A DNA stretch of 64,000 nucleotides. It comes from Hyunsoonleella flava. Its GTDB lineage: Bacteria; Bacteroidota; Bacteroidia; Flavobacteriales; Flavobacteriaceae. Positions 1-64,000 of this stretch are shown piece by piece. Within the stretch, counting starts at the first letter, position 1; each line of letters opens with the position of its first letter. The stretch covers positions 620,001 to 684,000 of the forward strand of contig NZ_SIRT01000001.1 of NCBI RefSeq assembly GCF_004310325.1, read 5' to 3'. The translations under genes and the position numbers were made by a program. The notes below the pieces were generated by a model. It was given only the letters and a program-made list of their open reading frames with translations, searched no databases and was not told where the DNA came from.

Positions 1-264
1 GTCAATATCTCTAATTAATGCATTTATTTTAAGCTTAGTTTCTCTTTTATTATCGTCACTACCAAGCATTGAATTTGCAATTTTTAGAGCTTCATATTTT
101 TCCTCCCAATCAATATTCAATTGTTTTTGGGTTTGAATTTCTTGTCGCGCCGAAGCTAAATCTTTCGATAATTCTAAATTAGCTTGCTTTAAATGGTCTA
201 CTCTCAGTAGTACTTTGCTAATTTTGTGTTCTAAAGAATCGACAATATCTTCAATCTTACTCAT
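1..264 (-). CDS. Coiled-coil protein, 3' end cut off by window edge
   Basis: The reading frame starts at an ATG at 264 and stays open for 88 codons to the window edge. The protein begins MSKIEDIVDSLEHKISKVLL and is rich in Leu, Glu, Lys and Gln in a heptad-like pattern, so it is probably a coiled coil with no signal peptide. Many flavobacterial genomes have such a short coiled-coil gene between an M23 peptidase and zapA, and the M23 gene lies divergently at 684. A cell-division-associated role is therefore possible, but this is inference because zapA would lie outside the window. Confidence 0.6.
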   Translation of the reverse strand, partial: MSKIEDIVDSLEHKISKVLLRVDHLKQANLELSKDLASARQEIQTQKQLNIDWEEKYEALKIANSMLGSDDNKRETKLKINALIRDID

Positions 265-683
265 TTACAAAAAACAATACTTAGTAAACAAAGTTAACAT
301 ACCTTGGCCTAAATAGCAATAGTTTTTAGTTAATTTTTTAAAACCTCCATTGCGTTTTGGGCGTTACCCCAAAGGGGGTCGGGCTTTCCGCTATATCTTT
401 TCGCGAAGCATCCCAAACTCATTTCAAGATCACATTAATTTTTAAAGCAAATCGTTTCCATTTAAAAATGCATTATTCAAGGTTCGCAAAAAGGATGCCG
501 CTGCAATCCCTAACGCGGGTCTATCTGCCAAGGCTGTGTCTTGCATCAATACCAAATCACTCCTGCAACGTATAGGCGACAAACAATACGTAATAATTCA
601 ACCATAAAAACCCATTGGCGTGATTTTTGTTTTCTACTTTGCTAATTCATACTCAAATTAATATTTTAGCCCAATACATCGTT
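265..683. other. Intergenic region between divergent genes, mostly filled by a dispersed repeat
   Basis: This 419-base gap separates the leftward coiled-coil gene from the rightward M23 peptidase gene. Positions 359-531 hold a dispersed repeat annotated separately. A 72-codon reading frame crossing the repeat has no recognisable protein features and is not called. I see no RNA gene here. Confidence 0.6.
359..531 (+). repeat. Dispersed repeat, copy 1
   Basis: The element begins GGGCGTTACC, continues with GGGTCGGGCTTTC and ends GCAATCCCTAACGCGGG followed by TATCTGCCA. The ends carry a short inverted repeat, GCGTTA at the left and TAACGC at the right. A second, shorter copy at 15954-16045 shares both ends but has a different, shorter middle, so the ends are conserved and the centre varies. 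From general familiarity with flavobacterial genomes I believe this is a common intergenic repeat family, but I cannot check its copy number here. Confidence 0.75.
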
Positions 684-2369
684 ATGCGAATACTTCTTGC
701 CCTCTTCATCCTACTCTGCGCGCCCATTGGTGCACAAAACATATACCCACAAGATTACTTTGCTAGTCCTTTAGATATACCCCTTGTACTTTCAGGTACC
801 TTTGCAGAACTACGCTCAAACCATTTCCATTCTGGTATGGATATAAAAACTCAACAGCGCACAGGGCTAAAGGTAAAGGCTTCGGCAGATGGCTATGTTA
901 GCAGAATAAAAATAGCGCATTACGGCTATGGAAAAGCATTATACATTACCCATAAAAATGGATACACAACGGTTTACGCACACTTAAAAAGCTTTTCTCC
1001 AGAAATTGAAGATTATATTAAAAAAAAGCAGTACTATAAAGAGTCTTATGAGATTGAACTGTTCCCAAAAGTCGATGAGTTATTAGTAACCAAGGGCAAT
1101 TTAGTCGCTTACAGTGGTAACTCCGGAGGTTCTGGCGGCCCACATTTACATTTTGAAATTCGTGATAATGCTGAACGCCCTATAAACCCTATGCTTTTTG
1201 GGATAGAAATTAAGGACAGTAAACTTCCCACGGTAACTTCCATTTATGCGTATCCACTGGATGAAAGCTCCCATGTAAATAATTCCAACACAAAACAGAG
1301 CTTGCGATTAATCCCGTTAAAAAATGGAGATTACACCGTTGAAAACATCAACGCTTTTGGTAAAATAGGGTTCGGAATTACTACTTGGGACAGACAGGAT
1401 TTAGCACCAAATAAAAATGGCGTATACAATATTCAAACCTTTGTAAATGGTAGTAAAAACTTTGAGCTGGATTTTAAAAGATTCTCTTTTGATGAAACTA
1501 AACATATTAAACAATTAATAGACTATAAACAATTCAAAACCAGAAAACAACGACTTCAAAAATTGTTTAGAATAAACAATCCGTTAAGCATTTATAAAGA
1601 CCTTTATAAAGAAGGTATCCTGTCCATTGAAGACAGTACATATTCAGTATATAAAATAAAGGTTAGTGATTTTAAAAACAACACATCTTGGGTTACGATT
1701 TCTATCAAAGGCCAAAAAAGTAAAAGCATCAAATCTCAACCTGAAATCAAAACGCCATATTACATTTATGCGGAAAAAAGTACGACGTTAAAGGAGAAAA
1801 ACATAAGTGTGGATATATTCCCTGATACGTTTTATGAAGATTTTTATATGGATTTTAACGTTAACGCCGATACCTTAACGCTTCACAAGGATATTGTTCC
1901 CTTAAAGAAAAACTTGAAAATATCGTACAACATTAGCAAGTATAGTGCAGAAGACAAGAATAAACTTTTTATAGCTCGATTATCTGGTTATAAGAAAACA
2001 CCGTATTATTCGTTTACAAAACGTGAGGGAGACACCTTATCGTCTTACACCAAAAGACTGGGGACATATGCTTTAGCTTATGATGACGAAGTACCAACCA
2101 TAACGCCAATTAACTTTAAAAAGGGTCAGTGGTTAAGCAAATACCGCTTCCTTAAAGTTAAAATTGATGACAAAGTTTCAGGAATATCAAGTTATAGGGC
2201 CACAGTGAATGGAAATTGGATTTTAATGGAATATGACTATAAAACAAAAACACTAACACACGATTTTAACGATGGCGTGATTGGGGATACCAAAAACAAT
2301 TTAAAAGTAATTGTTACAGATAATGTTGGAAATAATTCTACTTTTGAAACTACATTTTACAGGAAATAA
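684..2369 (+). CDS. M23 family metallopeptidase (LytM domain)
   Basis: This is a 561-residue exported protein likely to cut or bind peptidoglycan peptides in the periplasm. The ATG at 684 is preferred over a TTG at 627 because it places a clean signal peptide (MRILLALFILLCAPIGAQ) at the N-terminus. The LytM zinc ligands are visible early in the protein: HSGMD for the first His and Asp, and PHLHFEIR for the HxH pair. The remaining 400 residues are beta-rich and unassigned, which is usual for long Bacteroidota M23 proteins. The TonB-dependent receptor gene follows after only 12 bases, so the two are probably co-transcribed. Confidence 0.9.
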   Translation: MRILLALFILLCAPIGAQNIYPQDYFASPLDIPLVLSGTFAELRSNHFHSGMDIKTQQRTGLKVKASADGYVSRIKIAHYGYGKALYITHKNGYTTVYAHLKSFSPEIEDYIKKKQYYKESYEIELFPKVDELLVTKGNLVAYSGNSGGSGGPHLHFEIRDNAERPINPMLFGIEIKDSKLPTVTSIYAYPLDESSHVNNSNTKQSLRLIPLKNGDYTVENINAFGKIGFGITTWDRQDLAPNKNGVYNIQTFVNGSKNFELDFKRFSFDETKHIKQLIDYKQFKTRKQRLQKLFRINNPLSIYKDLYKEGILSIEDSTYSVYKIKVSDFKNNTSWVTISIKGQKSKSIKSQPEIKTPYYIYAEKSTTLKEKNISVDIFPDTFYEDFYMDFNVNADTLTLHKDIVPLKKNLKISYNISKYSAEDKNKLFIARLSGYKKTPYYSFTKREGDTLSSYTKRLGTYALAYDDEVPTITPINFKKGQWLSKYRFLKVKIDDKVSGISSYRATVNGNWILMEYDYKTKTLTHDFNDGVIGDTKNNLKVIVTDNVGNNSTFETTFYRK

Positions 2370-2381
2370 ACTTAACTGCTT

Positions 2382-4844
2382 TTGAAAACGCGTTACATAC
2401 TAACCACAACTCTTTTCTTATTTACGATTCTAATAGGTTTTAGTCAGGAAGCCACAATAAAAGGTGTTATTCTTGATGAAAACAGCAAACCCATTCAAAA
2501 TGTGTCCGTTAAAACTGGTATTATAGGCACCCAAACCAACGAAAACGGTTTTTATACTTTGGATATTCCTGCGAATCAAGATGTTAATATCGAGTTTACG
2601 CACATTTCACACAAAAAAGTGGTCGTTACCTTTAATTTAAAAAATGGCGTAATTAAAGAGTTTTATCCAGTAATGAGCACTTCAGTCGAACAAATAAACG
2701 AGGTTGTGATATCTGGAACACGTAGAAAGGAAGTTGAAGGCATTATAACTTTAGATAGAGAAACCGTTAAAAAAATCCCTGGGGCAAATGCAGGTGTTGA
2801 AAACTTATTATTATCACTTCCAGGAGTTAATAACAATAATGAATTAAGCACACAATATTCGGTAAGAGGCGGGAATTATGATGAAAACTTAGTTTACATC
2901 AATGGCATAGAAGTATATCGTCCTTTTTTAGTACGCTCTGGGCAACAAGAAGGTTTAAGTTTTGTAAATCCTGATTTAGTGCAAAATGTGGATTTTTCGG
3001 CAGGTGGCTTTCAGGCTAAATATGGAGATAAACTATCTTCTGTTTTAGATATTACCTATAAAACGCCTTATCAATTTGAAGTAAATGCCGATTTAAGTTT
3101 ACTTGGGGCAGCCGTTTCTGTTGAAAATATAAGTAAGGACTCAAAATTCACCAGTATCGTTGGCGCGAGGTATCGCAACAACAACCTGTTTGTCAATGCA
3201 AAACAAACACAAACCAACTTCCGTCCTGTTTTCGCTGATTTACAAGGATATTTCAATTACAAATTCACCAATAAATTCCATTTAAGCTTTTTAGGTAACG
3301 CATCGTTAAACAAATATGATTATGAGCCCTTAACGCGACAAACTAATTTTGGTACGTTGGCAGACCCTGTAGCTTTAATAGTATTTTATGAAGGTCAGGA
3401 AAAAACAGAATATCAAACGTATTTTGGCGCGTTTCAAGGCACATATTTTGCTAATGACGATTTAACGCTTAGCTTGACGGCTTCAACATATCACACCACG
3501 GAAGAAGAGTATTTTGATATCTTGGCTCAATATAACTTAGGAGAGGTAAATAGTAATATTGGCGATGAAAATTTAGGAGAGGTTGAATTTAGCGAAGGCA
3601 TTGGAAGTCAACTAAACCACGGAAGAAATGATTTGGATGCGTTGATTTCAACTGTGCAAGCAAAAGGAGACCTAAAAGTTGATGATAACAGATTTGAATG
3701 GTCGATAAAATATACGAACGAAGATATTAGAGACCGTTTAGTTGAGTGGGAAGTTATTGATTCAGCAGGTTTTTCTGTAAGACCTCCAAGAACCATCCCC
3801 ATTAACGAACAACCTTACACGCCCTATGAAGGTCCAATAACACCTTTTACCAATGTTAGAGCTAGGAACAACACCAAAATTAACAGGATTCAGGCATACG
3901 GGCAATGGAGTAAACGGGCTACATTAGGCGAAAGTGATGTATGGTACAATGCGGGTGTTCGTGTGCACAACTGGAGTGTATCTGGAGATGGTATTGTATC
4001 ATCAAACCAAACGGTTGTTAGTCCACGTGCACAATTTGCGATAAAGCCAAGCTGGAAGAAGGATATGCTGTTTAGGGCAGCAGCAGGATTATATTATCAG
4101 CCTCCCTTCTATCGCGAGCTCAGGGATTCAACAGGAACCGTTCAACCCAATGTAAAGGCCCAAAAATCATTGCATTTGGTTTTAGGTAACGATTATAGCT
4201 TCAAAATGTGGGATCGTCCTTTTAAACTGACTTCAGAAGTGTTCTATAAAAACCTAACGGATGTAAACCCATATACATTAGAAAACGTTCGTATTCGTTA
4301 TCGTGCCAGAAACAATGCAAAAGCTTATGCTTATGGATTAGACATGCGCCTAAATGGGGAGTTTGTTCCCGGAACTGAATCTTGGTTTAGTTTTGGGTAT
4401 TTAAAAACAGAAGAGAACATTAATAACCGTGGTTATATTTCAAGGCCAACAGACCAACGCCTAAAATTTGCAGCATTATTTCAAGATTATGTCCCCAACA
4501 TACCGAATATGAGAGTTTATCTCAATTTGGTATACAATACTGGATTGCCTGGAGGTTCTCCAAGTTACGCAGATCCTTATGATTTTCAACTTAGGTTGCC
4601 AGATTACAAAAGAGCCGACGTTGGTTTTCAATTTGTATTGGTTGATGAAAATAAGCAATTCCAAAGCGGATGGAAAAAACCGTTTAAACAACTTTCATTT
4701 GGTGTTGAAATATTCAATATTTTTGATGTACAAAACTCAATAACAAATACTTGGGTAAGGGATGTGTATAGCAAACGACAATTTGCTATACCAAACTTTT
4801 TAACGCCTCGGGTTTTTAATGTGAGGACTACCATGAAATTCTAA
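2382..4844 (+). CDS. TonB-dependent receptor with carboxypeptidase-like regulatory domain
   Basis: This 820-residue outer-membrane receptor has a signal peptide ending near FSQ, then a CarboxypepD_reg-like beta-sandwich (about 23-105), a plug domain with the GTRRKEVEG and SVRGGNYDENLVYINGIEV signatures (about 110-220), and a beta-barrel ending in Phe. The start appears to be TTG at 2382, because the signal peptide begins directly at that codon and the next Met is about 98 residues in. The substrate cannot be told from sequence and no SusD partner is adjacent. The next gene starts 2 bases after the stop, which supports an operon running 684-6582. Confidence 0.92.
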   Translation: MKTRYILTTTLFLFTILIGFSQEATIKGVILDENSKPIQNVSVKTGIIGTQTNENGFYTLDIPANQDVNIEFTHISHKKVVVTFNLKNGVIKEFYPVMSTSVEQINEVVISGTRRKEVEGIITLDRETVKKIPGANAGVENLLLSLPGVNNNNELSTQYSVRGGNYDENLVYINGIEVYRPFLVRSGQQEGLSFVNPDLVQNVDFSAGGFQAKYGDKLSSVLDITYKTPYQFEVNADLSLLGAAVSVENISKDSKFTSIVGARYRNNNLFVNAKQTQTNFRPVFADLQGYFNYKFTNKFHLSFLGNASLNKYDYEPLTRQTNFGTLADPVALIVFYEGQEKTEYQTYFGAFQGTYFANDDLTLSLTASTYHTTEEEYFDILAQYNLGEVNSNIGDENLGEVEFSEGIGSQLNHGRNDLDALISTVQAKGDLKVDDNRFEWSIKYTNEDIRDRLVEWEVIDSAGFSVRPPRTIPINEQPYTPYEGPITPFTNVRARNNTKINRIQAYGQWSKRATLGESDVWYNAGVRVHNWSVSGDGIVSSNQTVVSPRAQFAIKPSWKKDMLFRAAAGLYYQPPFYRELRDSTGTVQPNVKAQKSLHLVLGNDYSFKMWDRPFKLTSEVFYKNLTDVNPYTLENVRIRYRARNNAKAYAYGLDMRLNGEFVPGTESWFSFGYLKTEENINNRGYISRPTDQRLKFAALFQDYVPNIPNMRVYLNLVYNTGLPGGSPSYADPYDFQLRLPDYKRADVGFQFVLVDENKQFQSGWKKPFKQLSFGVEIFNIFDVQNSITNTWVRDVYSKRQFAIPNFLTPRVFNVRTTMKF

Positions 4845-4846
4845 TC

Positions 4847-6043
4847 ATGAAAAAAACGCTTATAAATTTAAGTTTATGCTTACTGTGCATTGCTTTTACT
4901 TATGCCCAAAAAACAAAATTCAAAACAGGTAAAACCAGCAGCAAAAATTATTTTACCGCAATAAAATATAAGGATGTAAGAGGTAAAATAATAATCCCTG
5001 TAAGTATTCAGGACAGTACTTATTATTTTTTATTTGACACAGGAGCCCCGAACGTTATTTCATCAAACCTATTAAACGTTGTAAAACATTCTTCAAAAAA
5101 AAATCTAACGGTATCAGACTCTAATGATAGAAAGCAGCGTATGGATTTAACCACGCTTCAATCAATTACGATTGGAGATTTAGAGTTTACAAATACAAGT
5201 GCTTTGGTGTTCGATGGCGATAATAACATCCTTTTTGACTGTTTTGAGATTGATGGCATAATCGGAAGCAATCTGCTGCAGAAATCTATCGTTCAAATAA
5301 ATTCAAAAACGCAGGAGCTCATACTTACAAATTCTATTGATAATTTAGATTTAAAAAGTGAGACGCCTACAAAACTATTTATTAATAATGGTCAAGGTAG
5401 TCCATATATTCAAATACAGCTAAAGGGTAAAAACAACGTTTCAGAAAAGCTATTATTTGATACTGGAGCAAGTGGGTTTTACGATATGAGCAAACAACAT
5501 TTAAGCCTTTTTAAGGAACAAAAAGTAGCCACACATGTTTTAAGTAGTGAAGGTTCTGCTGGCATTGGGCTTTTTGGAGCATCAGAGGCCAACACGACAT
5601 ATAGATTGACGATTCCTGAAATTTCAATTAACAACCATGTCTTTACCAATGTAATGACCGAAACAACAGATGATAAGAATTCAAGAATTGGTTCTGATAT
5701 TTTTAAATACGGTGTGGTAACTTTAGATTTTAGAAAGCGTCATTTTTATTTTAATAGCTTTAACGAAAGGGCAAATCTAATGGAAAAGCAATTGGGTTTC
5801 ACGCCTATAGTTCAAAACAATAAACTAATAGTTGGTGTGGTCTGGGACAGGCAATTGAAGGGTAAAATAAGCTATGGGGATGAAATTGTCAGTATAAACA
5901 ATATTAAATTTTCAAATGCTAATGTATGTGACTTAATTGCAAAGGAATCACCTTTTAAATCTTCAGATACATTGGAGATAGCATTCAAAAATAAAGACAA
6001 CAAAATCAACAGATTTACACTAAAACGAACTTTTCAAGATTAA
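4847..6043 (+). CDS. Retropepsin/pepsin-like aspartic protease with C-terminal PDZ domain
   Basis: This 398-residue protein has a signal peptide (ends TYAQ). Two aspartic-protease catalytic motifs are present in one chain, FDTGAPN with D64 and FDTGASG with D205, so the fold is a fused pair of retropepsin-like lobes. Residues from about 325 onward resemble a PDZ domain (GKISYGDEIVSINN). It probably acts as a periplasmic or surface protease; its target is unknown. Only 2 bases separate it from both the receptor gene upstream and the PH-domain gene downstream, indicating tight co-transcription. Confidence 0.85.
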   Translation: MKKTLINLSLCLLCIAFTYAQKTKFKTGKTSSKNYFTAIKYKDVRGKIIIPVSIQDSTYYFLFDTGAPNVISSNLLNVVKHSSKKNLTVSDSNDRKQRMDLTTLQSITIGDLEFTNTSALVFDGDNNILFDCFEIDGIIGSNLLQKSIVQINSKTQELILTNSIDNLDLKSETPTKLFINNGQGSPYIQIQLKGKNNVSEKLLFDTGASGFYDMSKQHLSLFKEQKVATHVLSSEGSAGIGLFGASEANTTYRLTIPEISINNHVFTNVMTETTDDKNSRIGSDIFKYGVVTLDFRKRHFYFNSFNERANLMEKQLGFTPIVQNNKLIVGVVWDRQLKGKISYGDEIVSINNIKFSNANVCDLIAKESPFKSSDTLEIAFKNKDNKINRFTLKRTFQD

Positions 6044-6045
6044 CT

Positions 6046-6582
6046 ATGAAACCCGAAGTAAAAGTAATCCAACAAGCTACATTTAGCAAAAACATAAAAA
6101 CATATATTGTTTTGGTGGTTTCATTCTTTCTGTTCATTTCAATTATTGGAATCCCGATCCTTATTGTATGGCTCTTAGGTTTGGGGCAGCATATTGGTAA
6201 AAAATATTATAACAGTTTAGAGTGCCAACTCACAACTAAACATTTAGAGTTTAAAAAAGGGGTGTTTTTTAGAGTTGAAAAAACGATTCCTTTGGAAAAC
6301 ATTCAAGATTTAACCTTTATTGAGAACCCTATTCTAAAATATCTAGACTTGAGAGTTTTAAAAATTGAAACTGCGGGTAATAGTAATCCCAAGGGAAGCG
6401 ACATGAAACTTATTGGAATTGTTGATGCTCATGATTTTAAAACAACTGTTTTAGAACAAAGGGAGCTACTTCAAAACAACTCAGGCTCAGTGCAATCTAC
6501 TAATGATGAAAAAGGTAAAACGGAAGTTTTACTAGAAGATATAAAGGAAATTTTACTTGATATTAGAAAAAATCAAAAATAG
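6046..6582 (+). CDS. PH domain-containing membrane protein (bPH2 type)
   Basis: This is a 178-residue protein with one or two hydrophobic segments at about 20-48 (VSFFLFISIIGIPILIVWLL), followed by a bacterial PH-like domain with the typical sequence RVEKTIPLENIQDLTFIENP. Bacterial PH2 domains of this type usually sit at the membrane; their biochemical role is mostly unknown. The C-terminal 35 residues are charged and probably helical. It is the last gene of the rightward group starting at 684 and converges with the cysteine desulfurase gene. Confidence 0.8.
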   Translation: MKPEVKVIQQATFSKNIKTYIVLVVSFFLFISIIGIPILIVWLLGLGQHIGKKYYNSLECQLTTKHLEFKKGVFFRVEKTIPLENIQDLTFIENPILKYLDLRVLKIETAGNSNPKGSDMKLIGIVDAHDFKTTVLEQRELLQNNSGSVQSTNDEKGKTEVLLEDIKEILLDIRKNQK

Positions 6583-6744
6583 CTTAACCATCTCAACACC
6601 AAACTTAAACATGAAATATCTGTACTAATAATGCCAAGTAATAAATGCTGAAATTCTTTTAATGAATACTACTATAAAGGCAATAAACAAGATGGTAAAT
6701 AGTCGATTTAAAGGAAAGAATTCATTGCTCTAAATCAAGTACTT

Positions 6745-7893
6745 TCATTCGTTGATATAATCTTTCAAAATACCAACCACGTAATCAATTTCATCTTTAG
6801 TATTGTAGATACTGAATGAAAAACGAATTGAAGGCTTTTCTAGATCGTCTGCATTTAATAATTCGGATAATACATGAGATTTTTGACTACTTCCACTTTG
6901 GCACGCACTACCTTTCGAGCAGGCAATTCCCTTTAAATCCAATTGAAAGAGAAACATTCCTGATTTGTTTGCGGCTATCGGCAAACGCATGTTCACAAGT
7001 GTATAGGTGCTTTTTTCTAAATCTCCCGACAGACCGTTGAAGATGACATTGGGAATTTCTTCTTTAACTTTTGAAATAAAATAAGACTTTAAACTTTTAA
7101 TATATTCAGTCTCAGACTCTAAATTTTCATAAGCCATAGTCATGGCCTTTTCAAGTCCAGCTATGTTATGAACACTTTCAGTACCTGCTCTCAGACCTCG
7201 CTCTTGCTCTCCCCCAGAAATCAAAGGGTTTATATGGTTGTTTTTTCTTATATATGCAAAACCAACACCTTTTGGGCCATGTAACTTATGTGCGCTTGCT
7301 GCTAAAAAATCTACTTTAATTTTTTGCAAATCCAAATTGTAATGCCCTATAGCTTGTACAGCATCTGTATGAAACAAAGCATTATGGGCTTCACACAAAT
7401 TTGCTATTTTCTCTATATCCAGAATGTTGCCAATTTCATTATTAACCAACATTAAACTTACTAAGGCCTTAGTATTTATGCCATTTAGAAGTTTCTCAAG
7501 TCCTTTGTAATCAATAACTCCCTTTTCATCCATCTCAACAAAAGAAACTTCAATACTGTACTCCTTCTTTAATGCTTCAACAGTATGTAAAACGGCATGG
7601 TGTTCAATTTTAGAAGTAATGATATGTTTTACACCAAGGTCTCTCACTGCACATCGCAATGCTAAATTATCAGCTTCGGTACCGCCAGAAGTAAAGATAA
7701 TTTCACTGGAAGAAACGTTTAAAAGCTTTGCTATTGCTTTTCTTGAATTTTCAATTAAAGATTTAGAAGATCTACCTAAACTATATGAGGATGAGGCATT
7801 TCCATAATTGTGTTTTAATACATCCGTCATCGTGGAAATAACTTCTTCCCGCATTTGAGTAGTAGCAGCATTATCAAAATACACCTGTTGCAT
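6745..7893 (-). CDS. Cysteine desulfurase (NifS/IscS-like, PLP-dependent)
   Basis: This 382-residue class-V aminotransferase takes sulfur from L-cysteine for Fe-S cluster or tRNA thiolation pathways. Landmarks are VYFDNAATT at the N-terminus, the PLP lysine in SAHKLHGPKG (K203), the HTDAVQ motif before it, and an active-site cysteine in GSACQSGS (C331). The length fits group I desulfurases. It is monocistronic in this window, with no IscU or SufB neighbours, so I do not assign it to isc, suf or tRNA thiolation. Confidence 0.92.
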   Translation of the reverse strand: MQQVYFDNAATTQMREEVISTMTDVLKHNYGNASSSYSLGRSSKSLIENSRKAIAKLLNVSSSEIIFTSGGTEADNLALRCAVRDLGVKHIITSKIEHHAVLHTVEALKKEYSIEVSFVEMDEKGVIDYKGLEKLLNGINTKALVSLMLVNNEIGNILDIEKIANLCEAHNALFHTDAVQAIGHYNLDLQKIKVDFLAASAHKLHGPKGVGFAYIRKNNHINPLISGGEQERGLRAGTESVHNIAGLEKAMTMAYENLESETEYIKSLKSYFISKVKEEIPNVIFNGLSGDLEKSTYTLVNMRLPIAANKSGMFLFQLDLKGIACSKGSACQSGSSQKSHVLSELLNADDLEKPSIRFSFSIYNTKDEIDYVVGILKDYINE

Positions 7894-7967
7894 TCGTTCT
7901 AAATTTCTAACAAAAATAGGTCAAATAAAATTATTAATAATTAGAGACGTTATATATACAATTCTAT

Positions 7968-7975
7968 TATTTTTG
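7968..7975 (+). promoter_or_regulatory. Probable -7 box (TATTTTTG) for the acidic-repeat lipoprotein gene
   Basis: The octamer fits the Flavobacterium/Bacteroidota -7 consensus TAnnTTTG and lies 16 bases before the ATG at 7992. I do not see a convincing -33 TTG at the expected spacing, so confidence is limited. Confidence 0.4.
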
Positions 7976-7991
7976 CTTAAAATTTAATTCT

Positions 7992-8915
7992 ATGAGACGT
8001 CTATCATCACTGCTTTTATCATATGGCTTTCTAGTTATTTTTTCATGTAGCGACGGTGATGTTATTGATTTTGAATTTGATTTCGATGATACGTTTGTTG
8101 CTTGTGGTGAAGTAGACCTCTTGCTCTATAAAACTAAAGAAGACCCTTCGGAAACTGTTTCGGTATTAATTTCTAGCTATACGCTAGATGACATATTTGA
8201 AGAAGACCCAGATAATGATTCTCTGGTAATACCTAAGCCTAATGTGCGCTTCACTTACAGAACCTATGACAGACCTGATTTACCAAAGGATTTATTTTGC
8301 TCTAGTGTTCCTCCAGAGGGTTTGAATATTGTAGTTGATCAAAATGATGCGACTGCAGTAGCCACTATCATTAGGACTTTTACCGAAGACGACAATGATG
8401 GTATCCCTGCAGAACTAGAAAACCAAGACCCAAATGGAGATGGAGATTTTTCGGATGCGCAAGATACTGACAACGATGGTATCCCTGATTATTTAGATCA
8501 AGATGACGATGGCGATAATGTACTTACAGCAAACGAGAACCCAGATCCCGATGGCAATGGAGATCTCTCTGATGCTCAGGATACCGATGGCAATGGCACT
8601 CCAGATTATCTTGATAGTGACGATGACGGCGATGGCGTATTAACCAGAGATGAAGAAACGGATACCCAAGACCAAAACCCATTAAACGATATCACAAATA
8701 GCGATATTGGCGCAGATTATCTAAACCCTAGTGTCACTACCTCTACGCCTGCTATGGCCTACAAAGAGCATAGTATCTCAAGAACATTTGTTGTGAGACT
8801 TGTAGTCTCTGATATTAGAATTGATTTTTTATCTCAGGATGAATTTGACTTTGGAATTTTAACAGGAGAAAGCAAGCTATCTGGAAGTACAGAAATCACC
8901 CCTGACTTTCCTTAA
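7992..8915 (+). CDS. Acidic lipoprotein with calcium-binding-type Asp repeats
   Basis: This 307-residue protein has a lipoprotein signal (LVIFSC, Cys19), then a short domain, then at about 130-230 a run of Asp-rich repeats of the DNDGIPDYLDQDDDGDN type. These resemble thrombospondin type 3 or dockerin-like Ca2+ loops and recur at least three times (DDNDGIPAELE, DNDGIPDYLD, DGNGTPDYLD). A C-terminal region follows. It is likely anchored to the outer membrane; the function is unknown. Its stop overlaps the stop of the convergent Smr gene by 4 bases. Such single-copy lipoproteins are common in Flavobacteriaceae. Confidence 0.85.
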   Translation: MRRLSSLLLSYGFLVIFSCSDGDVIDFEFDFDDTFVACGEVDLLLYKTKEDPSETVSVLISSYTLDDIFEEDPDNDSLVIPKPNVRFTYRTYDRPDLPKDLFCSSVPPEGLNIVVDQNDATAVATIIRTFTEDDNDGIPAELENQDPNGDGDFSDAQDTDNDGIPDYLDQDDDGDNVLTANENPDPDGNGDLSDAQDTDGNGTPDYLDSDDDGDGVLTRDEETDTQDQNPLNDITNSDIGADYLNPSVTTSTPAMAYKEHSISRTFVVRLVVSDIRIDFLSQDEFDFGILTGESKLSGSTEITPDFP

Positions 8916-9469
8916 TTCACACTTTGGTAAATATAAACTTCGGTAGCACCAAATCCATATTTCTGGAAATTGGCATCATAATACTTGATATTGTCATAGC
9001 GCCTAAATAAAGTTTCCAATTCTTGTTTTAAAACACCCTCTCCTACACCATGTATAAAAACAATGCGTTGGATACGTTTGCCAATGGCAAATTCCAATTG
9101 ACGTTTTGCTGTCTGCAATTGTAGGTCTAACATTTCAAAATTTGTCATACCGCGAGACGATTTTACCAAGTGATGGATGTGCAGATCTACCTCCATAGCT
9201 GGTTGGGATCGCTCTTTTGGTTTTATGCGCTTAGAAGATTTTCTTTTAACAGCTTCCTTTTCTGCGATTATATCGTTAATGTTAGATGTGTTGAGCGTAT
9301 TTTCGATCATAGCATCAGCACTGTGTATCAACACTAATTCACTTTCAGCAAAACTTAATAAAAAACCATCTTCAGTTTCTAATGTTACTTCGTTACCTTT
9401 TATTGTTTTTACAATACCAGAGAGGTCATCGTCTAAAACTAAAACTCTGTCTCCAACCTTAATAGCCAT
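8912..9469 (-). CDS. Smr domain protein (MutS2 C-terminal-like)
   Basis: This 185-residue protein carries an N-terminal small beta-barrel-like region (VGDRVLVLDDDLSGIVKTI) and a C-terminal Smr domain. The Smr hallmarks are VDLHIHHL near residue 95 and HGVGEGVLK near 140. Smr domains are nucleases or nucleic-acid-binding modules; this short form lacks the MutS ATPase, so it should not be named MutS. It lies 6 bases downstream of a small membrane-protein gene on the same strand and probably shares its transcript. Confidence 0.85.
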   Translation of the reverse strand: MAIKVGDRVLVLDDDLSGIVKTIKGNEVTLETEDGFLLSFAESELVLIHSADAMIENTLNTSNINDIIAEKEAVKRKSSKRIKPKERSQPAMEVDLHIHHLVKSSRGMTNFEMLDLQLQTAKRQLEFAIGKRIQRIVFIHGVGEGVLKQELETLFRRYDNIKYYDANFQKYGFGATEVYIYQSVN

Positions 9470-9475
9470 TACAGT

Positions 9476-9658
9476 TTAATTGTCTTCTTCTTGTTCATTA
9501 TCTCTTCTACTTGGAATAGTCCTAGCTATTCTATAAACACCTATCATCAAAACAACTATACCAGCAATCAAAATATACTGATTCTGCTCCTCGCCGGCTT
9601 TGGCATACATAGCAATGATAGCACCCAATAAGATTAAAATGTAATTAAGGTATTTCAT
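9476..9658 (-). CDS. Small two-helix membrane protein
   Basis: This 60-residue protein has two predicted transmembrane helices (about 5-20 and 28-46) separated by a short polar loop (GEEQNQ), and a charged tail SRRDNEQEEDN. No family function is known to me. It is retained as a gene because of its good start, its strongly membrane-like composition and its 6-base spacing to the Smr gene downstream. Confidence 0.7.
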   Translation of the reverse strand: MKYLNYILILLGAIIAMYAKAGEEQNQYILIAGIVVLMIGVYRIARTIPSRRDNEQEEDN

Positions 9659-9825
9659 AAGAGGATAGAACTGCTTTAGTAAAGTAACACAAATTTACAT
9701 GAAAATTGTGACATCGTTTTGATAATAGGGTCTAATTATTAAAAGACAGGATATCGACAAAATGCATATAAACCTGTTAAACTGATATTTTTTTGTATAT
9801 TCGCTTGTAAAAGCCCCTAATATTA

Positions 9826-11809
9826 ATGAATTTTCTTACTTCGATATTGAGAACATTTGGTTTAGCACGCTTCAACTCTACCTTCAAGAGCTTAGTTACA
9901 TTGTGCTTTGTTTGGTTTGGTTTGAGCATTTCTTTTAGTCAGGATTTGTATGTTGACGATAACTCATATCTCTATGCTAGGGACGTTGTGCTTTTTGTAA
10001 ATGATGTATTAGACTGGAAACCACCACATCTAATATTTATATGAGAAGCGATGCACAACTGCTTCAAAATACAGATACTAAAAACTCCGATGCTGGAGTA
10101 CTATCAATTTATCAAAATCAAACAACAGGAATTTACGATTATAATTTTTGGTGCTCGCCTGTTGGCGTAAGCATTGACGGTACTCTAAATGCAAATGTTG
10201 ATTTTGATGGTACCAATATTCATGATCCAGCGGATCACACCGATCTGACGAATGTAACATCAGTTCCGTATGGTTTTATTGGTAATTCATATAATGGTAC
10301 CGCAACTCAGTTAGCAACGTACTGGATTTTTACATTGATATCTGGTGGCGGATACGCTGATTGGTCACAAGAATTAAATACAGGCAACATACCGTCGGGT
10401 TATGGATTCACCCTTAAAGGTAGTCCAAACGTAAATAATGTCTTAGATTTAAGAGGTAGACCAAATACAGGAGACATCTCAATTGATTGCACCTTTACAG
10501 GTGTTGATTCCGATCCACTTTCTGGACCAACAACTCAAGTAGAAACACTTACAGGCAACCCTTACCCATCAGCTTTGGATTTAAAGTTGTTTTTAACTGA
10601 TGGCAATGGCTCAACGTCACCTACAGGAACTAATAACAGAAATATCCTGAATGGAGAAGCTTTCTTTTGGGAGCAAATTCCCGTAGGATCACATAATCTA
10701 GCAGATTATCAAGGTGGATATAGTGTGTACACACCAGGTGACCCTACAAATCTGGCAGACAATGGTTCTTATGCGACTGCTCCATTTGAAAATTATAACT
10801 TGGATGGTAGTGTAAATGGCCCCACTGCCGGAAACACTCAAGATTTTACTACCAATATGCAAGACGATATGCCGCTGTTGGACAAGGTTTTATAGTAAGC
10901 AGTTTGGATAATGGAGGCTTGCCAGGTGGTGGAACAGCTGTGTTTAATAATGCTATGCGATTATATTTAGCAGAGGATTCTACTACAGGGGGAAATGGCT
11001 CTGTTTTTGCCAAAAATAAATCAAAAGGAAAAAGCGAAGAACATAAAAAACCTGAGGTAATTGCGATGTCTCATAATGGTATTGATTACCAGGAGATTAT
11101 TAATAACCCATTGATAATTCCTGAAATAAGGGTGCATACGAAAATAGATAACACCTTTTATAGAGAAAGTGTTATTGCATTTAGAGATGGCACTCCAAAC
11201 AATGATACTTACAATAGATTTTTTGATGGAAGAAATTATGAAGAAGGCTTAACTAGAGATGCCTATTTATTGTCTGAAGACAAGGAACTCGTTATTAAAT
11301 CAATCAATTACACTGACGACACAACCATCCCTATCGGATTAAAAACAAACAAGGACGATACGACTTTTGACATCTCAGTATATAGTCTTAAAGCCATTCC
11401 TGAAAGCGTCACTATTTATGTACATGATAAATTGAATGACACATACACAGATATACGAAATAATATGTTTAGTATTGTTTTGAAAGAAGGCCTCTATAAC
11501 GACAGATTTGAAATTGCATTCAGCAAACAGAATACGTTGAACATAGAAACAGTAGCTGCATCAGATTTTAAAATATTTGAAAACAAAAGACGTAACCACT
11601 TAGAAATCATTAATCCAAAACGTCTAGAAATAGACCATATTTTTCTTTATGATGTTTCTGGTAAGTTAGTTTTTGAGCAACCGATGTTTTCTAACAAACG
11701 GAAGCATACAGTATCCACAAAATCTTTAAGTTCTGGTATTTATGTGGTGTCTCTAAAATTATCAGACAATCAAACACTTAACAAAAAGGTTGTTATTTCT
11801 GGTAAATAA
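9826..11809 (+). pseudogene. T9SS-secreted protein gene broken by two -1 frameshifts
   Basis: Three consecutive reading frames together encode one exported protein of about 660 residues. Frame 1 (9826-about 10004) gives a signal peptide ending SISFSQ and the start of the mature protein. The reading then continues in another frame as IRLETTTSNIYMRSDAQLLQ, which already begins near 10008, before the ATG at 10041. A second shift near 10856-10866 moves into RYAAVGQGFIVSSLDNGG. Each junction is explained by loss of one base. The C-terminus (about 11570-11809) is a type IX sorting domain with the IFLYDVSGKLV and LSSGIYVVSLK motifs. It is either a decaying gene or carries sequencing errors; neither junction is in a long homopolymer. 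Confidence 0.85.
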
Positions 11810-11883
11810 AATTACCATTTCTTAAAATCCTTACGTGTTTAATTCTTTTCATTTTCATTATATTTAGCACAAATAAGCCGTTT

Positions 11884-12177
11884 ATGCTATTAATAAGTGA
11901 ACTGGAAAAATACATGCTTCCCTGCCTAAACAAGAAGTTTTTGGGTGTGGAATGTATGGGTTGTGGCTTACAACGTAGCTTTTCGTTATTAATTCAAGGT
12001 GAATTTATCGCAGCTTTTAAAATGTATCCTGCTATTTACACGTTAGTATTGCTATTTGTAGTAGTAGGCATCAATGCTGTTAAACCTTTTAAATCGTCAA
12101 ATAGAATAATTATAGTATTGGCAATATTAAATGTTGCTATCATAGTAGGAAGCTATGCTTTTAAAATTTTAATTTAA
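11884..12177 (+). CDS. DUF2752 domain membrane protein
   Basis: This is a 97-residue protein of the DUF2752 family, recognised by the motif CMGCGLQRS near residue 23 followed by two hydrophobic helices. The function is unknown. The ATG at 11884 is used here, but the same frame stays open upstream into the preceding gene and encodes a further hydrophobic stretch (LTCLILFIFIIFS) without an ATG, GTG or TTG, so the true start may be an unusual codon. The CCC-motif gene follows after 13 bases; this pair is common in Flavobacteriaceae. Confidence 0.8.
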   Translation: MLLISELEKYMLPCLNKKFLGVECMGCGLQRSFSLLIQGEFIAAFKMYPAIYTLVLLFVVVGINAVKPFKSSNRIIIVLAILNVAIIVGSYAFKILI

Positions 12178-12190
12178 CACATCTAAAATT

Positions 12191-12526
12191 ATGGAACAAC
12201 AAAAATTACCAAATGCAACCATCGCTTTAATCCTTAGTATAGTATCTTTTATAGCTTGCTGCTGTAGTATGGGTATCGGAGGTTTACTATTTTCAGGTAT
12301 AGCCTTGTTTTTAGTAAATAAAGACACAAAGTTATACCAAGAGAATCCTGAATTGTATAGTAATTTCAGTCAGTTGAAAACTGCAAAGACTATTGCTATA
12401 ATTGGTTTGGTTTTAGGCGTAATTGCTTTTGCATTGTCTATTTTCCAAATTATTTCTGCTGGAGGCTGGGAAGCTTATATGGAGCAACAACAAGAAGCTA
12501 TGGAGCAATTAGGTTTGGGCAGTTAA
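12191..12526 (+). CDS. CCC motif membrane protein
   Basis: This is a 111-residue membrane protein with two helices. The first contains the diagnostic three-cysteine run (FIACCCSMGIGG, about 20-31), and the second lies at about 60-85. The family is named for this motif and has no known biochemical role. It is adjacent to a DUF2752 gene, a pairing often seen in Flavobacteriaceae. A strong rightward terminator follows directly. Confidence 0.85.
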   Translation: MEQQKLPNATIALILSIVSFIACCCSMGIGGLLFSGIALFLVNKDTKLYQENPELYSNFSQLKTAKTIAIIGLVLGVIAFALSIFQIISAGGWEAYMEQQQEAMEQLGLGS

Positions 12527-12549
12527 TAAACCAACTTTCATATAAACAG

Positions 12550-12584
12550 AAAAGCCTTGAAGAAAAATTTCAAGGCTTTTTTTT
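12550..12584 (+). terminator. Rho-independent terminator after the CCC-motif gene
   Basis: Inverted repeat AAAAGCCTTGAA / TTCAAGGCTTTT with a short A-rich loop, followed by a run of T. It lies 24 bases after the stop at 12526. Confidence 0.85.
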
Positions 12585-12644
12585 GAGCAAAATGCTCTTT
12601 TTACATCTTTCGGAATTCACTAAAAGGAGCTCATTTTTATTATT

Positions 12645-12674
12645 AAACAAAAAGTCCCGCACTAAGCGGGACTT
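12645..12674 (-). terminator. Rho-independent terminator for the leftward nitrate transport operon
   Basis: The stem AAGTCCCGC / GCGGGACTT has a 5-base loop and is followed on the minus strand by a T run (read as CTTTTTG). It lies about 77 bases beyond the stop of the porin gene, the last gene of the nrt-like operon. Confidence 0.8.
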
Positions 12675-12750
12675 CATAAATTGGAATATCAAACTAATTA
12701 ACACTTTATATTATGAAAATTATTTCCAATTTAAATAAACACTAAAAGTC

Positions 12751-14043
12751 TTATTTCGCTGTATTTAAAAATTTTGGCTTAATAATTAACATCGCCCATG
12801 CCCAGTTTTGAGTGTCTTTTGCAGCACTTTCGGCAACGCCTTTTAATTCATACATACCGTCGGCAGCGAATAAATGGGAATATCCAATTTTTAAAGCATA
12901 ACCTTTAAATTTCTTGGAATATACCATGTCAATCTCAGTACCTAAAGATTTTTCACCACTTGGTAATTCTTGATCTCCACTAAAGTTTAGCACCTTTGCC
13001 ATTAAGCTAGAGGTATCGCTCAACTTAAAGTTTGCACTAACATGAACATCAAATAAACCAATGGTATTGATATGGTTACCTACGTAGAAATAATCCATAA
13101 AACCGTTGAATTTATGATTGGTTCCAAATGTTGGAATAAATGCTTCCGTTTTATCAGTAGTACTTGCATCATCACCACTTATTAATTCAACACCAGCTCC
13201 TAATGTTACTTTGTCTGAGGTTTTATAGGTTAAATCCAGTCCTAATAAGTAAGCGCCTCCTACATCCGTGCTACCATTAAAGAATTCTCCAGTTTGAATA
13301 AAAGCATTTGCCGCAGCTCCAAAAGCTCCTTTTTTGTATGTTAAGTGTGTACCAGCCGTAAAAAGACTATTTACCCCATCAGGATCGCTATTAGTATCAA
13401 AAGCTTGGTGCCCATAGTTTACTAATAACAAACTTGCTGCAAAACCATCCCAAGCTTTTTTTGCATATAAATGCTGCATCGTTTTGTATTGAAACGGATT
13501 GTTATTAGGATAGCCCGTACCAACATTTTGGAAACCAAAAAGAGGGCCTCCGTTATTATCAAGATCTTGATTGAAGGCAAAACCTAAATCTAGAATAAAA
13601 TCACCTTTGTATTGAATCATAGCTAAGTCATGATTCCTACCTTGCTGTGCCCAATCTAAACCACCAAAGAAACGTTGGTCATCATAAGACAAAACTTGAC
13701 GCCCAATTTTAGCAGACCAGTTTCCGCCTAATTTCAGGTCTGCCCACGCTTCAAAAATTGCGAACGAATTGTTAGCATCAACAGGAATAATTTGTGGGTT
13801 CTCACCCCAAACTAATAAATCTTGAATACTCAAGTACACTTTAAATGCTTCGGTTTGGTATCCAGCATTTAAACGCGCTCTGGTATTAATAGCAAAACCT
13901 GCATCAGCTCCATCTGGAATTAAGGTTTGAAATCCATTACGGTATTCTGCTCTTGGTCTAAATTGACCATCTAATGTAAACTGCGCTTGTGCTAATTGAA
14001 CTATCAATGCCATCAAGCCTATTAATACATATTGTTTTCTCAT
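12751..14043 (-). CDS. Alginate-export-family outer membrane porin, probably for nitrate
   Basis: This 430-residue protein has a signal peptide (ends LAQAQ) and an all-beta, 16-18-strand type barrel sequence opening with FTLDGQFRPRAEYRNGF, a start typical of the alginate export porin family. It is the last gene of the leftward run with the nrt-like ABC transporter (145 bases downstream of the second ATPase gene) and ahead of a terminator. The context suggests that it passes nitrate or nitrite across the outer membrane; this is inference. Alginate itself is unlikely as substrate since no alginate genes are nearby. Confidence 0.82.
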   Translation of the reverse strand: MRKQYVLIGLMALIVQLAQAQFTLDGQFRPRAEYRNGFQTLIPDGADAGFAINTRARLNAGYQTEAFKVYLSIQDLLVWGENPQIIPVDANNSFAIFEAWADLKLGGNWSAKIGRQVLSYDDQRFFGGLDWAQQGRNHDLAMIQYKGDFILDLGFAFNQDLDNNGGPLFGFQNVGTGYPNNNPFQYKTMQHLYAKKAWDGFAASLLLVNYGHQAFDTNSDPDGVNSLFTAGTHLTYKKGAFGAAANAFIQTGEFFNGSTDVGGAYLLGLDLTYKTSDKVTLGAGVELISGDDASTTDKTEAFIPTFGTNHKFNGFMDYFYVGNHINTIGLFDVHVSANFKLSDTSSLMAKVLNFSGDQELPSGEKSLGTEIDMVYSKKFKGYALKIGYSHLFAADGMYELKGVAESAAKDTQNWAWAMLIIKPKFLNTAK

Positions 14044-14188
14044 TGTTACTCGTTTTTAAGTTTAATTTTTTGTTTGAGTTTTTTTAATTAATTATTTTGA
14101 TTTTAGGTTGTATTTACCCTGAACTCCCAAAAATCTCATGTTTTGGTAAGCAACTTTTGTACAATAAAATACTTGTGAATTTTGCGTC

Positions 14189-15016
14189 TTAGTGCTCTAA
14201 GAAATCTATCAAATGTTTTCTGTATTTATAATAATCGTCATGTTCCAATACAGCTTTACGTGTTCTTGGTCTTTCAAAATCAATATCCAGAACATCACCA
14301 ATTTTTGCACGCGGTCCGCTAGTCATCATCACAACACGATCTGCTAAAAATATCGCTTCATCCACATCGTGGGTAATCATTACCGCTGTAATTTTTTCTT
14401 TGTTCCAAATGTCAATTAAAGTATCCTGTAATTCACCACGGGTTAACGAATCTAGCATACCAAATGGTTCATCCAGTAATAATACTTTAGGTTTTATAGC
14501 AAAGGCTCTAGCAATACCAACACGCTGTTGCATCCCTTGCGATAAGTCTGATGCACGCTTATTAAAAGCATCTTCTAAACCTACTTTCTGTAAATAATAC
14601 TTTGCAATGTCGTTACGTTGCGCTTTTGTAGCGTGTGGAAATACTTGATTTACACCTAGCATCACATTCTGTAAAGCCGTCATCCAAGGCATTAAACTAG
14701 GCGCTTGAAAAATAACACCTCTATCTGGACCTGGGCCTTTAATATGCTTACCTAATACGGATATGTTTCCTTCAGAAATTGGATTCAATCCTGCAATCAT
14801 AGACAACATAGTTGTTTTACCACATCCAGAATGCCCAATAATGGTAACAAATTCTTCTTTTTTTATTTGAAGATTTAAATGCTCTAACACCACATAATCA
14901 CCTTTTGGTGTTGGATACACTTTTTTCAAATCTTTTAAATCTAGCATCACATCTTTAGAAGGAAATCCAGAAGTTTTAGTAATAATAGTGTCTTTATTTT
15001 CAATTATTGTGCTCAT
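14189..15016 (-). CDS. Nitrate ABC transporter ATPase (NrtD-like)
   Basis: This is a 275-residue ABC ATPase. It shows Walker A GHSGCGKTT, signature LSQGMQQR, Walker B VLLLDEPFGMLD and the switch histidine in MITHDVDEA. It belongs to the SsuB/TauB/NrtD subgroup that energises uptake of small anions. The ATG at 15016 is chosen over an upstream TTG at 15043 because it avoids a 20-base overlap and leaves a 7-base gap to the preceding ATPase gene. Two ATPase genes in series beside one permease is the cyanobacterial nrtCD arrangement. Confidence 0.88.
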   Translation of the reverse strand: MSTIIENKDTIITKTSGFPSKDVMLDLKDLKKVYPTPKGDYVVLEHLNLQIKKEEFVTIIGHSGCGKTTMLSMIAGLNPISEGNISVLGKHIKGPGPDRGVIFQAPSLMPWMTALQNVMLGVNQVFPHATKAQRNDIAKYYLQKVGLEDAFNKRASDLSQGMQQRVGIARAFAIKPKVLLLDEPFGMLDSLTRGELQDTLIDIWNKEKITAVMITHDVDEAIFLADRVVMMTSGPRAKIGDVLDIDFERPRTRKAVLEHDDYYKYRKHLIDFLEH

Positions 15017-15023
15017 GATGTGC

Positions 15024-15872
15024 TTATCTAAATTGGTTAACAAAATCTTTTGGTGCTAAATCAGGAAGCAAAAACGCTTCAGAAACTTGAGATTTACGCT
15101 CTTCCCCAATATCCATTAAATACTCAATAATCGCATTTCTTGTTTTCTTATAATTAGGGTTGTCGTTCATTGCTGTCTTATCACGTGGGCGCTCAATATC
15201 AATCTTAAACTCAGGCCCTAAAGTTGCATTTGGTCCTGGACGAAGCGGTATAATACGGTCTGCCATATAAATACCTTCATCCACATCGTTAGTAATCAAC
15301 AACGCTGTACGCTTATCTTTACCCCAAATATTTAATATCTGGTCTTGCAGCGTTCCTCTGGTTAAAGCATCCAAGGCCCCTAAAGGTTCATCCATAATAA
15401 TCATATCAGGTTTCATAGATAGTGCTCTAGCCACCGCCACACGTTGTCGCATCCCACCAGATAATTCCTTAGGTAGTTTATTTATAGCAGGCGTTAAACC
15501 AACCATATCAATATAGTATGCCGCTTTACGCTTATATACCGCTTTTTCGCGTTTTGGGAACGCCTCTTTCACCGCCATTAACACATTCTGTTCAACTGTT
15601 AACCAAGGTAGCAACGAGTAATTCTGAAAAATAACACCTCGCTCATGGCTTGTACCTTCAACAGGTTTCCCTTTAAACAACACCTCGCCTTTCGTTGGCT
15701 CAAGCAATCCATTTATTAAGTTTACCAAGGTAGTTTTTCCACTTCCCGTAAACCCCACAATCGCTACAAACTCGCCCTCCTCTATCGATAAATTAATATT
15801 AGATAGCACCTCGGTAGCGTTCTCATCCGTTCCGTAGGTTTTGTAAACATTATTTAATTCTAAGTATGCCAT
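15024..15872 (-). CDS. Nitrate ABC transporter ATPase (NrtC-like, without the extra binding domain)
   Basis: This 282-residue ABC ATPase has Walker A GFTGSGKTT, signature LSGGMRQR and Walker B MIIMDEPLGALD. In the switch region the histidine is replaced by Asn (LITNDVDEG), whereas the partner ATPase has the normal His. Nitrate transporters of cyanobacteria pair two different ATPases in this way, and an asymmetric hydrolysis site is plausible here. Cyanobacterial NrtC has a C-terminal NrtA-like domain that is absent in this protein. It is separated from the permease gene by 252 bases containing a repeat. Confidence 0.86.
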   Translation of the reverse strand: MAYLELNNVYKTYGTDENATEVLSNINLSIEEGEFVAIVGFTGSGKTTLVNLINGLLEPTKGEVLFKGKPVEGTSHERGVIFQNYSLLPWLTVEQNVLMAVKEAFPKREKAVYKRKAAYYIDMVGLTPAINKLPKELSGGMRQRVAVARALSMKPDMIIMDEPLGALDALTRGTLQDQILNIWGKDKRTALLITNDVDEGIYMADRIIPLRPGPNATLGPEFKIDIERPRDKTAMNDNPNYKKTRNAIIEYLMDIGEERKSQVSEAFLLPDLAPKDFVNQFR

Positions 15873-15953
15873 TTTTAATAGTGTTTAATCGTTAATTCGT
15901 TGATACGTTTAACCGATTATACGATTAAACATTTAAACAATTCAACATTTTTA

Positions 15954-16045
15954 GGGCGTTACCACAAGGGTCGGGCTTTCACTAGTCGCTCTCTGCGAGG
16001 AGCTCCAACATGCCGTTCAATCCCTAACGCGGGTTTATCCGCCAA
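15954..16045 (+). repeat. Dispersed repeat, copy 2, inside the nrt-like operon
   Basis: The copy opens with GGGCGTTACC, continues CAAGGGTCGGGCTTTC and closes with CAATCCCTAACGCGGG and TATCCGCCA, matching the ends of the 359-531 copy. It lies between the permease and first ATPase genes, within the operon. The rest of this gap (15873-16124) shows only AT-rich sequence and a short run of imperfect repeats of GGTCTTCGGTCATCA type near 16097-16112. Confidence 0.75.
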
Positions 16046-16124
16046 CTTTATTTTTCAATTCCAAGTCAAAGTATATCCGCAAACGAGCTAAACTTCGGTC
16101 TTCGGTCATCAGTCATCCATCATA

Positions 16125-17231
16125 TTATATCGCATCAGTCTTCTCAAAAGACACCCAGTTTTGTATCGATAACATCAAGCGATCTAATAAGAAACCAATA
16201 ATACCAATAACAAACATGGCTACTATAATTTTGGCGTTGGAGTCGTTTGCACCATTTTGGAATTCTTCCCAAACAAACAATCCTAAACCAGGACTTTGTG
16301 CTAAAAGCTCAATAGCAATTAATACCATCCACGCTACAGATAAGGTAATTTTTAAACCTGTAAAAATTAATGGTAAAGACGATGGTAATATTATTTTAAA
16401 AACCTTTTGGAAATTCCCTAATTTTAAAACCTTAGCAACGTTGATGTAATCTTTATCTACAGATGAAACTCCCATAGACGTGTTTACCAATGTGGCCCAC
16501 ATAGAACATAAACCAACTGCTATAAACGAAATACTAAACGAGCTATCCTCACTAGAATCAATCAATAATGTTTTTACAATCATAAACACTAATAAGTACC
16601 AAACTACTGGCGATACAGGTTTAAAAATTTGAATAAACCAATTAAACGCACTTTTTAAAGTTGGACTCAACCCTATAAAAATACCAAGAGGCACAGCAAT
16701 AAGTAACGCTAAAAAGAACCCTGCAAAAACGGTTTTTAAACTTCTAAAGATTTGATCTACGAATGATGGGCGTCCCGTATACACAATAGGATCTTTACCT
16801 TCAGCAACACGTTTTTCATTTAAGGCTGCAGTTTTTTCTTTAAAAGCAGCTTTATCTGCACTAATTAAGGCGTGGTCGTTAAGTAACGATTGAAACGATG
16901 TCCAAACTTGTGAAGGTGACGGCAAGGTGTTAGGCTGACAACTCGTATCGCCACTAGCAATACAAGCAGCCATGTCGTCTGCTGCAGCTTGCCCCTGTTC
17001 GTTTAGTGCTTTCTCAATTCTAAATTCAGCTTCAACATTGTAAAGCGCCTTTGCGCCTAAATGCCATAATCCTAAAAATAATAGAACGGAAGCAACAGGT
17101 ACAATGACTTTACGTAAAAAGGCTTTGTAATCTTCCTTTTCTAGCTTCCCCGTGAATAGATCTTTAAATGTACTTAAAAAGCCTAATCCCATAAATTTGG
17201 TTACTTTTCCTAATGTTACACTTTGCTTCAT
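16125..17231 (-). CDS. Nitrate ABC transporter permease (NrtB-like)
   Basis: This 368-residue BPD-type permease has one N-terminal helix at about 45-65, a long soluble stretch at about 70-160 with two cysteines, then the five-helix core with the EAA-type cytoplasmic loop (VDKDYINVAKVLKLG). NrtB proteins are usually about 275 residues, so the extra periplasmic segment of about 90 residues is unusual; it may help dock the lipoprotein binding subunit. The gene lies in the leftward operon between the binding protein (upstream) and the ATPases, with repeat-containing gaps on both sides. Confidence 0.86.
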   Translation of the reverse strand: MKQSVTLGKVTKFMGLGFLSTFKDLFTGKLEKEDYKAFLRKVIVPVASVLLFLGLWHLGAKALYNVEAEFRIEKALNEQGQAAADDMAACIASGDTSCQPNTLPSPSQVWTSFQSLLNDHALISADKAAFKEKTAALNEKRVAEGKDPIVYTGRPSFVDQIFRSLKTVFAGFFLALLIAVPLGIFIGLSPTLKSAFNWFIQIFKPVSPVVWYLLVFMIVKTLLIDSSEDSSFSISFIAVGLCSMWATLVNTSMGVSSVDKDYINVAKVLKLGNFQKVFKIILPSSLPLIFTGLKITLSVAWMVLIAIELLAQSPGLGLFVWEEFQNGANDSNAKIIVAMFVIGIIGFLLDRLMLSIQNWVSFEKTDAI

Positions 17232-17268
17232 GATTCTTTTATTTAGATAGTGTTTAGTGTTTGTGTAT

Positions 17269-17354
17269 TGTCATTTCGACAGAACGAGGAACGAGTGACG
17301 AGAAATCTCAAAAGTAATGATGAGATTCCTCCTCATACTTCGCTCGGAATGACA
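17269..17354. repeat. Long imperfect hairpin repeat (TGTCATTTCGA...TCGGAATGACA)
   Basis: The left arm starts TGTCATTTCGACAGAACGA and ends GAGAAATCTCA; the right arm starts TGAGATTCCTC and ends CTTCGCTCGGAATGACA. The two arms pair over most of their length. Elements with these ends are, from general familiarity, widespread in Bacteroidota intergenic regions. This copy lies between the binding-protein and permease genes and could form an mRNA hairpin that alters expression between them. Confidence 0.8.
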
Positions 17355-17366
17355 AATGTTATCTTA

Positions 17367-18758
17367 TTACTGTACAGCCTTGTCTTTATTACCAATTTCA
17401 AAACTGTTGATGTATCCAATAGGATCTTTAGCATCATACGTTGTACCGTCTATAAAATCTCCAGTAGCTGGTTTGTACCCATCAGTTGTTGGAATATCAC
17501 TAGCAGGAATATTACCTTCTTCTACTAGAAGTTTAGCAGCTTTAGTCCAAATATCTGGTCTGTAAATATCTTTTATAGTTGATGCGTACCAATCTGCAGG
17601 CTTAGCTTCAGGAATTTGTCCCCAACGTCTCATTTGCGTTAAAAACCATATACCATCAGAATAGAATGGGTATGTTGCATTGTACTTGTAGAATACATTA
17701 AAGTCTGGCATCTCACGCTTATCGCCTTTTTCAAATTCAAAAGTACCTGTCATTGAGTTTGCTAATACCGCTTCGTCTGCACCTACGTATTGACTCATAG
17801 ATAATATTTTTACAGCCTCTGCTCTATTTCCTGGTTCGTCTAGCCACTTCCCTGCTCTAATTAACGCTTTAGTTACAGCAATTGCAGTGTTAGGGTTTTC
17901 ATCCACAAATTTCTTAGTCATTACAAATACTTTTTCTGGATTATTTTTCCAAATATCATAGTTGGTAGTAACTGGTACACCTATACCTTTAAATACCGCT
18001 TGTTGATTCCATGGCTCTCCTACACAGTACCCATAAATAGTACCTGCTTCTAGCGTTGCAGGCATTTGTGGCGGAGGTGTAACAGATAGTAAAACCTCAG
18101 CATCAATTTGTCCTTGTACGTTATCAGCAGTATACATACCTGGGTGGATACCCGCTGCTGCTAACCAATATCTTATTTCGTAGTTATGCGTAGAAACTGG
18201 GAATACCATACCCATTTTAAATGCCTTACCACTGTTTTTGTATTCAGTAATTACAGGTTTAAGTGCATCTGCTTTTATAGGGTGTATTGGTTTACCATCT
18301 GCATCTTTAGGTACGTTTGGCTTCATTTTAGACCAAACATCGTTAGATACTGTAATACCATTACCATTTAAATCCATAGAGAATGGCGTAACTAATTCTG
18401 CTTGACGACCAAAACCTGCGCCTGCAGCAATTGGCTGACCTGCCAACATGTGAGAACCGTCTAATTGACCATCAATAACACGATCTAATACGTTTTTCCA
18501 ATTAGATTGTGCTTCAACAGAAACAAATAAGCCTTCATCTTCGAAGAACCCTTTTTCTTTAGCAATAGCTAAAGGTGCCATATCTGTTAATTTGATAAAC
18601 CCAAAGGTTAATTGTGGTTTTTCAATTTCTAATGTTTTTGTTGTACTTGCTGGAGTAGCTTCAGCTACAACAGTTTCCTTTTTCTTTTCGCCACCACAAG
18701 CAAATAGTAACACTGCTAAGGGTAAAATCCAAGAGGTACGTTTTAATAGAGATTTCAT
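17367..18758 (-). CDS. ABC transporter substrate-binding lipoprotein (NrtA/CmpA family)
   Basis: This is a 463-residue protein with a lipoprotein signal (AVLLFAC, Cys21) and the NrtA/CmpA/SsuA-type fold, opening with [23 protein letters not shown] in the family position. The length of about 440 mature residues fits NrtA and CmpA better than shorter SsuA or TauA proteins. Its gene is first in the operon with permease, two ATPases and porin and sits beside nitrate reductase genes, so nitrate is the likely ligand. The palindrome TAAGTATTTATACTTA lies 23 bases upstream of the ATG. Confidence 0.88.
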
Positions 18759-19335
18759 ATTTATAGTTTTTAACTGTTTTCTAAGTATTTATACTTAATT
18801 TTTAAGCAAATATATAAGTACATTTAGATATACCCCATGTTAAACCCCATAAACACACCTCTTTTTATCCATAAAACAACCTGCTAAAACACAGATTCTA
18901 ATTACAACTAACTCATTACCAATAATTTTAAATGATTTTTTACACAGGTAGATTTACGTAAACTACTACGTATAAACATGCTAATGTTAATAACATTTTA
19001 CGTATGTTTTACTTAGAATGGGAAAGGTTGAACAGAAAATTGTGGATTTTTGTGATTGATACTACGTAGTTTTGCTATTTAAATGAACGTTTTATCTTTT
19101 GCTAAATATATCTGTAGGCCTTCTTGTTGAACATTTGGAATATAAGAAACTCGAAATGCTGATTTTGCATAAAATTGGAAGAGTGATGTGACAGGACAAC
19201 AAAAATTAAATAGGTTGTCTAAACTAAATTGTACATTTTCTGAAATTTAAAGTAAGTAATACAATATTGGTGAAAACCTTAAACTTTGTAATAAAAATTC
19301 TGAAATAAGTTATTAGTAACATATTTTGTGCTAAA
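18759..19335. other. Regulatory intergenic region upstream of the nrt-like operon
   Basis: A gap of 577 bases with no credible gene. It holds the palindromic operator at 18782-18797, and four TACGTA hexamers at 18955, 18967, 18999 and 19063. The last is inside the 10-base palindrome ACTACGTAGT. There is also a near-palindrome ATGTTA-A-TAACAT at 18984-18996. The region from 19100 to 19335 shows nothing recognisable. Genes on both sides run leftward, so it also receives the 3' end of the 416-residue gene. Confidence 0.6.
18782..18797. promoter_or_regulatory. Palindromic operator TAAGTA-TTTA-TACTTA upstream of nrtA-like gene
   Basis: Perfect inverted repeat with 6-base arms and 4-base spacer. 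It is 23 bases upstream of the ATG at 18758. The identical 16-base sequence occurs upstream of nirB at the same distance. The geometry (6-4-6) fits a Crp/Fnr dimer, and a Crp/Fnr gene is in the cluster. Confidence 0.75.
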
Positions 19336-20586
19336 TTAAAACTCCGGCAGTCCATCAATACTTGCTATTAATCCTTTAGGAATTGATTTAGTAGTTGATT
19401 TTTTAATTTTTTTTAGAAATCTGTCAAATGAATTTCTCATATCCGTAAAAAACTTCATTAAATATATGGCCTTTATATGTTCTGTTTGTTTTTGAAACCA
19501 TTCATCATCTATGAAGGTTTCTTTAAATGTCCGATTTAAAACCTTACAATCTTTATAAGGGAACCGTTTAAATAGTTCATTTATAAGAGCTTCATCGCGG
19601 TCCTTATTAGCCAGTATTAACCCTCCAGATGGAGGATATATAAACAATTGCCTATATCTAGGAGGCCCTCCACCTGAATCGCCGTATTCAATTGTAGTGT
19701 CTGTTATCAATATTCGTTCCTTTTTAACATCATATAAATTTAATGGTAAAACAATTGACCAAATCATAGCTGATAGTTTTAAATCTAATTGTAACGATTC
19801 AAATTTATTATTAAGTTCTAATATATTATTGTAGACTTTTAACCATTCCTTGATTTCTAATCTTAGGTTAATTTTAGGTTTGTAAAAAACTAAATTTGAC
19901 TCCTTATCTTTTATTTCTGGATCAAAAAAAGCAGCTGGTATATAGACTTTTCCATTTTTGATAATTTTTACATATCGTTTGATATCATTCACTGCATTAC
20001 CACATATTTCTTTATAGTATTCAGAGATTTTTTTCATAATCTCTGTTGCCTCATAAATTCCTGGTTCGTGATTTGCACTTACGAAACTGGAATAATTCTT
20101 TATGTGGTTTAGAGAATGCTTACCAAGATCATTAGCAATATTTGTCAAAGCAGTAGAAGTTCTTTTACCAAGAAATTCTTCTATTGTTTTATCCCAACTT
20201 ACCTCAAGACCGCTTTTTAGGGGCACCCTTGACACATGGGATAAAGGCGGCAACAATGGCCTTGTTTTGGGTGCTTTTGAAGCAAATTCAAGTTTAATTT
20301 TCTCTGTCCAAACTGTAGTCCTGAGCAATGCCGAAACCCCTTTCTTTAAAACCTGTCCAAATAAATTATTGATAATTAATGTTGAAATGAAATCAGTCCA
20401 AAAACCACCACTTTTTTTAGAATTAATTAGGCTAGCATACCTTGCATCGTGAACTTTATCTTTTGTTGCCAAAACCTTTAAAATTGCCCAAACTGGTTCT
20501 AAACTTAATTTTCCTTTCAAAACTTGAAATTGATTTATACAATTTTCAAGAGTATCAATTAACTCTTCATTGTTATTCTCACTCAA
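19336..20586 (-). CDS. Unrecognised 416-residue protein of the two-gene cassette
   Basis: I do not recognise this protein. It is soluble-looking, with no signal peptide and one weakly hydrophobic stretch (about 58-72, FWTDFISTLIINNLFGQ). The start is TTG at 20586, since no Met follows until well inside the protein. The N-terminal third looks helical, followed by a beta-containing middle (KNGKVYIPAAFF) and a Gly/Pro segment YGDSGGGPPRYRQLFIYPP at about 320. The C-terminus is Lys-rich. It begins 13 bases after the end of the 1107-residue gene and is almost certainly co-expressed. Base composition is like the neighbours. Confidence 0.7.
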   Translation of the reverse strand: MSENNNEELIDTLENCINQFQVLKGKLSLEPVWAILKVLATKDKVHDARYASLINSKKSGGFWTDFISTLIINNLFGQVLKKGVSALLRTTVWTEKIKLEFASKAPKTRPLLPPLSHVSRVPLKSGLEVSWDKTIEEFLGKRTSTALTNIANDLGKHSLNHIKNYSSFVSANHEPGIYEATEIMKKISEYYKEICGNAVNDIKRYVKIIKNGKVYIPAAFFDPEIKDKESNLVFYKPKINLRLEIKEWLKVYNNILELNNKFESLQLDLKLSAMIWSIVLPLNLYDVKKERILITDTTIEYGDSGGGPPRYRQLFIYPPSGGLILANKDRDEALINELFKRFPYKDCKVLNRTFKETFIDDEWFQKQTEHIKAIYLMKFFTDMRNSFDRFLKKIKKSTTKSIPKGLIASIDGLPEF

Positions 20587-20599
20587 AATATCAAAAATT

Positions 20600-23500
20600 T
20601 TAATTAATTATATCTAATCTGCCTTTTAAAATAATTAATTTAGAAGGAACCACAGATTCCCAACTAGGTCCCACGATTTTAGGGCCAATTATAAATCTAA
20701 CTCCCTCCGCTGATTCCCCTTGATAAGGTTTGTTTATTTCGATTTCAGTTGGCGAAATTACATTCTTTATGATGTACTCCTCATCTCCAATAATAATCTC
20801 ACGGTTTATATCTGTCTTTAAATCAGTGTTTTTACCTATTTGATTTGTAGGATTAAAATTTGAAGATTCGTCATTCCTAAAATTTGTATTCACCCCAACG
20901 ACTATGGCATTGCCATTTTCAACGTTTAGAAAACCTGTCCCTATTTCTCCTTCTAAGTCATACTGATCGGTAATCTCTTCAATTATTGCCAAAGAATTTT
21001 CAGCAAATTCATCTTCCATTAAATAGGAGGAATCAATATCAGGAATTTCAATTTTAATCATATTAGAATTGTATATCTGACGCTCAAATCCCAACCTAAT
21101 TGGCACCAAAACTCTGGCGTAACCTGCTTTTAGAAACTTTTCAAAAAGAGGATCATTATCCTTTAAATTAAGCTTGTTAATCCAACCCTCTTTTCTTCCC
21201 CAATAATAAGGATAAAAGGCATATAGCATATTTCCCCAATCAAAGCTTTGCTCATAAAACTTAACACTTTCGTTTTCTTCAAAGTTTTTGGAAAAATCAA
21301 TCTTCGGATATCCAAATTCTGCATCGTCTTGTATGGCGCCATAGGCATTGAAATGCTGATTGGAAAGAATTGAAATACAGGCTTTTTTTAATTCCATTTC
21401 TTCAATATCTCTATTTACAAGAGGGTTTGTACCAAAATCGGTATTAGTAACATCAAAGATGGATATTTGCTCTTTGACCTCTTCTACTAATTGGTTGTAT
21501 TTTTCAATAATTCTATTGTAAGTCTCAATTTGCCATTGTTTAAATTTTGCATCTGTCCTTTTAAAACTCACATTTAATTTAAAACTGCTAACACAAAACA
21601 GGCTGGAATAACCAATCACACTAATAGGGATTCCAGAATTAACAAACACAGAATCAGAATCTGCGGTCGTGTCCTGATCGTCTTCGAGATTGGCAAAAGT
21701 ATATCCTTCACTTTCCAGATAATCACTCAGGGTTATAGAGTCATTAATCTTTCCTTTTACGTCATAAGCTGTATTAGGCTTCTTGGTTTTTCCGTCGTCT
21801 TCGAATAACTCTGACCAATTTAGTTCCAATTTTTTCCTGAGTGTTTGATATTCAATACGGTTGTCAGCAGTAGCAGCCAAAAGTTCCTCATTATAAATCA
21901 TATTAAACACCTCATCTCCACCAATGTTAAATTTAAATGCCATTTGATCTTTACGATCATTGTCACTATCATTAGCTCTAGTAAACCGGGCATGCCCATT
22001 AACTCCAGATATTTCATAATCGATAACATCTGGTATATAACCCTCTGGGATTGCAATACTTTTAATAGAATTTATTGTCTTAATTTCAAAACCTTGTTGA
22101 TAATTCTGATTCACCTCTACTTTGGTAGTCATCTCGTTCATCTTGAATAAGTATTCAGGTGGAGGCGGGGCAATCTCTTCAACACCATATTCCTTAATCC
22201 AATAGCTATAGGTGAATTCGTCTAAATGCTCTGGTTTTAAATCCTTGGTTTTCCCATTTACACAAACAACAGGAGGTTCAGGATAACTTTCCTTTAGGTG
22301 TTTACTTTTATTGCTTTCGCTAAATAACACAAAGGAGGCTGGTTCTGGAACCATAAATTCTAGAAAATGGCGTTTACCGTAATTTACAAGTTGGTTTCTA
22401 TAAATTTTATTTACCCATTTATATACACCGTTGATGTGTTCACTATCACTATGAGAATTATCAATTTTATGGGTATTCGTAATTTCCTTTTCTTTTAATG
22501 TGACTAACTTTCTACTGGAGAACACCCTTTCTTTAACATTATTTACCGCCCTACTCATTAGCTCCTTAGCTTTTGAAGAGGACATGGACTGTGATTTTTC
22601 TGAAGATATACTAGCGCCACCTGACACACTTATTGTAGCTCCAAATGCTTCTCTGCTAATTTCCCCATTAACAAAAGCATCTTTTGCAATGGTGTTATCT
22701 GCTTCAGTTTGTATTTCAAATTGTTCATTTGTACTAAACTCGTTTTCTTGAAATTTCTCAGTTTCTGTTTCTTCAAGTATTGTTTCTTCCGTGCTGTCTA
22801 AAGTTCTATGAGTTTTCTCTTTTTTTTCACCTTTAAGAACATTCTCTATATAAGCTATTTCGTTTGTAGAATACCCAACAAGTTTATGCCTTACTTTTAA
22901 TAAATCTCCTATTAATGGTGGATTTAACTTGGGTTTGATCCTTGATGGTTTTAGTGTATCTCTGGGTTCGTCTGAAGTATCGCATTTTCCTAAATCAATA
23001 TTGATATTTCCATGGCTCATATTCCTAACGCCATTTACTATTACTGCACCATTAATATGATCAAGATTGAAATTATTTTCATTCAAAACTTCTTGGGTTT
23101 CTGGACTAAGTTGATCTATAAGTTGTCTTGGGATTATATTCAAAGATTTTTTGTTCTCTTCTCTTAAAATTTGTTTGGTACGTATTGCATTTAAATAGTT
23201 AGCATGAACTTTTTGGATTTCGTCTGCAGCTTTTTTATAAGTATCTATTCTCTTACGTTGTTCTTGTCTTTGTTTGCGTTTCTGTTTTTCTGCCTCAAGA
23301 TCCTTTTGCCGTTTTGCGCGTTGTTTATTTAAGTAAAATTCATTTATAAATTGTATTGGATTTCTATTTTGAGGAAGCAACAAAGGTTGCCTAATAAACT
23401 CTTTTATATTTTTCTTGTCATTTATAACCCCTGGATTTTCTTGAGAGTACTTAAATAAATTTAAATATCTGGCTATAACATCTAATGATTCAATTTGAAC

Positions 23501-23923
23501 ATTGGATCTATACCCAGATACCAATTTGAAAAGTAAAGTGTCAATTATTCTAATTCTTTCATCTTTAAAATCTTGCTGAACGATTATTTTGGAAATCGAA
23601 TTACCGTAAATCTTTTTAAAGGTAGATTCGAATTCACCATTGTTTAATTCATTGATGCGCTCAATGGACTTCATAAATTCTAAATGCGGATAGTTAAACT
23701 CTTCTGCAGAACGAATTAAAATTGATGACTTTGATAATCGACTAAGCAAATCATGGTAGCCTTCTACTGTTGCATTATCATCAATATAGTTTAATATTTC
23801 CGAGTATACTGGTAATTCATCACCTGGTTTGACGACTTTTAGATGCTCCTTGGAAATAGTAGGTTTTATTTTTTTTGGGCTCCTTAAGACTGTCAACTTA
23901 AAGACATCTGAATTTAGTTTCAT
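20600..23923 (-). CDS. Large uncharacterised protein with stalk-like core and phage-tail-like C-terminal domain
   Basis: This 1107-residue protein has no signal peptide or membrane segment. By eye: an alpha-helical N-terminal part (1-190); a highly charged coiled coil (about 198-260); and a core at about 345-535 with VGYSTNEIAYIENVLKGE, a Thr/Glu-rich TEETILEETETEKF run, QFEIQTEA, and the strongly patterned INGVYKWVNKIYRNQLVNYG ending in EFMVPEPASF. A mixed region follows, with FYPYYWGRKEGW at about 903-914. The last domain (about 993-1080) resembles small beta-barrels seen at the ends of phage tail proteins (GTGFLNVENGNAIVVGVNTN, then IIGDEEYIIKNV). I have an impression of similar core sequences in large hypothetical proteins from diverse bacteria, but no known function. 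Confidence 0.75.
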   Translation of the reverse strand: MKLNSDVFKLTVLRSPKKIKPTISKEHLKVVKPGDELPVYSEILNYIDDNATVEGYHDLLSRLSKSSILIRSAEEFNYPHLEFMKSIERINELNNGEFESTFKKIYGNSISKIIVQQDFKDERIRIIDTLLFKLVSGYRSNVQIESLDVIARYLNLFKYSQENPGVINDKKNIKEFIRQPLLLPQNRNPIQFINEFYLNKQRAKRQKDLEAEKQKRKQRQEQRKRIDTYKKAADEIQKVHANYLNAIRTKQILREENKKSLNIIPRQLIDQLSPETQEVLNENNFNLDHINGAVIVNGVRNMSHGNINIDLGKCDTSDEPRDTLKPSRIKPKLNPPLIGDLLKVRHKLVGYSTNEIAYIENVLKGEKKEKTHRTLDSTEETILEETETEKFQENEFSTNEQFEIQTEADNTIAKDAFVNGEISREAFGATISVSGGASISSEKSQSMSSSKAKELMSRAVNNVKERVFSSRKLVTLKEKEITNTHKIDNSHSDSEHINGVYKWVNKIYRNQLVNYGKRHFLEFMVPEPASFVLFSESNKSKHLKESYPEPPVVCVNGKTKDLKPEHLDEFTYSYWIKEYGVEEIAPPPPEYLFKMNEMTTKVEVNQNYQQGFEIKTINSIKSIAIPEGYIPDVIDYEISGVNGHARFTRANDSDNDRKDQMAFKFNIGGDEVFNMIYNEELLAATADNRIEYQTLRKKLELNWSELFEDDGKTKKPNTAYDVKGKINDSITLSDYLESEGYTFANLEDDQDTTADSDSVFVNSGIPISVIGYSSLFCVSSFKLNVSFKRTDAKFKQWQIETYNRIIEKYNQLVEEVKEQISIFDVTNTDFGTNPLVNRDIEEMELKKACISILSNQHFNAYGAIQDDAEFGYPKIDFSKNFEENESVKFYEQSFDWGNMLYAFYPYYWGRKEGWINKLNLKDNDPLFEKFLKAGYARVLVPIRLGFERQIYNSNMIKIEIPDIDSSYLMEDEFAENSLAIIEEITDQYDLEGEIGTGFLNVENGNAIVVGVNTNFRNDESSNFNPTNQIGKNTDLKTDINREIIIGDEEYIIKNVISPTEIEINKPYQGESAEGVRFIIGPKIVGPSWESVVPSKLIILKGRLDIIN

Positions 23924-24029
23924 AAGAACTATTGTTAAAAATTACCATAAAAGCCTAGATAGAGATATTGTTTAGATAAACACAAGTCTATCAACATGTT
24001 AAGTTCGGTTTTTTCTACAGAAAAAACAA

Positions 24030-24045
24030 TACGTACTTGTACGTA
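24030..24045. promoter_or_regulatory. Operator-like palindrome TACGTA-CTTG-TACGTA
   Basis: It has the same 6-4-6 geometry as the TAAGTA-N4-TACTTA sites, with the half-site changed at one base (TACGTA for TAAGTA). The response-regulator site at 31366 is a hybrid of the two half-sites, which links both forms. It lies 106 bases upstream of the ATG of the 1107-residue gene. Confidence 0.5.
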
Positions 24046-24124
24046 GTTTTAAAAAAAATACAAAAATTAAGGGTTTAAATAACTTTGTAATCTAAAACAA
24101 TACATATAGAAATCCAAGTTTTCT

Positions 24125-24183
24125 TGTCGCAGCGCTCCTCATAATGATACTAGCAAACATAACTGCATTAGGGATTGCAGCGA
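24125..24183. repeat. Inverted repeat with ends TTGTCGCAGCG and TTGCAGCGACA
   Basis: The two ends pair over TGTCGC-x-GC. Read on the minus strand, the right end gives GTCGCTGCAATCCCTAATGC, which resembles GCCGCTGCAATCCCTAACGC at the end of the dispersed repeat at 359-531. It may be a diverged or partial relative in the opposite orientation. Confidence 0.5.
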
Positions 24184-24354
24184 CACCATTTATGTAGAGT
24201 ATTTAGTAGTTAAAGATTATATGAATGCTGGATGACTTAAACTGATGAGATCCTGAAATGAGTTAGGTAAGATGTGAGAAAAGATATATCAGAAAGTCTC
24301 ACCAAACTGGACAAACCCCCTGATAAATAGTATTTAGGCAAGTAATAAGAACAA

Positions 24355-25092
24355 TCAACTATCTAAAAAGTAATTATGGTCGTCGATTTCCTTTTTAAGG
24401 GTATCAATGCTGATAATCCCAATCTTCCTGCCACTTGCTGAAATGAGTTTTTCTTTTTTGAGTGCTGAAAATACACGAATAACTTGCTCCTCGGTAGTGC
24501 CAGCGTAGTCAGCATACTCCTTTCTACTAAGTGGTAAATTTATAAATCCTCTTAAGTCCCCAAACTTACGATGAATGTACAATAAGGAATCAATAACGCG
24601 CTCACGCACCGTCATTTGTGAGATAGATTTCACCTTGTTTTCACTTCGGTTAAGCTCGTTGGCATAAAACAGCATCATATCATAAGCGAACTTAGGGTTT
24701 GCCAATAAGGTTTCCCTAAGGTGTTCTTTCGAAAAATAATGCAGTTTTGTATCCTGTAAGGCTATGGCGCCAATGGAATAAAATTCTTGTGTACCAAAGC
24801 CACGGTGACCAATAATCTCACAGGGTTTCGCAAAGCGTACGATTTGCTCACGACCATTAATCCCTGTCCTAAATACTTTTACGGTACCACTTTTAATGAA
24901 AAAAAGTCCGTTTACCGGCGCACCTTCCATAATAAATTGCTGCCCTTTTTTACATTTTAAAACAGTGTTGTGCTTTTGTAAATTGGAACTAAAAAGTGCT
25001 TTGTTGTGGTTATGAATAAAACAATTAGGATTGTTACAAGTGCTACATAGGGTATCAGATTTGGTTTTATATGGTGTATTTATGAGACTCAA
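24355..25092 (-). CDS. Crp/Fnr family regulator with N-terminal cysteine cluster
   Basis: This 245-residue regulator has a cyclic-nucleotide-binding-type beta-roll (about 38-130), a dimerisation helix (about 132-165) and a winged helix-turn-helix (about 187-232, LPLSRKEYADYAGTTEEQV). Cysteines C16, C19 and C24 form CxxCxxxxC before the beta-roll, with further cysteines C47 and C91. Fnr-type sensors hold a [4Fe-4S] cluster with a similar N-terminal set plus one internal cysteine, so redox or NO sensing is possible. The recognition helix (TTEEQVIRVF) differs from Fnr's ETISR pattern. The start is TTG, with a perfect 11-base-arm palindrome 33 bases upstream of it if only the TAAGTA core is counted. 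Confidence 0.88.
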   Translation of the reverse strand: MSLINTPYKTKSDTLCSTCNNPNCFIHNHNKALFSSNLQKHNTVLKCKKGQQFIMEGAPVNGLFFIKSGTVKVFRTGINGREQIVRFAKPCEIIGHRGFGTQEFYSIGAIALQDTKLHYFSKEHLRETLLANPKFAYDMMLFYANELNRSENKVKSISQMTVRERVIDSLLYIHRKFGDLRGFINLPLSRKEYADYAGTTEEQVIRVFSALKKEKLISASGRKIGIISIDTLKKEIDDHNYFLDS

Positions 25093-25120
25093 AACATTAA
25101 AATAACTTATTTGTCTGTCT

Positions 25121-25146
25121 AAAATTAAGTAATAATACTTAATTTT
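25121..25146. promoter_or_regulatory. Palindromic operator upstream of the Crp/Fnr gene
   Basis: The core TAAGTA-ATAA-TACTTA lies at 25126-25141, and the arms extend perfectly to 11 bases on each side (AAAATTAAGTA / TACTTAATTTT). It lies between the rubredoxin-tailed gene end (25165) and the Crp start (25092). The core is 33 bases before the start codon, suggesting autoregulation. Confidence 0.75.
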
Positions 25147-25164
25147 AATAATTCTAGATAATTT

Positions 25165-26604
25165 TTAGGAGTTTCTTAAAATTTGAAAGGCTTTCTTCCG
25201 AAAACTACTTTTTGGTGCTTCACAAATTGAACATTCGTAAGTTTCTGGCAAATTTTCAAAATGTGTATTGGGAGGGATATCTTGTGTGATATCTCCATAG
25301 ACTTCGCTATACACCGTTAAACATTCCGAACACTGATACACTTCCTCTTCCTCGCTTTTTTTTGGCGTTTCAGGCAACGTCTCTTTTTCTTTCTCAACGC
25401 CTAATTGCTCAAAATATAATTTACTCAATTCCATTAGCAATCCTGGAAGCTCCACCATATCTACATCTTGAACGTGCATGATATATTCACGTGTATTGGG
25501 ATCAAAGTCTTTGGCATGAAGTAAGTTATAGGTATCTCGAATTTTAAAAACACCATTAACTTGAGGTGGCCTGTTTTTTTCAATGACTATGGACGTAAAA
25601 TTGTAAGTATCGCTATCGTAGCTTGTAATTCCAAACGTTAAGCCGTAGGTGCTGATATCGTTTTGATCGAAATTAGTGACCAAGTACTTTTTTAAATTCA
25701 ACGCTTCTTTGTCGTTTACAGGTACGTGCCAATTCATTTCCAGCATAGAATGCCGTACGTTGATACCGAATTTGCCCAAAAGCTTTTCCCATTGCAATTT
25801 GTGTTTTGCAGGAATTCCTTTTACGATAAAGGACTTCCATGGTGTGATGGAAATTTTACCTATTTTATTCTCAGAACATAAATCGCACATCGCCTTTAGA
25901 AACTTCAAATCATAACGATTATTTCTCCAATATAGCCCTAACCAATAGCGATCTGTACCTATGCGATTCATCCCCTCATAATACGGAAATGGGTAAAATG
26001 GTACTTTTAATGGCTTGTCAACCGTTCTGTTATTGGTTTCAACAGCATCATTGACTAAATCAAATACCATTTCAACGGTTTCAGGTTCTTCAATCAGAAT
26101 ATTTTCAATGGCTTGTTCTACCTTGTCCATATCCCAACTGTAAATTAATGCAGGATACATTTTAGTGTCCTGCCAACTAGGAAGTCTTAAATATAAATAC
26201 CAATAGTCTTCATGCCTTGAAGCAATAAAGTTCACGTTTCCTGTAAACAAAGGCACTAAGCGTTGTTTAGGATCTATAACATTAATTCTAAGTTTTGGAT
26301 TGTGTTTAAACTGCTCTAAAACATATAGATACCTATCACTAGTTAACCAAGAGGTACTAGGTAAAATATCTGAAGACACATACGATGACGCTATATTTTC
26401 TACACCATCTCGCTTAGGTTTTACAAATTGTATTTTATCAAATTGACTAAACTTACTTTCATCTATTTCCTCTGGAAAAATAATGTCTTGTCGTGATCCA
26501 AAAGAAATGGCATCCAACCCTAAACCTTCAGCAGCTTCACAAATGTATTTTAATTCTCCTGACGATAATACACCACCGTTTATCATTAATCTGTATGGTT
26601 CCAT
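25165..26604 (-). CDS. Sulfite/nitrite-reductase-like protein with C-terminal rubredoxin domain
   Basis: This is a 479-residue protein. The body has ferredoxin-like half-domains resembling siroheme sulfite/nitrite reductases (MINGGVLSSGELKYICEAAE near the N-terminus), but I do not see the paired CxxxxxC and CxxxC motifs that hold siroheme-[4Fe-4S], so it may not be catalytic. The C-terminus at about 425-467 is a rubredoxin domain: CSEC, then about 30 residues, then CSIC. Its start overlaps the stop of the nitrate reductase gene by one base (TAATG), giving tight translational coupling. It probably passes electrons to the assimilatory nitrate reductase; this is inference. Confidence 0.8.
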   Translation of the reverse strand: MEPYRLMINGGVLSSGELKYICEAAEGLGLDAISFGSRQDIIFPEEIDESKFSQFDKIQFVKPKRDGVENIASSYVSSDILPSTSWLTSDRYLYVLEQFKHNPKLRINVIDPKQRLVPLFTGNVNFIASRHEDYWYLYLRLPSWQDTKMYPALIYSWDMDKVEQAIENILIEEPETVEMVFDLVNDAVETNNRTVDKPLKVPFYPFPYYEGMNRIGTDRYWLGLYWRNNRYDLKFLKAMCDLCSENKIGKISITPWKSFIVKGIPAKHKLQWEKLLGKFGINVRHSMLEMNWHVPVNDKEALNLKKYLVTNFDQNDISTYGLTFGITSYDSDTYNFTSIVIEKNRPPQVNGVFKIRDTYNLLHAKDFDPNTREYIMHVQDVDMVELPGLLMELSKLYFEQLGVEKEKETLPETPKKSEEEEVYQCSECLTVYSEVYGDITQDIPPNTHFENLPETYECSICEAPKSSFRKKAFQILRNS

Positions 26605-29600
26605 TATGCTAATACTTTTGAATTTTGAAGTATCTCTCTAACTTCTGTTTTACAACTACCACAACCTATACCTGCACCTGTTTTGTTACATAATTCTGTA
26701 AAATCTGTGCAGCCTTGAGCGATAGTTTCTTCTATATTACCCTGCCCTACTTGGCTACAAGAACACACCAGTTTTCCTATAATAGGCGCATCATTAGAAG
26801 CCCCTCTAAGCAATGAATTTCGCTTATCGGCCATTTCAATTTTGCTCTCAATCATGGTTTTAAATTCGGCAAATTCGTTTTTGTCCCCCATTAAAACGGC
26901 ACCAATCAAAAGATCATCTTTTACAATACATTTTTTATAGTAACGTTTCTTGATATCTGTAAAAATAATTTCTTCGTAGCTATCGTCATGCTCAGGTACG
27001 CTAATATCTCCAATGCTACATAAGTTCAAATCGTTAAACTTTAAAATGTTCATTAATACTGAACCATTATATGAGCTACTAACATCTCCTGCAATAAAGT
27101 TGGCTAAAATATTGGCCTGTTCTTCTGCTGCTGATGTAATTCCGAATAATTGATTATTAAATTCTGCTATCTCTCCGATTGCAAAAATATCGGGATGCGA
27201 AGATTGTAAATGTTGATTTACCTTAACACCCCTACTGCACGCAATACCGTTTACTCTTGCAATATCCACATTAGGAATTGTACCAATAGCATACACAATA
27301 GCATTGGCTGTTATATATTTTCCACTTTTTAAAGTGATGTTTAATTCGCCAGTGTCTTCATCATCAAACACCGTACTTACTTCATTATCAAAATAAATTT
27401 GAATACCACGTTCTTGTACATCTAAAGCCAATAATTTACTAGATACTTTATCTAACTGACGCTCCATTAAACGTGATGCACGCTGTATAATGGTAATTTT
27501 AGCGTTTTTATGCTTCATTGCTGCAGCTAGTTCCAAACCAAGTAAACCACCGCCGACAATTACTACATGCTGTTCTTCTGGAGGAAGTCCCGTAGCATCT
27601 AAATGCTTCTTAAATTTATCGGCATCAATTTTATTTCGCATGGTAAAACGTCCTGGTAAATCTATTTGCACATCTTTTGGCACAAAAGCACGACTACCTG
27701 TTGCTAGTATGAGTTTATCAAAACTATGATTACCACCATTACTATCTGTAACTGTTTTAGCTGTTTTATCAATTTTAGTAATGTAAGTTTCGGGATGCAA
27801 ATGTATATTTAGCTTATCAAGTTCTGCTTTTTTAATTTTTAAAAGCTGTTCCCATGATAATTCTTCTGTAACATATTCTGGAAGTAATACCCTATTATAA
27901 AACAGATTAGGTTCTTTTGAAAATACATGTATTTCGTCCGTTTCATTTTGCTCGCGATAATTTTGAACAAAACGAAACGCCGCAGCACCTGCACCTGCAA
28001 TGATAATTTTTTCTGCCTGTTTCTTGTATTTTGAAACTATAACACGTGTAAACTTAAAATCTGGTTCTTTTGAAGTTGGATCTACATGCGTATTTGTTAA
28101 ATTATTGGTGCGGTTTAAATTACTCTGCAGTTGTTTACCCCAATGCATTGGCAAGAATACAACGCCTTTTTTAATATTTTCGGTAACGCTTGCACGCACT
28201 CTAACTTCGCCATTCTCACTTTTTATCTCTGTGATATCGCCATCTTTTATTTTGTATAAATAGGCGTCTACTGGATGAATTTCTAAAACAGGAGTAGGAT
28301 AATGTGTTTTTAAACGTGACACCTTACCAGTTTTCGTCATAGTGTGCCACTGGTCTCTTATTCTTCCTGTTGTTAAAATGAGTGGATAGCTAGCATTCGG
28401 TAATACCGATGTATTAATAATTGATGTAGGTACGTTGAATTTAGCTTTTTGAGAAGGCGTATAAAACTTTTTATCTTCAAACAATCTAGAGGTTCCTTGA
28501 TGTCTGTGCTCTGGTACAGGCCATTGAAATGTACCTTCATTTTTAAGCCTATCGTAGTTTAAGTAAGATACATCTATATTGGTACCTTTAGTCATAGAGG
28601 CGTACTCATCATAAATCTCACTAGCACTATTAAAATCAAATCCTCTAAAGCCCATACGTTGTGCGAAATCGCAAAAGATTTCAACATCTGGTCTAGCTTC
28701 TCCAGGAGCTTCAATTTCCTTTGGTAAGTATGAAATTCGCCTTTCGGAATTTGTCATTGTACCTTCTTTCTCTAACCACGCCGCAGCAGGAAGCACCAAA
28801 TCTCCGAAAGCTACGGTATCAGATTTATGAGATATATCTTGAACCACAACAAACTTAGCGTTTTTCATGGCTTTTTCTACACGATTTAAATTTGGTAAAC
28901 TCACGAGTGGATTAGTACAAGCTATCCAAACGGCTTTCATTTTTCCACTTTCTAAAGCATCAAACATTTCAGTAGCCGTTAGTCCGGGTTTCGGGTTAAT
29001 TTGATCTACACCCCAAAACTGGGCTACTTCTCGCCTATGCTCTTCATTCATTAAATCTTTATGAACCGCCAAAAGGTTTGCCATTCCTCCTACTTCGCGC
29101 CCTCCCATGGCATTAGGCTGTCCTGTTAATGAAAAAGGACCTGCTCCTGGTTTTCCTACTTGTCCTGTGATTAGAGATAGGTTTAATAGCGATACGTTCT
29201 TATCCGTTCCTACCACACTTTGGTTTAAACCCATGGCCCACATACTGATAAAGCCTTTTGAAAGTCCGATAATATCAGCAGCTTTACGTATATCTTTTTC
29301 TGGTACGCCACATAATTTTGAAGCCTGTTTCAATGAGGTTTTAAAGATTAAATCTTTATAATCTTGAAAGCCTTCAGTATGATTTTTAATAAAATCTTCA
29401 TCAATTAAACCACGTTTATACAAGCATCTTCCAATGGCATTGTAAAGCATAACATCGGTTCCTGGTAGTAGTTGTAAGTGTATATCTGCAAAATTAGCTG
29501 TATCCGTTTTTCTAGGGTCTACAACTATAATTTTAATATCTGGATTTTCCTCTTTATGTTTTTCTAATCGTCTAAATAAAATAGGATGACACCATGCTGG

Positions 29601-30125
29601 GTTTGCCCCAGTAATTAAAAATGTATCTGCTAATTCAATATCAGCATAAGAAATAGGTACACTATCTTCTCCAAACGTTTTTTTGTAACCTACCACAGCA
29701 GAACTCATGCATAAGCGCGAATTTGTATCTATATTATTTGTACCTAAAAAACCTTTGGTGAGTTTATTAGCGATGTAGTATTCTTCGGTTAAACTTTGTC
29801 CGGAAACATAAAATCCAACACTATCTGGACCGTGTTTTTTTATTATCGATTTAAAAACGCTCGCAGCTCTATCTAAAGCATCATCCCAACTTACACGTTC
29901 TCTAGGATGAGACCTACTCCAGCGCATTTCAGGATATAAAATTCTATCGGAAGTATCATTAGCTACATAATGCAAATTCATGCCTTTAGAACATAACATG
30001 CCTTTGTTTACAGGATGATCCTTATCCCCCTCAACAAATACTTGGTTATTGGCATCTTTCTTAACAATGATTCCACAGCCAACTCCACAATATGAACAGG
30101 TAGTTTTTACTTCGCTTTTTATCAT
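26604..30125 (-). CDS. nasA: Fused assimilatory nitrate reductase: molybdopterin, FAD and BFD domains
   Basis: This 1173-residue protein joins three modules. Residues 1-about 665 are a NasA/NapA-type molybdopterin oxidoreductase, with [4Fe-4S] ligands C10, C13, C17 and C45 and a probable Mo-ligand C139 in NSRLCMSS. Residues about 683-1090 are an NAD(P)H:FAD disulfide-oxidoreductase-type module (IIIAGAGAAAFRF and IVGGGLLGLELAAAM). Residues about 1115-1165 are a BFD-type [2Fe-2S] domain (CSCSQ and GCGSC). Nitrate to nitrite reduction in the cytoplasm with NAD(P)H as donor is the expected role. No Tat signal is seen. The symbol follows the catalytic part; the fusion combines functions often split between nasA/nasC and nasB. 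Confidence 0.9.
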   Translation of the reverse strand: MIKSEVKTTCSYCGVGCGIIVKKDANNQVFVEGDKDHPVNKGMLCSKGMNLHYVANDTSDRILYPEMRWSRSHPRERVSWDDALDRAASVFKSIIKKHGPDSVGFYVSGQSLTEEYYIANKLTKGFLGTNNIDTNSRLCMSSAVVGYKKTFGEDSVPISYADIELADTFLITGANPAWCHPILFRRLEKHKEENPDIKIIVVDPRKTDTANFADIHLQLLPGTDVMLYNAIGRCLYKRGLIDEDFIKNHTEGFQDYKDLIFKTSLKQASKLCGVPEKDIRKAADIIGLSKGFISMWAMGLNQSVVGTDKNVSLLNLSLITGQVGKPGAGPFSLTGQPNAMGGREVGGMANLLAVHKDLMNEEHRREVAQFWGVDQINPKPGLTATEMFDALESGKMKAVWIACTNPLVSLPNLNRVEKAMKNAKFVVVQDISHKSDTVAFGDLVLPAAAWLEKEGTMTNSERRISYLPKEIEAPGEARPDVEIFCDFAQRMGFRGFDFNSASEIYDEYASMTKGTNIDVSYLNYDRLKNEGTFQWPVPEHRHQGTSRLFEDKKFYTPSQKAKFNVPTSIINTSVLPNASYPLILTTGRIRDQWHTMTKTGKVSRLKTHYPTPVLEIHPVDAYLYKIKDGDITEIKSENGEVRVRASVTENIKKGVVFLPMHWGKQLQSNLNRTNNLTNTHVDPTSKEPDFKFTRVIVSKYKKQAEKIIIAGAGAAAFRFVQNYREQNETDEIHVFSKEPNLFYNRVLLPEYVTEELSWEQLLKIKKAELDKLNIHLHPETYITKIDKTAKTVTDSNGGNHSFDKLILATGSRAFVPKDVQIDLPGRFTMRNKIDADKFKKHLDATGLPPEEQHVVIVGGGLLGLELAAAMKHKNAKITIIQRASRLMERQLDKVSSKLLALDVQERGIQIYFDNEVSTVFDDEDTGELNITLKSGKYITANAIVYAIGTIPNVDIARVNGIACSRGVKVNQHLQSSHPDIFAIGEIAEFNNQLFGITSAAEEQANILANFIAGDVSSSYNGSVLMNILKFNDLNLCSIGDISVPEHDDSYEEIIFTDIKKRYYKKCIVKDDLLIGAVLMGDKNEFAEFKTMIESKIEMADKRNSLLRGASNDAPIIGKLVCSCSQVGQGNIEETIAQGCTDFTELCNKTGAGIGCGSCKTEVREILQNSKVLA

Positions 30126-30291
30126 TTCAAACCAACATTTTACACTAATTACTATATTTTATTTTTCGAAAGCAAGCACTAACTTTATTATTCTGAATAC
30201 CGTAAAAAAGACCTTTTAAATTTTAGATTTGATAAAAACCACATATAAAATTAATATTTAATGCAACAGAACATTAGCACACTTACAAATC

Positions 30292-30307
30292 TAAGTATTA
30301 ATACTTA
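30292..30307. promoter_or_regulatory. Palindromic operator TAAGTA-TTAA-TACTTA upstream of nitrate reductase gene
   Basis: Perfect 6-4-6 inverted repeat, 166 bases before the nitrate reductase ATG at 30125. The distance is much greater than at the other sites, so the transcript may have a long leader. Confidence 0.7.
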
Positions 30308-30585
30308 ATTTTAATGCTAAATTTTACGTATTTACAAATTTATGTGAAGTTGATAATTTGGATATCTTGATTTTGTGGATTTGGTAAAATCAAAAGAAAA
30401 AAGAAATGAAGATTTGAATAAAATGCTTAACCAAACAACAAAAAAAACTAAAAATGAAGAGTATTATAAGAAGAGCCCATCCATTAATAAAAACATTCCA
30501 TAATGCAATATTTCTATTATCAAAGTTTATTGGCTCATTTTTTTATATTTTAAGCCACAAATAGAAAAGCTATAAGTAAAAAGCA

Positions 30586-30607
30586 TACCCCAGAATATTT
30601 GGGGTTA
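30586..30607 (-). terminator. Possible terminator after the response regulator gene
   Basis: The stem TAACCCCA / TGGGGTA has a 6-base loop on the minus strand, followed by GCTTTTTAC. It lies 60 bases beyond the regulator stop; the T run is short. Confidence 0.45.
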
Positions 30608-30666
30608 TGTTTAATAAGGTTTATGAAATAATCTTTGTATTGTCTCAAAAATGAATTATTTTTCGG

Positions 30667-31332
30667 CTAAACCAACCCAAACTCCTTAGCCTTATCGGTC
30701 AATTCTTTCAAATTAGAAACCTCTAATTTTTTCATCAAATTAAAACGATGTACCTCGGCAGTACGTTTGCTTATTTTAAGTTCGTCTGCAATATCCTTAT
30801 TATTTTTCAATTCTAAAACCAAGTCCAAAATTTGCTTTTCGCGTTTGGTAAGATTGAACGGATCTACTTTGGGTGCAGGCTTTGGTGCTACCGCAACGTT
30901 TGTATTACCATTCACAAAATTATTCATGATAATTGCCGAAATATCTCCGGTGAAATATTTACCTCCAGAAGCTACTTTATTTAGGGCTTTTATAAATTCC
31001 TCTTTACTAGCTCCTTTTAATAAATAACCATCTGCACCTGCTTGAATGGCTTGCACTACGTATTCTTCAGAGTCATGCATAGAAAGCACTAAAGTTTTAA
31101 CATCAGAGCCAGATTTGTTGATTTCTCCAACAACCTCAATACCTGTCATTTCTGGCATTCTAATATCAACTATTAGCACATGAGGTTTATTTTTACTAAT
31201 AACCTCTAAAGCCTCTTTTCCGTTAGACGCTTCATCTATAACGTCTATGCCTTTTTGGTCTTCAAGAAGTGCTTTTATACCGTCTCTAACCAAAATATGA
31301 TCGTCCGCTAATACAACATTAATTTTATCCAT
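30667..31332 (-). CDS. NarL/NreC-type LuxR-family response regulator
   Basis: This is a 221-residue two-domain regulator: a receiver (1-120) with acidic pocket D10/D11, phospho-acceptor D56 in LIVDIRMP and the conserved LLKGAS lysine, and a C-terminal LuxR helix-turn-helix (about 155-215, LTKREKQILDLVLE and ISKRTAEVHRFNLMKKL). The nitrate-type histidine kinase at 33257-35071 is its likely partner, although a cytochrome and a RidA gene lie between. A one-mismatch copy of the cluster operator lies 33 bases upstream of the ATG. Confidence 0.9.
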   Translation of the reverse strand: MDKINVVLADDHILVRDGIKALLEDQKGIDVIDEASNGKEALEVISKNKPHVLIVDIRMPEMTGIEVVGEINKSGSDVKTLVLSMHDSEEYVVQAIQAGADGYLLKGASKEEFIKALNKVASGGKYFTGDISAIIMNNFVNGNTNVAVAPKPAPKVDPFNLTKREKQILDLVLELKNNKDIADELKISKRTAEVHRFNLMKKLEVSNLKELTDKAKEFGLV

Positions 31333-31365
31333 ACGTAATCATTGTGCGTTTCAAAGGTACTAAAA

Positions 31366-31381
31366 TAAGTAATATTACGTA
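31366..31381. promoter_or_regulatory. Imperfect operator TAAGTA-ATAT-TACGTA between response regulator and cytochrome genes
   Basis: One mismatch from the TAAGTA-N4-TACTTA palindrome. It is 33 bases before the leftward response regulator ATG and 108 bases before the rightward cytochrome GTG, so it could serve either. A TACGTA also overlaps the regulator start codon at 31332-31337. Confidence 0.55.
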
Positions 31382-31489
31382 TTAATCATTTGTGAAGTAT
31401 TGAGTACCTCATTTTTAATAGTGATGTTGATAATAGATCTTCAAAAAAAAATCAAGAAGTATACTACCTCAATTTTGTAGTTTTATAGA

Positions 31490-32740
31490 GTGATAAAAAA
31501 GGGAATTCTAGCGGTTTTTATTTGTGCAGTGATTACAGTGCTCTATGTATATCAACAAAAGAGCACTTATAATTATGAGTACTTTTCTGTTGGACAAGAT
31601 TTAGAACACCATAACGGACTTAAATTTGCAGGGTCTGAAGCCTGTATTAGCTGTCATGAAGATATTTACAAACAGCACATGACTTCTGCACATTTTTTAA
31701 CTTCTACCATGGCTACAGATACTACTATCAAAGGTATTTATGAAGCCAATAACAATAAACTCAAGATAGGAAAACATCATAGTTTTACAATAAATGAAAA
31801 ACAAGATGGCTTTTATCAAACGCTGAAAAATGACAGTTTAAATACCATTGAAAAAGAACATAAAATTGATATGGTTATCGGTTCTGGTGTAAAAGGACAA
31901 TCATATTTTAGTTGGCAAAAGGATAAACTGTTTCAGCTACAAACATCATATTTTGTACCCACTAAGCAATGGATAAATAGTCCAGGATATAAAGAACATA
32001 CTATTGCAAAGCCTAGACCAATTTCTGTTAGTTGCTTAGAGTGTCATGCTACTTTTGCAAAAACAACTGCGAGCAGTGAAACTAAGTATGAACTTTCAAA
32101 ACGCAGTATGATTTTAGGCGTAGATTGTGAAAGGTGTCATGGGCCAGCTAAAAAACACGTGGAGTACCAAAACAAATTCCCAAATGACACGATAGGAAAA
32201 CATATTGTTAAACAAAGTCAATTATCGCGACAGCAAAAAATGGATATGTGTGCCTTGTGCCATTCAGGATCTAAAACAAAAGCGCCAAATAAAGAATTTC
32301 ATTTTGTTTTGGGCGATACGCTTGACAATTACTTAGTTAAGGATTTTAGAGATTATTACAGAGCAAAATATAAATCGAAATTAGATGTTCACGGCAATCA
32401 AGTAGAACTTTTAGAAGCTAGTAAGTGTTTTCAAAAAACTGAAACGATGGACTGCAATACCTGCCACAGTCCACATAGCAATGAAAGAGGCAATTTAAGT
32501 ATGTTTAATGCTAAATGCATAAACTGTCATACGCATCAAAATATTGAATGTGGATTAACCGAGGTTGCTGATATGCAAACCAAGAATAATTGTATCGATT
32601 GTCACATGCCCATGTTAAAGTCTAACTCTTTAAAAATTCAAAATGAAAGTGGCTTGGTTCAGGTTAAAGTTCGCAGTCATTTTATATCCATAAATCAGAC
32701 ATCAAAAAGTAAAATAAATCAATACATTGATAGTTTATAA
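31490..32740 (+). CDS. Seven-heme cytochrome c (cytochrome c554-like)
   Basis: This is a 416-residue exported or membrane-anchored protein. It has an N-terminal hydrophobic segment (about 5-20) and seven CxxCH heme sites at about 52, 182, 213, 254, 322, 343 and 368. The start is GTG at 31490, as the next Met is far inside. The pattern of single early heme and clustered later hemes resembles the cytochrome c554/doxx-type multiheme family. It lies divergent to the response regulator inside the nitrate cluster, so nitrite or NO chemistry, or electron transfer, is possible but unproven. Confidence 0.85.
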   Translation: MIKKGILAVFICAVITVLYVYQQKSTYNYEYFSVGQDLEHHNGLKFAGSEACISCHEDIYKQHMTSAHFLTSTMATDTTIKGIYEANNNKLKIGKHHSFTINEKQDGFYQTLKNDSLNTIEKEHKIDMVIGSGVKGQSYFSWQKDKLFQLQTSYFVPTKQWINSPGYKEHTIAKPRPISVSCLECHATFAKTTASSETKYELSKRSMILGVDCERCHGPAKKHVEYQNKFPNDTIGKHIVKQSQLSRQQKMDMCALCHSGSKTKAPNKEFHFVLGDTLDNYLVKDFRDYYRAKYKSKLDVHGNQVELLEASKCFQKTETMDCNTCHSPHSNERGNLSMFNAKCINCHTHQNIECGLTEVADMQTKNNCIDCHMPMLKSNSLKIQNESGLVQVKVRSHFISINQTSKSKINQYIDSL

Positions 32741-32819
32741 TAGTGATAGCTTAGGTACTTCTTGGTATTACAGCTATAGTGATGCAACTATAGCTTAAAA
32801 GACCATAACTATTAATAAA

Positions 32820-33200
32820 TTATGATTTTAGAGCCGTGACTTGAATTTCTATTTTCATATTACTGTCAGCTAAACCAGCAGAAAACATTGTAGCAGCAGG
32901 TTTGATGTTACCTAAGTATTTCTGAAGTACTGGCCAGCATTTTTCAAATTCTTCAGCATCAGGTAATATATAGGTTATCCGAACGATATCAGACAAACTA
33001 GCATGTGCTTGCTCTAAAGTATGCTTTATGTTTATCATGCATTGTTCTGTTTGTTGAACAACATCATCACTGATAGTCATTGTTCGATAATCATATCCAG
33101 TTGTTCCTGAGACAAATACCCAATTACCTTGAACTACTGCTCTAGAATACCCTATTTTTTCTTCAAATGTAGAGCCTGAACTTATTAATTTTCTTTTCAT
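32820..33200 (-). CDS. RidA family protein
   Basis: This is a 126-residue YjgF/YER057c/UK114-type protein. RidA members hydrolyse reactive enamine/imine intermediates made by PLP enzymes. Family features are KIGYSRAVVQGNWVFVSGT near the N-terminus and the C-terminal KIEIQVTALKS. The conserved arginine near 105 that binds the substrate carboxylate in canonical RidA is not evident (KPAATMFSAGL), so the activity may differ. It sits between the cytochrome and the histidine kinase genes and is transcribed with the kinase direction. Confidence 0.82.
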   Translation of the reverse strand: MKRKLISSGSTFEEKIGYSRAVVQGNWVFVSGTTGYDYRTMTISDDVVQQTEQCMINIKHTLEQAHASLSDIVRITYILPDAEEFEKCWPVLQKYLGNIKPAATMFSAGLADSNMKIEIQVTALKS

Positions 33201-33256
33201 TGTTAACGTAAAATTTTGAGATGTCGAGACATGCTCAGAATAGTAACAAGCGACTT

Positions 33257-35071
33257 TTATTTTAGCGGGATGTTTAAAGTAACTCGAGTACCTTTACCTT
33301 TTTCAGAAGTTAAAAATAATCGACCATCTATATATTTTATGCGCTCTTGCATAAACGTCATGCCCATACCGCCATCTCCTGTTTTTATCTTTCGTACTTT
33401 ATCAGGATTAAAGCCCTTACCATTATCATCTATTACAACACTTAGCATGTTTTTACTATGAGACAAAGACACTATAATATGAGTAGACTCAGCGTATTTT
33501 ATAGCGTTATTAATAGCTTCTTGAGCTATTCTATATATATTAATTTCTGAGAGCGAATCTAGTCTTTGATTAAAATCGGTTTTATTAAAAAGCACAATTT
33601 CTTTACCTGTTAACCTACCTAACTCATGTGCTAATTTAGTTAATGCTGGTACAATACCATGATCTGTTAATTCTGGTGGTGTTAAATTAAATGTTGCTGT
33701 TCTTACACCTTTGATAATATTTGATGTCAACTCTTTTAAATGCTCAATTTTAGCAGTGGCCTTTTTTACATCTTTAGTATCAATACTTTCTAGATTATAC
33801 TTTAAACCCGTTAACATTTGCCCTATACCATCATGTACGTCTTTAGCAATACGATTTTGTTCTTTTTCTTGGTTTTCAATAATCTTACTAGAAATGATTT
33901 TTTGTTGACTCATCTTCTCCTCAAAACTCTTTTCCGTTAAGCGATCGATTTCCAATTGTGCAGACTTTCTTTCTGTGATTTCTGAAGCAATAATGAGTAA
34001 TTCTGATCGCTCTTCGGTTGCGTTAAAAGGGATTACAGCCATTTCTAGCCAAATATCTTCATTAGGTTTTGTTGTACCTTTTACTTCACCTTGCCATCCG
34101 GTTTTCTTATATTTAGTTATAATATTCTCAATAGCTTCTTGTTCATTTTCTTTATGCGATAGTACATTCCAAAATAATTCAGCATTATTAAACTTAGAGA
34201 AACTAAATAAATGTGAGAACTTATTGCCAATATGAACCATGTTGCCGGAGGGTGTGATTCTTGCAAATAAAAGTGTATCATCCATCGCTCTGGTTAAAGC
34301 ACTCAACTCCTGTATGGATTTTTCCTTGGCTTTGCTCAATTCGTCTGCATCAAACGCCATTTTTTTCGCCCTTCTCTCCGCAGATAATAATTTTTTTAAA
34401 GTGTATCTAACCGATTTTGCTGCTGGCCAAAAGATAAATAAAAACTCGCCCAAGAGAATCAACAATGTCAGTGACGTAAGCCATAATTCCAAATTGCCTA
34501 ACCAGGCTACTTTAGCTTCTGCTTCTTTTTCATATTGATTAACAATAGCATCCATTTGTTCTAGAAATTCACCTTCATAAGCTTTTACTTTTTCAATATC
34601 AGCTACATACTCCTGTAAAAATAAAGACGGGTTATCATCAATTCTACTAATGATACGTTTTGAAGCAGAACTCACCGAATCAAAAACAGGATTCAAAACC
34701 CTAAATTTCTGAGCTATAATCTTACTATTATCTCTAGGCAAACCCAAACTATCATTACCTTGTTGTAATGCATGATGTGATAGTTCCCACAAATTTAGCG
34801 TCTCTTTCAGATTCTGTTTAATAGCATTTCTTTTGTCTGTTTGCGTTAAAGTTAAAAGCGCAACAACATCCTTAGTCAATTTTTGACTTAGCATACGTTG
34901 CCTCCCGGCTACATTTATAACTTTAGAATCACTTTTTTGGCCACTAAGATGGTTTCTAATTAAGATCTGGCTTATAATTACAGAAAGTGCAATAGTACTA
35001 AAGCCAATAATATACAAACGGCGTAGTTTATCAAAAGTCCGCTGGTCTAATGAGTTGCCGTTTTTTGCCAT
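33257..35071 (-). CDS. Histidine kinase with PilJ/NarX-type sensor and PAS domain
   Basis: This is a 604-residue kinase: TM1 (about 20-38), a periplasmic PilJ-type four-helix sensor with VAGRQRMLSQKL near 54-65, TM2 (about 196-217), a PAS domain (about 255-370), then a HisKA_3 dimerisation domain with phospho-acceptor H413 (DVHDGIGQ) and a HATPase domain with DDNGKGF and GMGMTFMQERI. NarX/NarQ use a related N-terminal module with a P-box to bind nitrate, so this is probably the nitrate sensor for the NarL-type regulator at 30667. The gene starts 12 bases downstream of the DUF4202 gene. Confidence 0.88.
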   Translation of the reverse strand: MAKNGNSLDQRTFDKLRRLYIIGFSTIALSVIISQILIRNHLSGQKSDSKVINVAGRQRMLSQKLTKDVVALLTLTQTDKRNAIKQNLKETLNLWELSHHALQQGNDSLGLPRDNSKIIAQKFRVLNPVFDSVSSASKRIISRIDDNPSLFLQEYVADIEKVKAYEGEFLEQMDAIVNQYEKEAEAKVAWLGNLELWLTSLTLLILLGEFLFIFWPAAKSVRYTLKKLLSAERRAKKMAFDADELSKAKEKSIQELSALTRAMDDTLLFARITPSGNMVHIGNKFSHLFSFSKFNNAELFWNVLSHKENEQEAIENIITKYKKTGWQGEVKGTTKPNEDIWLEMAVIPFNATEERSELLIIASEITERKSAQLEIDRLTEKSFEEKMSQQKIISSKIIENQEKEQNRIAKDVHDGIGQMLTGLKYNLESIDTKDVKKATAKIEHLKELTSNIIKGVRTATFNLTPPELTDHGIVPALTKLAHELGRLTGKEIVLFNKTDFNQRLDSLSEINIYRIAQEAINNAIKYAESTHIIVSLSHSKNMLSVVIDDNGKGFNPDKVRKIKTGDGGMGMTFMQERIKYIDGRLFLTSEKGKGTRVTLNIPLK

Positions 35072-35083
35072 ATTCTTTAATTT

Positions 35084-35668
35084 TTAAGATATAGCCTGCT
35101 TTACTAAAGCTAAAGACTTTTCAGAAAAATTCAGTTTTAGAGCTTCTTTTTGGCCGTCTTCACTCATTTTTACCCAAGTTTTTTGAAGAATGTCGATTAC
35201 CTTTTCATCGGGATGTTTTTCAGCAAATTCCTCAAAATAGTAGTCTAAAAACACCAAACAGATGGTATCTTCTAGTGCTTGGGATTCTTCATTTTTTTTG
35301 ATGAGTTTTTTTAAGATTATTTTTCTGATTCTATCAACAAAAATATCATCGTAACCTACTTGTCGTAAAATATCTTCGGTTAAATCTGCATGCATTTTTT
35401 TTAAGGTTTCACGCCATTTTAAATAACCTACACGGTCCATGGGATACTCATCCCTAGCTATTTTCCAGCGGCAAATATGTTGTGCTCTTGCTGCGATTTG
35501 CAGTGCTTTAGATGCATCTGGTTTAAATTGCAACAACTTCCGTGTCATACGTTGGGAATACAATAACTCTTTTGGATATTGTATGCCTGCAACATCGTAA
35601 GTGTTTATATCTTCAGAATTAGCTTTATCTATAAGCGCAATAGCGGTTTCAAAACGTGTGGGCTTCAT
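35084..35668 (-). CDS. DUF4202 domain protein
   Basis: This 194-residue soluble protein belongs to the DUF4202 family by overall length and the motifs AARAQHICRWKIARDEYP and GYLKWRETLKKMHAD, with a conserved CLVFLDYYFEEF near 140. The His and Asp spacing (HICRW... and later KKMHADL) suggests a metal-binding helical fold like HD proteins, but this is inference. It starts the leftward operon with the histidine kinase, immediately behind nirBD, so a link to nitrogen metabolism is likely; no function is established. Confidence 0.82.
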   Translation of the reverse strand: MKPTRFETAIALIDKANSEDINTYDVAGIQYPKELLYSQRMTRKLLQFKPDASKALQIAARAQHICRWKIARDEYPMDRVGYLKWRETLKKMHADLTEDILRQVGYDDIFVDRIRKIILKKLIKKNEESQALEDTICLVFLDYYFEEFAEKHPDEKVIDILQKTWVKMSEDGQKEALKLNFSEKSLALVKQAIS

Positions 35669-35807
35669 GATTAACTTTAGTATTAAATTCTATGTAAGCC
35701 AAGATACACAATTACACTTTTTTATTATGTGGTAGATTTTGGAATTTTTATTTGGTCGGACAAATTTATTTTCATTTTAAATTAAACTTGCAGTAAATAA
35801 AGCAACT

Positions 35808-35885
35808 GCGGTAAAATGAAGAACATTCAAAATTCGTCTTAGTAATTTAATAACCTTTGAATATTAGTTCTTCATAAATTACCGC
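35808..35885. repeat. Inverted repeat GCGGTAA...ATGAAGAAC / GTTCTTCAT...TTACCGC downstream of nirD
   Basis: The left arm is 35808-35824 and the right arm 35867-35885; they pair over two blocks (GCGGTAA/TTACCGC and TGAAGAAC/GTTCTTCA) with a 2-base offset. The loop is about 42 bases. It lies just beyond the nirD stop and could be a 3' hairpin protecting or ending the nirBD transcript. Confidence 0.55.
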
Positions 35886-35905
35886 ATGCTTTTGTAAATT
35901 TTAAT

Positions 35906-36283
35906 CTATTCTGTAAAACCCACATATACATGACCGTCTTCAATTTTTACAGGATACGTAGCAATAGCACCTAAATCTCCATTTAAATTTTCACCATTTT
36001 CCAACGAAAATGTTTTTTTATGCAACGGACAAGCAACTTTAGGAATACCCTTATCATCACCAATCATACCTCTACTTAAAACCATTTCCATTTTATGTGG
36101 GCATAAGTTTTGGCAGGCATACCACTTCGCTATTCTTGCAAAATTGAATACTGCAATTTGCTTATTCTTGTATTTTATACAGGCTCCTCCATCTTGAGGA
36201 AAATCTTCAACTGATGCCGCTTTAAACCATACCTTGACGTCTTCTAGGTTTGTTGTGCAATATTTATCAAGAATTTCTACCAT
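35906..36283 (-). CDS. nirD: Nitrite reductase small subunit with Rieske-type ligands
   Basis: This is a 125-residue NirD-like protein, partner of NirB in NADH-dependent nitrite reduction to ammonium. Unlike E. coli NirD, which lacks cluster ligands, it retains a full Rieske pattern: C61-x-H63 (CPH) and C85-x-x-H88 (CPLH), so it probably binds a [2Fe-2S] cluster. It starts 26 bases after the end of nirB and is transcribed with it. Confidence 0.9.
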   Translation of the reverse strand: MVEILDKYCTTNLEDVKVWFKAASVEDFPQDGGACIKYKNKQIAVFNFARIAKWYACQNLCPHKMEMVLSRGMIGDDKGIPKVACPLHKKTFSLENGENLNGDLGAIATYPVKIEDGHVYVGFTE

Positions 36284-36309
36284 TTTATTTTGTTTTTAAT
36301 GTTGACTAC

Positions 36310-38826
36310 TTATACCCAAGGTTCAGGCATTTTTTGGTCACGCATTGGGACGAAAACCAGATTATCATCTTCCTCTTTACTATTTACAAAGTGATTGAAA
36401 CGCTTCATCATTTCAGGATCATTAACAGCTTGTGTCCACTCACATTCAAACTTATTTACCAGAGTTTGCATTTCTTTTTCTAAATCCTCTGCAATACCCA
36501 ATTTATCGTTAATAATTACGTCTTTTAAATAGTCTAGCCCACCTTCCAATCGTTCTTGCCATGCGGCAGTACGTTGTAAAGGTTTAGCAGTTCTCATGTA
36601 AAACATTAAATATCTGTCTAAATACTTAATTACCCTTTCGTTATCTATTTGTTCAGCAAATAATTCTGCATGTCTTGGATTTGCACCACCGTTTCCACCA
36701 ACATATAAGTTCCAGCCACCCTCAACCGCAATTAAACCAAAATCTTTTCCTCTAGCTTCGGCACACTCTCTAATACATCCAGACACTCCGCCTTTAATTT
36801 TGTGAGGCGCACGGATACCTCTGTAACGGTTTTCTAATTCGATACCAAAACTTACACTTTCGTCCATCCCGTATCGACACCATGTAGAGCCCACACAAGT
36901 TTTTACGGTTCTTAAGGATTTACCATAAGCATGCCCACTTTCAAAACCATGACTTATTAATTCTTTCCATATTAATGGCAACTGATTTAAAGTAGCACCA
37001 AATAAATCAACGCGAACACCACCTGTAATCTTAGTATATAAATCGTATTTCTTAGCAATTTCACCTAAAGCAATTAGCTTGTCTGGTGTGATTTCTCCTC
37101 CTGGAACACGCGGTACAACAGAATACGTACCATTACGCTGAATATTAGCTAAAAATCTATCATTTGAATCTTGGATAGCATACTCTTTATTTGCAGTATC
37201 TGCATGAATAGTCGCCATTAATGAGGCTATAAGTGGTTTACATAATTCGCAACCATGACCCCCGTTTCCGTGGTTATCCAATACTTCATTAAACTTGGTA
37301 TAACCTTTTACTTCTATAATTTTATATAAATCCTGCCTGTTATAATCAAAATGCTCGCAAACTGAATCTTTAACTTCAATACCAAGAGCCTTAAGTGTTG
37401 CATTGGTTAAATCTGCGACCATAGGTTTACAACCACCACAACCTGTACCTGCTTTGGTACAACCTACTACACCTGCTAAATCTGTAGCTTCCCCACTTTC
37501 TATAACACCACAAATTTGTCCTTTTGTAACGCTTTCACATGAGCATACTTGGGCTTCATCAGGCAAATCGGTTACGTCACCAAAAGACGCTGCGCCATCA
37601 CTAGCGGGTAAAATTAATTGAGATGCGTCTTCTGGAATTTTCATACCATTCAAGTACATCTGATGTAACATGTTATAATCTGATGCATCACCAACCAATA
37701 TGCCTCCAAGAAGTTTTTTACCATCAAGACTTACATTAATTCTTTTATATAAATGTTGTGTTTTATTTTCAAAAATGATGGAATGTCCTTTTGATGCAGG
37801 CATAAATGGCTCACCAAAACTAGCCACATCTACTCCAATTAATTTCAATTTAGTAGACATATCAATATCAGATGGCATAATAGCATCATTTTCGGCTAGA
37901 ATTTGTTTTACAGCAATATCAGCCATATCATAACCCGGAGCTACTAAACCATATATCATTTGGTTATAGAGTGCAATTTCGCCAATAGCATAAATGCTGT
38001 CATCTGAGGTTTTCATGGTGTTATCAACAATAATTCCTCCTCTAACTCCAACTTCCAACCCGCATGCTCTACCAAGTTCATCCCGTGGTCTAATACCTGC
38101 TGAAATGATGAGCATATCAACATCTAGTATATCGTCTTCACCAAACTCCATTCCCGTAATACTGCCATTACCTAGTATCTGGTTGGTTGCTTTGCTCAAA
38201 TGAATATTTAAACCAATAGATTCTAATTTCAATTTTAAAACCTGTGAACTTCTAGAATCTAATTGTCGTGGCATTAACTTAGGAGCCAACTCCACAATAT
38301 GAGGCTCTAACCCCATATCCATAACGGCTTTACCAGCCTCTAAACCCAATAAACCACCACCTAAAACAGCAGCTTTAGCATTAGGTTTTTCAGTTTTTAT
38401 CTTTTCAGCATAAGCCATCATGCCTTCTAAATCTTCAATAGTTCTATAAACGAAAACACCTTCTTTCTCAACCCCTTTTATTGGAGGTACAAAGGGAGAA
38501 GATCCTGTGGCTAGCACCAAATAATCGTATGCAAATTCTCTATCCTTTGCTGTAGTTATTATTTTTTCTGCCCTATTTATATCTGAAACGCGTTCGCCAG
38601 TAACTAATTCTATTCCATGCTCTGCATACCAGCTAGCAGGGGCCATCTCTAAGGCCTTTGCATCTTGATTTTCAAAATATTCACTCAAATGAACTCTATC
38701 ATAAGCTGGTCTTGGTTCTTCTCCAAAAACAGTGATCTTAAAACCAATACTTGCTGCATTAGCCACAAATTTTTCACAAAATTTATAACCAACCATTCCA
38801 TTTCCAACTACAATAATTTGTTTCAT
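36310..38826 (-). CDS. nirB: Nitrite reductase (NADH) large subunit
   Basis: This 838-residue protein matches NirB in length and order: NAD(P)/FAD oxidoreductase (1-about 390, GNGMVGYKF and LGGGLLGLEAG), a BFD-type [2Fe-2S] domain (VCSCESVTKG and TGCGGCKP, about 418-470), a second CxxC-containing stretch (GGHGCELCKP), and a siroheme-[4Fe-4S] nitrite reductase domain with CVGSTWC and GCIREC. It reduces nitrite to ammonium in the cytoplasm. Its start codon has the operator TAAGTATTTATACTTA 23 bases upstream, identical to the nrtA-like site. Confidence 0.95.
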   Translation of the reverse strand: MKQIIVVGNGMVGYKFCEKFVANAASIGFKITVFGEEPRPAYDRVHLSEYFENQDAKALEMAPASWYAEHGIELVTGERVSDINRAEKIITTAKDREFAYDYLVLATGSSPFVPPIKGVEKEGVFVYRTIEDLEGMMAYAEKIKTEKPNAKAAVLGGGLLGLEAGKAVMDMGLEPHIVELAPKLMPRQLDSRSSQVLKLKLESIGLNIHLSKATNQILGNGSITGMEFGEDDILDVDMLIISAGIRPRDELGRACGLEVGVRGGIIVDNTMKTSDDSIYAIGEIALYNQMIYGLVAPGYDMADIAVKQILAENDAIMPSDIDMSTKLKLIGVDVASFGEPFMPASKGHSIIFENKTQHLYKRINVSLDGKKLLGGILVGDASDYNMLHQMYLNGMKIPEDASQLILPASDGAASFGDVTDLPDEAQVCSCESVTKGQICGVIESGEATDLAGVVGCTKAGTGCGGCKPMVADLTNATLKALGIEVKDSVCEHFDYNRQDLYKIIEVKGYTKFNEVLDNHGNGGHGCELCKPLIASLMATIHADTANKEYAIQDSNDRFLANIQRNGTYSVVPRVPGGEITPDKLIALGEIAKKYDLYTKITGGVRVDLFGATLNQLPLIWKELISHGFESGHAYGKSLRTVKTCVGSTWCRYGMDESVSFGIELENRYRGIRAPHKIKGGVSGCIRECAEARGKDFGLIAVEGGWNLYVGGNGGANPRHAELFAEQIDNERVIKYLDRYLMFYMRTAKPLQRTAAWQERLEGGLDYLKDVIINDKLGIAEDLEKEMQTLVNKFECEWTQAVNDPEMMKRFNHFVNSKEEDDNLVFVPMRDQKMPEPWV

Positions 38827-38849
38827 AATTACGTATTTGAAAACAAAAC

Positions 38850-38865
38850 TAAGTATTTATACTTA
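38850..38865. promoter_or_regulatory. Palindromic operator TAAGTA-TTTA-TACTTA upstream of nirB
   Basis: Perfect 6-4-6 inverted repeat, 23 bases before the nirB ATG, identical in sequence and spacing to the site before the nrtA-like gene. TACGTA hexamers flank it at 38830-38835 and 38893-38898. Confidence 0.75.
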
Positions 38866-39047
38866 TTTTTTATTCTATATTACTGAGAAATTTACGTAGA
38901 CAATCCAATTATTATTGATTTCTAAAATTGAAATGTCAATAATTGTCTTATAGTAAAATTAAAGGTTTAGTTTTTACAGAAATCTGAATAAAATGGAGTA
39001 CACTATTCTAAAAATATTGGAAACACAAATAGTATTGTGTCTAGTGC

Positions 39048-39083
39048 ATAAAAAAGCCTTTGTATTTTACAAAGGCTTTGTTT
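39048..39083 (-). terminator. Terminator after the leftward tRNA pair
   Basis: The stem AAAGCCTTTGT / ACAAAGGCTTT has a short loop and, on the minus strand, is followed by a T run. It lies directly beyond the 3' end of tRNA-Pro. Confidence 0.75.
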
Positions 39084-39085
39084 TG

Positions 39086-39160
39086 TCGGGGTGGCAGGAT
39101 TCGAACCTGCGACCTCCGCGTCCCAAACGCGGCGCGATAACCGGGCTACGCTACACCCCG
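39086..39160 (-). tRNA. tRNA-Pro, anticodon TGG
   Basis: Read on the minus strand it begins CGGGGTGTAGCGTAGCCCGG and has a 7-base acceptor stem CGGGGTG/CACCCCG. The anticodon loop TTTGGGA sits between CCGCG and CGCGG, and a T-arm GGTTCGAATCC is present. CCA is not encoded. Confidence 0.93.
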
Positions 39161-39180
39161 ATATGGTTATCTAATTTTTG

Positions 39181-39264
39181 CGGAGAGACCGGGATTCGAA
39201 CCCGGGCAACACTTACGCGTTGACAGATTAGCAATCTGCTCCATTACCACTCTGGCACCTCTCC
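39181..39264 (-). tRNA. tRNA-Ser, anticodon GCT
   Basis: On the minus strand it begins GGAGAGGTGCCAGAGTGG, has an anticodon loop TTGCTAA between CAGA/TCTG, and a long variable arm (AACGCGTAAGTGTT) typical of tRNA-Ser. The T-arm is GGTTCGAATCC. It lies 20 bases upstream of tRNA-Pro in the same direction. Confidence 0.93.
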
Positions 39265-39359
39265 TAATTCTATAAAGAACTTTTGCAAGTAAAATTGCGG
39301 ATGCAAATGTAATTTAAACATTATAAGAACGCAACTATTTAATTGAATTTTTAAAAAAA

Positions 39360-41408
39360 TTATTCAGGATATTCTATCCTCAAATGGTAAATGTTTGCAA
39401 GCTTGTGCTTTAATACTTTTTTTATGGCTTGAATTTCTTTGAAAGTGATATTCGCATTCAAGAATTGCTCTTCTTCAATCTGTTTGTTGATTATATTTTC
39501 AACAAATGCGTCTATTTTTGTAGAGGTTGGGTTTTTTAAACTTTTAGAGGCTGCTTCTACACTATCACACATCATCAAAATAGCTGTTTCCTTACTAAAC
39601 GGTTTTGGCCCTGGATATCTGAATAAATCAGAATCTATTTCCGCATCAATCTCTTTGGCTTTCATATAGAAATAATACACAACGCTGGTACCGTGGTGTG
39701 TTCTAATAAAATCAATTACCCTATCTGGTAAGTTATTTTTTTTGGCTATTTCAATCCCGTTTATGACATGATCTGTGATGATTCTTGCACTCTCTTTTGA
39801 AGACAACTCATCATGCGGATTGATTCCCGTAGATTGATTTTCAGTAAAATAATTGGGGTTTACCATTTTACCGATATCATGATACAAAGCTCCTACCCTA
39901 ACTAGCATTGCATTTGCTCCTATTTCATTAGCCGAAGCTTCAGCCAAATTCGCAACGTTTAAAGAATGATGAAATGTTCCAGGTGATACGTTTGATAGTT
40001 CTTTTAATAATTTGGTATTCGTATCAGACAACTCCAAAAGTGATACATCAGAGACTAAACCAAATAATTTTTCGTAAGCATAAATTAAGGGCTGCACAAA
40101 AAGCGTAGCGAGCCCACAAAGAATGAACAACAAAAACGTGTTCAAATCAATAGTTTCAATACTACCTTCATGAATAACAAAAAAGGCAAAGTAAGCAATG
40201 ATATAAATAAGTGTAATTTGACCTACTGATATAAATAAGTTTGCACGTTTGTATAGTTCTGAGACTGTTAATATCGTTACAATGCCCGCTAGAATTTGTA
40301 AAAACATATACTCATAGCTATTGGGTACAATTGAACCTAATAACAAAACCGTTATTACGTGGGTAAACATACCCAGACGCGCATCAAAAAATGCCTTTAA
40401 AACCAAAGGCAACATACACAAAGGCACCACATACAAATACTCAGAATTGTAGTTTACTACCAATGTGGTAATAAACACCATTAGGAGTATATTGAAGAAA
40501 ATAAAAGTAACTTTCGTATTATTTTCAAAAACTTCTAACCTATATTTCCTTAAGAATAATAGCAACATTAACAATGCTAACGCAACAAGTAGTGTGTAGG
40601 CGAATAATATCCAGTTGTAATTGGACTCATTCCATACTTGAGACTCATATTCAGATTGAAGCGATTTAAGTTTTTGGAATTTATCACCTTCAACGACTTC
40701 CCCTTTCGAAATAATTAAAGTACCTCGCTCTACACTACCACGAGTATAGGATATCTTACTAAATTCATCTTCAAGTGCTTTTTCTGTAAATGATTTATTA
40801 TAGGTGAGATTCGGCTCAATGACATCAAAAAACAGTGATGTGAACTTAGAAGCATAACTATCTAATCCCTCAGAAGTTAACTTTCTTTCAATAAAAGATT
40901 TCACTTCATCTTGCTGAATCAAATTGCCAAAAACGGTATTTTTTTGCTTTACATTTCCACTTATTATTTCAACAAGTCTTTCATCTTGAAACGTATAGCT
41001 GTCTGAGAGTATTCCAAAATTGTATATGTCTTCCAAAATAGTGCGTCCAGCATCTTTTAATGCATTAAGATTAGGCGCAGGAAGAGAATCTGAAAACACT
41101 TCTGAAAACAACATTTCGTAATCCTGAAGCACTTTTGTTTTCACAGCATTATCGACATCAAAATACAACGGTGCTTGACTTTCAATAGCCTTTCTCTCTT
41201 TATTGATCTCATCCTCTGCCTTTTTTATGGCAAAATCAAAAGGAGCCAGTAAGTTTTCCGATTGCCAAGGTTTTCCTCTTTCAAAACTATACTTAAACTT
41301 TCCGCTTTTCGGGAATAAATACACTATTAAAAACGTAGTACATACAAACAATAAAACTTTATATATCAAAGAATGATTTCTGTAAAGTTTATTTATGAAG
41401 TCTTTCAT
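39360..41408 (-). CDS. 7TM-HD phosphohydrolase, PgpH-like (c-di-AMP phosphodiesterase family)
   Basis: This is a 682-residue membrane protein. After an N-terminal helix there is a large extracellular 7TMR-HDED-type domain (about 50-255), a block of seven transmembrane helices (about 265-455), and an HD phosphohydrolase domain (about 470-640) with HHSLNVANLA and LYHDIGKM. PgpH proteins of this layout hydrolyse c-di-AMP. The ATG at 41408 is preferred to a TTG at 41429. It is a single gene between the tRNAs and the divergent thiolase. Confidence 0.87.
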   Translation of the reverse strand: MKDFINKLYRNHSLIYKVLLFVCTTFLIVYLFPKSGKFKYSFERGKPWQSENLLAPFDFAIKKAEDEINKERKAIESQAPLYFDVDNAVKTKVLQDYEMLFSEVFSDSLPAPNLNALKDAGRTILEDIYNFGILSDSYTFQDERLVEIISGNVKQKNTVFGNLIQQDEVKSFIERKLTSEGLDSYASKFTSLFFDVIEPNLTYNKSFTEKALEDEFSKISYTRGSVERGTLIISKGEVVEGDKFQKLKSLQSEYESQVWNESNYNWILFAYTLLVALALLMLLLFLRKYRLEVFENNTKVTFIFFNILLMVFITTLVVNYNSEYLYVVPLCMLPLVLKAFFDARLGMFTHVITVLLLGSIVPNSYEYMFLQILAGIVTILTVSELYKRANLFISVGQITLIYIIAYFAFFVIHEGSIETIDLNTFLLFILCGLATLFVQPLIYAYEKLFGLVSDVSLLELSDTNTKLLKELSNVSPGTFHHSLNVANLAEASANEIGANAMLVRVGALYHDIGKMVNPNYFTENQSTGINPHDELSSKESARIITDHVINGIEIAKKNNLPDRVIDFIRTHHGTSVVYYFYMKAKEIDAEIDSDLFRYPGPKPFSKETAILMMCDSVEAASKSLKNPTSTKIDAFVENIINKQIEEEQFLNANITFKEIQAIKKVLKHKLANIYHLRIEYPE

Positions 41409-41535
41409 ATTTGGCAAGAATATTTTCAAATGTAAGAAATTCTATGGTGTTACCATCTATCCTTTAATCCAATTAATACTCATATTATCTGTTAAAAATT
41501 GATTATTTTCGCCATATCAATTTTAAACTTAAGTT

Positions 41536-42717
41536 ATGAATTCAGAAGTTGTTATTGTGTCTGCTGTAAGAACGCCAATAGGTAGTTTTTTAGGTGCTTT
41601 ATCAACTGTACCAGCTACCAAATTGGGTTCAGTTGCCATAAAAGGCGCGTTGGACAGGATTAATTTGAAACCAGAACTAGTTGACGAAGTATTTATGGGA
41701 AATGTGGTGCAAGCCGGAAATGGACAAGCACCTGCGAGACAAGCAGCCTTAGGGGCTGGAATTCCTGATACCGTGCCTTGTACAACCATTAATAAGGTTT
41801 GTGCTTCTGGAATGAAAGCAGTGATGCATGGAGCGCAAGCTATTGGTTTGGGCGATGCAGAGGTTGTGGTTGCAGGAGGTATGGAAAACATGAGTTTAAT
41901 CCCCCATTATCTTTACGCTAGAACTGGCACTAAGTTTGGACCAAGCAGCTTAATTGATGGATTACAACGTGATGGATTAGTGGATGCATATGACCAAAAT
42001 GCTATGGGTGTTTGTGCCGATGCATGCGCTACGGAATACAAGTTTTCTCGCGAAGATCAGGATAGCTATGCAATACAATCTTACAAACGCTCCGCAGCCG
42101 CTTGGGATGCAGGTAAATTTAAAAACGAAGTGGTTCCTGTTGAAGTGCCACAACGCAGAGGTGAACAACCGCTAGTAGTTGACACAGATGAAGAATTTAC
42201 TAAAGTGAAATTAGATAAAATACCAAGCCTTCGTCCTGCTTTTACAAAAGACGGTACAGTTACAGCTGCAAATGCCTCTACCATTAATGATGGTGCGGGT
42301 GCCGTGGTTTTAATGAGTAAAAGCAAAGCTGAAGCATTGGGCTTAGATATTTTGGCTACTATAAAAAGTTATGCTGATGCAGCACATGAACCTGAGTGGT
42401 TTACAACGGCTCCGGCGAAAGCTTTACCTAAAGCACTAGCCAAAGCAGGAATAACCCAAGAGGATGTAGATTATTTTGAGTTTAATGAAGCTTTTTCTGT
42501 AGTGGCATTAGCCAACATGAAAATTCTTGGATTAAGTGATGATAGAGTAAACATCAATGGAGGCGCTGTATCTCTTGGCCACCCACTAGGTTGCTCTGGT
42601 GTTAGAATTTTAATTACTTTGCTAAACGTTCTAGAACAGAACAATGCCAAAATTGGTGCTGCAGCTATCTGTAATGGTGGTGGTGGTGCTACTGCTATGG
42701 TAATTGAACGCAATTAA
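41536..42717 (+). CDS. Acetyl-CoA C-acetyltransferase (thiolase)
   Basis: This is a 393-residue biosynthetic-type thiolase. It shows the nucleophile C89 in NKVCASGMKA, the NEAFSVVALAN motif, and the C-terminal GHPLGCSGVR and GGGGATAM motifs with the second catalytic Cys and His. It condenses two acetyl-CoA units or cleaves acetoacetyl-CoA. An NlpC/P60 gene follows after 8 bases on the same strand, a pairing unrelated in function but probably co-transcribed. Confidence 0.93.
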   Translation: MNSEVVIVSAVRTPIGSFLGALSTVPATKLGSVAIKGALDRINLKPELVDEVFMGNVVQAGNGQAPARQAALGAGIPDTVPCTTINKVCASGMKAVMHGAQAIGLGDAEVVVAGGMENMSLIPHYLYARTGTKFGPSSLIDGLQRDGLVDAYDQNAMGVCADACATEYKFSREDQDSYAIQSYKRSAAAWDAGKFKNEVVPVEVPQRRGEQPLVVDTDEEFTKVKLDKIPSLRPAFTKDGTVTAANASTINDGAGAVVLMSKSKAEALGLDILATIKSYADAAHEPEWFTTAPAKALPKALAKAGITQEDVDYFEFNEAFSVVALANMKILGLSDDRVNINGGAVSLGHPLGCSGVRILITLLNVLEQNNAKIGAAAICNGGGGATAMVIERN

Positions 42718-42725
42718 TCGCCCTA

Positions 42726-43475
42726 ATGCAATACGGAATTTGTAATTTAAGTATCGTTCCATTACGATTTGAAGCCTCCGATAAAAGTGAGTTGGTATCT
42801 CAGGTTTTATATGGCGAATGGTTTAAGGTGATTGAAAAGCGAAAAAGCTGGAGCAAAATCCGTTTGGCTTTTGATAAGTATGAAGGGTGGGTTGACAATA
42901 AGCAATATGCAGATATTGAAGCCGATGACTATAAAAAGCTTAACTCTGAATCCTTAAAACTTTCAATGGATTTGGTTGAATTTGTTCAAGATGAAAACGA
43001 GCAAATTTACCCAATTCAATTAGGTTCTACATTAAATGGCTTATCCCTTTTAAAACACAGGTTTGATGGTAATATTACTGAAGGTGTTATCAATAAAGCA
43101 AATATCATTCAAACGGCATTCCTATACTTAAACAGCCCTTATCTATGGGGTGGAAAGACACCTTTTGGTATTGATTGTTCTGGTTTCACACAGATGGTTT
43201 ATAAACTGAATGGCTATAAATTGCTGCGAGATGCATCACAACAAGCAACACAAGGTGAAGCACTTAGTTTTATAGAAGAAAGCGAACCTGGGGATTTAGC
43301 ATTTTTTGATAATGCAGATGGCGAAATTATTCATGTGGGTATTATTATGAAGGACAATTACATCATACATGCACACGGAAAAGTAAGGATAGATAGATTA
43401 GACCATTCTGGTATTTACAATGTGGATAATAGGACACATACACATAAGTTGCGTGTGATTAAGAAGATAGTTTAG
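42726..43475 (+). CDS. C40 (NlpC/P60) family peptidase with SH3-like domains
   Basis: This 249-residue protein has SH3b-type N-terminal repeats (about 1-60) and an NlpC/P60 endopeptidase domain (about 125-249). The catalytic residues are visible: Cys in GIDCSGF, His in HVGIIM and a following His in IIHAHGKV. It cuts peptidoglycan stem peptides. No signal peptide is seen, which is common for this flavobacterial subgroup and leaves its location open. Confidence 0.88.
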   Translation: MQYGICNLSIVPLRFEASDKSELVSQVLYGEWFKVIEKRKSWSKIRLAFDKYEGWVDNKQYADIEADDYKKLNSESLKLSMDLVEFVQDENEQIYPIQLGSTLNGLSLLKHRFDGNITEGVINKANIIQTAFLYLNSPYLWGGKTPFGIDCSGFTQMVYKLNGYKLLRDASQQATQGEALSFIEESEPGDLAFFDNADGEIIHVGIIMKDNYIIHAHGKVRIDRLDHSGIYNVDNRTHTHKLRVIKKIV

Positions 43476-43518
43476 TTATTCAGAAAACTTTATTATTCTC
43501 GGGAGAAATACGAAAGAT

Positions 43519-44001
43519 TTACAAAAACCGTGAATGCCAACTCTCACTAGCCGGCACTTCCCAGTTTTCCTTAAACTCTGCAATGTTGTTTACTAAGTTA
43601 TTAAAAACAATAGTATTTTTAGAAACAGCACGTTCTTTAGCCATCTTTTTAAAATCGACCAAAGACTTATGGGCTATAAATTCTCCTTGTTTATACGACA
43701 CATTCATTTTATCCATTAAATCAACATTATAGTCTTTCTCTAATTGTTGAATAAAATGTACGGAAGCATCAATAGAACATCCTGTTGCACTATTTAAGTC
43801 TTGGTTTAATCCAATTACTATAAATCTTTTATATTTAATAAGATAACCTGCTTGAAGATCACTTCCATGAGCCGTCCAGTTTTCTATAAAAACATTTAAC
43901 TTATTTTTAATGTCCGCTAGCTCTTCTGGCGTAAATGAACGGTTGGCTTGATATATCCAAACTCTAGATTCTTCTGGTAATGTATTAAAATCTACTAGCA
44001 T
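43519..44001 (-). CDS. Conserved flavobacterial protein of unknown function
   Basis: This is a 160-residue soluble protein. Relatives are often labelled 'ABC transporter ATPase' in flavobacterial annotations, but it has no Walker A, signature or Walker B motif, so that name is unsupported. It contains YKRFIVIGLNQDLNSATGCS near residue 70, with a Cys that may matter functionally. It lies last in the leftward group amidase, MCE protein, Fe-S proteins, which is a recurring gene order in Flavobacteriaceae. Confidence 0.75.
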   Translation of the reverse strand: MLVDFNTLPEESRVWIYQANRSFTPEELADIKNKLNVFIENWTAHGSDLQAGYLIKYKRFIVIGLNQDLNSATGCSIDASVHFIQQLEKDYNVDLMDKMNVSYKQGEFIAHKSLVDFKKMAKERAVSKNTIVFNNLVNNIAEFKENWEVPASESWHSRFL

Positions 44002-44045
44002 TTTTTTAGTGATTTATGGGTCTCAATTGTTTTCAAAACAACTAT

Positions 44046-44834
44046 TTATAAATCGTCAGCATTAGCAATTAACTCCGCTACATCCATTACTTGCACTTCT
44101 TCACGTTCTTTGGCTTTCATACCATCGGTTAACATGGTATTGCAAAATGGGCATCCTGCTGCTACTATCTCTGGCTTGGTTTCAAGAGCTTGTTCGGTAC
44201 GCTCTACATTCACATCTTTTTCCCCGCTTTCTGGTTCCTTAAACATTTGTGCGCCCCCAGCGCCGCAGCACAAGCCATTGCGCTTACAGTTTTTCATTTC
44301 AACCAATTCCGCCTCAAGTTTTTCAATTAGTTGTCTAGGAGCTTCATAAATATTATTTGCACGTCCTAAATAGCACGGGTCGTGAAATGTGATACGTTTT
44401 CCTTTGAATTTACCACCTTCAACAGTTAGTCTTCCTTCATTCAACAGCGTTTTTAAGAACTGCGTATGGTGCATTACCTCATAATTACCGCCAAGTTCTG
44501 GATATTCGTTTTTTATAGTATTGAAACAATGTGGGCAAGCTGTTACTATTTTTTTCACCTCATAAGCGTTTAGCACCTCAATATTGGTCACAGCCTGCAT
44601 TTGAAACAAAAACTCATTACCTGCACGTTTTGCAGGGTCTCCGGTACAACTTTCTTCAGTTCCTAAAACAGCAAATTCTACATTAGCTTTATGCAGTAAT
44701 TTTACAAAAGCTTTTGTTATCTTTTTTGCCCTATCATCAAAACTTCCAGCACAACCTACCCAAAACAAAACTTCGGGTTGTTTACCTTGTGACATGTATT
44801 CAGCCATGGTGGGGACTTTAAGTGTTTCGCTCAT
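44046..44834 (-). CDS. (Fe-S)-binding protein with CCG domains (HdrB/LutA/GlpC-like)
   Basis: This 262-residue protein has two cysteine-rich CCG-type domains (the first with ACPHCFNT; the second with LCCGAGGAQMF and GCPFCNTML). Such subunits bind a [4Fe-4S] cluster and transfer electrons to a quinone-linked or disulfide partner. The membrane-bound Fe-S protein at 45209-46522 is its likely partner, with one small gene between them. Confidence 0.85.
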   Translation of the reverse strand: MSETLKVPTMAEYMSQGKQPEVLFWVGCAGSFDDRAKKITKAFVKLLHKANVEFAVLGTEESCTGDPAKRAGNEFLFQMQAVTNIEVLNAYEVKKIVTACPHCFNTIKNEYPELGGNYEVMHHTQFLKTLLNEGRLTVEGGKFKGKRITFHDPCYLGRANNIYEAPRQLIEKLEAELVEMKNCKRNGLCCGAGGAQMFKEPESGEKDVNVERTEQALETKPEIVAAGCPFCNTMLTDGMKAKEREEVQVMDVAELIANADDL

Positions 44835-44877
44835 ACTCTCTAGAATTAAGTATTATCGTTAATTCAATTAAATAACA

Positions 44878-45216
44878 TTATCTAAGTGAATCTTTATGTT
44901 TTAACTTGGCAAAATTCTCTCTTTTTACCCTAATGTAAATCGCTAGTCGCTTTTCGCCATTAATTAATCTATACTTAGGCTTCTCAATTAATTTCATTGA
45001 TGATTTTATACTCATTTGCTTTAAGGTCGTAAACTGTGCTTCTGAACAATAATCGCATAAAACCTTATCAACCTTAATATTCTTTACTTTTGAATCTTTA
45101 AAAGATGCAATTGTATAAACTTTAAATTGTAATGAATCTTTTCTAAAATTCTGGCCAAAACTACTGTCAAAACTCATCATTAACAGACATATCGCGTATA
45201 TGCAGAATTTAGTCAT
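44878..45216 (-). CDS. Small secreted protein between two Fe-S subunit genes
   Basis: This 112-residue protein has a probable signal peptide (ends SSFGQ) and a basic, Lys-rich mature part with one CDYC motif. I do not recognise a family. Its start overlaps the end of the membrane Fe-S gene by 8 bases and its end is 43 bases from the next gene, so it lies within the operon. It interrupts a pair that is usually adjacent, so it may be a lineage-specific addition. Confidence 0.7.
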   Translation of the reverse strand: MTKFCIYAICLLMMSFDSSFGQNFRKDSLQFKVYTIASFKDSKVKNIKVDKVLCDYCSEAQFTTLKQMSIKSSMKLIEKPKYRLINGEKRLAIYIRVKRENFAKLKHKDSLR

Positions 45217-46522
45217 TGGCCCAATTTAGTCTATCCATTTGATTGTATGGCCACGGTGCGCCATTGTTCTCAATATTGGTCATCATATTATTGAGTTCTG
45301 CTGGGGCAGCGGACTGTTCCATCACCAAATAACGACGCATCTCTAATATAATAGACAGCGGATTTATGCTTACAGGACAAGCTTCTACACAGGCGTTACA
45401 TGAAGTACACGCCCACAACTCTTCCCGTGTGATATAGTCATCTAATAGTTGTTTGCCATCATCTTTAAATTCGCCTTTGTTGCTGTCAATATTTTTTCCA
45501 ACCTCCTCAAGTCTATCACGGGTATCCATCATGATTTTTCTTGGCGACAGTTTTTTTCCAGTTTGATTTGCAGGACACTCGCTGGTGCAACGTCCGCATT
45601 CCGTACAGGTATAAGCGTTTAACAATTGAATCCTATTCAAATCCTGCACATCACTTGCACCAAATTTTGCAGGCACCTCCTCTTCCGCACCCTCTGCTGG
45701 TGTGGCAAATGGGTCTGCATTGGGATCCATCATCATCTTAACTTCATTGGTCACTGCTTCAAGGTTGTTGAATTCGCCTTGAGGTTTTATTCTTCCAAAA
45801 TACACATTTGGAAACGCCAAAAGTATGTGCAAGTGCTTGGAAAAATAAAGGTAATTAAGGAATATCAAAATCCCTAAGATGTGCAACCACCAAGCTGTGC
45901 GTTCAATCGTGTGAAGTGCAGTTTCTGACAAACTAGAAAACCATGGTGCTATATACTGACTTACTATATTTCCAGAATTTAATGCTTGAAATTCTAAATC
46001 TGTTGCATTCATAACTAAGAAAAGTGTCATCAACACCATTTCAAAATATAGGATGATATTACCATCGTTTTTGGGCCAACTGGTCATTTCACTTTTCCAA
46101 AAACGTGCTAGCTTTAAAACGTTTCGTCTTATCCAGAAAATAATAACCGAAATAAAAACCAAGCATGCTAGAACCTCAAAAGAACCGATTAAAAAACCAT
46201 AAACCGAAGTTGGCAATATTTTTAAGCCGATTCTGTGTGTGCCAAATAATCCATCAATTATGATTTCTAATACCTCAATATTAATGATGATAAAACCGAC
46301 ATAAACAATTACATGTAGCAACCCAGAAACTGGACGACGAACCATTTTGCTTTGTCCTAAAGCTATATTAACAACGTTTTTCCAACGTTGGGATGTGTTA
46401 TCAGAAGCATCAACCTCGTTTCCAAGTTTGATGTTTCTAATTAGCTTTTTAACGTTTTTTGTAAAATAGCCAATCCCTAATACTAAGGCAATAGCAAATA
46501 ATATGTTAGGCAAATACTGCAT
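45209..46522 (-). CDS. Membrane-bound 4Fe-4S protein (HdrE/GlcF-like fusion)
   Basis: This 437-residue protein has about five transmembrane helices (within 1-245) resembling a nitrate-reductase gamma/HdrE-type b-heme module. A soluble ferredoxin domain follows with two CxxCxxCxxxCP motifs (CTECGRCTSECP and CTSCNACVEACP, about 305-390). It probably passes electrons between the quinone pool and the CCG subunit at 44046. The donor and acceptor are not known. Confidence 0.87.
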   Translation of the reverse strand: MQYLPNILFAIALVLGIGYFTKNVKKLIRNIKLGNEVDASDNTSQRWKNVVNIALGQSKMVRRPVSGLLHVIVYVGFIIINIEVLEIIIDGLFGTHRIGLKILPTSVYGFLIGSFEVLACLVFISVIIFWIRRNVLKLARFWKSEMTSWPKNDGNIILYFEMVLMTLFLVMNATDLEFQALNSGNIVSQYIAPWFSSLSETALHTIERTAWWLHILGILIFLNYLYFSKHLHILLAFPNVYFGRIKPQGEFNNLEAVTNEVKMMMDPNADPFATPAEGAEEEVPAKFGASDVQDLNRIQLLNAYTCTECGRCTSECPANQTGKKLSPRKIMMDTRDRLEEVGKNIDSNKGEFKDDGKQLLDDYITREELWACTSCNACVEACPVSINPLSIILEMRRYLVMEQSAAPAELNNMMTNIENNGAPWPYNQMDRLNWAND

Positions 46523-46539
46523 ACTTAAATTTAGTTCTT

Positions 46540-47481
46540 TTATTTCTCAACCGGCGGTTCGTAGGGAATTTCCTTTTTAGATAATATGCGTCTGTAACGC
46601 GCTGGATGCAATTTGATATCTTCTAGCAACTGTTTCAATTGTAAACTAGCACCTTCTAGATTATTGTAAAGCGCATCTTCATTTAACAATTTGCCTATTG
46701 AGCCTTCGCCATTTTTAATCTTGCCACTTATGTCTTTAAAATTTTGCAACACTTCTTCTAGTTGCTTAACAGTAGATTTTAAATCTGTTTCTGCTAGTTG
46801 CGCAGTAGTTTTAGACAAATTTGAAGAAATACTATCTACATTACTTAGGGTATTACCTAATTTTTCTTGATTTTTAACAATTAAAACGTCAATAGATTTT
46901 GATGCCTCTTTAAAGTTTTGAATAATATCGTTTAAACCTGAAATACTTGCTCTAAGATTAGCCTTGGTTTTGTCATCAAAAACTTCATTTAAATTTGAAA
47001 GTAAAGAATCTGCACCCACCATCATAATTTCAATTTTCTCTTGCAATGGCGTCAATCTTTGATTAACTAATTCGCTAAGACCAGCCTTAACACCCCCAGC
47101 AAGATTGTCTCCGTCTTTAGCATTTTCTGCACCATCAAAAGCAGGAACTATAGCTATTGCCTTTCCTCCTATCAAACCTGTCTCGTATAATTCTGCACGA
47201 CTGTTTTTAGAAAACTCAAAATCACTGTTAACCACGAGTTCTACAGCAAGTTTCCCAGAACCATCGCCTTTAAAACCTATATTCATTACCTTACCCACAG
47301 GAAGACCGTTAATTGTAACAGGTGTTGATGCCACAACACCTTCAACATTATCGTATTCAGTATAAAATGTCCTAGAAGAATCAAGTAGATTTTTCCCTTT
47401 CAGGTAGTTGAATCCAAAAATGAACAGTATAATTCCAGACAACACTAGAATGCCTGTTTTTACTTCTTTAGATATTTTCAA
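46540..47481 (-). CDS. MCE/MlaD family protein
   Basis: This 313-residue protein has an N-terminal membrane anchor (about 8-26) and an MCE domain (about 35-115, VEGVVASTPVTINGLPVGKV). A long helical/coiled region follows, consistent with periplasmic lipid-transport MCE proteins. It lies between amidase and the Fe-S genes; MlaE/MlaF partners are not in the window. Confidence 0.87.
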   Translation of the reverse strand: MKISKEVKTGILVLSGIILFIFGFNYLKGKNLLDSSRTFYTEYDNVEGVVASTPVTINGLPVGKVMNIGFKGDGSGKLAVELVVNSDFEFSKNSRAELYETGLIGGKAIAIVPAFDGAENAKDGDNLAGGVKAGLSELVNQRLTPLQEKIEIMMVGADSLLSNLNEVFDDKTKANLRASISGLNDIIQNFKEASKSIDVLIVKNQEKLGNTLSNVDSISSNLSKTTAQLAETDLKSTVKQLEEVLQNFKDISGKIKNGEGSIGKLLNEDALYNNLEGASLQLKQLLEDIKLHPARYRRILSKKEIPYEPPVEK

Positions 47482-47532
47482 AATTTGCTTTCTTTTAAAA
47501 ACAAATTTAAAATAAATTTAGATAGGAAGTTA

Positions 47533-48621
47533 TTAATTTGATGTTGTTTTTAAAACATTGGCCAATGGGACTTTGTTACCGTCCTTAAACGCAACTACAA
47601 AACTAGTAGCATAACCTTTTGCTTTTGCTTCTTTTACTAAAGACTTGGCTTTATTGTAATCCGATGTATTGCCGTAGAAATATTTATATAAATTACCTTG
47701 ACTGATTCTGGAAATATCATTTAGCCCTTTGAAATTATATGGTTTAGGCTCTAGTGCTCTAGAACTTGCAGCAATTTGAACTTTGAAGGTGACACCATCA
47801 AATTTCATTTCTTGCTCCTCAACTAACTCCGTATCATTTACAACATTCACCGTATTTTGGTCGATTGATTTTTTGTATTTCAATACGGCATCCGTAATTG
47901 AATTAGCCATTTCTAATTGCCCTTTTTTGGAGTTTAAATATCTCCCTTCTCTATTGTTAGTTAAAAATCCTAGCTCAACTAAAACACTTGGCATTACGGT
48001 TTGGTGCAAAACGATAAACCCTGCTTGCTTAACTTTTCGGTTTTTCCTGTTTAGTTTTACAAAATTATCCTGAATCAGTTTTGCGAGATAAATACTTTGG
48101 TCTAAATACTCTTCAAGTCCTAATATAATTGAGATTGCATCTTCTGGCGAGTTTGGATTAAATCCAGCATAATTCTTCTTGTAATCATCCTCCATAAAAA
48201 TTACGGAGTTCTCCTTTTTCGCAACTTCAAAATTTGTATTATTTCTATGCAACCCTAAAACAAATGTTCCTGCACCATAGGCTTGAGACGTATGAGAATC
48301 GCAATGCACAGAAACAAATAAATCAGCCTTTGCCTTATTTGCAATTTTACCTCTTACAAACAAATCCACAAACACATCCTTCTTCCTTGTATAAATAACT
48401 TCTATGTTTGGGTTTTTCTCCAATTGCTTGCCTACTTCAAGCACAACTTTCAATGCAATGTCCTTCTCCCTGTAGCCATTACCTAAATTCCCAGGGTCTT
48501 TTCCCCCGTGCCCCGCATCTAAAACAACAACAAATTTGTTTTTCAGCTGCGCATTAATAGACAAACTAAATGTTAATACTATTATAAAACATACGAAACG
48601 TAATATCATGTTCGTTTTCAT
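47533..48621 (-). CDS. N-acetylmuramoyl-L-alanine amidase (Amidase_3) with SPOR-like C-terminus
   Basis: This 362-residue protein has a signal peptide (ends INAQ) and an Amidase_3 domain with the zinc residues visible in LDAGHGGKD, GYREKDIAL, SVHCDSH and LVELGFLTN. The C-terminal about 85 residues (VTFKVQIAASSRALEP, SRISQGNLYKYFYGN) look like a SPOR domain binding denuded glycan at the septum. It cleaves the amide between MurNAc and the stem peptide. The ATG at 48621 is chosen over a TTG at 48654, as it gives a normal signal peptide. Confidence 0.9.
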   Translation of the reverse strand: MKTNMILRFVCFIIVLTFSLSINAQLKNKFVVVLDAGHGGKDPGNLGNGYREKDIALKVVLEVGKQLEKNPNIEVIYTRKKDVFVDLFVRGKIANKAKADLFVSVHCDSHTSQAYGAGTFVLGLHRNNTNFEVAKKENSVIFMEDDYKKNYAGFNPNSPEDAISIILGLEEYLDQSIYLAKLIQDNFVKLNRKNRKVKQAGFIVLHQTVMPSVLVELGFLTNNREGRYLNSKKGQLEMANSITDAVLKYKKSIDQNTVNVVNDTELVEEQEMKFDGVTFKVQIAASSRALEPKPYNFKGLNDISRISQGNLYKYFYGNTSDYNKAKSLVKEAKAKGYATSFVVAFKDGNKVPLANVLKTTSN

Positions 48622-48775
48622 GTGGTAATTCTTAAGTTTTGAATATAAATTCAATTTTACCCAAAAAAGGTTCAGTTTTTGATATTCTTATAAGCTTTAA
48701 ACGGCTTAATAAATTGGTTTATTTCAAATAGAAATTTTTCTAAAGAAATATAAATTAAAGCCAGAAAAATATATG

Positions 48776-48783
48776 TAATTTTG
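48776..48783 (+). promoter_or_regulatory. -7 box TAATTTTG before lptD
   Basis: Exact TAnnTTTG match. Its last bases overlap the TTG at 48781, so that codon would lie upstream of the transcription start; this favours the TTG at 48832 as the lptD start. Confidence 0.55.
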
Positions 48784-48831
48784 GCATTTCAAAAACCGAG
48801 CCATACTTTTACAAAAATACATTTAAAAGCG

Positions 48832-51564
48832 TTGCGTACAAACAAGTTTAAAATACTTTTTGCATTGAGTTTTACAGTGTTTATCAACACTTTTAGCTTC
48901 GCCCAAGACATCCCAAAAAAGGGAGAGCCTATTGAGCCAAAACCTCAAAAAAAACTTGATACGGTAGTAAAATCTCTTGACAGCATTGTAAAACCTGAAC
49001 TTCCAGATACGCCAAAAGACACAACGCTTGTAGATTCCATTACACCTAAAAAGAAAGAGTTTTTAGAAAATATTGTAGTATACAGAGCCCAGGATTATAC
49101 CTCTATGAATCAGAGGAAACAAAAACTTTACTTGTACAATCAGGCAGAAATAACTTATGGAGACCTTAACATTAAAGCTGGGGATATTACTATAGATTAT
49201 AAAAAAAATGAGGTATATGCTAGAGGGATTGTAGACTCCACTGGAGAATATACTCAAGCACCTGTTTTTGATCAGGCTGGAAATGTTGTAAAACCTGATT
49301 CCATCCGATTTAATACAAAGACTCAAAAGGCTCTAATTTATAATAGTATTACTGAACAGGGAGAAGGTACTGTAATTGCAGAGGTTACCAAAAAAGAGAA
49401 CGATTCGGTTTACTTTATAAAGGATGCCAAATATACAACTGCAGAGAATTTAGCAGATCCTGAATATTACATCTTACTAAAAAAGGCTAAAATTGTTCCG
49501 AAGAAAAAAATTGTAACCGGTCCAGCACAAATGTATTTTTATGATGTACCAACGCCAATATGGATGCCTTTTAGTTTCTTTCCACAAAGGCCGGCTAACA
49601 CTTCGGCTTCAGGTGTTTTAATTCCAACGTTTGGGCAACAAAATGAGCGTGGGTATTTTTTGCAGAATGGTGGCTATTATTTTGCAATCAGCCCTCATGT
49701 AGATTTGGCACTTATGGGAGATTATTACACCAATGGTAGTTATGGTATCAGAGGTGAAAGCACCTATGCACTGCGTTATAAGTTTAGAGGCAATTTTGGG
49801 TTTAGGTATGAAAACTTAATAACTAGTGAACGCGGTTTCCCTGATTACTCAAAAACTACAGTTTACAACCTTAGATGGTCTCATAGTCAAGATGCTAAGG
49901 CAAGTCCTAACTCCCGCTTTTCAGCTTCCGTAAACCTGGGAAGCAGTACGTTTTATAGGGCCTCGCTAAATCAAGCTACAACAGGTGCTTTTTTAAATAA
50001 CACCTTGGCTTCTTCTGTATCATATTCTAAAACATTTCAAGGAGAACCACAAGTGGATTTTAGTGTAACGGCTACACACTCACAAAACACGCAAACACAG
50101 CAGATAAATATGACGCTTCCCACCTTTCAAGGTAATATGGGGCGTATTTTTCCCTTTGCTCCAAAATCTGGAACTAAAAAAGGATTGATTCAAAATATTA
50201 ACTTTCAATATAATGTAAGGGGGGAAAATAGAATTCAAACTACCGATTCTTTATTCTTTAAAAAAGAAATGTTTGATGATGCTAAAGCAGGTTTTCAGCA
50301 TTCCATACCTCTAAGCACCAACTTTAAAGTATTTAAACACTTTAGCGTAAGTGCAAGTAGCAATTTTAATGAAGTTTGGACATTTAATACCATTGATAGA
50401 CGTTTTGATTTTGAAACAAGAGAAACCATAACAGACACAATTCGTGGATTTGATTCTTACAGGACCTACAATTTTAGCACCAGTATTGGTACAACTATTT
50501 ATGGTATGTTTAATTTTGAAAAGAAAGGAGAGGATAGAAAAATTAAGGCAATAAGGCATGTGATGCGTCCAGCGATTAGCTATAATATTAATCCAGCTTT
50601 TGACAGGTATTACGATAGTTATGAAACTGAAGTTGTAACTGCTGATGGTGCTACGCGCGATGATGTAGAGTTTACACGTTTTGAGCAAAGTTTATTTGGG
50701 GTGCCAAACAGACGATTTTCCAGTTCGATGGGTATTTCATTATCAAACAATTTTGAGGCAAAAGTAAGAGATAAGGACTCTACCAAAACCGAACCAAAAA
50801 AAGTAATGCTTTTAAATAATTTGAATGTATCAACTGCATATAATTTCGCCGGAGATTCTTTGCAATGGAGCCCCGTAAGAATCAATGGGGGGACGCAACT
50901 ATTTGATAGAAAATTGAGTGTAAACTTTAGTGCTACATTAGATCCTTACGCACTTGATAACAACAATAGAAGAATTAATACCTTTAATATTGATAATGGA
51001 GGCAGCTTATTTAGGCTTACCAGTGCCAATATGAATATGAGCTATACCCTTTCTAGCAAAGGTGATAATAAGAAAAAGGACAACTCAAGAGATGCCAGTA
51101 TAGAAGAGAATATTAGAAACGGTGGTAGAGCCGATGATTTATTTGGACGCGCAGAGGATTTTACGAGCAAACGATTTGATTCAAATGCTAAAAAAGATGA
51201 AAAGAAAGAAGATGATAAATTCTATAACTTTAAGGTGCCTTGGAGTTTAAGATTAGCCTATGCTGTAAACTACTCCAATCAGCGACGGAATAGCGAAATA
51301 GCATCGCACTCTTTAATGTTTTCAGGAGATATTGAATTGTCTCCAAAATGGTCTGTAGGTGGTTCTTCTGGATACGATTTTAAAAACAATGGTTTCACCT
51401 TCACGCAATTGCGATTTGAACGTGATTTGTTAAGTTGGCGTATGAATTTTAGTTGGGTGCCATTTAGCTCAAGAAGCTCATGGAATTTCTTCATAGGTAT
51501 AAAATCTAATATACTTAAAGACTTAAAATACGAACAACGAAGACAACCTGACCAAACACTATAG
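48832..51564 (+). CDS. lptD: LPS-assembly protein LptD
   Basis: This is a 910-residue outer-membrane protein. It has a signal peptide (ends FSFAQ), then an OstA-like beta-jellyroll N-terminal domain (about 60-225, with KAGDITIDYKKNEVYARGI), then a large barrel. It inserts lipopolysaccharide into the outer leaflet with LptE. A promoter -7 box at 48776 overlaps an upstream TTG at 48781, so I choose the TTG at 48832, which places the hydrophobic signal core directly after a basic start (MRTNKFKILFALS). The first choice remains possible if transcription begins farther upstream. Confidence 0.85.
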   Translation: MRTNKFKILFALSFTVFINTFSFAQDIPKKGEPIEPKPQKKLDTVVKSLDSIVKPELPDTPKDTTLVDSITPKKKEFLENIVVYRAQDYTSMNQRKQKLYLYNQAEITYGDLNIKAGDITIDYKKNEVYARGIVDSTGEYTQAPVFDQAGNVVKPDSIRFNTKTQKALIYNSITEQGEGTVIAEVTKKENDSVYFIKDAKYTTAENLADPEYYILLKKAKIVPKKKIVTGPAQMYFYDVPTPIWMPFSFFPQRPANTSASGVLIPTFGQQNERGYFLQNGGYYFAISPHVDLALMGDYYTNGSYGIRGESTYALRYKFRGNFGFRYENLITSERGFPDYSKTTVYNLRWSHSQDAKASPNSRFSASVNLGSSTFYRASLNQATTGAFLNNTLASSVSYSKTFQGEPQVDFSVTATHSQNTQTQQINMTLPTFQGNMGRIFPFAPKSGTKKGLIQNINFQYNVRGENRIQTTDSLFFKKEMFDDAKAGFQHSIPLSTNFKVFKHFSVSASSNFNEVWTFNTIDRRFDFETRETITDTIRGFDSYRTYNFSTSIGTTIYGMFNFEKKGEDRKIKAIRHVMRPAISYNINPAFDRYYDSYETEVVTADGATRDDVEFTRFEQSLFGVPNRRFSSSMGISLSNNFEAKVRDKDSTKTEPKKVMLLNNLNVSTAYNFAGDSLQWSPVRINGGTQLFDRKLSVNFSATLDPYALDNNNRRINTFNIDNGGSLFRLTSANMNMSYTLSSKGDNKKKDNSRDASIEENIRNGGRADDLFGRAEDFTSKRFDSNAKKDEKKEDDKFYNFKVPWSLRLAYAVNYSNQRRNSEIASHSLMFSGDIELSPKWSVGGSSGYDFKNNGFTFTQLRFERDLLSWRMNFSWVPFSSRSSWNFFIGIKSNILKDLKYEQRRQPDQTL

Positions 51565-51603
51565 CTGCAAACTTTGGTATTTGAACTTTTAAACTATTTA
51601 AAA

Positions 51604-51984
51604 ATGAAAAAAATTATTTCAACCGATAAAGCACCAGCACCATTAGGACCATACAACCAAGCTATATTAAGTGGAAACACCTTGTATCTATCAGGTCAAA
51701 TAGCTATTAATCCTTCAACGGGCAATTTAGTATTAGATGATATCAAAGCTGAAACTATGCAAGTAATGCAGAATCTAAAAACAGTTTTAGAAGCTGCGAA
51801 TTACACTTTTGAGGATGTAGTTAAAACATCAATATTTATAAATAATATGGATGACTTTGCTTTAATCAATGAAGTATACGGAAGCTTTTTTAATGATGAA
51901 ACGGCTCCAGCAAGAGAAACGATACAAGTTGCCAGATTACCAAAAAATGTAAACGTAGAAATAAGTATGATAGCGGTAAAATAA
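51604..51984 (+). CDS. RidA family enamine/imine deaminase
   Basis: This is a 126-residue canonical RidA. It starts MKKIISTDKAPAPLGPYNQA, contains GNTLYLSGQ, and shows the conserved arginine in TAPARETIQVARLPK that binds the substrate carboxylate. It hydrolyses 2-aminoacrylate-type intermediates. The ATG at 51604 follows lptD by 39 bases, and an upstream TTG at 51574 is not needed. Compare the RidA-like protein at 32820, which lacks this arginine. Confidence 0.93.
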   Translation: MKKIISTDKAPAPLGPYNQAILSGNTLYLSGQIAINPSTGNLVLDDIKAETMQVMQNLKTVLEAANYTFEDVVKTSIFINNMDDFALINEVYGSFFNDETAPARETIQVARLPKNVNVEISMIAVK

Positions 51985-51988
51985 ATAG

Positions 51989-53425
51989 TTAAGATACTTG
52001 CTCTTCCTTTTTTAAAGCATATTTTCTCAATACACTATTTAATTTTTCATTATCAATAGGTTTTGCTAAAAATTCATCAACACCAGCAGCTTTCGCTTTT
52101 TCTATATCTTCTTCAAAAGCACTCGCTGAAACTGCTACAATAGGAATATTATTTTTCGCATATTTATCAGAGTTTTTTATAATTCGTGTCGCTTCATATC
52201 CATTAATTTCTGGCATATAAATATCCATAAAAATCATATCAAAATTAATTACCTTGTAGAGGTTTACAGCCTCCAACCCATTGGTTGCAAATGTACATTC
52301 AGCACCGTGCTGCTCTAATAAAAATTTAATTACCTTTTGGTTCATTTTGTTGTCCTCAGCTACCAAAACGCTAAATCTGAAATCATACTTGTTCAATAAA
52401 ACAGGTGCTTCTTTTAGAGGCTCAGTAATTACATTTAATGTTTTTTGTAATTGCAAGCTGAAATAAAAGGTAGAACCTTCATTCTCCTTACTTTCAAACT
52501 TAAGTTCTCCACCCATTAACTCTACGAGTTTTTTACTCACAGCCAGTCCAATACCAGAACCTCTATAATGCTTTACTGCTGGGGAAGCATTTTTATTTTC
52601 TAAATTTCCAAAAGCTTGGTCCTGCTCTATACTACTCATACCAATCCCGGTATCTTTGATATAGAACGAAACTACTTGCAGATCGTCATAAGTGACTTTA
52701 TGGTCAATAGTAACCTCAATTTTACCATTATTGGTAAACTTAATAGAGTTGTTAACCAAATTGATCAGTACCTGTTGAATTTTTCCAATATCCCCTAGCA
52801 GTAAAAAGTCCTGCTTTTTATTGGTCAAAAATTTATAGCTAAACTCTAAGCCTTTTTCCCATGCCTGATATTCGAATATTTTAAACAATTTAGTGAAGTC
52901 TGATTGTAAACTGATGGGGACCTGTTCCAATTCTAAATTTGTATCAACACCCTTAGAGTTATTCAGAATCATATTTATAAGCTGCAACAAATGTTCTGAT
53001 GAGTATTCTGCAATCTCCACTTGAGCTTTCTGATCAATATCCAAATCGGTATTCTTAAGCATTCGAATCATACCCAAAATTGTACTTAAGGGAATACGAA
53101 TCTCGTGACTCATATTCTCCAAGTAAACAGATTTATGCTCTGAATCCTCATTGGCCTCTTCCAGCTGTTCTTCCAGTTCATTAATTTTCTGATTCAAATA
53201 AGATTCTACAACATCACTATCTAGTTGAGACCTTAGCGTATATAAAAAAGCCCCAGCCACAATAACTAAGAGCATAAAAAGTAAAAAGGATAAGGTTGAA
53301 AAATAATCGGCACTATCAGAAATATATCTGCCAGCAAAAAATAGAATTCCTAAAGTAACGAGACCCAATATAAAGCCAATAGTCCATAGTTTAAAACCTA
53401 GTTTTGATTTTGGGGGGAATTTCAT
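51989..53425 (-). CDS. Hybrid histidine kinase with receiver domain
   Basis: This 478-residue protein has two N-terminal transmembrane helices (about 12-32 and 42-63), a coiled coil, a HisKA domain with MSHEIRIPLSTILGMIR, a HATPase domain (NNSIKFTNNGK, KDTGIGMS, YRGSGIGLAV) and a C-terminal receiver with MDIYMPEINGYEA. There is no periplasmic sensor domain, so the signal is unknown. It converges on the RidA gene with 4 bases between stops. Confidence 0.9.
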   Translation of the reverse strand: MKFPPKSKLGFKLWTIGFILGLVTLGILFFAGRYISDSADYFSTLSFLLFMLLVIVAGAFLYTLRSQLDSDVVESYLNQKINELEEQLEEANEDSEHKSVYLENMSHEIRIPLSTILGMIRMLKNTDLDIDQKAQVEIAEYSSEHLLQLINMILNNSKGVDTNLELEQVPISLQSDFTKLFKIFEYQAWEKGLEFSYKFLTNKKQDFLLLGDIGKIQQVLINLVNNSIKFTNNGKIEVTIDHKVTYDDLQVVSFYIKDTGIGMSSIEQDQAFGNLENKNASPAVKHYRGSGIGLAVSKKLVELMGGELKFESKENEGSTFYFSLQLQKTLNVITEPLKEAPVLLNKYDFRFSVLVAEDNKMNQKVIKFLLEQHGAECTFATNGLEAVNLYKVINFDMIFMDIYMPEINGYEATRIIKNSDKYAKNNIPIVAVSASAFEEDIEKAKAAGVDEFLAKPIDNEKLNSVLRKYALKKEEQVS

Positions 53426-53513
53426 TGCTAAAAATTAGATGACATTAAATATACGAAACAATATGAATTTATAGATGTTATCAAATATAATTTCGTCAAG
53501 TGATTTAAAATCA

Positions 53514-53521
53514 TAATTTTG
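53514..53521 (+). promoter_or_regulatory. -7 box TAATTTTG before guaC
   Basis: Exact TAnnTTTG match ending 24 bases before the guaC ATG at 53546. It shows that a TTG at 53519 overlaps the promoter and is not the start. Confidence 0.5.
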
Positions 53522-53545
53522 AATATCATTAAAACAAGTAATGCA

Positions 53546-54586
53546 ATGCGCATAGAATATGATATTAAGTTAGGATTTAAAGATGTAATGATTCGACCAA
53601 AACGATCAACACTAAAAAGCCGAAAAGAGGTTAGCCTAAAACGTGAATTTAAATTTTTGCACAGTCCGATAACTTGGTCTGGAATTCCAATTATTGCAGC
53701 AAATATGGATACTGTTGGTACATTTGAAATGGCCAATGCACTTTCTAAAGCAAAACTATTTACAACCGTGCACAAGCATTATAGTAAGGAACAGTGGACT
53801 GAGTTTTTCAGTAGATCAGAAAAAGGTATCGAGAACTATACCGCTGTAAGTACAGGCATTGGTAAACAAGATGCGATACGCCTTTCAGAAAATATAAAAG
53901 CAAATCCTGAATTACAATTTATTTGTATTGATGTTGCAAATGGTTATTCTGAGTATTTTGCAGATTTTGTAAAACAAACTAGAGATAAACACCCAGAGAA
54001 AGTGATTATCGCTGGAAATGTTGTTACGGGAGAAATGGTTGAAGAGTTATTATTATCTGGTGCGGACATCGTAAAAGTTGGCATTGGCCCAGGTTCTGTA
54101 TGTACAACACGCATTAAAACCGGTGTGGGCTATCCTCAACTATCTGCAATTATTGAATGCGCCGACGCCGCTCATGGTTTAGGAGGGCAAATAATTAGCG
54201 ATGGTGGTTGCTCAACTCCCGGCGATGTTGCCAAAGCTTTTGGTGCTGGTGCAGATTTTGTAATGCTCGGGGGCATGTTTGCAGGCCATGATGAAAGTGG
54301 CGGTGACGTTATTGAGAGAAATGGAGAACAGTTCAGAAAATTTTATGGTATGAGTTCGTCCACAGCGATGGATAAACACTCAGGTGGTGTAGCTGATTAT
54401 AGAGCTAGTGAGGGCAAAACTGTTGAAGTCCCTTATCGTGGAAAGGTAGAAGATACAGTAAAAGATATTTTAGGGGGATTGCGCAGTACTTGTACTTATG
54501 TTGGGGCTTCACGTTTAAAAGAGCTTACAAAGCGAACAACGTTTATTAGAGTTGCGGAACAGGAGAATAAGGTCTATACAAAGTAA
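53546..54586 (+). CDS. guaC: GMP reductase
   Basis: This is a 346-residue IMPDH/GMPR-family (beta/alpha)8 enzyme that converts GMP to IMP with NADPH. Seen: [20 protein letters not shown] at the N-terminus, the catalytic loop [20 protein letters not shown] and the YGMSSSTAM flap region. The length matches E. coli GuaC (347) and there is no CBS pair, which rules out IMP dehydrogenase. ATG at 53546 as start (see the -7 box). Confidence 0.93.
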
Positions 54587-54590
54587 TAAC

Positions 54591-55826
54591 TTATAGCGTA
54601 GTAGCTTTTGAAATTCTTCCAATAGAACCAGTTTTTTGAGGAATAAGTTCGTAAACAAAGTCTGGGTTGATATACGCTTCTTTGCGGTGAGACACATAAA
54701 TAATAGCAGTATTGCTTTCCTTCGCTATTTTGTTTACCAATTCCGAAAAGATTTGTGCATCATTATCATCCAATCCGTTAGTGGGTTCATCTAAAATTAA
54801 TAACGGTGGATGTTTTACCATTGCTCTTGCAATCAATACCAATCGCTTGTGTCCGTTTGATAAAAAATGGAAACTCTTATCTTTAATAGGTGTCATATTG
54901 AGCAAGTCTACCCATTCTCTCGCTATTTTAAGCTGTACGTCGGTTGGGTATTTATAAAGCCCGATAGAGTCCAGAAACCCAGAAACTATCATGCTTTCAA
55001 TCGTATCTTTTCGCTTAAAACCTCTTAGCATCTCAGAAGAATAAAATCCTATATTCTTTTTTATATCCCAAACTGTCTCGCCACTGCCCTTTTTCATCCC
55101 AAACAAGGTCATATCCTGCATATAGCCCTTGGGGTTATCTCCTGAAATTAATGATAGAATAGTGCTTTTTCCAGAACCATTGGGTCCAATTAACTGCCAG
55201 AATTCGTTCGGTTTTATTTCCCAAGACACATCATTTAAAATTGGTCTGTCCCCATAGCTCAGTTTTAAATTACGCAGCGAAACTAGAGGATTGATATATT
55301 GAAATTCGTTTTTATATGGCTGCGGTAATACTTTAACAAAATAGTCTGTTCTACTGTTGTTCTCCTCATTTGAATAAAGTTCCAAAGTGTTGTCTTGAAT
55401 CGAATAAACCTCATCAATGAATTCTAAAATATCGCGTTTGCGAGTGGCGATTTGAATAATTTTGGTTGTGGCACTTATTTCAGTAAGAATTCTATTTATG
55501 TTTGACTGTGCTTTTATATCTAAACAATCAAATACATTATCTAAAACAAGGTAATCCGACGTATCTCCTGAAAGTATGTGGTTTAGTAGCGCTCTTTTGC
55601 GTTCTCCTTCTGATGAATGCTCAAGGCTATTTTTCGTTTCAGTAACAACTTCAAAATGCCCGTGGCGTCTTTCTTCGTCAATAAATCTGTTTAATATAGT
55701 TTCAGAAAAAATGGCACCCTTTTGAGATGCCAATTCAGGGAAAATATCCCCAGAAGTTATTCTATTTATTAAAACTTTTTTGTCGTCCTTATTTGATATA
55801 TAAATTGCAATATGATCTTCTATCAC
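54591..55826 (-). CDS. ABC-F/ModF-like protein with two ABC domains
   Basis: This is a 411-residue soluble protein with tandem ABC modules. The second module is complete: Walker A GPNGSGKST, signature-like FLSNGHKRLV, Walker B LLILDEPTNGLDD. The first (about 1-150) lacks a recognisable Walker A and looks degenerate, but keeps the SSEGERKRALL signature. The arrangement resembles E. coli ModF. The start is GTG at 55826. It lies 9 bases after the GlcNAc-kinase-like gene. Its target is unknown. Confidence 0.82.
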   Translation of the reverse strand: MIEDHIAIYISNKDDKKVLINRITSGDIFPELASQKGAIFSETILNRFIDEERRHGHFEVVTETKNSLEHSSEGERKRALLNHILSGDTSDYLVLDNVFDCLDIKAQSNINRILTEISATTKIIQIATRKRDILEFIDEVYSIQDNTLELYSNEENNSRTDYFVKVLPQPYKNEFQYINPLVSLRNLKLSYGDRPILNDVSWEIKPNEFWQLIGPNGSGKSTILSLISGDNPKGYMQDMTLFGMKKGSGETVWDIKKNIGFYSSEMLRGFKRKDTIESMIVSGFLDSIGLYKYPTDVQLKIAREWVDLLNMTPIKDKSFHFLSNGHKRLVLIARAMVKHPPLLILDEPTNGLDDNDAQIFSELVNKIAKESNTAIIYVSHRKEAYINPDFVYELIPQKTGSIGRISKATTL

Positions 55827-55835
55827 GATACTTTA

Positions 55836-56696
55836 TCATAAGTTTTGTGTATGAAAAGGCACTAAACCATCGATAGGTCTACGTTCAAAATTCCCTACTT
55901 TAAATCCCATTTCATCTGCAACTTCTCTAATTTCTTTTTGAGAGAAATATGCGATAGAACCTGCGAAATGTACAGGTACGGTTTTTAATTCCTCCTTAAA
56001 TTGCATAATCATATTTTTAGCAAATAACCGAATACCATCCTTAATTAATTTAATAGTATAATCTGAATCTTTATGCAAAAACATAAACTCTGCAAAATTT
56101 GCTAAATATGCATTAGGACTGGGCTGTTTGTACAAATTATACTTTATAAAATCAGCATCCATATTATACTTAGCACCAAACGCTATTTTTACATTTTCTG
56201 GCATATGATTGAAATAATAATCTCTAATAAGTTGTTTGCCATAATAGTTACCCGAAGCATCATCCATAAGGGTATAGCCCAGGGATTTTACTCTTTGGTG
56301 TAATGTGTTACCATCATAATAACTACAATTAGATCCTGTTCCTAAAATACAAACCACAGCAGCTTCTTTTGGATGGCTTATTGTAGAATAAACAGCGGCC
56401 AAGGTGTCTTCGTTTACCTCAACGTGGGCATTGTCAAATATAGCTTTTAATACATCCGATAATAATTCTCTGGCATTTTCTGTACCGCACCCTGCACCGT
56501 AGAAAAACACGTGGGTTACTTTTTCTTTATTATCAATTAACTCACTACTTTTATTAATGATTTTAAATAGTTTTTTCTCACTTAAAATGGCGGGATTAAG
56601 ACCTTTGGTTCTAATCTTCTCCATTAATTTATTTCCGTTGTTATCTACAGCCAACCAGTCTGACTTTGTAGAACCGCTATCTACAATTAAAATCAT
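55836..56696 (-). CDS. BadF/BadG-type ATPase family protein, probable N-acetylglucosamine kinase
   Basis: This is a 286-residue ASKHA-fold sugar kinase-like protein. Seen: VDSGSTKSDWLAV (phosphate loop 1), LGTGSNCSYYDG (phosphate 2/adenosine) and a conserved LMDDASGNYYGKQL. Relatives phosphorylate N-acetylglucosamine or similar amino sugars in the cytoplasm. It follows gap and pfkA on the same strand, with a hairpin that may partly stop transcription between. Confidence 0.82.
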   Translation of the reverse strand: MILIVDSGSTKSDWLAVDNNGNKLMEKIRTKGLNPAILSEKKLFKIINKSSELIDNKEKVTHVFFYGAGCGTENARELLSDVLKAIFDNAHVEVNEDTLAAVYSTISHPKEAAVVCILGTGSNCSYYDGNTLHQRVKSLGYTLMDDASGNYYGKQLIRDYYFNHMPENVKIAFGAKYNMDADFIKYNLYKQPSPNAYLANFAEFMFLHKDSDYTIKLIKDGIRLFAKNMIMQFKEELKTVPVHFAGSIAYFSQKEIREVADEMGFKVGNFERRPIDGLVPFHTQNL

Positions 56697-56708
56697 AATT
56701 TACTTTAT

Positions 56709-56760
56709 ATAAAAAACTCCACAGGCTACTGTGCAAAACACAATAACTCTGTGGAGTTAT
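56709..56760 (-). terminator. Terminator/attenuator-like structure between gap and the sugar-kinase gene
   Basis: On the minus strand a stem AACTCCACAG / CTGTGGAGTT with a 24-base loop is followed by TTTTTT, a terminator downstream of gap. The first arm also fits a shorter stem ATAACTC / GAGTTAT with a CACA loop, and the two stems cannot form together. A third small stem TGTG/CACA lies in the loop. Confidence 0.65.
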
Positions 56761-56778
56761 GAGTTATTTACCTTTATT

Positions 56779-57798
<1,020 letters not shown>

Positions 57799-58785
57799 TT
57801 ATGTGCTCATTATATCTGAGACACGAAGTAATTCTAAGTTAATTTTTGATTTTCCTTTTATGGCTTGATCCAATGGTGTTAATTGCATCACATTGTTTTT
57901 TAAACCTACCATGTAATTTGTTTTGCCTTCCATTAAGGATTCTACAGCTTTTACACCCATTCTACTGGCCAGTACTCTATCGAAACATGATGGTGACCCA
58001 CCGCGTTGCATGTGTCCTAACACAGATACCCTAACATCGTAGCCTTCCATATTTTCGTCAACATACTCCTTAAGTTCAAATATGTTTTTACCTATTTTAT
58101 CACCTTCAGCAACGATAACGATACTAGAAGATTTACCTGATTTTCTACTCTTGTTTAACGAATCAACCAAACGATCTAATCCCAAATCTTCCTCAGGAAT
58201 TAAAATCTCTTCTGCACCACCAGCTATACCAACGTTAAGTGCGATGTGCCCTACATCTCGCCCCATAACTTCAACAAAAAACAATCTGTTATGAGAACTT
58301 GCAGTATCTCTAATTTTATCGATAGCCTCTACCACAGTATTTTGCGCTGTGTCAAAACCTAAGGTATGGGATGTCCCAAAGATATCATTATCTATGGTTC
58401 CAGGGATACCCATAACCGGGAAATCAAACTCCTGATTAAAAATCATAGCCCCCGTAAACGTACCGTCACCCCCAATTGCAACTAAACTATCAACTTCAGC
58501 CTTAACCAAGTTTTCAAAAGCTTTTTGTCGTCCTTCCTTTGTACGGAAATCTTTTGATCGGGCAGACTTTAAAATCGTTCCTCCTTTATTTATGATACCT
58601 TTCACACTCCTAGGACCCATAGGCTCAAAATCACCTTCCATAAGTCCTTCGTAACCTCTGTAAATCCCTACACATTCAATATTGTGAAAAGCACACGTTC
58701 GAACTACTGAACGTATAGCGGCATTCATTCCAGGAGCATCTCCTCCAGAAGTAAAAACACCTATTTTCTTAATTTTTCTAGACAT
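57799..58785 (-). CDS. pfkA: ATP-dependent 6-phosphofructokinase
   Basis: This is a 328-residue PfkA. Seen: GVFTSGGDAPGMNAAIRS, GGDGTFTGA, the PGTIDND motif and GYDVRVSVLGHMQRGGSP. It phosphorylates fructose 6-phosphate. The ATG at 58785 follows a TTG at 58788; the ATG is chosen. It heads the leftward pfkA-gap group. Confidence 0.96.
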   Translation of the reverse strand: MSRKIKKIGVFTSGGDAPGMNAAIRSVVRTCAFHNIECVGIYRGYEGLMEGDFEPMGPRSVKGIINKGGTILKSARSKDFRTKEGRQKAFENLVKAEVDSLVAIGGDGTFTGAMIFNQEFDFPVMGIPGTIDNDIFGTSHTLGFDTAQNTVVEAIDKIRDTASSHNRLFFVEVMGRDVGHIALNVGIAGGAEEILIPEEDLGLDRLVDSLNKSRKSGKSSSIVIVAEGDKIGKNIFELKEYVDENMEGYDVRVSVLGHMQRGGSPSCFDRVLASRMGVKAVESLMEGKTNYMVGLKNNVMQLTPLDQAIKGKSKINLELLRVSDIMST

Positions 58786-58930
58786 CAATTCCTTTATTTC
58801 GAGGTAAAATTACTAAACAAATACCATATTTTTATAACATATGTCATATTTTAATGATATAATAAAACTATAACGTTTTAGTTAATAATAAAACTTGATT
58901 TACCAACTAAAATAGCAGTCAAACAGTGGT

Positions 58931-61900
58931 TTAATCCTCTTTTTTGGATGATTTTACAGTAATAAAACTGGGGAGTGCTTCGGCTTCTTTTTCTTGAGTT
59001 TCCTCTTTTGTAACCTCTTTGGGTTTTGGCTTCTTTTTGAATAAACTTCGTATAAGCTCTTTGAAGGTATCAAAATCTACATTATAGGACAATCCAACAC
59101 CTTGTTTGTAACCGATATCTTGACCAAAACTCTGGATATCCACTTCTCTATTAAACACCTTAGCTGATAAGGTACCATCTTCATTCAATAAGAAATTGAT
59201 TTCTAAATCCCCTGCAACTACTGTTTGTGTTTCTCCTGCACCTCCTACTGGCACACCAACACTCCCGTTAAAAAATACTTTATCGTTTATTTGTGTTTGA
59301 AATGTGGCCACTACCCTGTCGTCTGTTTGATAATCTGGCCTATTTTGGCCTGCTTCATAATTAAAACCGAAGTTCACCTTACCATCTTCGCTTGAAAAGA
59401 TTCCATTTACGATACCATTCAAACGTTCGGCAATGGTACCTGAAACATTAAGTTCTCCTGAACCTCTATTTTGAAAAGAGCCGCCTGTTGCTAAAAAGTA
59501 TAGCGCCTGATTTGCACGTTCGTCATCTGAATCTAAACGATATTGCAACTCTGATTTAATGGTAGAATTTGCATTAGGGAATTCAAAATCAAATGTTGGA
59601 TCTGGGCGCTCTAAATCACCTGTTAATGTAATATTCAGTTCAACGGGAATACTTCTATTGATGGGATTGTCAAGCAGTGGTGAAGGGTTTGTTTGGGTTT
59701 TATAGGTTGCCAACATATTTATTGTTGTATTCCGTAATGGATCACCGTTCCAAGCTATAGTACCACCCGGTTGCACTATAAATTGCTTTTGAACCAAGCC
59801 ACCATATGCAAAATTATATACACCTTCAAACACAGAGAAATCCCCCCACATATCAAACTTTCCATTAGTATTGATTTCTACCAAAACACCACCTACACCT
59901 CGCCCTTTGAGCGCATGACCTGTTTCCTTGTTAATAATAATCTCCAATTCGGCATCTTGAGTCACATCTAAATCAAAATCCAATTCTAAGCCTTCAACAT
60001 CCTCTAAAACAAATTCTTCGCCTTTTTCCCTTGCCAGCTTTTGCTCTGGTGTTATAAAGTGAATAAAGGAATTATCTCCGAATGACTCTGTATCGGATAA
60101 CGGAATTTTAAACACTGTTCCATTCTTGGTTTCGCCTACTACTTTTATCACTAATTCTTCTGTTGGGCCGTAAATACTAGCGGTTCCGCCTACAAAACCT
60201 GTACCATAATAGAGAGATTCCTCTGTTTCTTGAGTGTCTAAAACTAGAAATCTGCCAGTAGAAAGCCCTAAGTTTAATCTCCAATCAGATAAATTAATAT
60301 GACTTAATTTTCCATTTAATCGTGCTGTAGAATTATACTTAGTATCCGTAAGAAGAATATCCTGAAACACAAAACTTTGATTATCTAACCCTACTTTTGC
60401 GTTATCATTAAACTTATAATCTACATTTAAATATGGTATTGTAAAACCGCCGTCATTTACATTTAAGTTTCCTATTATATCAGGTCTATTTAGGTCTCCA
60501 ATAATATTTGCATCTCCTGAAACTTCGCCTCGTATGTTTGATAAAACACCAGCTAGCAATGGATTTAGTGGACTTAGATTAAATCGGTCGAACTCTAAAT
60601 CTACATCAATATCTGCGTTATTACGTTTAACGCTAATGTTTCCAATGGCAGCAAAAGTACTTTTAACATCATCAATTATACTGACATCAACGTTATACTT
60701 TGTTAGGTCATCATTACCTATAATTTGTGCATTAAAATCTCCCAGTGGAAAGTTATTAACCTTAAAATTATCAATAACTACGGTTGAATTGGGTAAATAA
60801 CTCCCATTTTTCTGCAAAATATCCAGCTTTCCATTCACGCGTCCATTTAGTCTTAAACTATCTATGTCTGGAGTTATCTTTGAAAGTAGTACATCCTTGA
60901 ATTTCAATTTTAAATCCTTTTCTGTAGAATCTTTTATAAAACCTGATAAGGTTACCTCCTCCCTACCATGGTTTATATTCAACCTATCTATATTTATGGA
61001 TGACAAATCCTTGGCAAACGAAATTTTATTGAATTTATCATCGCCTCCATTGATATACCATTTATAGTCTTTAACTGTAACATTAGAGGTTTTGAAACCA
61101 ATTACTGAATTATTATCCTCGTTAATTGTGTGATAAAAGCTAAGGTTAAATTTATCGTTATTTCGTTTGCCTCCCGAGAATTCCGATCGCATGAAAAGCG
61201 TATCATTAACAGTAACGTTAATCAAGCTAAATTTAGATGCATTATAAAATTTGGTATTAATGCTATCCACTTCAACATAGGTATTGAACAATGGGTTTCT
61301 ATTATCCACTTGAAGCTCAATATCATTTGCGAAATTTTCTAAAAGTTTAATTTTTGGAGATTTAAACGTCAGCCTAAATTGGTCCGCTTCACTTTGAATG
61401 CTTCCTCGTATAAATGTGTTTTTGCCAAGTTCAACCTCTGGGAAAAAAACTTCTATAATTTTGTTGTAAATTTTGAAGTTAAAGTCAATTCTTTGATTAT
61501 CTGCTACTTCATAAGGCTTATAGTTGGTATAAATATTGCCAACGGAGTTTTCTAAAAGTTTTACAATATCTCTTACTCTAAACTCTCCGCTTATACCTCC
61601 TTCTATAATATCTGGAGAATCAATATCAACATAGCGGGTTTTACCCTCAAAACGCGATGCGATCTTAAAACTCTTAAAGTTATAAGCATCATGTTCGTTT
61701 CTATATGATGTATTCCTAAATGTTATTCTACCATAGGCATCATCAAGACTGCTACTGTTCATATTCATATTAACCTTGCTTCGGAATATTGAAATACTAT
61801 CCTTTTTTACAAAGTTTAAAGTATTTAAGTCAGCATAATCTACATCAGCTTCAAAATCGTACTTGTTTACAGCTTCAGAATAATCAATCAAACCATTAAA

Positions 61901-63415
61901 CTTCAGTTTCAGATTATCATCATTAACCAGTAAAATACCATCAAAAATCTTATTTCTTATTTTGCCTGAAACCTGAGTTTTATTGTAGTTGTAGTTATTG
62001 TAATTTAAAGCGTATACATCTCCTTTTATTTCTGTGTCTATGGTTTCCGCAAGGAACCCCTGTCCATTTACGTCTAAATTGAGAGATACTTGCCCTACTT
62101 TAGGGTCCTCAATAAAAGTGCCTAAATCAAACGTATCTAGTACCATTTTTCCTTTGTAGGATGCATTATCAATATCGTTTATTTTGGTAATATGAAGATC
62201 GGATTTAATAAATCCTAGCTCAGTATTCATCCTAATATTGGCATCCACCTCCGAAGCCGTAATCTGCGAGTTTCCTGTAATTTTAAATTTCCCCAATCTA
62301 TCAAAAGACGACGGAATTGCAGCACCTAAAACATTAGGCAATAACGCCTTTAAATCCTTGTAGGTTGAAGTGAGGTTTGAGAATTTACCATCCATTAAAA
62401 AATCATTGGATGCCTTACTAAATAGGTTTTTAAAATTAATATCACCATAAACTAAAGTATTGCTGCTTGTATTTAGCTCAAGATTTTCAGCCTTTAGATC
62501 ATTAAGAGTACCGGATAGATTTACACTAAAGGTAGTTTCTTGGTTTTTTCCAAATTCATCGTAAAATGTATTTAATTCATCCATTAACACATTTGAATCC
62601 TTAAAAGAAGCTTCAACCAAAACTTTATCCGTAAAAAACTGCAAGTCTTCTCTTTTGTAAAAGAATTTTAGATCGCCTTTTAAAACAGAATTATCCGTTT
62701 TTATTTCCAACGCATCAAATGTCATACTTGATAGCGTATACTTAAAATTGGTCATTAAGTTTTTAACAAAAACTCCCCTACTATCCTCAAAAGACAGGGT
62801 GTTTATCCGTGTGCTAACATCACTCCCTCTAATTAAAAAATTGGTCGCGTTAATATTTAAACTATTTAATTCCAACACCTTTGTGGTTTCTCTATTTTCA
62901 TCCAAAAGCCTAAATGTGCTGTCGTAAATGGATACGTCACTGGAAGACAACAAAAAGCTACCATCACCTTTTTTAGGATTATCCCCTTCTAGTTTTGCTA
63001 CAAATATGTCAAGGTTGGTATCTTTATAGCCTTCGTAGGTTTTAATATTTAATATCAAATCCATAACATCTATATCACCAAATACCAATTGACCATTAAC
63101 TAAGTTTGAAAAGCTGAGTATGGAAGTATTCAACTCTTGGATACTAATAAGTGTATCTTGCTTAAAATCCTCAACATAAATTTGCTTCAGTTCTACATCA
63201 CCATTAAACTGAAGGCCTACTTTTTCAATATTAATATTAGTTTTAAATTCTTCGTTTAGGCGTTGTGTAGCGTAATTACCTAAACTTGTTTGTACCGATG
63301 GAATAGAAAGGATAAGCACCAAAATAACAAAGAGCAATAACACTATTGCAATAACTTTGTATAATATTTTAAGTGCTTTTTTAATCTTGTACTTGTTTAA
63401 AATTAGTTTATCAAT
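58931..63415 (-). CDS. tamB: Translocation/assembly module TamB
   Basis: This is a very long periplasmic protein (about 1494 residues) with an N-terminal membrane anchor, a long beta-helical AsmA/TamB-type region and the C-terminal DUF490 domain (about 1080-1440, ending FKELIRSLFKKKPKPKEV). TamB works with TamA in outer-membrane biogenesis or lipid transport. The GTG at 63343 would cut the basic stretch and part of the hydrophobic anchor. The frame stays open upstream and encodes KYKIKKALKILYKVIAI before it, but contains no ATG, GTG or TTG, so I propose an ATT start at 63415 (encoding DKLILNK after it). If that is wrong, the start is 63343. Confidence 0.8.
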   Translation of the reverse strand: MDKLILNKYKIKKALKILYKVIAIVLLLFVILVLILSIPSVQTSLGNYATQRLNEEFKTNINIEKVGLQFNGDVELKQIYVEDFKQDTLISIQELNTSILSFSNLVNGQLVFGDIDVMDLILNIKTYEGYKDTNLDIFVAKLEGDNPKKGDGSFLLSSSDVSIYDSTFRLLDENRETTKVLELNSLNINATNFLIRGSDVSTRINTLSFEDSRGVFVKNLMTNFKYTLSSMTFDALEIKTDNSVLKGDLKFFYKREDLQFFTDKVLVEASFKDSNVLMDELNTFYDEFGKNQETTFSVNLSGTLNDLKAENLELNTSSNTLVYGDINFKNLFSKASNDFLMDGKFSNLTSTYKDLKALLPNVLGAAIPSSFDRLGKFKITGNSQITASEVDANIRMNTELGFIKSDLHITKINDIDNASYKGKMVLDTFDLGTFIEDPKVGQVSLNLDVNGQGFLAETIDTEIKGDVYALNYNNYNYNKTQVSGKIRNKIFDGILLVNDDNLKLKFNGLIDYSEAVNKYDFEADVDYADLNTLNFVKKDSISIFRSKVNMNMNSSSLDDAYGRITFRNTSYRNEHDAYNFKSFKIASRFEGKTRYVDIDSPDIIEGGISGEFRVRDIVKLLENSVGNIYTNYKPYEVADNQRIDFNFKIYNKIIEVFFPEVELGKNTFIRGSIQSEADQFRLTFKSPKIKLLENFANDIELQVDNRNPLFNTYVEVDSINTKFYNASKFSLINVTVNDTLFMRSEFSGGKRNNDKFNLSFYHTINEDNNSVIGFKTSNVTVKDYKWYINGGDDKFNKISFAKDLSSINIDRLNINHGREEVTLSGFIKDSTEKDLKLKFKDVLLSKITPDIDSLRLNGRVNGKLDILQKNGSYLPNSTVVIDNFKVNNFPLGDFNAQIIGNDDLTKYNVDVSIIDDVKSTFAAIGNISVKRNNADIDVDLEFDRFNLSPLNPLLAGVLSNIRGEVSGDANIIGDLNRPDIIGNLNVNDGGFTIPYLNVDYKFNDNAKVGLDNQSFVFQDILLTDTKYNSTARLNGKLSHINLSDWRLNLGLSTGRFLVLDTQETEESLYYGTGFVGGTASIYGPTEELVIKVVGETKNGTVFKIPLSDTESFGDNSFIHFITPEQKLAREKGEEFVLEDVEGLELDFDLDVTQDAELEIIINKETGHALKGRGVGGVLVEINTNGKFDMWGDFSVFEGVYNFAYGGLVQKQFIVQPGGTIAWNGDPLRNTTINMLATYKTQTNPSPLLDNPINRSIPVELNITLTGDLERPDPTFDFEFPNANSTIKSELQYRLDSDDERANQALYFLATGGSFQNRGSGELNVSGTIAERLNGIVNGIFSSEDGKVNFGFNYEAGQNRPDYQTDDRVVATFQTQINDKVFFNGSVGVPVGGAGETQTVVAGDLEINFLLNEDGTLSAKVFNREVDIQSFGQDIGYKQGVGLSYNVDFDTFKELIRSLFKKKPKPKEVTKEETQEKEAEALPSFITVKSSKKED

Positions 63416-63455
63416 AAACCATAAAACTTAGCTTATTTAACATTGAAATAATGCC

Positions 63456-63463
63456 TAGTTTTG
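63456..63463 (+). promoter_or_regulatory. Probable -7 box TAGTTTTG before tsaD
   Basis: Exact TAnnTTTG match, with the transcript expected to start near 63470, before a 19-codon leader frame and tsaD. Confidence 0.45.
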
Positions 63464-63480
63464 TATTTACGATTTTTTAA

Positions 63481-63540
63481 ATGAAAACGGATGTAAATTC
63501 GATTTCAAAATTAACAATTATTGTGCCTAATATTCAGTAA
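63481..63540 (+). CDS. Possible 19-residue leader peptide overlapping the tsaD start
   Basis: An ATG at 63481 opens MKTDVNSISKLTIIVPNIQ and stops with TAA at 63538-63540. The last A of the stop is the first base of the tsaD ATG (TAATG). This arrangement would couple translation of the two, but the frame is short and may be chance. Confidence 0.3.
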   Translation: MKTDVNSISKLTIIVPNIQ

Positions 63541-64000
63541 TGGCAAAACAAAATATTTATATTCTTGGAATTGAATCCTCATGCGATGACACATCGGCTG
63601 CTGTAATACAAAACGGTAAGGTTTTAAGCAATGTTGTGGCTAGCCAAAAAATACACGAGGCTTATGGCGGCGTAGTACCAGAATTAGCTTCTAGGGCACA
63701 CCAACAGAACATTGTGCCCGTGGTAGACCAAGCTCTTGAAAAAGCGGGTATTTCCAAGGAAGATTTAAGTGCCATTGCATTTACAAGAGGCCCAGGGCTT
63801 ATGGGAAGTTTGTTGGTAGGTACTTCTTTTGCAAAATCTTTGGCTTACGGCCTTAATATTCCATTAATTGATGTAAACCATATGCAAGCGCATATTTTAG
63901 CACATTTTATTGAAGAAGAAAATTTTAAAAAACCACCTTTTCCTTTTTTGGCGATGACCATCTCAGGCGGACATACACAAATTGTGAAAGTAAATAACTA
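63540..64000 (+). CDS. tsaD: tRNA N6-adenosine threonylcarbamoyltransferase, truncated at window end
   Basis: The first 153 codons are present. Hallmarks of the TsaD/Kae1 ASKHA fold: ILGIESSCDDTSAAVI, the ELASRAH motif, FTRGPGLMGSLLVG and the metal-binding pair in NHMQAHILAH, then SGGHTQIV. It attaches the threonylcarbamoyl group to A37 of tRNAs that read ANN codons. It is divergent from tamB, a gene order often seen in Bacteroidota. Confidence 0.95.
   Translation, partial: MAKQNIYILGIESSCDDTSAAVIQNGKVLSNVVASQKIHEAYGGVVPELASRAHQQNIVPVVDQALEKAGISKEDLSAIAFTRGPGLMGSLLVGTSFAKSLAYGLNIPLIDVNHMQAHILAHFIEEENFKKPPFPFLAMTISGGHTQIVKVNN

Follow-up and report, generated by a model that had tools for sequence, protein, structure and literature searches.

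The palindrome TAAGTA-N4-TACTTA, which recurs upstream of nitrate-related genes in the window (the whole 64,000-nt stretch of DNA analysed here), quite probably represents the operator of a nitrate-responsive two-component system of Bacteroidota, to which a NarL/FixJ-type response regulator would bind. This assignment rests on direct observations, namely the sites themselves and how they are conserved, how they co-occur with the regulator and how far they lie from the motif TAnnTTTG. For the control of nitrate use in many Flavobacteriaceae and relatives, it supplies a testable set of operator, regulator and targets. No published regulon with this palindrome as operator was recognised in the literature searched, whose coverage excludes most subscription journals, and the initial annotation, which knew of no such regulon, stands within that scope.

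The mechanism that we infer comprises binding, phosphorylation and nitrate as the signal, together with the -7 boxes themselves. The membrane kinase would use a NarX/NarQ-type pocket to sense nitrate or nitrite and would phosphorylate the NarL/FixJ-type regulator, a dimer of which would bind the inverted repeat TAMGTA-N4-TACKTA, combining the 7-2-7 layout of NarL sites with a FixJ-like half-site. The operator would be situated at or just upstream of a presumed -7 box in front of the nirB operon (kinase gene included), the nasA/transporter operon, crp and the response-regulator gene, and just downstream of a presumed -7 box at nrtA. The regulator would thereby switch nitrate uptake and reduction as well as its own synthesis.

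Occurrence and conservation of the palindrome

Re-scanning the window returned four exact copies of TAAGTA-N4-TACTTA and one copy with a single mismatch, TAAGTAATATTACGTA, at the positions originally claimed (Table 1). The spacings claimed at the same time were also recovered, the nrtA and nirB sites being identical and both ending 23 bases from the ATG, and the crp and response-regulator sites ending 33 bases from the start, with TTG used as the crp start. The nasA operator lies about 166 bases from the nasA start codon. The initial annotation had allowed that the motif might prove common genome-wide; the exact count in the 3.8-Mb genome is four, every one inside the window, with a single match for the reversed-pattern control. 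Relaxing one base per half (A or C at the third base) gives the extended pattern TAMGTA-N4-TACKTA, for which eight matches are observed in the genome, six of them within the window, compared with three for the control. Allowing up to two mismatches was not informative in the window (14 matches versus a shuffled mean of 8.2, with 14 reached in 8 of 100 shuffles) and revealed no enrichment in the whole genome (343 versus 590 for the control). A wider regulon was therefore not built from a degenerate scan.

One extended match, TACGTACTTGTACGTA at 24030, was left out as an operator, its N4 being unlike the others. The same 16-mer recurs on contig 61 as part of a 28-bp stretch of 93% identity, and the copy in the window (24030-24045) precedes an open reading frame of 1107 aa that has no Pfam match. 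Another extended site, at genome position 594184, follows closely after an open reading frame of 249 aa, one of two in that 3-kb locus. Directly past the nirB operator, the window contains tRNA-Pro(tgg) and tRNA-Ser(gct) (39085-39264).

Table 1. Operator sites, presumed -7 boxes and genes of the cluster, in window coordinates.
Feature	Position	Strand	Remark
nrtA operator, TAAGTATAAATACTTA (coding strand)	18782..18797	-	Downstream of the presumed -7 box
Presumed -7 box of nrtA, TATATTTG	18807..18814	-	Read from the sequence
Operator of the crp/fnr-like gene	25126..25141	-	Box after the operator reads TAATTTTA
Operator upstream of nasA	30292..30307	-	Right end shared with presumed -7 box TAGATTTG (30286-30293)
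Response-regulator gene operator, TACGTA variant	31366..31381	-	Presumed -7 box TACCTTTG at 31352-31359
nirB operon operator	38850..38865	-	Last TA is the TA of presumed -7 box TAGTTTTG (38844-38851)
nirB, nitrite reductase large subunit	36310..38826	-	NCBIfam above cut-off
nirD	35906..36283	-	Rieske_2
DUF4202 protein	35084..35668	-	Between nirD and kinase
Sensor kinase	33257..35071	-	PilJ-type sensor, HisKA_3, HATPase_c; PAS below cut-off; proposed partner kinase
NarL/FixJ-type response regulator	30667..31332	-	Pfam Response_reg and GerE; proposed binder
nasA, molybdopterin oxidoreductase, nitrate-reductase-like	26604..30125	-	Fused to NirB-like NADH module
NIR_SIR_ferr half domain and C-terminal rubredoxin protein	25165..26604	-	Abuts nasA
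Crp/Fnr-like regulator	24355..25092	-	Proposed target rather than conserved binder
nrtA-like substrate-binding protein	17367..18758	-	SsuA family match, below cut-off
nrtB-like permease	16125..17231	-	TIGR01183 ntrB match, below cut-off
Two ABC ATPase genes, nrtC/D-like	14189..15872	-	
Outer-membrane protein, Alginate_exp match	12751-14043		End of nrt cluster

The name nasA is used here for a protein with which the NasC/NasA and formate dehydrogenase models all score below cut-off, and the Crp/Fnr-like protein returned weak matches to the Fnr, FixK and NtcA models. The outer-membrane protein is possibly a nitrate porin. A relative of the NIR_SIR_ferr/rubredoxin protein lies beside nasA in many loci. 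A divergent multihaem cytochrome-like gene (31490-32740) is found beside the response-regulator gene, with a 67% identical copy in one relative (L111). Relatives of the outer-membrane protein, ∼40-46% identical, carry the operator in Leeuwenhoekiella and Algoriphagus loci.

Conservation was followed in a family sample of 120 genomes of Flavobacteriaceae, each from a different genus. The exact palindrome is present in 52 of these, often clustered, with 88 sites in the 24 regulator-bearing genomes (control 39) and 43 in the 96 others (control 74). Eleven exact matches in genomes lacking the regulator were inspected and treated as chance, six lying inside open reading frames. Regions were fetched around the regulator, crp and motif clusters (40 regions) and around other matches (20 regions), and sites at short distance recur before nirB, nrtA, crp, the response-regulator gene, a gene of ∼470-475 aa and a 137-aa gene beside crp. 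All 24 nirB-bearing family genomes have an exact match to the extended pattern before nirB. A further 80 named loci, retrieved by means of the response regulator, widen the range of the operator to Leeuwenhoekiella, Salegentibacter, Flavobacterium and Algoriphagus; the last belongs to the order Cytophagales, outside Flavobacteriales, and also has the nirB site.

Upstream regions of 150 bases were pooled, the later nirB re-scan covering up to 250 bases. Exact sites were observed upstream of nirB in 106/120 regions, nrtA in 24/29, crp in 33/46, the response-regulator gene in 39/118 (54/118 with up to one mismatch), nasA in 30/98 and the outer-membrane gene in 19/60, the rate in shuffled upstream sequence being at most 0.0009. 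Some genomes were fetched twice among the 120 nirB regions; 116 remain after removal of duplicates and 102 of these are exact. In genome G082 the nirB site lies 117 bases from the start used. Sites were absent from the operon-internal upstream regions of nirD (0/119), DUF4202 (0/108), the kinase gene (0/104) and nrtB (0/27), and exact sites from those of the rubredoxin protein (0/79), the ATPase genes (0/23 and 0/21) and ridA (0/18, one with a one-mismatch site).

Several relatives have the ∼470-475-aa gene between site and nasA, with the site 23-28 bases before this gene. All seven of the encoded proteins tested match the NarK family best, at 294-312 bits with a cut-off of 311.7, one scoring above it. 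This NarK-type transporter gene, preceded by a nasA-type site in relatives, is absent from the window. The scan of related flavobacterial genomes suggested with the initial annotation thus finds the motif before nrtA, nirB, crp and nasA/NarK-type transporter orthologues, and conservation supports the regulon of nitrate genes sharing this palindrome as operator that had been proposed. One locus (L110:9021-9434) contains, next to crp, a globin gene (137 aa) that has a separate operator 31 bases ahead of its start; genes of similar size, with a site at ∼31-46 bases, lie beside crp in several relatives, and no globin gene beside crp was seen in the window.

That the sites are merely chance palindromes in AT-rich DNA would be compatible with the lack of genome-wide enrichment of the two-mismatch form. 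All four exact genome copies are nevertheless confined to one 20-kb stretch, and the extended nirB site is exact in every one of the 24 genera, compared with the shuffled rate given above. Conservation already refutes a chance origin, which retains virtually no probability.

Co-occurrence of the site with Crp/Fnr and with the response regulator

The initial annotation considered the Crp/Fnr-like protein the likeliest binder, so that this protein would bind the palindrome and control the cluster. The crp gene carries a site and sits in the cluster, it accompanies nrtA in 26 of the 29 fetched loci that contain nrtA, and the spacing of the palindrome is also compatible with a Crp/Fnr dimer. Like the Crp/Fnr regulators of nitrogen-oxide metabolism (HcpR, DNR and NnrR) and NtcA, the cluster has palindromic sites at nitrogen genes, but the HcpR motif has a different half-site. 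Distribution of the two regulators was compared using thresholds of at least 52% identity for Crp orthologues, paralogues reaching at most 37% with a gap between, and at least 50% identity for response-regulator orthologues. In the family sample, the response regulator and nirB occur in the same 24 of 120 genomes, and the site follows the regulator in all 24. A Crp orthologue is present in 19 of these and missing from five.

Crp status was also searched in 48 genomes reached via the 80 named regulator loci, of which 25 possess Crp and 23 do not; at least two of the 48 (L188 and L195, both Crp-bearing) also belong to the family sample. In 18 further named loci, outside the 48 genomes, crp was seen inside the locus. 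Among the 24 Crp-bearing named-locus genomes whose nirB start lies in the locus, 23 have an exact nirB site and one a site with one mismatch; the twenty-fifth locus (L173) does not include the nirB start. The exact extended pattern before nirB is retained in all 28 Crp-lacking genomes (5 from the family sample and 23 from the named loci), which indicates that the site does not need Crp. The operator, unlike those of the known Crp/Fnr nitrogen-oxide regulators, persists without the Crp gene, and the choice of Crp/Fnr as binder is not supported and appears very unlikely. The crp gene is most likely better read as a target of the regulon than as its conserved binder.

In a phylum sample of 395 genomes, 26 further nirB-bearing genomes were found, 15 of which have the response regulator at ≥50% identity. 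The nirB site is present at up to one mismatch in 14 of these 15, and at up to two mismatches in none of the ten nirB genomes without the regulator. These ten have no response regulator at threshold, or one at 36-41% identity elsewhere in the genome, and belong to other families, such that ancestry is confounded with absence of the regulator. Two genomes have only a two-mismatch candidate site, one with a regulator of 50% identity (G343) and one with a regulator of 40% identity beside nirB (G354). Counted genome-wide, extended sites point the same way less clearly. They number 140 versus 73 for the control in the 28 Crp-lacking genomes, all of which bear the response regulator, a modest excess; 22 genomes exceed their own control and six do not. 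In the ten genomes lacking the regulator the count is 13 versus 15, and one of these (G413) has seven scattered sites versus none for the control. In three genomes (G157, G159 and G161) the four sites all fall inside an 18-kb span.

The same co-occurrence would be compatible with another regulator of equal phylogenetic range binding the site, the response-regulator gene being merely one of its targets, and nothing observed favours this directly. In the majority of the 80 named loci the response-regulator gene is close to nirB or nasA, and its recognition helix and the half-site agree with the FixJ pair described below, both of which argue against such a regulator, which we consider improbable.

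The response regulator, its recognition helix and the proposed partner kinase

The proposed binder consists of a receiver and a LuxR/GerE output domain, both above the Pfam cut-off (Response_reg and GerE). Its best PDB match is NarL (1a04), and it was also aligned to FixJ (1x3u). None of the NCBIfam equivalogs reached its cut-off, the scores being 140.3 bits versus 250 for NarL, 115 versus 343 for NarP and 93.1 versus 255 for FixJ. The recognition helix of the regulator in the window is KRTAEVHRFNLMKKL. The helix RTAEVHRFNLMKKL varies little over 113 unique regulator sequences and aligns with RTVEVHRANVMAKM of Sinorhizobium meliloti FixJ, RTxEVHRxN being common to both. The FixJ site at fixK is TAAGTAATTTCCCTTA and the SELEX consensus is GTAMGTAG (PMC4999443). 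The fixK site begins with the same half-site as the palindrome, TAAGTA, and both the recognition helix and the TAMGTA half-site of the present system match those of FixJ. A NarL site consists of two heptamers in inverted orientation with two bases between them, as in TACCCCTAAAGGGGTA from one assay (PMC4549865), and the 16-bp layout of the palindrome is the same 7-2-7 layout.

Variation in the helix is associated with variation in the site. Where the helix reads ETHR or EAHR, TACGTA halves make up 13/18, versus 39/180 with EVHR (Fisher p 2e-5, relatives being treated as independent), and replacement of V by T or A goes with a change of half-site from TAAGTA to TACGTA; TACGTA halves are frequent in some EVHR genomes too. 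Signs of autoregulation are present, as sites precede both the response-regulator gene and the operon carrying the kinase gene. Autoregulation is not universal, since an exact site is found in only 39 of 118 regions upstream of the regulator gene.

The kinase gene comes after nirB, nirD and DUF4202 in the same orientation and is therefore probably under the same operator. Its product has a HisKA_3 core and a PilJ-like sensor, in which the motif NVAGRQRMLSQ keeps the G-x-x-R pocket motif described for nitrate sensors (PMC8199190). The kinase thus carries the pocket motif of NarX/NarQ-type nitrate sensors, a motif that by itself is no proof of nitrate binding. The HAMP and GAF-like domains of proteobacterial NarX/NarQ were not found at E 0.001, and the NCBIfam equivalogs scored below cut-off (NarQ 99.5 bits versus 553, NarX 66.2 versus 578). 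Bacteroidetes are described as pairing narHK with narRR, the kinase being without HAMP and GAF domains (PMC8199190). The kinase of that pair resembles the one here in having the nitrate pocket without HAMP/GAF, with PAS in Flavobacteriales, and in lying near nitrate genes, and the kinase and regulator of the cluster are very probably the same gene pair. Gene order and architecture are given in PMC8199190; the operator and the regulon come from the present analysis.

The cluster is similar to NarX/NarL and NarQ/NarP of Escherichia coli in its G-x-x-R kinase, NarL-family regulator, 16-bp 7-2-7 repeat and nitrate and nitrite reductase targets. It differs in its half-site (TAMGTA rather than TACCCCT-like), the lack of HAMP/GAF in the kinase, the assimilatory type of the targets and the location of the operator beside or within the presumed Bacteroidota -7 box. 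With FixL/FixJ of S. meliloti it shares the helix RTxEVHRxN, the left half-site TAAGTA and a Crp/Fnr-type gene as target, fixK in that organism and crp here. The FixL/FixJ system responds to oxygen and controls nitrogen fixation, whereas a nitrate pocket motif and nitrate genes are found here, and the palindrome of the present system is complete and symmetric.

Spacing to the presumed -7 box and the sign of control

The -7 box of Flavobacterium johnsoniae, TAHHTTTG, is positioned at -12 to -5 and has virtually no G at -10, while AT-rich stretches at -18 and -28 stand out far more clearly than a -33 element (PMC6847099); in F. psychrophilum the box is TAnnTTTG (PMC9723704). At nirB, base 15 of the palindrome is the first base of a TAnnTTTG in 87 of the 102 exact sites, and the operator would consequently span -26 to -11. 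The motif starts at 23-26, mostly 24, in 31 of 35 response-regulator sites, at 15 (10/32) or 35-36 (13/32) in the exact crp sites, and at 15, 23 or 26 in 21 of 29 nasA sites. At nrtA the arrangement is reversed, TAnnTTTG lying 15-18 bases before the palindrome in all 23 exact sites, which would place the operator over the region after the transcription start. Directly upstream of the presumed nrtA box in the window is a further half-site TACTTA (18815-18820), part of a two-mismatch operator (18815-18830). Two aspects are weak points of the -7 box reading: G occupies -10 in 23 of the 87 nirB boxes, including that of the window, and likewise in the window's nasA box, and 12 of 19 exact sites at the outer-membrane gene have no TAnnTTTG nearby, the remainder being scattered.

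The spacings before nirB, crp, nasA and the response-regulator gene lie near steps of ten bases, which points to contact with polymerase on one face of the DNA and hence to activation. The same regulator could act with the opposite sign, sitting over the core promoter and repressing until the signal releases it, a reading whose probability is not far short of even. Nitrate kinases usually induce nitrate genes, which speaks against repression, as do the steps of about ten bases at the non-overlapping sites (the response-regulator gene and many crp sites), for which repression has no need. Repression would conversely fit the position of the sites, which cover the region from about -26 to -11 at nirB and at nrtA follow shortly after the presumed -7 box; NarL itself acts as a repressor of frdA by way of a 7-2-7 site close to the transcription start (PMC4549865). 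Combined, the arrangement of the sites suggests activation somewhat over repression. We tentatively propose, at appreciably less than even probability, that in Bacteroidota, whose -33 promoter element is little evident, the response regulator activates from inside -26 to -11, with the TA of the -7 box forming part of its site, or from ∼1-2 helical turns further out. Such activation, if true, would be a geometry not typical of NarL/FixJ-family activators. The spacing to the presumed -7 box also offers a way into the question of how regulators work at the unusual Bacteroidota promoters.

Overlapping operators, with three half-sites ten bases apart, are observed upstream of crp in L255 and L258 and upstream of nasA in L258 and L261, one self-complementary TACGTA serving both operators.
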